NCBI GenBank assembly: GCA_007126035.1
Contig: SLCC01000076.1
Span: forward strand, 1-34,488
Length of the DNA stretch: 34,488 nt
Reading direction: 5' to 3'
Origin: Gemmatimonadota bacterium
GTDB taxonomy: Bacteria; Gemmatimonadota; Gemmatimonadetes; Longimicrobiales; RSA9
This document shows, one piece after another, positions 1 through 34,488 of this stretch. The position numbers and the translations under genes were made by a program. The first letter of the stretch is position 1, and each line of letters begins with the position of its first letter. The notes below the pieces were generated by a model, which saw only the letters and a program-made list of their open reading frames with translations, did not search any database and was not told the origin of the DNA.

Positions 1-13
1 CTAGTGGACGAAC

Positions 14-286
14 ATGTGGTGGCCACTGGAGTCGAGGCAACATCCGAGGAGCTCCCCATTTCTTCGAGCGCAGATCGCCGGGAGCGGGCAGATCGCCCAG
101 GCGGGCATCAGTTCGTTCAGAGTGTTCCTGGCCTACAAAGGCACGCTCGGCGTGGACGACGAAGAGCTGTATCATACGCTGAAGTTGGCCAGCGAGGTGG
201 GAGCCATCGTCAAGACCATCGCACGCGTCTACGGCCACAACAACTTCTTCGCCAACTCAGAGCAGGGGTTCAAACGGGTCGAGTAA
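14..286 (+). pseudogene. Chimeric fragment with a dihydropyrimidinase/hydantoinase segment
   Basis: A 90-codon frame whose middle (about 98-214) reads like the conserved dihydropyrimidinase/D-hydantoinase segment GISSF-(K/R)-VFLAYKG followed by GVDDEELYHTLKLA and GAIV. In intact enzymes of this amidohydrolase family the next residues carry the zinc-ligand segment TAHCEN. Here the frame instead continues with KTIARVYGHNNFFAN and ends 24 codons after GAIV, so the metal-binding centre is missing. I do not recognise the new tail. The first 28 or so codons also do not resemble the family. The gene converges on the radical SAM gene, with only 26 nt between the stops. The best reading is a decayed or rearranged remnant in which two unrelated pieces were joined in frame. 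Seen: the motif and the abrupt change. Inferred: loss of function. Confidence 0.5.
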
Positions 287-312
287 GAACCGAGACCGCC
301 TCCAGGATGAGT

Positions 313-2556
313 TCATGCGGGCGGGGCCCCGCTTTCCGCCAGGGCTGGCGCCGATCCGCCTTCCTCCTCCTCCAGGCGCAGGTTGGTCATCTCGTCCGTC
401 ACCTGGAAGTCGTACGGCGGATACTCGTAGAGGGGCATCCGGGACTCCGTCCGGCCCAGGGAGTAGCCGAAGATGCCCTCGTACTCGGAGGCGTCCTCCC
501 CGAACTCGTCCATCTGCCCGAGGTAATCGGCTACGGACTTGGACTCGATGATGACCACCTTCCCCATGCGGTCGATGATGGGGCTGTGGGCCCGGGTGGG
601 ATCGTGGTCGAACTCCAGGATCCGCCGGCCGTAGCGTGTGATCCCGATGGTGCGGAACGTCAGGCTCTTGCCCACGGCAGGCAGGTTCAGGACGCTCCGG
701 TCGGTGGCCAGGAAGGGGACGTTCGCCTCCTTCCGCAGTGCCTCGATGTTCTCCGCCATGAGCTCGGCGTTCAGGGGGAAGTCCCGGAGTCGCTCGCACA
801 GCTCTTCCGGCACCCGACCGAGAGCTTTCTCTTCTTCCTCTTCCTGCACCACCCGGGCTATTGGGGCGTAGCTGAAGCTGTTCTCCATGTAGCCCTTCAC
901 CACGAACGTGTAGTAGGGCAGCACCCCCACGTCGTTCAGGACCTGGCGGAGCTTGGCCGAGTGACCGCGGCGGGACGCGGCAGCCGTGAACACGAGCTGG
1001 TTCCCCACGGTCCAGCCCGCGGAGATGAGCCTGCGGAAAGCCTCCCGGGCCTCGGGCGTCACCTCCATGGGTGCCTCCACGTGGGTCTGGATCACGAACT
1101 GCTGGATCCCGACCGCAGAGGCCTCGGCCTTGAAGTCGGCCAGGATGGCCGTGAGCTCCGGCGTGATGCGCTGGGGTAGGTACACGGGGAGCCGGGTGCC
1201 CAGGCGGACCCGGACGATCTCCGCGTGCTTCTCCCCGTCTGGACGGCTCCGGTTGGCCTCCCGCTTCTCCCTGGCCATCTCGACTATGGCGTCCAGTATC
1301 TTCTTCAGGGAGGCGTCGGAGCTCATGAGAGCATCCCCTCCCGTGATGAGGATGTCCCGGAGCTGGGGGTCGTCCCGGAAGTATGCCATGAGCTCCGGGA
1401 GCTTCTTCGACCATCTGGCCGTGGGCCGGAGTTCGTCCAGCTCGAAGTTCAGGCGGCCGCGCTGGAAGTCGTACATCCGCTGGCACACGGAGCAGAGCCC
1501 GCCGCAGGCCCGTCCCACGGTGTCGGGGATGAGGATGGCCACGTCGGGATAGCGACGGTGCACGTTGTCGTAGCGTGGCAGGAGCCACCCGGCGGCGTTG
1601 GGCTTGCCGGGTTCCACCAGGTCTTCCTTTTCCCAGGCCACGATGTGGCCGAACTCCTCCACGAGCTGGGTCGAGTACAGGACGTAGTACCGAATGGCCA
1701 GGTCGGCGCCGATGGCGAAGTAGGGCACCCGCACGTGCAGGAGGGAGAGCTGGTAGGGGTTGACGAAGAACGGCACGCCCGCGTCCCGGGCCTGGTGGAG
1801 GACCTTCATGGTGTCGGGGTCCAGGGACTCGCCGAGCATCTCGTTCAAAAGCTCCGGGGAGCGGACGGCGAAGGTCAGGTGGAAGTCCTTGTCGCCCCAC
1901 CACTCCAAAGCCTGCCGCAGCTTCTCATCCCGGGTCATGCCGTCCCTGAACCGGAACTTCCGGCTGGAGATCTCGCCCCGATCCATGCGGTCGATGATGA
2001 GCCCCAGGATCCGGTCCCGGTTCTCCTGCCTGAGCTTGACGATGCGAGGGTCCAGCCCGGACGGGTATCGGTCCATCCAGGCTGCCACCTGTTCCCCGGT
2101 GGGGGGCGTATGGGTGCTCCGGCCCGTGAACTGGCGGAACAGGTGGAGCATGTCTTCGAAGAAGCGGGGCTTGGCACCACCGGTACCCTGGTGGACCGCC
2201 AGCCAGAGAAGGCGGAACGGGTTGCTCACGGCCAGCTCACCCCGGAGGTTCAAATCCTTGAACTCACGGCCGGCGTTGTCGATGTAGTCCAGGATCCGGA
2301 TCGCGGCATAGTCCCTCCACTCCAGAGCCTGGTAATCCTCCCGGCTGGGGCGCTCATTGGCGTAGAAGGCCAGGCACGCGGGTCGGTCCCGGATCTCGTC
2401 TAGGACCCAGTTGCGGACCCCGACCAGAACCTCCGTCTCGTTCATGGCCCTGCGCATGATCACTTCCAGCGACGGGTTCTCGCTCAGGAGGCGCTGTAGG
2501 AGCCGGTGGGACTTCACCGTGATGGCGATGCGGTCGAGTTGGGCGATGGTGGTCAT
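313..2556 (-). CDS. KamA-family radical SAM protein (lysine 2,3-aminomutase-like)
   Basis: A 747-residue protein of the lysine 2,3-aminomutase (KamA) class, which uses S-adenosylmethionine, a [4Fe-4S] cluster and pyridoxal phosphate to migrate an amino group on an amino acid. Visible hallmarks are the cluster motif CGGLCSVC (CxxxCxxC, residues 351-358), the SAM-binding GGD at 406-408 (ITGGDALMSS), the strand RLGTRLPVYLPQRIT at 451-465, and LPAVGKS at 625-631, whose K630 sits where the PLP lysine lies in KamA. The protein is far longer than the roughly 400-residue KamA: about 300 extra residues precede the cluster, and an acidic/Gly-rich tail follows. The substrate cannot be read from sequence. 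The ATG at 2556 was chosen because upstream residues look non-conserved; in-frame alternatives are ATG at 2619 and GTG at 2676 (787 aa). No clear Shine-Dalgarno sequence decides between them. The gene stands alone and converges on the relic at 14-286. Confidence 0.88.
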   Translation of the reverse strand: MTTIAQLDRIAITVKSHRLLQRLLSENPSLEVIMRRAMNETEVLVGVRNWVLDEIRDRPACLAFYANERPSREDYQALEWRDYAAIRILDYIDNAGREFKDLNLRGELAVSNPFRLLWLAVHQGTGGAKPRFFEDMLHLFRQFTGRSTHTPPTGEQVAAWMDRYPSGLDPRIVKLRQENRDRILGLIIDRMDRGEISSRKFRFRDGMTRDEKLRQALEWWGDKDFHLTFAVRSPELLNEMLGESLDPDTMKVLHQARDAGVPFFVNPYQLSLLHVRVPYFAIGADLAIRYYVLYSTQLVEEFGHIVAWEKEDLVEPGKPNAAGWLLPRYDNVHRRYPDVAILIPDTVGRACGGLCSVCQRMYDFQRGRLNFELDELRPTARWSKKLPELMAYFRDDPQLRDILITGGDALMSSDASLKKILDAIVEMAREKREANRSRPDGEKHAEIVRVRLGTRLPVYLPQRITPELTAILADFKAEASAVGIQQFVIQTHVEAPMEVTPEAREAFRRLISAGWTVGNQLVFTAAASRRGHSAKLRQVLNDVGVLPYYTFVVKGYMENSFSYAPIARVVQEEEEEKALGRVPEELCERLRDFPLNAELMAENIEALRKEANVPFLATDRSVLNLPAVGKSLTFRTIGITRYGRRILEFDHDPTRAHSPIIDRMGKVVIIESKSVADYLGQMDEFGEDASEYEGIFGYSLGRTESRMPLYEYPPYDFQVTDEMTNLRLEEEEGGSAPALAESGAPPA

Positions 2557-2954
2557 GGCCTGGCCTGCCTTGCCTGCTTCTGGCTCATTGGGACTTCGGA
2601 ATCGTAAGTCCACAACCATAGTAAGGTGGGGAGCCGGTTGGCCGAAACCGTCCTGCTCCGCCGGGCGGGTACCCACGTCCCAGCCCGCGGCAGTCGCCCT
2701 GGCACGGACCCTGAACGGATTCGGCGTGGCGCGGGTCGAGCTAACCGACGTATAGCGCTACCTCCGCTCCAGGCGCGTGACTTCGAGCGCGACCCCGTGC
2801 TGGCGGTCGTCCGTGAGGATCCGGATCCAGAGGCCCACCCGGATGTCCCGATCGGTTTCGGGCCACCCTCCGCGAGCCCGGGGCCAAGCTGGTGGTCTAT
2901 GGCTACCGCCGGTTGGGGTCGTCGTAGCAGTGGAAAGGTCAGCCACCACGGCGC
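2557..2954. other. Intergenic region upstream of the radical SAM gene
   Basis: No convincing gene. It must contain the minus-strand promoter of the KamA-like gene, but I see no clear -35/-10 pair. An AT-richer spot with a small palindrome (TAGCGCTA) lies around 2751-2760. A minus-strand frame ending at 2758 has a short strand-like peptide (LWIRILTDDRQHGVALEV) that could be the tail of a lost gene, but nothing upstream of it supports this. Confidence 0.4.
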
Positions 2955-3044
2955 GGTGATTCGGGATGATTCCGAGTGATCCGCGCCGTTGCTGGGTGTC
3001 TGGCGGGGACCGAGGCCGTGATGGGCGAGGAAATGGCTGATTCT
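2955..3044. repeat. Diverged direct repeat, copy A
   Basis: About 90 nt that align without gaps to 34331-34420 in the same orientation. The conserved core includes GGTGATTCGGG, then ATCCGCGCCGTTGCTGGGTG, then GAGGCCGTGA, with scattered substitutions between these blocks and weaker similarity to the end. The two copies are 31.4 kb apart and bracket nearly the whole window. I find no inverted ends or transposase, so this is a repeated non-coding sequence of unknown type rather than a demonstrated insertion sequence. Confidence 0.7.
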
Positions 3045-3106
3045 TGGTCATGCTCGAGAAGAGCCAGGCCTCCGGTTCAGGCCGTCCCGGTGCCACCTCG
3101 CCGGAG

Positions 3107-3352
3107 ACGCTCGGGGCGATCAGGGTGCCCGTTCTGCTCCTGCGCGGCGCCCGCACGAGCCGGTGGTTCTCCGAGTCCGTGGCACACGTGGCCGGGCAAC
3201 TGCCCGACGCCACTACGCGCCAGATCTCCGGCGCCGCGCACTTCGGGCCCGTCACCCATGCGCGTGCTGTTGCCGACGAGATGATCCGCTTCTTCAGCAG
3301 GATCCATGCGACGACCGGATCGAGACCTGCAACCGGGCGCGAGCCAGTTTGA
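3107..3352 (+). pseudogene. C-terminal fragment of an alpha/beta hydrolase
   Basis: The frame encodes an alpha/beta-hydrolase C-terminus: a strand before the acid loop (IRVPVLLLRGARTSRWF), a helix (SVAHVAGQLPDAT), then SGAAHFGPVTHARAVADEM, whose His matches the catalytic histidine, and a final helix ending IRFFSRI. The nucleophile elbow, oxyanion loop and the first two thirds of the fold are absent, and nothing similar lies upstream, where repeat copy A ends at about 3044. The open frame can be extended back to a TTG at 3044, but residues before 3107 do not look like the family. It is a 3' remnant, probably left by a deletion or rearrangement near the repeat. It overlaps the longest reading of the following cupin frame. 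Confidence 0.6.
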
Positions 3353-3881
3353 AAGGGCGATCATCTCTGTCCGGAGAACCTGGGAGCAACCCACTCATCA
3401 GGCACAGGTGCCCAAGCGACGCGACGCCTGCCAGCCGGAGATTCGGGCACCCCCCTCGGTGCACAAATACACCGACTCGGTCGTGTCCCGCGCTCCGTGG
3501 AAGCAAACCCTGAAGGAGGAGCAGCACCTGATCTATCAACCCGGAGAGATCGAGTGGCGGGACGGCCCCGCGTCGCTCGCGCCGGGCGCACAGTTCGCCG
3601 TGCTGGAGGGAGATCCTTCGCAGTCGGGTGTATTCACCATGCGCATCCGCATGCCGGACGGGTTTGTGATTCACCCGCACGGGCACCCCGGCGTGGAGCG
3701 TGTGACGGTGCTCTCCGGAACGTTCCGCCTGGGCCATGGCGACGTGCTGGACAGACAGGCCACACAACCCCTTGGGCCGGGAAGCTATTTCTCTCTGCCG
3801 CCCGAGATGCGCCACTTCGCGATCATGGAAGGCGAGACGATCGTCCAGCTTTCCTCTGTGGGGCCGTGGGAGCTCAACTAA
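3306..3881 (+). CDS. Cupin-domain protein
   Basis: The last 118 residues form a small cupin of the ChrR/DUF4437-like type: IYQPGEIEWRDGP, then GAQFAVLEGDPSQSGVFT, RMPDGFVIHPHGHPGVERVTVLSG, and GSYFSLPPEMRHFAIMEGET. The metal-binding pattern H-x-H-x(3-4)-E is met by HPHGHPGVE, and the second motif His by MRHFA. Such cupins bind a divalent metal; no reaction can be assigned. The coordinates give the longest open frame, but residues before about 3525 do not look like the family and overlap the hydrolase remnant. An AAGGAGGAG sequence at about 3511-3519 lies just upstream of an in-frame CTG at 3528, exactly where the domain begins; GTG codons at 3459 and 3483 are other options. The start is therefore unresolved. 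A SnoaL-like frame begins 9 nt after the stop, suggesting a former two-gene unit. Confidence 0.7.
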   Translation: MRRPDRDLQPGASQFERAIISVRRTWEQPTHQAQVPKRRDACQPEIRAPPSVHKYTDSVVSRAPWKQTLKEEQHLIYQPGEIEWRDGPASLAPGAQFAVLEGDPSQSGVFTMRIRMPDGFVIHPHGHPGVERVTVLSGTFRLGHGDVLDRQATQPLGPGSYFSLPPEMRHFAIMEGETIVQLSSVGPWELN

Positions 3882-3890
3882 GAGGAAGCG

Positions 3891-4308
3891 GTGCGGCACG
3901 GGCTCGGTTTGCGGGATGACTCGACCGAAAACGAGCAGGTCTGCACCGCCGGCAATCTGGATGCGATCAACGACCTCGTGACGGACACTGCCATCCACCG
4001 GGACCGCGACGCGGAGGAGTACCACGGCCCGGAAGGGTGTGCGCCACTGTATCTCTGGCTACCGCAATGCCTTCCCCGATCTGCGGGTCACCGTCGAAGA
4101 GCAGGTCGCGCACGGCAACACCGTGGTAACCCGGTGGACGACAACGGGAACCCATCGGGGCGACCTGTGGGGAGTGCCGCCAACGGGAAAGTCCTTCACA
4201 ATCACCGGAGTCACGATCGACCGCTTCGTCGAGGGCAAGATTGCAGAAAGCAAGGAGAGCTGGGATGCGCTGGGCATGCTCCAACAGCTCGGAATCCTGC
4301 CCGAAGGG
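3891..4308 (+). pseudogene. Frameshifted SnoaL-like (ester/polyketide cyclase-fold) gene
   Basis: Two frames join into one SnoaL-like domain. The first, from GTG 3891, gives NAGNLDAIDDL-type sequence (AGNLDAINDLVTD) and EEYHGPEG. The second, from about 4039, continues VRHCISGYRNAFPDLRVTVE, then VVTRWTTTGTHRGDLWGVPP, TGKSFTITGVTIDRFVEGKI and DALGMLQQLGILPEG, the usual C-terminus of this family. The join needs one base removed at about 4035-4038 (GGG-T-GTG), so there is a +1 frameshift, from real decay or a sequencing error. After the domain the second frame runs on without a stop into unrelated sequence, which also points to decay. SnoaL-like proteins are small alpha+beta-barrel enzymes or binding proteins; no substrate can be given. 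The gene sits 9 nt after the cupin stop. Confidence 0.7.
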
Positions 4309-4476
4309 TTGGGTACGCAGAGTCGAACAGCGACCGAACGCCCTACCGACCTGCCGCTTGACAACCGCGATGCTCGGCGCTGCGCACAACCAGGCATTCC
4401 GAGCGGCACGAGAGGACAGAAACCCAGTAACGGCGCGGCTCTCGTGGCTCTCCAGGGTCACGAGGACACCGGCAGA

Positions 4477-4665
4477 GTATATGGCCTCGGGACCTCATCG
4501 ACCGTGTGGGGGATATATGACGGCAGCGACATCACGTATCTCACCTCCCTGTGCCTCACTGCGCTTGGGCCTACGGTGATGCACGAGGAGGCACATCACC
4601 TTGGCATCACCAGCGAGTCTACGGCCGAACACATCGGCTGGTCTGGGGCCACGGTCCCGATGAGG
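4477..4665 (+). pseudogene. Possible relic of an HExxH-type metallopeptidase-like protein
   Basis: In the frame that runs on from the SnoaL remnant, about 60 codons have protein-like composition, unlike the arginine/proline-rich noise around them: YGLGTSSTVWGIYDG, then LTSLCLTALGPTVMHEEAHH, then LGITSESTAEHIGW. HEEAH (4582-4596) fits the zinc motif HExxH, and the following E-x-x-AE is reminiscent of the third-ligand region in some small zinc-peptidase-like families. No start codon, RBS or clean C-terminus is visible. It is either a gene scrap or chance. Confidence 0.3.
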
Positions 4666-4735
4666 AGTGGCCGGAGGAGGAATGGACGTGGTGATGTCAC
4701 GCGGAGACACTGGGATAACTATTTGGAGGTGGAAC

Positions 4736-5263
4736 ATGATCGTTCCCCTGATGTTGGTTGCCATGTTCTTGACCGGGTTCGCACCCCTGCTCGGACAGAG
4801 GCCGGTAGAGCCCTTGGCCGAAGCCACCCTGTACGCTCGCGTGCTCCAGTCCATGCCTGCCGAGTATGCGGATCGAGCGGTCCTGATCGACCCCCTGGTG
4901 GCAAGCCGGCCGTTGGCGGAAGCCGGGCCCATGGGTCTGTGGGAGCGGGACCTGGCCGCAGCGGTGCCGTCTCGCGGCCTCAATGCCCTCCTGGCGGCCG
5001 AGCCCGGCCGGCGCGTTTGCCGTGCCGAGCCAGACGTTCTCCGTTGCGTCCAGTCCGCCCAGGACGTTTACGTGTTGTTCGGCAAGCCGGTCGTCACTGA
5101 GTCCGGGGTCACGCTCGATGTGACGTTCGCCGGCCGTAGCTCGGAGTCAGGGCCCACGTTCGGGATAGGGACCTGGCGGTACACGTTCAGCGGCGCCGGC
5201 CTCGCGGAGAGCGACCGGGAGATGGTCGTTCGCGGCCACGGCAGGTTCGCCGCCCCCCGGTAA
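4736..5263 (+). CDS. Small secreted protein of unknown function
   Basis: A 175-residue protein with a clear N-terminal signal sequence: MIVPLMLVAMFLTGFAPLLG, a hydrophobic run followed by Q-R-P-V-E-P, consistent with export by Sec. The ATG at 4736 was chosen over the longer frame from 4667 because GGAGGTGG (4725-4732) ends 3 nt before it and because the signal peptide starts there. The mature part has two cysteines in a C-x(7)-C spacing (VCRAEPDVLRCVQ) that may form a disulfide, then strand-rich sequence (VYVLFGKPVV, VTLDVTFAGRS, GTWRYTFSGAGL). I recognise no family. It converges on the 25-kb operon; the stops are 160 nt apart. Confidence 0.75.
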   Translation: MIVPLMLVAMFLTGFAPLLGQRPVEPLAEATLYARVLQSMPAEYADRAVLIDPLVASRPLAEAGPMGLWERDLAAAVPSRGLNALLAAEPGRRVCRAEPDVLRCVQSAQDVYVLFGKPVVTESGVTLDVTFAGRSSESGPTFGIGTWRYTFSGAGLAESDREMVVRGHGRFAAPR

Positions 5264-5285
5264 ATCACCGGGCGGGTCCGCCAAA

Positions 5286-5318
5286 GGGGGTTCGCCTGAA
5301 GCTCCCGGCCGAACCCTC
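5286..5318. terminator. Weak hairpin between convergent genes
   Basis: GGGTTCG (5288-5294) pairs with CGAACCC (5310-5316) across a 15-nt loop, lying between the convergent stops at 5263 and 5423. There is no T-tract on either strand, so an intrinsic terminator is only suggested by position. Confidence 0.3.
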
Positions 5319-5422
5319 TCCCACGTCCATGATCACCACGCTTCACCCTGCGGTCCCACCCGACCCATCGTACCGAAAGCAGCCGAAAGGGCGGTTGAAT
5401 TTCCTATCCCTCGAACGTCGAC

Positions 5423-8400
5423 TCAGCCGCCGGTCACCGTGGCGGTGAGGGCCGTGCGGCCGTTGATGGGCACCCGGAAGCCGTCCGGGTGCGTGATGGA
5501 CACGGTGCTCGTGCCCGCGGTCAGCGGGTTGAACTGGGTGGCGCGGGAGCTGCCACCGGCGCCGGTGAAGACCAGCGGGCTGATGGTGATGCTGCCCACC
5601 GCCGGGTCACTGCTGGTGACCGGGACCTCTACGGTCATGCCCGGGCGCAGCTCCTGGGTGGTGGACAGGCTACCGTTCTCCTGAAGCCGGTATAGGCCCA
5701 CCGTGATGCCGGTGTTACTGGCGGTGGTCGTGGTGGTGAAGTCCGGGGTGGTGAGGTGGAACCCCGACGGCATCACCGTCACGGTGGACTGGCCGTCATT
5801 GAAGCCGGCGGCCCGGGCGGTGAGCGTGGTCATGGCGCCATCTTCCAGGCCCTGGACGTAGAGGGTCCGCGAGCTGGTGTTGCCGACGCCGGTGAAGGTG
5901 ACGCTGGTGCTGCCCACCTCGGTGCGGCTGGTGGAGATCAGCACCGCCGAGCCGTCGGCCACGGTCACCGTGATGTCCACCGGCTCCGGGGGCGTCTGGG
6001 TCAGGGAGACGCCGATGCTCGTCTGGAGATCCTTGCCCACCACCGCGCTGCCCATGGAGATGTTGGGCGCGGTCACCGTGGCTTCGAGCGCGGTGCGGCC
6101 GTTGACGGGCAGCCGGAATCCGTCCGGGTGCGTGATGGACACGGTGCTCGTGCCCAGGGTCAACGGGTTGAACTGGGTGGTGCGGGAGCTGCCACCGCCG
6201 CCGGTGAAGACCAGCGGGCTGGTGGTAATGCTGCCGACCGCCGGGTCACTGCTGGCCACCGGGATCTCGACGGTCATGCCCGGGCGCAGCTCCTGGGCGG
6301 TGGACAGGTGGCCGTTCTCCTGCAGCCGGTAGGCGCCCACCGTGATGTTGGTGTTGCTGGAGAAGGTCGTGGTGGTGAAGTTCGAGGTGGCGAGGTGGAA
6401 CCCCGACGGCATCACCGTCACGGTGGACTGGCCGTCATTGTAGCCCGCGGCCCGGGCCGTGAGCGTGGTCGTGGCGCCCTCTTCCAGCCCCTGGACGTAG
6501 AGGGTTCGCGAACTGGTGTTGCCGACGCCGGTGAAGGTGACGCTGGTGCTGCCCACCTCGGTGCGGCTGGTGGAGATCAGCGCCGCGCTGGGCGCCGTTA
6601 TGGTGATGGTGATGTCCACCGGCTCCGGCGGCGCCTGGGTCAGGGAGACGCCGATGCTGGTCTGGAGATCCGCGCCCACCACCACGGTGCCCATGGAGAT
6701 GTTGGGCGCGGTCACCGTGGCTTCCAGCGAGGTGCGGCCGTTGGCGGGCACCGGGAATCCTTCCGGATACGTGATGGACACGGTGCTCGTGCCCGCGGTC
6801 AGCGGGTTGAACTGGGTGGTGCGGGTGCTGCCGCCGCCGCCGGTGAAGACCAGCGGGCTGGTGGTGATGCTGCCGACCGCCGGGTCACTGCTGGCCACCG
6901 GGATCTCGACGGTCATGCCCGCGCGCAGCTCCTGGGTGGTGGACAGGTTGCCGTTCTCCTGCAGCCGGTAGGCGCCCACCGTGATGTTGCTGTTGCTGGA
7001 GAAGGTCGTGGTGGTGAAGCTCGAGGTGGTGAGATGGAACCCCGATGGCATCACCGTCACGGTGGACTGGCCGTCATTGAAGCCGGCAGCCCGGGCGGTG
7101 AGCGTGGTCGTGGCGCCCTCTTCCAGGCCCTGGACGTAGAGGGTCCGGGAGCTGGTGTTGCCGACGCCGGTGAAGGTGACGCTGGTGCTGCCCACCCCGG
7201 TCCGGCTGGCGGAGATCAGCGCCGCCGAGCCGTCGGCCACGGTCACCGTGACGTCCACCGGCTCCGGTGGCGTCTGGGTCAGGGAGACGCCGATGCTCGT
7301 CTGGAGATCCGCGCCCACCACCGCGTTGCCCATGGAGATGTTGGGCGCGGTCACCGTGGCTTCCAGCGAGGTGCGGCCGTTGGCGGGCACCCGGAAGCCT
7401 TCCGGGTGCGTGATGGACACGGTGCTGGTCCCGCCGCTATGGGGGTCGAACTGGGTGGTGCGGGTGCTGCTGCCGCCGCCGGTGAAGACCAGCGGGCTGG
7501 TGGTGATGCTGCCGACCGCCGGGTCACTGCTGGCCACCGGGACCTCGACGGTCACGCCCGGCCGCAGCTCCTGGGTGGTGGACAGGTTGCCGTTCTCCTG
7601 CAGCCGGTAGGAGCCCACCGTGATGTTGGTGTTGCTGGAGAAGGTCGTGGTGGTGACGCTCGAGGTGGTGAGGTGGAACCCCGACGGCATCACCGTCACG
7701 GTGGACTGGCCGTCATTGAAGCCGGCGGCCCGGGCCGTGAGTGTGGTCGTGGCGCCCTCTTCCAGGCCCTGGACGTAGACGGTCCGGGAGCTGGTGTTGA
7801 AGACGCCGGTGAAGGTGACGCTGGTGCTGCCCACCCCGGTCCGGCTGGCGGAGATCAGGGCCGCCGAGCCGTCGGCCACGGTCACCGTGATGTCCACCGG
7901 CTCCGGGGGCGTCTGGGTCAGGGACACGCCGATGCTCGTCTGGAGATCCGCGCCCACCACCGCGCTGCCCATGGAGATGTTGGGCGCGGTCACCGTGGCT
8001 TCCAGCGAGGTGCGGCCGTTGGCGGGCACCGGGAAGCCTTCCGGGTACGTGATGGACACGGTGCTGGTCCCGCCGCTATGGGGATTGAACTGGGTGGTGC
8101 GGGTGCTGCCACCGCCGGCGGTGAAGACCAGCGGGCTGGTGGTGATGCTGCCGACCGCCGGGTCACTGCTGGTCACCGGGATCTCGACGGTCAAGCCCGC
8201 GCGCAGCTCCTGGGTGGTGGACAGGTTGCCGTTCTCCTGCAGCCGGTAGGAGCCCACCGTGATGTTGGTGTTGCTGGAGAAGGTCGTGGTGGTGAAGTTC
8301 GAGGTGGTGAGGTGGAACCCCGACGGCATCACCGTCACCGTGGACTGGCCGTCGATGTAGTCCGCGGCCCGCGCCGTGAGCGTGGTCGTGGCGCCCTCTT

Positions 8401-11400
8401 CCAGGCCCTGGACGTAGAGGGTCCGGGAGCTGGTGTTGGTGACGCCGGTGAAGGTGACGCTGGTGCCGCCCACCCCGGTCCGGCTGGCGGAGATCAGGGC
8501 GGCCGAGCCGTCGGCGATGGTGATGGTCATGTCCACCGGCTCGAGCGGCGTGGCTCCCAGGGAGACCCCTACGCCGATCTGCAGGTCCCTGCCCACGGTG
8601 GCGCTGCCCACCGAAACGGTCGGCGTCTCCCGCACCCTCACCGAGGCGCTGGTGCCGGATGCCCCGTCCGCCTCCGCGGTCACCGTCGAGTTCCCGACGG
8701 ACACGCCGGTCACGGGGAAGGTGACCGAGGTCTGACCCGCCGGGATGGTGGCGGAAGCGGACACCGTGAAGATCTCCGGATCCTCGCTCGCCAGCCGGAC
8801 CACGAGCCCCCCGGACGGTGCCGGCCAGGACGAACTCAGCGTCAGCCTGTGGGTCCAACCCCGGTAGATGGTGGCCGGGTCCGGACTGATCGTCAGTCCT
8901 GGCGGCTGCACCGTTGCGATCCGCGCGTCGGGCGCGAACCCGGACGCGCGGGCTGTGATCACCGCCGTCCCGGTGTTGACCCCGGTGACCTGCGGATTGG
9001 CGTCCGGCAGTTGCGCGCCTCCGCGGATATCCACCTTCGGATCCACGACCGCCACGTCGACGTCGCTGCTTTCCAGAAGGATCGTCACGCCGGCGGCCGG
9101 AGCCGGTTCGGACAGGCTGACGGGCAGGCTCCTCCGTTCCCCTGGTGCCAGCGGCGGGATGGAGCCGATGCTCACCGTGGTGTTGGTCCCGGTGAGCTCG
9201 ACGGCGGTGTCGGCGAAGCCGAAGCCCTCCGCCGCAGCGGTGATGACCACGGACCCTTCTGCGTGGCCGGTCACGGTGAACGCCGCCGCCGTGTCCCCAG
9301 CGGCGATCTGGACGCTGGCCGGGTCGACACTCACGATCGCGGGGTCACTGCTGGCCAGCGCGACCGTCACGCCGCCGTTCGGCGCCGGCTCCGCCAGCAC
9401 CACCAGCGCGGGGTTCGTCCGGCCGATGCCGACGAGCCGGTCCATCTCGATCCTGAGGGAGCGCGCCGTCACGTCGACGATGCCGCTGCCGCCGATGTAG
9501 TCGGTGGCCGATGCGGTCACTGTCGCGACGCCGACCGCGCGGTCACTGGTGACGCTGAATTCCGCCGTCGCCTGTCCCCGTGCCAGTGAAACGCGGGCGG
9601 GCACGGCGGCGATCTCCGGGGCATCGCTGCTCAGCAGCACCTCGAGACCGTCCGGCCCCGCCGGCTCCGTCAGGGTCAGGGTCATCGTCCCCGCGGAGAA
9701 CGTCGTCAGTACCAGGTCGGAGACCAGGATCGCCGCCCGCGGCGTGATCTCGAACGCCCCGCTCGTCGCGCTGGACAGGCCGTCGGCGCTGGCCACCAGG
9801 GTGAAGCCCACGCCGGCCTGATCGATGGAGAGGTCTTCGAAGCGGGCGACGCCCTCCACGGCCTCGACGCTCAATGTCCCGCCCAGCGTCGATTCGCCGG
9901 CCGGGTCCGTGCCCAGCGCCATCATCACCACGCCTGCGTCGGGAACACGGTTGCCATACGCGTCTTCGATCCCCACCCGGACCGGCGGCATGACGTCGCC
10001 CGCCCGGGTGCTGGCCGGCTCGTCATCGAAGACCAGACGGGCCGCCACGCCCACCGTGGCCATCAGCACATGGTCCGCGGCGCCGAGCGGCTCGCTCGTC
10101 GCCCTCAGCTGGTGCTCGCCCAGCGCTTCGGCCAGGTAGCGGAAGCTCGCCTCCGAGCCGCCGGCGGGGATCGTCAGCGCCGTGATGGGCTCGCCGTCGC
10201 CAGCGGCGGCGTAGAAGCGGCCGGGTCGGCTCGCCTCCAGGGTGAAGAGGACATCGTCTGGCACCGTGGCCGGGTGGCCTCTCGCGTCCACCGCCCGGAG
10301 GCTGAGCAGGTCACTCATGGCGCCGGCAACCACCTGGGCCGGTCCGATGAGCTCCGCGCCGACCGCTCGGGCCTCCAGCACGTCGAAACTCGCGCTCGTC
10401 GCGCTGGCCAGGCCTTCCGCGGCGGCGACCAGGGTGTAGCCCACGCCGGCGTGGTCGATGGACAGGTCCTCGAACCTGGCCCGGCCGCCTGCGGCATGGA
10501 CGCCGAGCGTGCCAGACAGGGACGCGCCGGTGGCGGGATCGGCGCCAAGCGCCACGCTCACCCACATGGCCGCCGGTGTCAGGTTGCCGTATTCGTCTTC
10601 GATCCGGACGACCACGGGCGCCAGCGTGTCACCCGCCGCGAGCGACGCGAGCTCCACCTCGAACGCCAGCCGGGCCGGCTCTCCGACCACCACATCGAAC
10701 GGCTCGCTCACAACGCTGGCCAGGTCCTCGGCCATGGCTTCGAGCCGATATCCGGTGCCCGGCCGGTCGATGGACAGGTCGGCGAAGGTGGCGACGCCGT
10801 CCACCGCCGCGACGCGCAGCGTGCCCGACAGCACCGCCTCTTCGCCGGCGTCCCCGGCCAGCGCGATGCGGACCGTGTCCGCCCACGGGACCGGGTTGCC
10901 CGACACGTCCTCGACACGGAGCACCAACGGCGCCATCGTCACGCCGGGAATGGTCGCTGCCGGCTGCTGCGTGAAGGTCAGGCGCGCAGCCTCGCCCGCC
11001 GTAACGTCGAACGAATCGCTGACCGCCGGCTCCAGGTCTCCGGAGCTCACCACCAGGGTGTACCCCACGCCCGCCAAATCGATGGACAGGTCCTCGAAGA
11101 CGGCGGTGCCCTCCACCGCATCGACACTCAGCGTGCCGGACAGGACGGCCTGCTCCGTCGGGTCGTGATCCAGCGCGATGGTGATCCGCTCCGCCTCCGC
11201 CGGTACGGCGCCCGACTCATCCTGTATCGTCGCGACGACCGGCTCCATCGTGGTGCCCGCGGCGAATGCCGTGGGCTGCGTCACGAACCCGAGTCGCCAG
11301 CGGGGCGACACCTGCACGTCCACGGCGGCGGCGACCTCGCCCTGCGGCGTGATGACCGCCGCGGTGATGACCGCCGCCCCCGCCCGCCGCGCCCGGACCT

Positions 11401-11710
11401 CGCCTCCTCCATCCACCGTGACGACGGCCGCATCGGAGGTGTGCCAGACGAGCTCGGCTCCCGGCGGCAGCTCGGTGAAGGGATTCCCGTCCTGGTCCCG
11501 CACGGTGGCCGTGGCCATGACCACATCGCCTTCCCGCAGCGCGGCCCGCTCGATCTCGACCTCCAGCAGCGCGATGAGGCGAGGCTGCTCGAACGGCTCG
11601 GTGATGGGGAAGTCGATGCAGGCCACGATGATGGCCGCGGCGGCGACGCCGCCGAGCAGGGCCCGGCGCAGGGGTCGCAGGGGGCGCAGGAACGCAGGAG
11701 CAGGGCGCAT
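5423..11710 (-). CDS. Giant Ig-like-repeat lipoprotein with five tandem 213-residue C-terminal repeats
   Basis: A 2095-residue predicted surface lipoprotein. The N-terminus has arginines, a hydrophobic run and the lipobox IVAC with Cys31. Residues about 45-135 resemble a bacterial Ig-like (Big2) domain. Next come four copies of a roughly 105-residue repeat marked by ED-x-x-GN, LSGTL, (F)EDLSID and AGVGYTLV; a different domain separates the third and fourth. About 370 residues of further Ig-like strands follow (SSDPAIVSVDPASVQI is typical). Residues 1031-2095 are five tandem 213-residue repeats (NISMG-AVVG, SVTFTGV-NTSSRT-YVQGLE, YRLQENG-LSTTQELR, SSDPAVGSIT-SPLVFTGGG). No catalytic motif is visible; the likely role is structural or adhesive. 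The start overlaps no gene: it lies 3 nt after the barrel stop, with CAGGAG about 10 nt upstream inside the barrel gene. It is the last gene of the operon. Confidence 0.85.
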   Translation of the reverse strand: MRPAPAFLRPLRPLRRALLGGVAAAAIIVACIDFPITEPFEQPRLIALLEVEIERAALREGDVVMATATVRDQDGNPFTELPPGAELVWHTSDAAVVTVDGGGEVRARRAGAAVITAAVITPQGEVAAAVDVQVSPRWRLGFVTQPTAFAAGTTMEPVVATIQDESGAVPAEAERITIALDHDPTEQAVLSGTLSVDAVEGTAVFEDLSIDLAGVGYTLVVSSGDLEPAVSDSFDVTAGEAARLTFTQQPAATIPGVTMAPLVLRVEDVSGNPVPWADTVRIALAGDAGEEAVLSGTLRVAAVDGVATFADLSIDRPGTGYRLEAMAEDLASVVSEPFDVVVGEPARLAFEVELASLAAGDTLAPVVVRIEDEYGNLTPAAMWVSVALGADPATGASLSGTLGVHAAGGRARFEDLSIDHAGVGYTLVAAAEGLASATSASFDVLEARAVGAELIGPAQVVAGAMSDLLSLRAVDARGHPATVPDDVLFTLEASRPGRFYAAAGDGEPITALTIPAGGSEASFRYLAEALGEHQLRATSEPLGAADHVLMATVGVAARLVFDDEPASTRAGDVMPPVRVGIEDAYGNRVPDAGVVMMALGTDPAGESTLGGTLSVEAVEGVARFEDLSIDQAGVGFTLVASADGLSSATSGAFEITPRAAILVSDLVLTTFSAGTMTLTLTEPAGPDGLEVLLSSDAPEIAAVPARVSLARGQATAEFSVTSDRAVGVATVTASATDYIGGSGIVDVTARSLRIEMDRLVGIGRTNPALVVLAEPAPNGGVTVALASSDPAIVSVDPASVQIAAGDTAAAFTVTGHAEGSVVITAAAEGFGFADTAVELTGTNTTVSIGSIPPLAPGERRSLPVSLSEPAPAAGVTILLESSDVDVAVVDPKVDIRGGAQLPDANPQVTGVNTGTAVITARASGFAPDARIATVQPPGLTISPDPATIYRGWTHRLTLSSSWPAPSGGLVVRLASEDPEIFTVSASATIPAGQTSVTFPVTGVSVGNSTVTAEADGASGTSASVRVRETPTVSVGSATVGRDLQIGVGVSLGATPLEPVDMTITIADGSAALISASRTGVGGTSVTFTGVTNTSSRTLYVQGLEEGATTTLTARAADYIDGQSTVTVMPSGFHLTTSNFTTTTFSSNTNITVGSYRLQENGNLSTTQELRAGLTVEIPVTSSDPAVGSITTSPLVFTAGGGSTRTTQFNPHSGGTSTVSITYPEGFPVPANGRTSLEATVTAPNISMGSAVVGADLQTSIGVSLTQTPPEPVDITVTVADGSAALISASRTGVGSTSVTFTGVFNTSSRTVYVQGLEEGATTTLTARAAGFNDGQSTVTVMPSGFHLTTSSVTTTTFSSNTNITVGSYRLQENGNLSTTQELRPGVTVEVPVASSDPAVGSITTSPLVFTGGGSSTRTTQFDPHSGGTSTVSITHPEGFRVPANGRTSLEATVTAPNISMGNAVVGADLQTSIGVSLTQTPPEPVDVTVTVADGSAALISASRTGVGSTSVTFTGVGNTSSRTLYVQGLEEGATTTLTARAAGFNDGQSTVTVMPSGFHLTTSSFTTTTFSSNSNITVGAYRLQENGNLSTTQELRAGMTVEIPVASSDPAVGSITTSPLVFTGGGGSTRTTQFNPLTAGTSTVSITYPEGFPVPANGRTSLEATVTAPNISMGTVVVGADLQTSIGVSLTQAPPEPVDITITITAPSAALISTSRTEVGSTSVTFTGVGNTSSRTLYVQGLEEGATTTLTARAAGYNDGQSTVTVMPSGFHLATSNFTTTTFSSNTNITVGAYRLQENGHLSTAQELRPGMTVEIPVASSDPAVGSITTSPLVFTGGGGSSRTTQFNPLTLGTSTVSITHPDGFRLPVNGRTALEATVTAPNISMGSAVVGKDLQTSIGVSLTQTPPEPVDITVTVADGSAVLISTSRTEVGSTSVTFTGVGNTSSRTLYVQGLEDGAMTTLTARAAGFNDGQSTVTVMPSGFHLTTPDFTTTTTASNTGITVGLYRLQENGSLSTTQELRPGMTVEVPVTSSDPAVGSITISPLVFTGAGGSSRATQFNPLTAGTSTVSITHPDGFRVPINGRTALTATVTGG
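5426..8620 (-). repeat. Five tandem 639-bp in-frame repeats
   Basis: The 3' half of the lipoprotein gene is five copies of a 639-bp unit (213 codons) with no spacer. The same landmarks recur exactly 639 bp apart, for example the segment at 5877, 6516, 7155, 7794 and 8433. Copies two to five are visibly near-identical at the DNA level. The first (most 5' in the gene) is diverged in its opening 50 codons (TVSVGSATVGRDLQIGVGVS versus NISMG-AVVGADLQTSIGVS). Such arrays expand and contract by recombination and are prone to mis-assembly. Confidence 0.92.
9735..11296 (-). repeat. Ig-like repeats of about 105 residues in the lipoprotein N-terminal half
   Basis: Four homologous but diverged domains share the pattern (R)L-x-F, P(V/L)V-x-x-(I/V)-(E/Q)D-x-x-G(N/A), LSGTL or LGGTL, F-(E/A)-DLSID and (A/P)G-(V/T)-G-(Y/F). 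Three lie in direct series; a non-repeat domain (about residues 445-550) precedes the fourth. Divergence is much greater than in the 639-bp array, so this is an older duplication. Confidence 0.75.
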
Positions 11711-11713
11711 GGC

Positions 11714-13360
11714 TCAGAAACTCCTGGCGAGGCCGACGGACATGGCGAACTCCCGGTAATCGAGATCGCCGAAGTAGGCGCTGCCCCGGAGGTTCAGGGC
11801 CAGCGCGCCCATGGGCCCGAGGTCGTAGCGGCCGTTGCCCGCGAGTTGGGCCATGCCCCCCATCACGCTCTCGCCCCCGCTAGCTGTCACGGAGAGGGCC
11901 AGCGGCGAACCGGGCGGCCTGTAGGAAGCGGAGGCGGCCCCGGTCAGCAGCTGCTCCGTCTGCTCTGGGTCACTGCTCCGGACGAGGCTGGGTTGGACCC
12001 CGATGGACATGGCTGGAGAGACGCTGTAGTCGTAGCCGACGCCCAGCGAGACGAACTGGGCGCCGAACGGGGCGAGCACCCCGGGCTTCGTCTCGGTTTC
12101 CTGCCAGCTCGCCTGAATGGAGAATCCGTGGGGCGATTCGCCGCCACGCGGCGTGTAGCGGGGCGCAAGGGTGACGGACCGAGCCACGTTCACGAGGGCG
12201 AAGGTGTCCACCGCCGCCCGGCGCTCGAGCTGGTTCAGCATCACGCTGCCCACCAGGCCCAGGGCCGGGCCGGCCTGGTAGCTGACGACGGTGTTCACCG
12301 TCATGCGATCCGTCTGTCCGGCCCCGTCGTCGACCAGGCCATCGCCGCGCCACCCCCCGCCGAGGCTGCCGGCGAGGCGCCCACCGAGGAGCGCGAGGGT
12401 GAGGGTGCCCTCCACGCTGCGCCAGTTGTTGGGCAGTGACGGGATCCCGAGCGAGGTGTAGCCCGGGCCGATCTCCTCCAGTCGCAGGCGTAGGCCGCCC
12501 CAGGGGAGCGGCGCCTCCGCGTCGACCCGATACGCCAGGTCCCCGTGGGTGCCCGGGCGGATGGGGTGGATCCGGTCCAGAACGCCGCCGGGCCATCCGA
12601 TCTCGGCCCGGGCACTGAAATCGGCGATGGGCTCCAGCCGGCGGTCGAGGGAGTGGATGCTGCCGTACACGGTGCCGCCCAGGCGCCAGCCGCGACGGGG
12701 CTCGAAGGCCATGGCCAGTCCCAGGACCAGGTTCTCGGCGGGCATGAGGCTCAGCGTGTCCGGCACCTCGTGCTGGTCGTGGCCCTGGAACGCCAGGATC
12801 TCGACGTGGTTCCGATCGCTGCCCAGGCGCGCCGAACCGGCGTATACGCGCCGGCTCAGGCTGAAGGGCACGCCCACGTCGAACCGGCGGTCATCGACGG
12901 TACCGAAGCCCAGCGGGTCGGTGAACACGGCGTCATCGGCGCGGCCCCTGTGGAACCGCAGCCGGACCGGCCCCGGAGACAGCTCCAGGCCGGCGCCGCG
13001 GACCGTGGTGCCCTGGAGCATCAGCTCCCCTATGGCGGGCGCATGGTCTCCGATGTACAGGGTGCCCCAGGACCAGGACGGGCTCAGGGCGTAGCGGTTC
13101 AGGGACCGGACGGTGTAGCTGCTCTCGGTGTCGTAGGTGAGGTTGAGGCCCAGGCTGATCCCCCAGAGGTCCAGTGAGGGAGACACGGTGAGCCGGCCCA
13201 TCATGGGCGGCCGCCGCGCCTCGCGGCCGTCGACGTAGTACAACTCCGTGTTCAGGGAGGCGCTCCCGCCGAAGGCCTGGCCGTTGGCGGCCTGCGGCGC
13301 GGCGAGTGCGACGACGGCGAGACATGCCACCCCGGCGGCGGCGCCGGTCCTCCGCATCAT
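11714..13360 (-). CDS. Outer-membrane beta-barrel protein
   Basis: A 548-residue exported protein. The signal peptide (MMRRTGAAAGVACLAVVALA, cleavage likely near ANGQA) is followed by strand after strand of alternating polar/hydrophobic residues with aromatic ends (LGLNLTYDTESSYTV, WRLGGTVYGSIHSLD, FVSLGVGYDYSVSPAM, LALNLRGSAYFGDLDYREFA). The last residue is Phe, in MSVGLARSF, matching the C-terminal signature that the BAM complex recognises. About 16 or more strands could be drawn, but I cannot count them reliably. The family is not recognised. The start ATG overlaps the FnIII gene's stop (ATGA), with GGAGG 5-6 nt upstream, a classical coupling arrangement. Its place between the FnIII gene and the giant lipoprotein suggests an anchor or export channel for surface proteins of the same operon; that role is inferred. 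Confidence 0.8.
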   Translation of the reverse strand: MMRRTGAAAGVACLAVVALAAPQAANGQAFGGSASLNTELYYVDGREARRPPMMGRLTVSPSLDLWGISLGLNLTYDTESSYTVRSLNRYALSPSWSWGTLYIGDHAPAIGELMLQGTTVRGAGLELSPGPVRLRFHRGRADDAVFTDPLGFGTVDDRRFDVGVPFSLSRRVYAGSARLGSDRNHVEILAFQGHDQHEVPDTLSLMPAENLVLGLAMAFEPRRGWRLGGTVYGSIHSLDRRLEPIADFSARAEIGWPGGVLDRIHPIRPGTHGDLAYRVDAEAPLPWGGLRLRLEEIGPGYTSLGIPSLPNNWRSVEGTLTLALLGGRLAGSLGGGWRGDGLVDDGAGQTDRMTVNTVVSYQAGPALGLVGSVMLNQLERRAAVDTFALVNVARSVTLAPRYTPRGGESPHGFSIQASWQETETKPGVLAPFGAQFVSLGVGYDYSVSPAMSIGVQPSLVRSSDPEQTEQLLTGAASASYRPPGSPLALSVTASGGESVMGGMAQLAGNGRYDLGPMGALALNLRGSAYFGDLDYREFAMSVGLARSF

Positions 13361-15402
13361 GTCCCTCCGTTCCGGCGTGGCGCGGCGGCCTGAATCGCCT
13401 CACCGGGCCGGCTCTCGCTGCCGCCGGCGTCCACGGCGATGATGCGGTACCACATCCCCGCGGCCCCGGCCGGGTCCGTCCATGCGGTCTCGGCCAGCAG
13501 GCCCGCGTGCGCCGGCTGGTACCGTCCCGCGACTGTGGTGGAGCGGAGCACGCGATAGCCTGCCACGTCTCCCGGCACGGGCTCCCAGGTGAGGGCGACC
13601 CCGGCGGGGCTGGCGGTTGCCCGGGCGTTGCGTGGCGCCCTGGGCGGATTGGCCGGAGCGATCGTCACGAGATCGCTGGCCGCAGCCGCCCCTTCGTTGC
13701 CCAGCGAGTCCACACTGGCCACCAGGTAGACCAGCCGCTCACCGGCCTTGACCTGCTCGTCACGGAAGAACCGGACGTGTGCCGGCAGCCGGCCCAGCCG
13801 TTCGAGCTCGCCGGCGCCGTCGGCCTGGCGGTAGATGGCGTAGAACGTCACATCGCCGTCCGGTGACCCGTTCCACTGGACCACGGCGCGGAACCCGCGA
13901 TCGTCCACGGCCCGGACCCGCTCCGGCGGCGCCGGCGGCCGCAGCTTCGGGATCTGGAGCGTCCGCTCCAGGGTCTCGCTCATGTTGCGTGCGCTGTCCA
14001 TCGCCGCGAGGCGGTAGACGTAGCGGACGCCCTGCTCGAAGCCGCGCTCGCCGGGCCCCGTGTCGACCCATTCCAGGTCCCGGGTGTCCCGGATGTTGAC
14101 CTGCGCCCAGGCGCCGCCATCCAGGCGGTCGCTCCGCCGTCGCATCAGCACGTAGGTCCTGAGGTCCGGCGCCGGCGTGGGGTCGGACCAGCGGAGCAGG
14201 ACGGCGTCCCGATCCGGCAGGTACTCCGGGACCAGACTGGCGGGCGGGCTCGGAGGGACCACGTCCACCACCAGTACCGTGGCCGTTGTGCTCGGCGCGC
14301 TTTCGTTGCCCGCCGACTCCAGCGCCGTGACCTGGTAGAAGAACCGGCCGCCGCCGGGAACCGAGTCGATCCAGACGGTGACGTCCGAATCGAGGGCTGC
14401 GGCGGTGACCCGGGCGAAGTCCGCCTCCTGCTGGGCCGCTCTGTAGATGTGGTAGCCCGCGATCCGGTCCGGCGCCTGGCCCGTCCAGACGATCTCGACA
14501 GTGCCGCGCAGGTCGGCCGCGCGCACGTCCCCCACCGGCCTCGGCCCGAAGCGGTCCGCCAGCTGGTAGCGCAGGTGGACCGGCTCGCTGGCCTGCCCGG
14601 TGTAGGCGACGGCGCTGAGGTGGAGATCCAGCACCTGGCCGGCCGCCGGGATGTCGTAGCGGTACACGTACTCGCCGATGTTGCCGGCCCGCAGGATCGG
14701 CTGCCGTGTCAGCGGTGGGCCATCAGCGCCGCCTTCGAGAATGCGGAACGCGGTAACGCCGTCGTCCTGGCCCCGGGCGAGCGTCGGGTAACGCCAGCGC
14801 AGCACCAGGTACTCCGCGCTGTGCTCCGCAGAGAAGTCGCTGGGCGGCGCCGGGACCAGGGGCGTCGCCACCGTCGAGCCTGCGATGGGCTCGCCGATGG
14901 GGACCTCGGCGCCGTCCACCAGGGTCACGCGGTAGCGGACGCTGGCACCGGCGGCGACCCCGGTGTCGATGTAGAGCCGGCCGAGCGCCAGCGCCACCTC
15001 CCGGTACCGGAAGGTGAGCAGATTGGCCGACAGCGGGTCGGAGCGTAACGCGTAGAACGTCGCCGTCGGGTCCTGCCGTTCCATGTCCTGCTGGATCTGC
15101 GGGTACAGCTCGTCCAGGAGCAGGACGAACTCGTCCGGTCCGCGGGCGGCGAGGACCGGCCGGTCCGTGAGCCGCTCCCAGCCCTGGCCCGCGTCCCGGT
15201 CCACCAGGATGCCGCCGCCCAGCGGGGTGATCCCGGTGTGATAGACGAAGACCGTGTCGGCCCGGACGCCGAGCCGCAGCTGCGGCGCTGGCGCCTGGGC
15301 GGCCAGCAGCGCGGGCCCCAGCAGGGCGAGCATCCCGGCTGCGAGACAGACTCGCCCGGCGGCCTTCCCTGATTTCGGTACCCATGAGATGGTCTTCATC
15401 AT
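13357..15402 (-). CDS. Secreted protein with five fibronectin type III domains
   Basis: A 681-residue exported protein. The signal peptide (hydrophobic 19-34, cleavage near LLAAQA) is followed by a unique N-terminal domain of about 140 residues (VFVYHTGITPLGGGILVDRD, FVLLLDELYPQIQQD, FYALRSDPLSANLL). Five FnIII domains follow at about 183-282, 288-378, 383-490, 493-590 and 593-675. They show the usual W (LVLRWRYP, VEIVWTGQ, VLLRWSDP, VVQWNGS, VALTWEPV), Y-x-(I/V)-x-R and a late Y-x-(V/L)-x-A-(V/L/M) strand (FFYQVTALESAGNES, YVYRLAAMDSARNMS). No enzymatic motif is visible, so it is probably a binding or scaffold component. Its ATG follows the giant gene's stop by 3 nt with AAGGGTGG upstream; its stop overlaps the barrel's start. 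The second operon gene, it probably works with the giant protein, which carries similar domains at its C-terminus. Confidence 0.85.
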   Translation of the reverse strand: MMKTISWVPKSGKAAGRVCLAAGMLALLGPALLAAQAPAPQLRLGVRADTVFVYHTGITPLGGGILVDRDAGQGWERLTDRPVLAARGPDEFVLLLDELYPQIQQDMERQDPTATFYALRSDPLSANLLTFRYREVALALGRLYIDTGVAAGASVRYRVTLVDGAEVPIGEPIAGSTVATPLVPAPPSDFSAEHSAEYLVLRWRYPTLARGQDDGVTAFRILEGGADGPPLTRQPILRAGNIGEYVYRYDIPAAGQVLDLHLSAVAYTGQASEPVHLRYQLADRFGPRPVGDVRAADLRGTVEIVWTGQAPDRIAGYHIYRAAQQEADFARVTAAALDSDVTVWIDSVPGGGRFFYQVTALESAGNESAPSTTATVLVVDVVPPSPPASLVPEYLPDRDAVLLRWSDPTPAPDLRTYVLMRRRSDRLDGGAWAQVNIRDTRDLEWVDTGPGERGFEQGVRYVYRLAAMDSARNMSETLERTLQIPKLRPPAPPERVRAVDDRGFRAVVQWNGSPDGDVTFYAIYRQADGAGELERLGRLPAHVRFFRDEQVKAGERLVYLVASVDSLGNEGAAAASDLVTIAPANPPRAPRNARATASPAGVALTWEPVPGDVAGYRVLRSTTVAGRYQPAHAGLLAETAWTDPAGAAGMWYRIIAVDAGGSESRPGEAIQAAAPRRNGGT

Positions 15403-15405
15403 GAC

Positions 15406-18400
15406 TCACCACCCTTGGAGCTGGATCGTGGTCTGGATCACCGGACTGGATACCGTTACCGGCCCGCTGGCGACGCCGTGCGACAGGATCCCGGCGTGGT
15501 TGACCGCACGCACCGTCACGTAGTAATCGCCCTCGAAGCTCGTCCAGCTCGGCAGCTCCTCACCGGGTATGGTGAAGTAGGGCGGGACCTCACAGTTCGA
15601 CGGGCCGATGGGACTAGATATCGTCGAGCCCGACAGGCAGCTGGTCAGGGCGCTGGTCGGCAGGTCCGCCGCGTTGGACCACGAGCGCAGGTCGTCCCGG
15701 TTCGGCTGCGTGCCGATCGCCCACTGGTAGCCGAGCAGGCCGGACTCCGGATCGGTGGAGAGACGCGTGATGTAGAAACGGGCGCCGCCGGTGTCCGGGA
15801 AGTAGAGCTGCCCGAGCGGCGTTGTCGGACGCGTGATGTCCCGGACCACCCGGCGGATGACCCGCGGCTCGCTCACCTGGCCCGCGTTGTCCCGCGCGCG
15901 GACCAGCACGAAAGCTATGCTGTCGGTATAGGACAGCGGCGCGCCGGTGATGGTTATGGTCGTATCCGTCGTCGCCACGAAGCCCTGTGTGAAGCCGGCC
16001 TGGCCCGCCTCGGCGTTCCGGCTGACCACGTACTCGTAGTGCTTGACGCCGGAAGTCTCATCGCTCGAGGACCGCCAGCGAGCGCGGACCCGCGGCTCGA
16101 CGCGATCGCGGGTCGCAACGCGAGTGCTCGACCAGACGGGCTCCGACGTGGCCCGCCCGATCGTCGCGTGCAGGCTCGACCCGGACGGCTGGCCGAACGT
16201 CAGCTGTGAAGCGGAACCGGGTACATTCGGCGGCGTCAGGTCGACCCGTACCACCACGGACCGGATGCCACTCTTGAGGCCCGCGCCGTTCTCCGTCCGG
16301 GCCCGGACCCAGTACCTTCGCCCGTCCTGCAGCGCCAGGGAGTGGAGGGACGTCTCCAGTCGGTTGTTCGCCCGGTGCGGCTCATCGCCGGCCAGTGGGC
16401 GCCGGCCCTGCATGACCGTCCAGGGCCGGACCTGCGTGCCGCCGGACGTGGTGCCCAGCGCGACCTCGTAGGCCGCGATGTCGGAGTCGTGGTCCGTGGA
16501 GCTCAGCGTCAGCGGGATCCGGGTGGCGTCCACCACCCAGTACGTCTGTGCGCCGGTCTCCGGGTCGATGGTCCGCGCGTACTCTACGGCGATCTGCGGG
16601 ACCGACGGCTGCGTCACGTCCGCCACCGCGACGTTCGTCCCTGCGGACGTGCCGCCGGACAGCCCGCCGAGCCCCAGTGTGTACGATGCTCCTCGCGTCG
16701 CCGACACGCCGGCAGGCCCGCGGGCCCGGACCCAGACCCGGAAGTCCTCGGCCGTGGCGGACCGGCGAGCCTCGTGCTGCACGAATTCCGTCGCCGCTCC
16801 CACGCTGATCACCGACCGGGCCAGGTCGATGGAGGTGGAGGTCGTCGTGGCCGGCAGGATCTGCAGGGCGTTCTCCGTTATGCCGATGGGGTGATGGGCG
16901 GTCCAGCTGACCAGGTTCTCGTTCCGGGACCCGGTCCTGGCCGGGTGGACCCGGATCTCCGTCAGCCGGGGAGGCTCGAGCTGCCTGGCCAGGTCCTGCA
17001 GCGAGGCGGTGTAGCCGGGGCGGGCTGCGGCCCAGTCCCCCGAGTCGTCCCACGAGTCGCGCCACAGCACGTACTCGTCGATCATGGCATAGAGAATCGA
17101 GGTCAGGTCCGCCTTCCGGCTGTAGACCCCGTGGAGCGCCGTCGTGAAGGCGCGGTACTCGTCCAGCAGCGCGGACTGGGCGCTCTCCGCCTCCGTCCGC
17201 AGCCGTGCGGCCCGCGTCTGCGCCGTGTCGGCGAACGCTGGCAGGCCGTGGACGTGCAGGTCTCGCCAGACCTGGAGCCCGGACTGCTCGAACAGGGCGT
17301 AGGCGCTGTTCAGAAGCGCGGTACGCTGTGACGACAGCGTCGCGGTCTGGGCGCTGTGCAGGAGGCTCAGCATGTCTTCCCGCGCCTGGTTCCCGGCGCT
17401 GTTGGCCTGCGTAGAACCGGCGCCGGCGAAGGTGTGGGCCCAGAAGACCCGCAGGCCGTGGACGCGGGCCCGGGTCGTGTCCGGCATGGTCCGGCGGGCC
17501 CAGTGGAAGTTGGCGTCCTCCACCGCGGCCGCCGAGAACGTGTGCTGGCGGATGCCGGCCCAGACCGCATCATCCCAGTGGAAGCCGATGCGTCGCGCGT
17601 TGTAAGCGGTCGTCGCTTCGAGGGCTCGCCGGAAATCCGTCGAGACCCGCAGGATCGTGCGGTCCGGCTCCGGCAGCCCCAGGTCCAGGGAGACCTGGTA
17701 CTGGCTGGTGATGGGCGTCGTCGAGACCTGCCAGTCCTGCAGATCGCCGCTGCCGCCGAAGACGGTGGTGCTGGTTCCCTCGAAATACGTCCGGTTGGCC
17801 AGCATGGCGTCCAGAATGACCAGGTTCTCCGTCACGCGGGCCAGGGCTCGACGGTACTCGCCGTCGCGCCGCTTGTTCGCTTCCCGCACGCTGCCGAGCT
17901 GGGCCTCCGCCTCCTGCCCCGCGGTGAACGCCGGGCCCGTCACCAGCTCGCCGTCCTGCATGACCGGCGGCTGGATCGTCAGCGGGTTCTGGACCCGGCC
18001 CGGCGCCGCGGCGGTCGCGAGAGCGAGGTCCAGGTGGGTATAGGCGCCGGTGATCCAGTCGTTGAGCCCCGTGGTCGTGTGGGCGAGCGTGGACAGGCTG
18101 GTGGCGACCTGGGTGCCATGGACCGGTGCCGGCGAGCGGGCGGTGCCGATGACATCCTGGTCGAGAACCGACTTGAACGTCTGGTTCACCGGCGAGGTCA
18201 CCCGCTCTTCGGTCTGCTCGAGGTGGGTCGCGAAGTGCTCGCGGTGTGCGAGCGGGTGCGAATACAGCCATGCGCCGGCGCCCGCGAGCTGATCGGCTGT
18301 CAGGCCGTACTGCGTCGGCGTGGTGCCGACCATCGCGTCGACCATCCGCTGGCTCTGACCCTGCGCCTCGGCGATCATCGCTTCGAGCCGGGGGTTGCCG

Positions 18401-21400
18401 CCCCGGCCGCCGCTCCAGTCGCCGTTCATGAGCGCGACCCAGAACGCGATCTCGCCGCTATAGACCACCGGCACGTCGAGGAACGCGCTGCCGGCGAAGT
18501 AGAGCAGCCAGTCCGGCGGGTCGCGGAGCACCGCGCCCTGGAACTGCACGCCGGCCAGCTCGTAGCCGAGGACGGAGACGTTGGCGTTCATCTCCGCGTA
18601 GCCGCCGACGCTCCGCCGCGGCTGGTACCACCAGACGTTGGTCAGGAACGAAACGTGGCTGTTCAGGATCAGCAGATTCAGGTCCCGCGCCACCTGGACC
18701 TGCGCCAGCAGGCCGTCGTTGCCGACCCACATGTCGGCCGTGATGTCCGGACCAGCCAGCCCCAGCATCTGCACGTTGGCGGCGGCGGTTACCGACCACT
18801 GGGTGCCGTTGGTGCCGGCGTTGACGAGGAAGTCCGCATTGCCACTACCGCTCAGCGGCACGCCGAAGTCCAGCCCCATGTCCAGCCCACCGGCGATCTT
18901 GATGGCCGGCAGGTCGGCCCAGTCGACGTAGAAGTAGCCACCGCCGGCCAGCCGGAATCGACCGTCCCGGCCGTCCATCCCGAGAAGGACGGCCTCCGCG
19001 TCCAGGTGCGCGTATGCGTCAGTGACGGTGACCAGCGTACGGCCGCTGACGGTGTACTCGTTGGGCCCGACCTGGATCACGCCGAGGCCGCCGAGGAGGA
19101 ACCCGGCGAACAGCAGGTCGTCTCGCCAGTAACCCTCGCGCTGGTAGTTCGCCGCGCCCAACACGCCGCGATAGTCCGCGTACTCCGGGCGCCAGAAGAA
19201 GCCGCCGCCCACGTCCGTCAGCACGAGGACGCCCGGGGCCGGCAGCAGCGGGATCGGAACGCTGGCGGCGACGAACAGGCCGAACGTCAGCTCGCCGTCC
19301 CGGCGGCCGAACGTGCCGGCGGCGCCGAAGCCGTTGTCGCCGTAGTGCACTCGTCCCGACGCCCGGATCAGGTTGTCGGCCCCCGCGCCGGCGGCGGCCT
19401 CGTAGCGCAGGCTCAGGTGGCCGCCGATGTCGCCGGGCAGCGAGAGGGTTGCGCTGTCCACCAGCAGACTGACGCCGTCGGGCCCCCGGAAGAACCGCAG
19501 CTCCCTGACGCCGCCGGCGATGCCGCCCTCCATGGTGAGGCAGGCCGCCATGCCGCCGCACCCGCTCATGCCACTCCCCATGGCGACCGGCGCGAAGTGG
19601 AGGTACTCGGTGACCGTCACCTCGCGGGTCGGCGTGCCGTTCTCGTAGTTGGCCGCGCTCTCCCGGTTGGACGCCACGTCCGTGACGGTCAGGGTGACCG
19701 GCTCGCCCCGGTAGTAGCTGAAGTCCCCGACCGCCAGGCTGATGGTCTCCATGACCGAGAGATGGCCGCCCTGGATCTCGCCCCAGTCCGTGATGCCGTT
19801 GCGGCCGATGACCAGGTTCCGCACCACGATGCCGCCATCGACGAAGTCCAGGTTCAGCCGGGCGTCACCGCCGACCACCAGGTGCCAGTCCGGATCGTTG
19901 GACACGCGGAGCTCGCTGAGCCCGATCTCCAGGAAGCCGCGGCCGAAGCGGAAGCTCTCGTCGAACTCGGCGTTCCACTCCACGGTGAAGTCACGGAAGT
20001 CGAGGGGCTGGCCGGGACCCGGGTCGTTGAAGGCGAACGCGATGCCCGGCGTCAGGCCGTTCTGTCCGTTCCGGCCGAAGCGGATCATGCGTTCGGCCTG
20101 GTCCCGCTCGCCCTCGTACAGCTCGGCCACGGCGTAGACTCTGGACGTCGCCGGGCGGCGGGGGTTCAGCTCGATGCCGGCGGCGCGCAGGTCCAGGGTG
20201 AAGTCGCCAATGCTGGTCCGGCTCGACGGGGCCTCGAAATCGAAGTGTACCGACGCGTCGTGGTCCCACTGGCCGGCCGCATCGCGAGAGACCGCCAGGG
20301 TGACGGTGCCCGTCGCGTCGAGGGGCTCCGGCATCTTCGCCTGTCCCGTGGCCAGCATGCCCATGGCGTCTGGCGCGAAGGAGAGGGTCAGCTCGGTCAG
20401 CCGCAGGTACTCGCCGAAGACATCCACCGGGTTCGGGCCCAACAGGTTGACCCCGGCGGACGCCAGGGCGAACGTGCCGTCGCTGCCGAGCACCAGCCCG
20501 CTCACGCTGACGGTCCGGCCGAGGAACTCGCCGCTTCCATCCAGCCCCAGGGTCAGGCGCGGCGTGGCGCCGGCGGGCGCCTCGATGCCGGCGGTCAGGC
20601 TGGTGAGCGTCAGGGGCAGGTAGCCGCCGAAGAGCTGGAGCTCCTGCGTGTCCTCGGCCCGGGCGGCGAGCCGGAAGCCGCGGGTCCCGAAGGTCAGCTC
20701 CTGGACGGCGATGGCGAACTCGTCGCCCAGCAGCGCGTCCAGGTGGAGCAGCCCGCCGAGCTGGACCTCGAAGTAGTCCCGCCCCAGCGCGGCGTCCCAA
20801 CCGGTCCGGGCCGCCAGCCCCGTTTCGCCCGGCTGGCCGTTCAGGCCCAGCGGCTCGAACTCGGCCACGCCCAGCGGGATCCGCCCCTGGTTCGGCAGGT
20901 GGCTCGCGTCCAGCGCGAAGCTCCAGCCGGCGGGCGCGTAGGTGGCGCTGAGCCCCACCGCCGCCGGGCCGCCGCCGGTCTCGCCCAGCACGCTGCTGGC
21001 CAGACCGCCGACGAAGCAGATCGTCGGCGGTTGCGTCGCCTGGAAGCCCACCTCCACCGCGTGGACGGCCAGCGAAAGCGCGCCATCGCCGAAGCTGCGC
21101 TGCACGATGGCCTCCCCGCCCGGAGAGTACGGCGCGCCGCAGCTGCCCATGGCGAAGTGGCCGGCCACGAAGCCACCGGGGCCGAAGGTCAACCCTCTCG
21201 CCACCAGGTCCGGCAGGTCCAGCCCGGGCACCGTCAGGCGCGCGTCGGCAACGAGCTCGAAGTCGGAACCGTTGCTCTGGAACGCGAAGCGCGTGACGGC
21301 CAGCGGCACGCCGGGCACCGTCAGCGGCGCCTCGGCCAGGTCGGCCACGAAGGAGCCGGCCACGGGAATCCACGCATCGTCGAGCGTCAGCGAGCCGCTC

Positions 21401-24400
21401 ACCGGGACCGTGGGGTGGCTGCCGTCGGCGTTGGTCAACGCCGTCAGCACGAGCGGCAGGCCCGTCGCCGGCGTCTGGATGACCGTCTGGCCGTTCTCCC
21501 GCTCGAACTCGACGAGGAACGACGCCGTAACCGGGTCGCGCAGCACCAGGTACCCCACGTCCATGCTCGGCACGGCCAGGGTATCCGGCAGCGACGCCAT
21601 GAGCAGCGCTGTCATCGCCGGCGACAGGCCGAACCCGCCGGTGTCGTACCAGCCCACGTGTGTGGTCTGCTCGGGCTGGACCAGGTACAGGTCGGCGCGC
21701 CCGGCGGTCAGCCGAACCGGGTCCGGATCCAGCGTGAAGCCGGCGAACTCGAGATCGAGCGCCGCGAAGCTCTCACCGCCGAAGTTCAGCGCCGCGCTGC
21801 TGGTCCCGTCGACGACCATGCCCTGGCCGCCCAGCGTGACCTGCGCCGGAACCACCAGCCGCAGCGCCGTCTCGGCTTCGAACGGCGAGGCCGGGTCCCG
21901 CACCGACCACCGGCTCCGGGCGCCATTGCCGTTGCCGTTGCCGTCCCCGTTCGCCTCCCGCTGCGCCAGGTCCAGCTCCAGCGCGAATGCGCTCTGGATC
22001 TGGACCCAGCCCGCGACCGGCTCCAGGCCCGGCAGGTCGAACCGGTAGTCGTGGAACGTCACGGCCACCTGGCCCTCGCCCACCGCCATGCTGCCGCCGC
22101 CGCTGAAGCGGATGCCGCTGGTGTCCAGCACGGCCTGGTTCACCGTCAGATGGAACAGCGGCTCCTCCGCCCGGAACGGGATGGGCCAGTTGAACGGCTC
22201 CGCGATGGCGATGCTCCCGCCCACCAGCCGGCCGCGGACCAGGTCGAGCACGATGTCCCCGGCAACCTGCACCGCGTCGAGCCCCTCCGCCGGCGGCGGC
22301 AGCGTGAGCGTGGCGCCAGCGGCGAGGGTCACCTCCTGGACGCCCTGGTCGAAGGCGAACTGGAGGCTGCCCAGCTGGGGCGTGAGGGCCAGCGGCCCGA
22401 GGGCGATGGCGCCCAGCGCCGCGAAGTCGGTGATGGTGCCCTGGATCCCGCCGGCGGTCGCCAGGCGCAGGTTCGCGGTGCCCAGCGAGCGCAGCTCGCC
22501 GGCCTCTTCGCCGAAGGACTCGGGCATGACCAGCGAGCCGGATACGTGCAGGTCCACGCCCTGGCGCGGCCCGTCCGGCCCGGCGTCCGCCACCAGCCCG
22601 CCGCCGATCTCATGGATGTAGACGGCCAGGGATCCGCCCAGGGGCAGCCGCGCGCCGTCGTCCGGGAAGGTGTACGGCAGGACCTGGCCGGTGAGGAGCC
22701 GGTGCTGCCTGTCGAATGCCACGTTCTGGAGCGTGATGGACGCGTCGGCCAGCCGCGGCGATTCGAACGACGGCAGCTTGAGCTCGAAGTCGAAGGTCGG
22801 GAACGTGTCGGAGACCTGGACCCCCGCCCACTCGCCGGCCCACCCGATGGTGAGGGCGGGGAACCGCGCCTCGAGGAGCCGCAGCGAGGCTCCGGCCAGC
22901 TGTATGGCCGTCCCGTTGAGCGCGGGCCGCGAGCTGGAGTTGAGCGTCTGCGGCGGGATGTGGAAGCCCTCGGGCCGGACCTCCACGCCCAGCAGCGCGA
23001 ACTCGAGGGGGTCCGCGCCCGCCGGCCGCACCCTCATGACTACGTCCAGCTCGGCGTGGAAGTCGAAGCCCGTCTGCGGGTGGTGGCCGAAGCTCAGCGC
23101 CCCGATGCTCTCGATGCACAGCGCGACGGCGCCGAAGTCCACCATGCCGCAGTCGGCCTCCATGGCCGCCGCCGTGAAGTTCGTGACCTGGAAGCCGCTG
23201 GCGCTGCCGTACGTCGCCTCCAGCGACGCCGACGCCGCGAGCCCGCTGCCATTACCCACTTCGAAGCGCCCGGCGACGCCGATGAAGACGTCCGGCTGAC
23301 CGATGGCGGTGCCCAGCGGCACGTCGATGCTGCCGGTCAGCGCATCCAGCCAGACGCGCACCGGCCCCGCCAGGTCGATGGCGTGGCCGATCTCGTCGAG
23401 CTGGACCGAACCCTGGAGCCGCTCGGTGCCGTCGATGTGGAGCCGCACCCTGCCACCGCCGCCCAGCGGGCTGTCCAGCAGGACCAGCGGCCCTTCCAGG
23501 AAGATGCCTTCCTGCTCGCTCGCCAGGTCCGAGCGGCGGGTGTAGCGCAGCGTGTCCAGCGCCAGCGGAATGCCCAGCTGCCGCAGGTCCAGGGCCTCCG
23601 GCAGGCCGACCAGGATCTCGCCGGCCCGGACCGAGTAGGTCTGGGGATGGACCTCGAAGCCACTGAAGGCGACGCCGATCGCGGGCGGCGCCGCATCGCC
23701 CGGCCGCTGCAGCGCCGGCAGCACCAGCTGCACCGTCTGGCCCGGCCGGGTCGAGAGGACCAGCCCGCCATCGTTCCAGTCCAGGTCCAGCAGCAGGTCA
23801 CCGTTGCCGTCGCGCAGCGTCAGGTAGGCGATGGCCTCGGTGGGCAGCGGCAGCCGGGCCGGCAGGACGTGGCTGGCGAAGAAGGCCAGCTCCGGGTGGA
23901 ACCCCCGATGGTCCATCCTCGCCACCACGTCGCCGTGCCAGAGCAGGTCCGCCCGGCCGGTCCGGACCGCGAAGGGCGAGAAGCCCAGGCGGAAATCATC
24001 GGTGAAATCCACCCCCAGCCCGTCCAGTCGCTGCTCGCCGTACGCGATGCTGGCCGCCGCGCCGGCCGTGGTCCGCAGCCCGTTGGAATCGACGCTCACC
24101 TGGCCTGACAGCTCGATGAGGGCGCCCGGCGCCGCCTCCAACGACGTGCCCAGGGGAACGGCCTGGAACCGGAGCAGCTGGTCCTGCGTGATGCCTGCCT
24201 CGAACGCGAAGGCACCATCGAAAGCCACGCTGCCGTCCACCACCTGGAGCGTGGCCAGGTCCAGGAGGAACTCGTCGAACGAGGCCCCGATGCTGACGGC
24301 GCCCAGCAGCAGCTCGTGCCGCCCGTCGATCCGCAGGCCGGCTTCCGTGAGGTGCGCGCCGCCGAACCGGAAGCTCAGCGCCGGGTCCTCGAAGGGGATG

Positions 24401-27400
24401 CCGAAGCCGAAGGGTCCGTGCAGCGTCAGGTCGAGCGTCTCCACGGCACCGGCCACCAGGTCGAGGACCAGCGAGCCTGTGGCGGCGATGGTGTCCGCCA
24501 CCACGTCCAGCGCCATTCCCGCCTGGGCCCCGAGCCGCACCGTCTGCTCGCCGTCCACCGCGGCGAACTCCAGCCAGGCATCGCTGAAGCCCGCCTGCAC
24601 CGGTCCGAGCCGGAGCGGACAGGGCGGCGCCAGGTTCTCGATCCGCCCGGTGATCAGACCGCCCGAGCCGAGCAGGAGCGTCGTCTCCCCCAGCACGAGG
24701 CGCTCGGCGTCCCCGCAGACGAAGGGGTCGCCCAGCTCCACGTCGCTCCGGAGGGCTACGCCGCCGTCCGCGGCCCAGCCGCCGTCCGTGTAGGACGCGC
24801 TCAGCCAGCCGCCCAGCTCCCGGAGGTGGAGCGTGGCGCCGGCGGCCAGGGACACCGGGCAGCCGGGCTCCTGGATCAGGGAGATGGGGAGCGCCGCGCT
24901 CAGCTCGCCGCTGGCGAAGGTGGCGTCGGTGACCTGGAAGGTGGCGTCCCGCAGGCACGAAGGCGCGCTCTCCGGCAGCCCCGGAAGCGAGAGGTCGAAA
25001 TCCAGGGCGAAGCTCCACGGCCCGGCGTCGCCACTCCAGTCGAACCACGGGAAGGTGAAGCCATCCATGCGGAACCCGTGGACCCGGAGCCCGAACCCGG
25101 CCAGGTCCGCATCGGGTCCGTCGGCCAGAAGGGACGGCAGGTCCGAGGGCCCGAGGGCGAGCGCCGGGAAGTGGAACCCGGCCCGGTCCAGGGCGATGCC
25201 GTGGATGCGCGGCAGCTCGTAGCCGCCCAGGTGCGGGAAGAGAAGGTCCGCGTCCAGCGTCAGGCGGAAGTCCCAGCCGGAGACCGGGTCCCGCTCGAAC
25301 CGCTCCAGCGCCAGGTTCCGGGGGGCGAGGCGGGCGAACCCCAGGTCCAGACGCGGCTCGGGGATGGAGCAGGAGAAGTCCGAGTCGATCAGCGTCAGGC
25401 CGTCTCCGTCCGAGGCGGCCAGGAGGATGGCGGCGCCGCAGCGGTGTTCCGTCGTGAGCGCCAGCTCGACGTCGCCCGCCAGCTCCAGGTTCCAGGAGGG
25501 CGCGGCGCCGTTCCACGGCACCTGGATCGAGCCCGTCAGGGACCGGGCCGAGAGGGACATCCGGTCCGAGCCGCCCACCAGGGGCACGCGGTGGTCGAAG
25601 GTGCAGGCGACCGCCGCCGTCGCGGCATCCCGCATGAGGTCCAGCTCCTCGACCTCGCAGGGGAGCGGGTCTCCCAGGAAGCGGACGCCGCCGGCCGCCG
25701 TCACGGTGTACTGGGGGAAGCGGGCCGCGACGCGGGTCAGCTCCAGCCGCACCGGGTCCCCCGGCTGGCCCAGGGCGAGGAGCGTCTGGCCCTGGGGCGC
25801 CTCGGCGAGGAGCTCGCCCTGGAGTCCTTCGGCGGTGAGGGCCAGTGTGCCGCTGGCCAGGACGCCCTGCCCTGCCCAGCCCAGCTCCAACGTAAGCTCC
25901 GGCTGGCCGACGGACGTATCCGTCCGGTCGCCGCCCCAGTTCACCTCCACCTCGGGCAGCGTCAGCCCCACCAGCCGCAGGGTGGCCGGGCCCAGCTCCA
26001 GTGAGGGCGCCGGCTGGCCCGGCCCGCCCAGCGTGAGCCCGGTTGCGGGGAGGCGGAACCCCGAGTCCCGGAGCCGGGCGTCGTCCAGCGCCAGCTCGAG
26101 CCACCGGCCCGGGCCGACGCGGAACCCCAGCGTCATGTCGATGCCCAGCTCGAACCGGAGGCGGCCCGCCGGATCGACGCTGGCGTCCATGTCCCGGATC
26201 CGGTGGACGCACGCCGACAGGTACTGGAAGGAGAAGTCGGCGCAGTCGGCGTCGGGGCCCGTGGCCTCGGCGTCGAAGGACGTGACCGTCGCTCCCGCCT
26301 CCGTGAGCCGCAGCCCCACCTCCGCACCGAGGCTCGATCCGCGTGGCGCCGCGACGCTCAGGCCCAATCCCGCGTCGAGGGTGTAGCTCCCGCCGGCCAG
26401 CGAGCCGAGGGGCAGGTCGAAGCGGCCGGCGAGGGAGCGAAGGTGGAGCGCCACCTGCTCGATGGGCGAGACGTCGTGGTCCAGCCCGTCCAGCGCGACG
26501 TCACCCCGGAGCCAGTCGTCCGCCCCGATCCGGAGCGAGACCCGCGCGCCGTCCACCACCTCATCGAGGAACGTGAGGCGGCCTTCCAGATCCAGCCCGC
26601 CCGCGTCCGGGTTGCCGCTGGCGGACGTCCAGGCCAGCCGCTCCAGGACCAGGGGCACGCCCATGGGGCGGAGGTCCAGCGGCGCCTCCAGCTCGGCAGC
26701 GACGGCGCCCGCCGTGACCTCGAAGGTGAACGGGCTCACCCGCACGTCCCGGAGGCTGACGCCCACGGTGGGCGCCCGGGGCTGGGTCCCCTGGAGCGCG
26801 GGGAGGACCAGGTCCAGCGTCTGGCCGATGGGCGTGTCCAGTCGCACGCCGCCGCCCTCCGCCTCGGTGGCCACCACCAACAGCTCACCCTGGTCGTCCC
26901 GGAGCCGCAGGAACGCCGTCTGGAGGGTAGGCAGCGGGACCGCGTCCGGGATGAACCCGGTGAACAGCGTGCCGAAGTACGCCATGTCGGGGTGGATCCC
27001 CGCCGCGTCGATCCGCGCGACGCGCTGGGCCTGGTGCAGCAGGTCGGCCCACCCGGCCTCGACGCCGAAGGGCGAGAGGCCCAGGGCGAAGTCGTTGGAG
27101 AACTCGGCGGACAGGTCGTCCAGCGCGGTGCCGGCGTAGGCGATGCGGGCGCCCGCCGAGCCGCTCGCGGCTAACCCGTCGGCGCCCAGGACCACGTCCC
27201 CCAGGAAGGTGATCATGACGCCCGTCTCGACGTCCAGCGGGCTCCCGGGCGGATGGACGCTGAACCGGAGTCCGTGGCCCGGGGCCAGCGCGGCCTGAAG
27301 GCCGAGGCCGCCGAGGATCTCGGCGCTCCCGCTCACCACCGACGCGTCTTCCAGCCCCACGACCAGCCGCCGGAACCGGACGGCCGCGGTGGCCGGGCCC

Positions 27401-30198
27401 AGAATCAGCTCATGGTTCCCGTCCAGCACGAGCCCGTCGGGGCTCAGGTCCGCGGCACCGAGGCGGAACCGGAAGACCGGGTCGTGAGCGGGAAGCCCCA
27501 CATCCACCGGGCCGACGAGCCGGCCGCTGAGCGCAAGGAGCCGGCGCTCGAGGAGGTCGTAGCCCATCAGTCCGGTCACGGTGAAGGACGCGCCATCGGC
27601 GCCGTTCGATCCGGCCTCGCCCGCGGCCAGGACGGGCCCCAGGTCGATCGTCGCGGTCATCGCCCCGCCCACCGACGCCGTGGCCACGCCCGCCTCCCGA
27701 CCGAACCGGAGCCAGCCGTCGGTGAGGGACGCCGTGATCGGGCCCCAGACGAAGGCGCACGGCGGCGCCAGCCCGCTGATCTCGCCCTCGAGCCAGTTGT
27801 CGGGGTGGAGGGCGAGGGCCGCGCTGCCGAGGGGCGGGGTGGCGATGTCGGCGCCCAGCGGGCAGACGAAAGGCTCGCCCAAGGCCACGTCGCCCGCCAC
27901 GCCCAGGGCGCCGGAGAACTCGACGCCGCCGGCGCTCCAGCCCCCCGCCAACGTCCCATCCAGGGCGGTCAGCCGGAAGGTCGCCCCGCCGCCCAGGGGG
28001 AGGTCGCACGGCTCGGCCAGGGTCCGGGGGGCCAGGCTCCCGCTGAACCGGCCGCCACTGAACCTGGCGCCCTCGACCCGGAGCCCGGCCGCGCCCAGAC
28101 AGCGGGCGGTGGCCATGGGCAGCCGGGGGAGCCCCAGCTCCAGGTCCAGCTCGAAGTCCCAGCCGCCGTGACCGACGCCGTCCCACTCGAGCCAGGGGAA
28201 GGTGAACGGTGCGACACGGACGCCGAACGGACGGATGTCGAACCCGCCCACCGACAGCGCGCCCACGCCGGAGGCCGCCAGCTCCGCCTCGGTCCACGCC
28301 AGCCCCGGGATGGCAATGCCGCGGGGGCCGAGCTCGATGCCCCGAACCAGCGGGAGCGGCCCGACCCCGAGCCCGGGGAACGCCAGCTCCGCGTCGAGCT
28401 GGACCCGGAAGTCCCAGCCGGCCGCGGTGTGCCCCAGGGCGTCCAGCCGCACGTCACGGAGCGTGGCCCGGGCCACGCCCAGGTCCATGACCGGGTCGGC
28501 CAGGTCACAGGCCAGGCGGGCCGAATGGACCTGGACGGGGGCGCCGTGGGCGAGCGACAGCGTCAACGGCAGGCCGCACTCGACGCCGGCGCCGCCCGCC
28601 AGCTCCAGCTCGAGGCCGCCGCGGAGCGTGAGGTCGTAGCCCAGGGACGCCGCCCCCCAGTCGAGGGCGATCTGGCCCGAGAGGAGATCGAGGCGGAGCC
28701 CGAGGCGCGAGGAGCCGGCGGCAAGGGCGAGGGCAGGGGCGCCCGGCTCCGGCTCGCACCGGACAGCGATCCAACCGGTGGTGGCGCGGAGGTCCAGGTC
28801 GTCGACGGTGCACGGCATCGGGTCCCCCGCCAGCGTGAGGCGGCCGGCGGCGGTGACGTCCCCGTCCGGGAACGTCGCGGCCACGCCCGTGACCCTGAGC
28901 GTCACGGGGCCGGTCCCGAGCTCCAGGAGGGGCCGGTCGGGGGTACCGGTGGCCTCGAGGGTGCCCGCGAGCCCGGACGGGCCGAGGCCGAGCTCGCCCC
29001 GGGCCAGGACGGTGCCGCCGGCTGGGCGGAGAGACGCCGAAGCCTGGAGCCCGTGGCGGTGGGACCACCGGAGCCCCGTCAGCGTGACGACGTTCCGCAG
29101 CGCCTCCGGGACCAGCCCGTCCACCGAGCCCAGCGCCGCCACCTCGCCGCCGGTCACCCTCAGCATGCCGTCCAGGGAGACCTCCAGGTTCCTCGCCTGG
29201 GCACCCACCTGCACCGGGCCGTCCGGCAGCGAGAGGTGGAGCAGCACCGGGCCGTCCACCACGACGCCCGTCGCCGATGGCCTGACCGTGGCCGTATGCA
29301 GCCCGGCCACCACGGCGAAGCCCGGCACCAGCGGGATCTCCGACAGGCTCGCGTCGGGGCCCTGCTGCGGCAGGAACGCGAAGGTCCGGATCTCGCTCCG
29401 CCCGGAATTGGCGCCCAGCGGCCGGCCCTGCTCGTCCAGCGCCTGCACCTGCCAGACGTAGACCTGCCCGGGGCTCAGCGGCAGCGCACCGAGCGGGTAC
29501 AGGTACTGTGACCGCCCACGCAGCACCGTCTCGTGGTGTGGCGGCGTCAGCAGCGCCTCGGCAGGCGTCTGCCCCCGACGCAGCTCCGCGAGCCGCACGT
29601 AGTAGCTCTGTTGCGAAGGGCCGCGCAGCGAGAGGCCCGGCGCCCACGAGAAGGTCACCCGGCCATCCGTGACCAGGGCCCCGTCCGCCGGCATGAGCAG
29701 CACCGGCGGCGGCGCGGCGTCCACGATGAACCGGGCGCAGCGGGCCTCCGATACGGCCCGGTCCTCCACGTAGATGGCGGCGCACAGCTCGTAGCGGTCC
29801 TGCGGGATCGCGCCGCCTCGTACCGCCAGGTCCGCCCACTCCTGGGGCACATCGGTCCGGCCGGGGTCCACCAGCTCCGCGGAAGTGTTCGTCAGCACGC
29901 GTACGCCGGCGCCGCTGAAGTACATGGGGTGGCTGACCGCCCGGGCCTCCCGGCCCCGGGAAGCGCGAAGCCGCGTCCGGACCTCGAACGCGGACAGGCC
30001 CGGACCGCTCCGCGTGACGATGATCTGGAGCAGGCCCGGTTGGGTGTTGAGCTGGTGAACGTAGGCCGGCAGCTCCGGAGCCACGATCAGCTGCAGGTCC
30101 CACACGTCCTGCGCCCGCGCCGGCGACGCGCTGGCCAGCAGGCACGCCGTCACGAACAGGGCTCGTGCTCCAGTCCGTACCACCGCGTACACGCTCAT
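15406..30198 (-). CDS. Giant secreted protein (4930 aa), TANFOR-like N-terminus with three repeated supermodules
   Basis: The start ATG at 30198 gives a clean signal peptide (MSVYAVVRTGARALFVTACL, cleavage at ASPARAQ); the frame is open to 30357, but the extra 53 residues look non-coding. No strong RBS is seen. Residues 30-160 resemble the TANFOR domain of giant Bacteroidota surface proteins, as I remember it: PAYVHQLNTQPGLLQI, FSGAGVRVLTNTSAELVDPG, IPQDRYELCAAIYVEDRAVS, then PPPVLLMPADG. An FnIII/Ig-like domain (163-275) follows. Residues about 296-3030 are three homologous supermodules. Then comes a beta-rich part (about 3030-3935; GVLVLTDVGGGFFWRPEY), a helical region (about 3935-4405; RLEAMIAEAQGQSQRMVDAM) and FnIII-like domains (4410-4930) with paired sites such as WVRARTENGAGLKSG. 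No T9SS-type C-terminal domain or catalytic site is evident. It is the first operon gene, probably a surface structural protein. Confidence 0.85.
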   Translation of the reverse strand: MSVYAVVRTGARALFVTACLLASASPARAQDVWDLQLIVAPELPAYVHQLNTQPGLLQIIVTRSGPGLSAFEVRTRLRASRGREARAVSHPMYFSGAGVRVLTNTSAELVDPGRTDVPQEWADLAVRGGAIPQDRYELCAAIYVEDRAVSEARCARFIVDAAPPPVLLMPADGALVTDGRVTFSWAPGLSLRGPSQQSYYVRLAELRRGQTPAEALLTPPHHETVLRGRSQYLYPLGALPLSPGQVYVWQVQALDEQGRPLGANSGRSEIRTFAFLPQQGPDASLSEIPLVPGFAVVAGLHTATVRPSATGVVVDGPVLLHLSLPDGPVQVGAQARNLEVSLDGMLRVTGGEVAALGSVDGLVPEALRNVVTLTGLRWSHRHGLQASASLRPAGGTVLARGELGLGPSGLAGTLEATGTPDRPLLELGTGPVTLRVTGVAATFPDGDVTAAGRLTLAGDPMPCTVDDLDLRATTGWIAVRCEPEPGAPALALAAGSSRLGLRLDLLSGQIALDWGAASLGYDLTLRGGLELELAGGAGVECGLPLTLSLAHGAPVQVHSARLACDLADPVMDLGVARATLRDVRLDALGHTAAGWDFRVQLDAELAFPGLGVGPLPLVRGIELGPRGIAIPGLAWTEAELAASGVGALSVGGFDIRPFGVRVAPFTFPWLEWDGVGHGGWDFELDLELGLPRLPMATARCLGAAGLRVEGARFSGGRFSGSLAPRTLAEPCDLPLGGGATFRLTALDGTLAGGWSAGGVEFSGALGVAGDVALGEPFVCPLGADIATPPLGSAALALHPDNWLEGEISGLAPPCAFVWGPITASLTDGWLRFGREAGVATASVGGAMTATIDLGPVLAAGEAGSNGADGASFTVTGLMGYDLLERRLLALSGRLVGPVDVGLPAHDPVFRFRLGAADLSPDGLVLDGNHELILGPATAAVRFRRLVVGLEDASVVSGSAEILGGLGLQAALAPGHGLRFSVHPPGSPLDVETGVMITFLGDVVLGADGLAASGSAGARIAYAGTALDDLSAEFSNDFALGLSPFGVEAGWADLLHQAQRVARIDAAGIHPDMAYFGTLFTGFIPDAVPLPTLQTAFLRLRDDQGELLVVATEAEGGGVRLDTPIGQTLDLVLPALQGTQPRAPTVGVSLRDVRVSPFTFEVTAGAVAAELEAPLDLRPMGVPLVLERLAWTSASGNPDAGGLDLEGRLTFLDEVVDGARVSLRIGADDWLRGDVALDGLDHDVSPIEQVALHLRSLAGRFDLPLGSLAGGSYTLDAGLGLSVAAPRGSSLGAEVGLRLTEAGATVTSFDAEATGPDADCADFSFQYLSACVHRIRDMDASVDPAGRLRFELGIDMTLGFRVGPGRWLELALDDARLRDSGFRLPATGLTLGGPGQPAPSLELGPATLRLVGLTLPEVEVNWGGDRTDTSVGQPELTLELGWAGQGVLASGTLALTAEGLQGELLAEAPQGQTLLALGQPGDPVRLELTRVAARFPQYTVTAAGGVRFLGDPLPCEVEELDLMRDAATAAVACTFDHRVPLVGGSDRMSLSARSLTGSIQVPWNGAAPSWNLELAGDVELALTTEHRCGAAILLAASDGDGLTLIDSDFSCSIPEPRLDLGFARLAPRNLALERFERDPVSGWDFRLTLDADLLFPHLGGYELPRIHGIALDRAGFHFPALALGPSDLPSLLADGPDADLAGFGLRVHGFRMDGFTFPWFDWSGDAGPWSFALDFDLSLPGLPESAPSCLRDATFQVTDATFASGELSAALPISLIQEPGCPVSLAAGATLHLRELGGWLSASYTDGGWAADGGVALRSDVELGDPFVCGDAERLVLGETTLLLGSGGLITGRIENLAPPCPLRLGPVQAGFSDAWLEFAAVDGEQTVRLGAQAGMALDVVADTIAATGSLVLDLVAGAVETLDLTLHGPFGFGIPFEDPALSFRFGGAHLTEAGLRIDGRHELLLGAVSIGASFDEFLLDLATLQVVDGSVAFDGAFAFEAGITQDQLLRFQAVPLGTSLEAAPGALIELSGQVSVDSNGLRTTAGAAASIAYGEQRLDGLGVDFTDDFRLGFSPFAVRTGRADLLWHGDVVARMDHRGFHPELAFFASHVLPARLPLPTEAIAYLTLRDGNGDLLLDLDWNDGGLVLSTRPGQTVQLVLPALQRPGDAAPPAIGVAFSGFEVHPQTYSVRAGEILVGLPEALDLRQLGIPLALDTLRYTRRSDLASEQEGIFLEGPLVLLDSPLGGGGRVRLHIDGTERLQGSVQLDEIGHAIDLAGPVRVWLDALTGSIDVPLGTAIGQPDVFIGVAGRFEVGNGSGLAASASLEATYGSASGFQVTNFTAAAMEADCGMVDFGAVALCIESIGALSFGHHPQTGFDFHAELDVVMRVRPAGADPLEFALLGVEVRPEGFHIPPQTLNSSSRPALNGTAIQLAGASLRLLEARFPALTIGWAGEWAGVQVSDTFPTFDFELKLPSFESPRLADASITLQNVAFDRQHRLLTGQVLPYTFPDDGARLPLGGSLAVYIHEIGGGLVADAGPDGPRQGVDLHVSGSLVMPESFGEEAGELRSLGTANLRLATAGGIQGTITDFAALGAIALGPLALTPQLGSLQFAFDQGVQEVTLAAGATLTLPPPAEGLDAVQVAGDIVLDLVRGRLVGGSIAIAEPFNWPIPFRAEEPLFHLTVNQAVLDTSGIRFSGGGSMAVGEGQVAVTFHDYRFDLPGLEPVAGWVQIQSAFALELDLAQREANGDGNGNGNGARSRWSVRDPASPFEAETALRLVVPAQVTLGGQGMVVDGTSSAALNFGGESFAALDLEFAGFTLDPDPVRLTAGRADLYLVQPEQTTHVGWYDTGGFGLSPAMTALLMASLPDTLAVPSMDVGYLVLRDPVTASFLVEFERENGQTVIQTPATGLPLVLTALTNADGSHPTVPVSGSLTLDDAWIPVAGSFVADLAEAPLTVPGVPLAVTRFAFQSNGSDFELVADARLTVPGLDLPDLVARGLTFGPGGFVAGHFAMGSCGAPYSPGGEAIVQRSFGDGALSLAVHAVEVGFQATQPPTICFVGGLASSVLGETGGGPAAVGLSATYAPAGWSFALDASHLPNQGRIPLGVAEFEPLGLNGQPGETGLAARTGWDAALGRDYFEVQLGGLLHLDALLGDEFAIAVQELTFGTRGFRLAARAEDTQELQLFGGYLPLTLTSLTAGIEAPAGATPRLTLGLDGSGEFLGRTVSVSGLVLGSDGTFALASAGVNLLGPNPVDVFGEYLRLTELTLSFAPDAMGMLATGQAKMPEPLDATGTVTLAVSRDAAGQWDHDASVHFDFEAPSSRTSIGDFTLDLRAAGIELNPRRPATSRVYAVAELYEGERDQAERMIRFGRNGQNGLTPGIAFAFNDPGPGQPLDFRDFTVEWNAEFDESFRFGRGFLEIGLSELRVSNDPDWHLVVGGDARLNLDFVDGGIVVRNLVIGRNGITDWGEIQGGHLSVMETISLAVGDFSYYRGEPVTLTVTDVASNRESAANYENGTPTREVTVTEYLHFAPVAMGSGMSGCGGMAACLTMEGGIAGGVRELRFFRGPDGVSLLVDSATLSLPGDIGGHLSLRYEAAAGAGADNLIRASGRVHYGDNGFGAAGTFGRRDGELTFGLFVAASVPIPLLPAPGVLVLTDVGGGFFWRPEYADYRGVLGAANYQREGYWRDDLLFAGFLLGGLGVIQVGPNEYTVSGRTLVTVTDAYAHLDAEAVLLGMDGRDGRFRLAGGGYFYVDWADLPAIKIAGGLDMGLDFGVPLSGSGNADFLVNAGTNGTQWSVTAAANVQMLGLAGPDITADMWVGNDGLLAQVQVARDLNLLILNSHVSFLTNVWWYQPRRSVGGYAEMNANVSVLGYELAGVQFQGAVLRDPPDWLLYFAGSAFLDVPVVYSGEIAFWVALMNGDWSGGRGGNPRLEAMIAEAQGQSQRMVDAMVGTTPTQYGLTADQLAGAGAWLYSHPLAHREHFATHLEQTEERVTSPVNQTFKSVLDQDVIGTARSPAPVHGTQVATSLSTLAHTTTGLNDWITGAYTHLDLALATAAAPGRVQNPLTIQPPVMQDGELVTGPAFTAGQEAEAQLGSVREANKRRDGEYRRALARVTENLVILDAMLANRTYFEGTSTTVFGGSGDLQDWQVSTTPITSQYQVSLDLGLPEPDRTILRVSTDFRRALEATTAYNARRIGFHWDDAVWAGIRQHTFSAAAVEDANFHWARRTMPDTTRARVHGLRVFWAHTFAGAGSTQANSAGNQAREDMLSLLHSAQTATLSSQRTALLNSAYALFEQSGLQVWRDLHVHGLPAFADTAQTRAARLRTEAESAQSALLDEYRAFTTALHGVYSRKADLTSILYAMIDEYVLWRDSWDDSGDWAAARPGYTASLQDLARQLEPPRLTEIRVHPARTGSRNENLVSWTAHHPIGITENALQILPATTTSTSIDLARSVISVGAATEFVQHEARRSATAEDFRVWVRARGPAGVSATRGASYTLGLGGLSGGTSAGTNVAVADVTQPSVPQIAVEYARTIDPETGAQTYWVVDATRIPLTLSSTDHDSDIAAYEVALGTTSGGTQVRPWTVMQGRRPLAGDEPHRANNRLETSLHSLALQDGRRYWVRARTENGAGLKSGIRSVVVRVDLTPPNVPGSASQLTFGQPSGSSLHATIGRATSEPVWSSTRVATRDRVEPRVRARWRSSSDETSGVKHYEYVVSRNAEAGQAGFTQGFVATTDTTITITGAPLSYTDSIAFVLVRARDNAGQVSEPRVIRRVVRDITRPTTPLGQLYFPDTGGARFYITRLSTDPESGLLGYQWAIGTQPNRDDLRSWSNAADLPTSALTSCLSGSTISSPIGPSNCEVPPYFTIPGEELPSWTSFEGDYYVTVRAVNHAGILSHGVASGPVTVSSPVIQTTIQLQGW
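21100..29310 (-). repeat. Three supermodules within the giant protein
   Basis: Landmarks recur in order along the protein. FTFPW-(L/F)-(E/D)-W is at about residues 665 and 1713. C(T/E)V-(D/E)-(D/E)-LDL occurs in modules one and two. GWDFR-(V/L)-x-LDA occurs in both. (G/R)(R/W)ADL followed by LPALQ or LVLTAL is at about residues 1051, 2083 and 2833. DC-x(5)-F-x(3)-(S/A)-(A/L)-C(V/I) closes modules one and two. Spacing is about 1030-1050 residues between the first two and 750 between the second and third, which lacks the first part of the unit. The copies are strongly diverged. Edges are approximate. Confidence 0.65.
21922..21951 (-). repeat. Hexanucleotide microsatellite coding (Asn-Gly)n
   Basis: Five imperfect GCCGTT units encode GDGNGNGNGAR inside module three of the giant protein. 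Changes of whole units keep the frame, so this could vary linker length but not switch the gene off. Confidence 0.6.
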
Positions 30199-30350
30199 AC
30201 AAGACAGACGTGAAACCGGCCCGAAACCCGCCACCTCCCTCGCGCCCGGCCCGGCGGCCGAGCTGACCGTCGATTGTTGACCGGGCCGGAGTCGGCGGTC
30301 TACTTTGCTGGAACCTCCCCGGCGTCGGCCCTGGACCGGAGCATCGACAC
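30199..30350. promoter_or_regulatory. Divergent intergenic region between the surface operon and the sigma/kinase operon
   Basis: It carries both divergent start regions. A 9-bp inverted repeat, CCGGCCCGG (30246-30254) and CCGGGCCGG (30281-30289), has its right arm over the -35 element of the sigma gene promoter and could be an operator. Close to the giant gene's start are two GAAACC copies 11 nt apart (about 30212 and 30223), one helical turn. I do not see a clear sigma-70 promoter on the minus strand, which would fit use of an alternative sigma factor. Confidence 0.5.
30277..30306 (+). promoter_or_regulatory. Sigma-70-type promoter for the sigma/kinase operon
   Basis: TTGACC (30277-30282), an 18-nt spacer and TACTTT (30301-30306) match the -35/-10 consensus well for such a GC-rich genome. 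Transcription would start near 30313, giving an untranslated leader of about 40 nt before the GTG at 30351. Confidence 0.6.
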
Positions 30351-30965
30351 GTGTCACAGAGCGCCCATCGGAATGGCAGCCCGGCCCTGCGGCCGTCCGG
30401 ACCCTATCCGGCCGTGGCGGAGCTCCTGACCCGCTGTCGCGATGGGGACGCCGCCGCCTTCGACGAGGTCTACGCGCTCCTCTACGACGAGCTTCGGGAG
30501 CTCGCCCGCCGCCATCTCCACGGCGCGCGCCGGGACCAGGACCACACGCTCAGCACCACGGCGCTGGTCCACGAGTCCTATCTGCGACTGGCAGGCGCGG
30601 ACCCGCGCTGGCGGGACTGCGGGCAGTTCTTCGCCACGGCGTCCAAGGCGATGCGCCATATCCTGGTGGACCACGCGCGGCGGAACGGTGCGCGGAAGCG
30701 GGGCGGCGGGCTGTTGCGCGTGACGCTGGACGACGCCCGCGTCGACGCGGCACCCCCGGCCATCGGCGTCCTGGACCTGGACGTCGCGCTGACCCGGCTG
30801 GGCGAGTACGCGCCGAGGCTGGAGCAGGTGGTGGAGTGCCGCTTCTTCGGCGGCCTGACCATGGAGGAGACGGCCGACACGCTGGGCGTCTCGCTCCGGA
30901 CCGTGGAGCGGGACTGGACCCGGGCCAAGACGTACCTCCTCGACTTGCTGAGCCCCGCTGGCTGA
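30351..30965 (+). CDS. ECF-type RNA polymerase sigma factor (Sigma70_ECF/TIGR02999-like)
   Basis: A 204-residue sigma factor of the ECF-like group common beside Ser/Thr kinases. Region 2 reads AAAFDEVYALLYDELRELAR, then HTLSTTALVHESYLRL, FFATASKAMRHILVDHARRN and KRGGG, all typical of that family. Region 4 reads LEQVVECRFFGGLTMEETAD and TLGVSLRTVERDWTRAKTYL, the helix-turn-helix that contacts the -35 element. It directs RNA polymerase to a private promoter set. The start is GTG with GGAG about 9 nt upstream; no ATG fits the N-terminus. The gene is followed at 38 nt by a kinase gene and lies divergent to the 25-kb surface operon. No separate anti-sigma factor is seen, so control may be through the kinase, as proposed for such pairs; this is inference. 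Confidence 0.9.
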   Translation: MSQSAHRNGSPALRPSGPYPAVAELLTRCRDGDAAAFDEVYALLYDELRELARRHLHGARRDQDHTLSTTALVHESYLRLAGADPRWRDCGQFFATASKAMRHILVDHARRNGARKRGGGLLRVTLDDARVDAAPPAIGVLDLDVALTRLGEYAPRLEQVVECRFFGGLTMEETADTLGVSLRTVERDWTRAKTYLLDLLSPAG

Positions 30966-31003
30966 GCGCCAACCCGGAGAACCCGAACCACCCGCGCCCG
31001 ACG

Positions 31004-33418
31004 ATGGAAGACCCGACCCTGATCCCGCTGGAGCGTCGTCTTCGGATCGACGTCCTCTTCGAGGCCGCCCTCGACCTGGGCCCCGAGGCCCGGGCCGCGT
31101 TCCTGGACCGGGAGTGCGCGGGCGACCCGGAGCTCCGCGCCACCGTCGCCCGCCTCCTCGAACGCAGCCAGGAGGCCGCGGACTTCCTGGAGCCCGGGTG
31201 GGTCGCGGCGCGCCCGGAGCTGGCCGATGAGCTGGCGGCCGGCGCCGACGCCGCCCAGGGAGACCCCCTGGTGGGGCGGCGGGTAGGGCCCTACCGGGTG
31301 CTGCGCGTCCTGGGCCGGGGCGGGAGCGGCACCGTCTACCACGCCGAGCGGGTCGACGGCCACTTCCGCCAGCAGGTCGCCCTCAAGGTCCTGCGCCGCG
31401 GCCTCGACACCGAGGACGTCCTCGCCCGGTTCCGGACCGAGCGCCAGATCCTGGCGTCGCTGGTCCACCCCAACATCGCACGGCTCCTGGACGGCGGCGC
31501 CACCGACGACGGCCGGCCCTACCTGGTCATGGAGCGGGTCGACGGGATCCCCATCACCGACTACTGCCGCGAGCGGGAGCTGCCCCTGTCGGACCGGCTC
31601 CGGCTCTTCTGCACCGCCGGGCGCGCCGTCCAGCACGCGCACCGGAGCCTGGTCGTGCACCGGGACATCAAGCCCAGCAACATCCTGGTCACGGCGGACG
31701 GGACGGTGAAGCTGCTGGACTTCGGCATCGCGAAGCTCCTGACCGGCGCCCTCGATGGCGAGGAGGACATCCACACCCGGGCCGGGCTGCGCCTCATGAC
31801 GCCGCGCTACGCCACGCCGGAGCAGATCCGCGGCGAGCCCGTCACCACCGCCACCGACGTCTACCAGCTCGGACTCCTCCTCTACGAGCTCATCACCGGA
31901 CTCCCCGCCTGCCCCGCCTCCCCCCGCTCCCTGGCCGAGGCCGAGCGGCTGGTCTGCGAGAAGGATCCCGTTCCACCCAGCCAGGCGCTGACCGGGGCGA
32001 CCCCGGCACCGGCGGCCGCCCTCGACCCCGAGCTGAAGGCCCGGCGGCGGGCCCGTCGACGGCTGCGCGGGGACGTGGACACGCTGGTCCTGAAGGCGCT
32101 GGACAAGGACCCGGACCGGCGCTACGCCTCCGCCCTCGGCCTCGTGGAAGACGTGGAGCGGTTCCTCGACGGTCGCCCCCTCCTGGCCCGCCCCGGCCGC
32201 TGGCACCACCGCCTGTGGAAGCTGGTCCGGCGGCGGCCCACCGCGGTGGCGGCGGGCGCGGCGGTCGCGGCGCTCTTCATCGTCTGGCTCACGACGCTGA
32301 TGGTCCAGTCCGGGCGGCTCGAGGCCGAGCGGGACCGGGCCCGGGCCGAGGCCGAGCGGGCGGAGGCCGTCGCGGGGTTCCTGGTGGACCTCTTCGACTG
32401 GCGGGACATCCAGGGCGAGCGGTTGGACACGCTCACGGCGCAGGCCCTGCTCCAGCGCGGCACCAGCCGGCTGACCGCCGGCGCCTTCGCAGTGGACGGC
32501 CCCACCCGGGCCTCTCTGCTCCACGCGTTGGGTAGCGCGTACGCGGGCCTCGGGTTCCTCGACCCGGCGGGCGAGCTGCTCGCCGAGGCCGTGGACACCC
32601 GCCGGCGCCTCCACGGCGATGACGACCCCGCCGTCGCCCGCGCCCTCCTCGCCCTCGGCGCCCGCCATGCCGAATACCGCTACCACGATGCCGCCCTGGC
32701 CGCCTACCGGGAAGCCGCACAGATCGCGCGGTTCACGTCACCGCCCGACGCCGGCCTCCTGTTGCGCGCCCTCAACGGCATGACCATCGCCCACGTCGCG
32801 CGCGAGGAGCCCGACTCCGCCTACCTCCTCATCAACCAGGCCCGCGACCTCGGCGCCGACGCCCGGATCGAGCCCATCGAACGACTCGCCATCGAGATCC
32901 GGTACGGCATGACACTGCGGGCCATGGACCGGCTGGACGACGCGGCCGACGTCTACCACGCCGCCCTCCGCGAGCTCCGAACCCTGGGGCCCAGCGGACG
33001 AAGCCTCCTCGCCGCAGGCCTCAACAATCTCGGCTACCTCCTCCTCCTCCGCGATGACTTCGAGGCCGCCGAGGCCGTGTACCGCGAGGCGATGGACGTC
33101 CGGGCCCACCTCTCCGCGCCCGACCACCCCACCTCCATCCAGGTCCTCACCAACCTCGTCTCCAGCCTCGCCCGCCAGGACCGGTACGACGAGGCGGAGG
33201 AGCTCATGCTCTGGCGACTCGACCTCGAGCGCGGCCGCTTCCCCGACGGCCACTGGCGCATCGGATCCGCTCACGAGGCCCTCGGGCGACTCGCCCTCGC
33301 CCGCGCCGACTCCGCCGCCGCCGCAGACTGGTTCTCGCGCGCCGCCGAGATCTACGAAGAGCTGCTGGGGCCGGAGCACGCATGGACGGCGCGCGCGCGG
33401 TCCGCGGTCGTTCGCTGA
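31004..33418 (+). CDS. Membrane-anchored Ser/Thr protein kinase with C-terminal TPR region
   Basis: An 804-residue Hanks-type kinase. A helical N-terminal leader (FEAALDLGPEARAAFLDREC) is typical of kinases paired with ECF sigma factors. The kinase domain runs from about 96 to 390: glycine loop GRGGSGTV (104-111), catalytic Lys128 in VALK, Glu146 in helix C, HRDIKPSN (219-226) with Asp221, DFG (239-241), and ATPEQ (270-274) for the APE motif. All catalytic residues are present. One membrane helix follows (about 413-434, VAAGAAVAALFIVWLTTLMV), then a short coiled coil (EAERDRARAEAERAEA) and TPR-like helices (LLHALGSAYAGLGFLDPAGE, LNNLGYLLLLRDDFEAAEAV) to the end, predicted outside the membrane. 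The TPRs probably sense a protein or ligand. ATG 31004 is 38 nt after the sigma stop; no strong RBS is seen. Phosphorylation of the sigma factor is a hypothesis. Confidence 0.92.
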   Translation: MEDPTLIPLERRLRIDVLFEAALDLGPEARAAFLDRECAGDPELRATVARLLERSQEAADFLEPGWVAARPELADELAAGADAAQGDPLVGRRVGPYRVLRVLGRGGSGTVYHAERVDGHFRQQVALKVLRRGLDTEDVLARFRTERQILASLVHPNIARLLDGGATDDGRPYLVMERVDGIPITDYCRERELPLSDRLRLFCTAGRAVQHAHRSLVVHRDIKPSNILVTADGTVKLLDFGIAKLLTGALDGEEDIHTRAGLRLMTPRYATPEQIRGEPVTTATDVYQLGLLLYELITGLPACPASPRSLAEAERLVCEKDPVPPSQALTGATPAPAAALDPELKARRRARRRLRGDVDTLVLKALDKDPDRRYASALGLVEDVERFLDGRPLLARPGRWHHRLWKLVRRRPTAVAAGAAVAALFIVWLTTLMVQSGRLEAERDRARAEAERAEAVAGFLVDLFDWRDIQGERLDTLTAQALLQRGTSRLTAGAFAVDGPTRASLLHALGSAYAGLGFLDPAGELLAEAVDTRRRLHGDDDPAVARALLALGARHAEYRYHDAALAAYREAAQIARFTSPPDAGLLLRALNGMTIAHVAREEPDSAYLLINQARDLGADARIEPIERLAIEIRYGMTLRAMDRLDDAADVYHAALRELRTLGPSGRSLLAAGLNNLGYLLLLRDDFEAAEAVYREAMDVRAHLSAPDHPTSIQVLTNLVSSLARQDRYDEAEELMLWRLDLERGRFPDGHWRIGSAHEALGRLALARADSAAAADWFSRAAEIYEELLGPEHAWTARARSAVVR

Positions 33419-33419
33419 G

Positions 33420-33442
33420 CGAGCTTCGAACTTCGAAGCTCG
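33420..33442 (+). terminator. Perfect palindrome just after the kinase stop
   Basis: CGAGCTTCGAA is followed by one central base and its exact reverse complement, giving an 11-bp stem that starts 2 nt after the TGA. It would form a stable hairpin in RNA and is the best candidate for the end of the sigma/kinase transcript. No T-tract follows, so factor-independent termination is not assured. The near-perfect symmetry would also suit a dimeric DNA-binding protein. Confidence 0.5.
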
Positions 33443-33480
33443 AGCGGAGCGGGCCGGGCCGCGGCGCTCGCCTCGAGGGT

Positions 33481-33594
33481 GCTCAAGTGACCAATCGGGG
33501 CCTCTGCGGGAATCGATTGGTCAGTTGAGCACCGTATGCGTCCTCGAGTGACCAAAGGGCGACGGCCGGCGCGAGCGATTGGGCGTTTGAGCAC
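33481..33594. repeat. Two tandem palindromic repeat units (REP-like)
   Basis: Unit 1: a 17-nt arm at 33481-33497 (GCTCAAGTGACCAATCG) pairs with 33514-33530, with a single mismatch across a 16-nt loop. Unit 2 (about 33541-33594) is a degraded copy with the same landmarks: CTCGAGTGACCAA on the left and CGATTGGGCGTTTGAGC on the right. The units are about 12 nt apart. They form the last 20 or so codons of the truncated receiver frame on the minus strand. Confidence 0.6.
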
Positions 33595-33886
33595 GCACCC
33601 TCGCGGCGAGGGCGGCGGGGGTGAAGGGCTTCTCGAGGAGGGTGATGGGCGTGTTGCTGTCGCGGGCGTCGTCGAGGGTGTGGCCGGCGTCGCCGCTCAT
33701 GAAGAGGACGGGGAGGTCGGGGATGCGGGCGCCGAGGTGGACGGACAGCTCCCAACCGCTCATGCCGGGCATGATGAGATCGGTGAGGAGGAGGTGGATG
33801 GCCTCCTGGTTCTGGGCGGCGAGGTCGAGGGTGAGCCCCGGTTCGAGGTAGTGTCTGAGCAGCACGTGCTTCTCCCATCCGATCAC
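33521..33886 (-). pseudogene. N-terminally truncated response-regulator receiver domain
   Basis: The middle and end of a CheY-like receiver are clear: HLLLTDLIMPGMSGWEL with the phospho-acceptor Asp36, VLFMSGD with Ser64, and LLEKPFTPAALAARVRA with the conserved Lys86. The first strand and the acidic pair that bind Mg2+ are absent; residues 1-20 (MIGWEKHVLLRHYLEPGLTL) do not match a receiver. Oddly, a GTG start at 33886 has GGAGG about 6 nt upstream, so the piece might still be translated. The C-terminal 20 or so residues come from the palindromic repeats. Without the Mg2+ site it is unlikely to be phosphorylated. It is probably what is left of a hybrid kinase or regulator. Confidence 0.65.
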
Positions 33887-33918
33887 GAGCGCCTCCGCCT
33901 GAGGAAAGGGGAGACGCA

Positions 33919-34098
33919 GTGAGCTGTGGCACGAGAGCCACCCCGGACGAGGAAGCGACGCTCGTCGGGGACGGACCGTGGACCTTCATCCGGGTCGCGG
34001 ATACCGGGATCGGCATCTCCGCGACCGAGGCGGAGACGGTCTTCCAGCCGTTTGTGCAGGCGCCGGCCGGGCTCCCCCGGCAACCTCCCGGCCAGTAG
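33919..34098 (+). pseudogene. Fragment of a histidine-kinase ATPase (HATPase_c) domain
   Basis: A 59-codon frame covers one part of a sensor-kinase ATP-binding domain: GPWTFIRVADTGIGIS with the G1 box DTGIGI (28-33), then ETVFQPFVQAPAGLPRQ, the F box. The N box lies upstream in normal kinases and is missing, as is the G2 box (GTGLGL) downstream, where the frame stops (TAG). It therefore cannot be a working kinase. A GTG at 33919 with an AAAGGGGAG stretch upstream could start translation. It points away from the receiver remnant, 32 nt off; in an intact hybrid kinase the two would be collinear, so an inversion or separate insertions are implied. Confidence 0.65.
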
Positions 34099-34330
34099 AG
34101 GACGGGCCCTCCTTCGGACGAGCATGGGCGAGTTCGAGGAGAACCCCTAGGCGGGAAGCGAAGCCTGCCGGCGCCGCGCCGGTCCGAGGCAGAGCTGCGC
34201 GGCTACCTGGAGCGGTTGGGCGCCCTTGGGATGTCCAGGCAAGGACGCAGGGCGCGAAAAACGCTGCAAGTTTTTGGTGTGCAACGACTTACGGCGTTGA
34301 TGGTCGCGGTAGGACCGCGTTTCGATTCCC
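34099..34330. other. Gene-free stretch before repeat copy B
   Basis: No coding signal that I trust. It includes a locally AT-richer segment (about 34255-34285). A TTTCGATTCCCGG string near 34319-34332 recalls a tRNA T-loop, but the flanking bases do not pair as a T-stem, so no tRNA is called. Confidence 0.35.
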
Positions 34331-34420
34331 GGTGATTCGGGTTGATGCCGCCTTATCCGCGCCGTTGCTGGGTGTTTTGCCCGGATGGAGGCCGTGAGGA
34401 GTGACGAACTGGCCGAGTTT
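34331..34420. repeat. Diverged direct repeat, copy B
   Basis: Second copy of the sequence at 2955-3044, same strand, aligning without gaps. The shared core ATCCGCGCCGTTGCTGGGTG is at about 34355-34374. The flanks of the two copies are unrelated on the left. The remaining 68 nt to the window's end contain a GGGACAAG direct repeat (34461-34478) and no gene. Confidence 0.7.
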
Positions 34421-34488
34421 CGGGGGGAGGTTCCACACCTTCCCTTCCACACCTACGTCCCGGGACAAGTGGGACAAGAGATCCACAC

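Follow-up and report, generated by a model that had tools for sequence, protein, structure and literature searches.

The four-gene block on the minus strand of the window (the whole stretch of DNA analysed here, an entire contig, 34,488 bases long, of a Gemmatimonadota MAG of 3.88 Mb) appears from sequence comparison to be a single copy of a widespread bacterial module that has gone undescribed, composed of a TANFOR protein, a fibronectin type III (FnIII) protein and an outer-membrane barrel. The original prediction had treated these genes as a system, and a check of the neighbors of their homologues across phyla proved strongly positive; the genes belong together. With modest confidence, the barrel is proposed to be a dedicated outer-membrane partner of ~550 aa that exports or anchors the TANFOR proteins, and the block is read as the Gemmatimonadota version of a conserved cell-envelope module.

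Gene structure and predicted products

The four genes encode products of 4930, 681, 548 and 2095 aa (sum 8254) and follow one another at junctions of +3, -4 (ATGA) and +3, an arrangement that agrees with the original prediction, with the ORF coordinates and with the sequence as read. The further observations that none of the products is enzymatic and that each carries an export signal also held, with signal peptides on genes 1-3 and a lipobox on gene 4, all called by eye from the sequence rather than by a dedicated predictor. The GC content at codon position 3 (0.90-0.93, compared to 0.52-0.57 at position 2) identifies all four ORFs as real genes, and the long plus-strand ORFs opposite them were rejected as high-GC artefacts.

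Gene 1 (15406..30198, minus strand) encodes the giant TANFOR protein of 4930 aa. An alternative in-frame GTG at 30357 would yield 4983 aa, and because this longer ORF overlaps the divergent sigma-factor ORF (start 30351), the ATG at 30198 is the preferred start. The product is laid out as a signal peptide, a TANFOR and Ig/FnIII-like pair, a beta-rich region, a helical region and FnIII-like domains at a C-terminus that is conserved across phyla. Residues 65-330 of the 4983-aa ORF comprise the signal peptide and, at 29368..30108 (minus strand) based on alignments A5/A7, AlphaFold2 and PF25788 (E 1.2e-7), the TANFOR region followed by the Ig-like domain. A search of the window giant alone against the TANFOR model TIGR02542 gave no match. 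Six of the 14 members of alignment A2 match this model (best E 4.6e-6; none shown above the curated cut-off of 67 bits) and Bacteroidota TANFOR-type proteins align with the window giant across the whole TANFOR region, in agreement with the earlier description of the gene as TANFOR-like. AlphaFold2 models the TANFOR region and the Ig-like domain as two beta-sandwiches (pLDDT 88.6), and a fold search of this model against the PDB returned only generic tandem FnIII folds (TM about 0.3).

Beyond PF25788, gene 1 matches nothing credible in Pfam and NCBIfam, where no credible family covers the body of the giant, and a profile of the giant core had no credible match in the PDB. About 750 residues of the body align with Bacteroidota-phylum giants at 29-37% identity, and the giant of locus L078 matches residues 1534-4895 of the window giant, across phyla and over most of its length, at E 1.6e-282. 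A core module of ~350 aa occurs in three copies in the beta-rich region of the window giant, in about two in members of ~4000 aa and in six in a member of 6807 aa, such that the count (2, 3, 6) rises with the length of the protein. Judging by these alignments, giants of roughly 4000-6800 aa constitute one conserved, undescribed family whose members differ in module number.

Gene 2 (13357..15402, minus strand; 681 aa) encodes an exported FnIII-repeat protein recognized by PF00041 (fn3; E 6.2e-9, above the curated cut-off) and by its homologues, and its conserved N-terminal part is common to the Bacteroidota and Zixibacteria relatives. Gene 3 (11714..13360, minus strand; 548 aa, ending ...ARSF) was assigned from its sequence and homologues. 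A signal peptide, strands throughout and a C-terminal aromatic beta-signal mark its product as a predicted outer-membrane beta-barrel, and the earlier designation as a barrel-type outer-membrane protein is borne out by the family, which shares the signal peptide, an all-beta pattern and, in most members, a C-terminal Phe (8/12 members of alignment A6 and 12/18 Bacteroidota-phylum members). An AlphaFold2 model built from four sequences has the same all-beta pattern at low confidence (pLDDT 44) and was left out of the fold search. The barrel family has no credible match in Pfam or NCBIfam, and would therefore be invisible to domain-enrichment scans; a profile search against the PDB likewise found no credible match and no solved relative. 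Because neither a POTRA nor another known export domain was found in the barrel, the argument for a role in translocation is entirely a genetic one.

Gene 4 (5423..11710, minus strand; 2095 aa) encodes an Ig-like repeat lipoprotein with the lipobox IIVAC at residues 27-31 (by inspection), in which repeats of ~104 aa are followed by about five of ~213 aa. The latter repeats (about 639 bp each) are near-alike, fall within 5423-8665 of the window and are probably prone to changes in copy number or to misassembly. Clear homologues at the same position are confined to three genomes (G190, G228 and G241), while other relatives have different Ig-repeat proteins or none; the lipoprotein is an accessory that varies between genomes.

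The operon promoter likely lies in the 152-bp divergent intergenic region at 30199..30350, as inferred from its position. Two candidate regulators follow on the plus strand, an ECF sigma factor (PF07638; 30351..30965) and a Ser/Thr protein kinase with a TPR domain (30962..33418, the stretch as scanned). Blocks often adjoin signalling genes: the sigma factor and kinase pair also adjoins the block in G046 (L005) and at L090, LuxR-type response regulators adjoin those in G003 (L062), L064 and L060, and a TPR-containing protein does so in G228. Elsewhere in the window, a 787-aa KamA-type radical SAM protein (313-2676, minus strand; TIGR00238 E 3e-43, under the cut-off) is far longer than its matching aminomutase models (331-417 positions).

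Recurrence of the block and the TANFOR-barrel pairing

Genes 1-3 recur as a core, and to this extent the proposed four-gene unit stands; gene 4 falls outside of it, being replaced elsewhere by other Ig-repeat lipoproteins or missing. The system is unnamed, as had been stated, and the part of that claim that placed it outside of the Bacteroidota did not hold, as the giant, the FnIII protein and the barrel are also encoded together in genomes of the Bacteroidota phylum. In the Gemmatimonadota G046, G190, G228, G241 and G289, and in part in others, the genes run giant, FnIII, (small gene), barrel and large Ig-repeat protein; the variant in G003 and G011 departs from this in its short TANFOR protein and in the identity of its second gene. 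An extra exported gene of ~240 aa is found between the FnIII and barrel genes in several relatives and is absent from the window. The order is TANFOR, extra gene, FnIII, barrel in the Zixibacteria (L066), TANFOR, FnIII, barrel at the Bacteroidota-phylum locus L091, and barrel, TANFOR, FnIII in many Bacteroidota-phylum genomes. Searches of plasmids by tblastn found nothing when the barrel or the FnIII protein of the window was the query, and with the TANFOR region all five matched records were from Bacteroidota. On a Bergeyella porcorum plasmid (L059, 13599-24210), three TANFOR-type genes occur in a row near a deaminase-domain gene and look like a toxin array.

Genome contigs were scanned for the TANFOR region with a three-member alignment. 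Among 395 Gemmatimonadota genomes, 15 have a strong TANFOR match (E below 1e-10) and 13 a strong barrel, with 13/13 barrel genomes also TANFOR genomes (p 1.4e-22), and among 296 Bacteroidota-phylum genomes (E<=1e-25) there are 69 with TANFOR, 83 with the barrel and 68 with both (p 7e-51), counts that are lower bounds because a limited number of candidates was scored per genome and p-values that overstate certainty because related genomes are not independent. In the two Gemmatimonadota TANFOR genomes without a barrel (G244 and G261), the TANFOR ORF runs off the contig end. Conversely, 15 Bacteroidota-phylum genomes have the barrel at E<=1e-25 and no equally strong TANFOR match, several of them with weaker ones. 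The barrel occurs within 25 kb in 93/113 Bacteroidota-phylum TANFOR places, always on the same strand and mostly directly adjacent, and the gene order across TANFOR-barrel places is barrel-first in 61 and TANFOR-first in 28. The FnIII gene lies within 22 kb in 71/97 TANFOR places, all on the same strand, and is specific to the module, with 69/74 strong FnIII matches adjoining a TANFOR gene.

The TANFOR region and the barrel are fused in a single ORF at four Bacteroidota-phylum loci (L084-L087) and in one Gemmatimonadota genome (G246; L055). As the Bacteroidota-phylum fusions form one fully supported clade in the tree and G246 is placed elsewhere, the fusion likely arose in at least two events. 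Taken together, co-occurrence, close neighborhood on one strand and fusion suggest that the TANFOR region and the barrel work as a unit at the outer membrane, and a role of the barrel in exporting or anchoring the giant would fit both the pairing and the fusions. At L061, a barrel gene precedes a TANFOR protein with a WHH nuclease end (PF14414), which is followed by an SMI1/KNR4 gene; that the same barrel family adjoins a toxin-ended protein suggests that it serves exported TANFOR proteins in general. In the same tree, Gemmatimonadota barrels occur in several places, suggesting transfer between phyla or old paralogues, and the window barrel sits on a long branch whose placement is uncertain.

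Known systems and alternative explanations

TANFOR proteins have one documented role, that of polymorphic toxins, described by Jana, Salomon and Bosis in 2020 for the Bacteroidetes (TIGR02542) with export through the T9SS as a hypothesis (PMC7073777). The window giant resembles these proteins in its N-terminal signal peptide and TANFOR region, its size and multidomain exported nature, and the Fn3 proteins enriched nearby. It differs in lacking a toxin domain and an immunity gene, in its occurrence in the Gemmatimonadota and in its pairing with a barrel, on which the text of PMC7073777, the only prior account of TANFOR proteins found, is silent. None of the results speaks specifically for the adhesive, motility-related or predatory role suggested in the original prediction. 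In outline, the block also resembles two-partner secretion (T5bSS; TpsA/TpsB, CdiA/CdiB), where the gene for a large exported protein bearing an N-terminal domain lies next to that for a cognate outer-membrane barrel and some partners have C-terminal toxins. Unlike two-partner secretion, the TANFOR region is a beta-sandwich, an extra FnIII gene is present, and neither the barrel nor gene 1 matched a POTRA, the TpsB barrel family or the TPS domain in Pfam or NCBIfam. Intimin/invasin-type adhesins (T5eSS) also combine an outer-membrane barrel with Ig-like modules; in the block, however, these are separate proteins, the fusions place the TANFOR pair before the barrel with no passenger after it, and no family match was found.

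The relationship with the T9SS (SprA/GldKLMN and CTD substrates) required closer comparison. A 2016 survey found the T9SS only in Bacteroidetes (PMC4793230). Its host range overlaps with that of the block, and SprB and CTD genes occur near Bacteroidota TANFOR loci; in contrast, the block also occurs where GldM is missing, CTD proteins are all but absent and SprA is often lacking. GldM is absent from all 15 block-bearing Gemmatimonadota genomes (0/15) and the CTD, the T9SS sorting domain, gave one marginal match in each of only 2/15. SprA-like proteins (TIGR04189) are present in 280/395 Gemmatimonadota genomes compared to 8/15 block genomes (p 0.15), such that SprA travelling with the block is unsupported. 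The window's own genome has a SprA-like protein and no GldM, and, judged by these two components, no complete T9SS core was recognized in it. With GldM missing, almost no CTD and no SprA enrichment in block-bearing Gemmatimonadota, the module does not appear to depend on a complete T9SS, a statement based on GldM, CTD and SprA; in Bacteroidota, the T9SS may have a role. SprA could help in some block genomes, given its presence in 8/15.

Several T9SS-related observations were made in the same datasets. A SprA-like protein is located at G000:C139:6951-10715, and such proteins are widespread in Gemmatimonadota though block-bearing genomes are without GldM. An Ignavibacteria genome (G402, L064) has 60 CTD matches and a Zixibacteria genome (G404, L066) has 66, both with SprA and no match to the GldM model, and these may possess a T9SS with a divergent motor. 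The record CP034120.1 (L070), titled Glaciecola amylolytica, has a TANFOR locus, a full-length SprA and two GldM copies; this content is typical of Bacteroidota and the record name may be wrong.

These comparisons bear on the published hypothesis that TANFOR proteins are T9SS substrates (PMC7073777), for which the barrel would be only a downstream surface-attachment or shuttle partner. More than 95% of Bacteroidota TANFOR genomes have a T9SS and SprB and Por_Secre_tail genes are enriched nearby (PMC7073777), gliding or T9SS-tail proteins occur near L058 and L060, and the SprA-like proteins of the 8/15 block genomes include that of the window's genome. Against this, the block-bearing Gemmatimonadota combine the absence of GldM and two marginal CTD matches with 7/15 genomes lacking SprA, and the CTD model TIGR04183 matched none of the four window proteins, the giant included, and nothing in the whole of their own genome, making this explanation unlikely for the block. 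The giant may instead remain periplasmic, a structural or transport bridge that is fixed to the barrel at the outer membrane and not displayed outside, in line with its great length, modularity, apparently amphipathic beta strands and Sec signal. A search for AsmA/TamB or other bridge families gave no match, and the AsmA/TamB-like candidate was rejected; toxin-ended TANFOR relatives with immunity genes (L061) are most readily explained if proteins of this class are exported from the cell, and a periplasmic location is accordingly considered quite doubtful.

That the giant is itself a polymorphic toxin, as its TANFOR domain and membership in the published class (PMC7073777) could imply, is highly improbable: no toxin domain was matched in Pfam or NCBIfam, its C-terminus is conserved across phyla, and the gene after the giant encodes the FnIII protein and no immunity-type protein. 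Finally, the co-occurrence of TANFOR and barrel could reflect co-inheritance of neighbors without functional contact, as the genes of the module travel together and, based on the tree, apparently between lineages. The survival of the pairing through different gene orders (61 vs 28), different phyla and fusions in two lineages makes coincidental co-inheritance the most improbable of the explanations.

Proposed working of the module and its significance

If the barrel is a dedicated partner of the TANFOR proteins, all proteins of the module would be exported by Sec, with the Bam machinery inserting the barrel into the outer membrane. The TANFOR beta-sandwich pair, with which the mature giant begins, would then dock on or in the barrel, which would carry or hold the giant at the outer membrane while its long body of beta-rich modules is displayed on the outside. 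The FnIII protein may assist or extend the structure, as may the lipoprotein in some lineages, and at other loci the same barrel family would serve TANFOR proteins with toxin C-termini. Gene structure, families, pairing, fusions and the presence of the block in genomes lacking GldM are established from the sequences; from this genomic pattern we infer physical contact between TANFOR and barrel and surface exposure, and the barrel may be an export channel, an anchor or both. A broader proposal, put forward tentatively and given less credence than the partnership itself, is that the barrel is the outer-membrane component of an unrecognized, T9SS-free pathway for secretion or surface display in the Bacteroidota-Gemmatimonadota group, handling both giant structural proteins and antibacterial toxins.

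The analysis extends TANFOR-type proteins to the Gemmatimonadota and Zixibacteria. For the exit of TANFOR toxins from the cell, for which the T9SS has been proposed, the barrel provides a specific, knock-out-ready candidate. Nearly all TANFOR genes have a barrel gene next to them, and in two lineages the two are fused; the barrel is thus a testable candidate for how these proteins may reach, or stay on, the cell surface.
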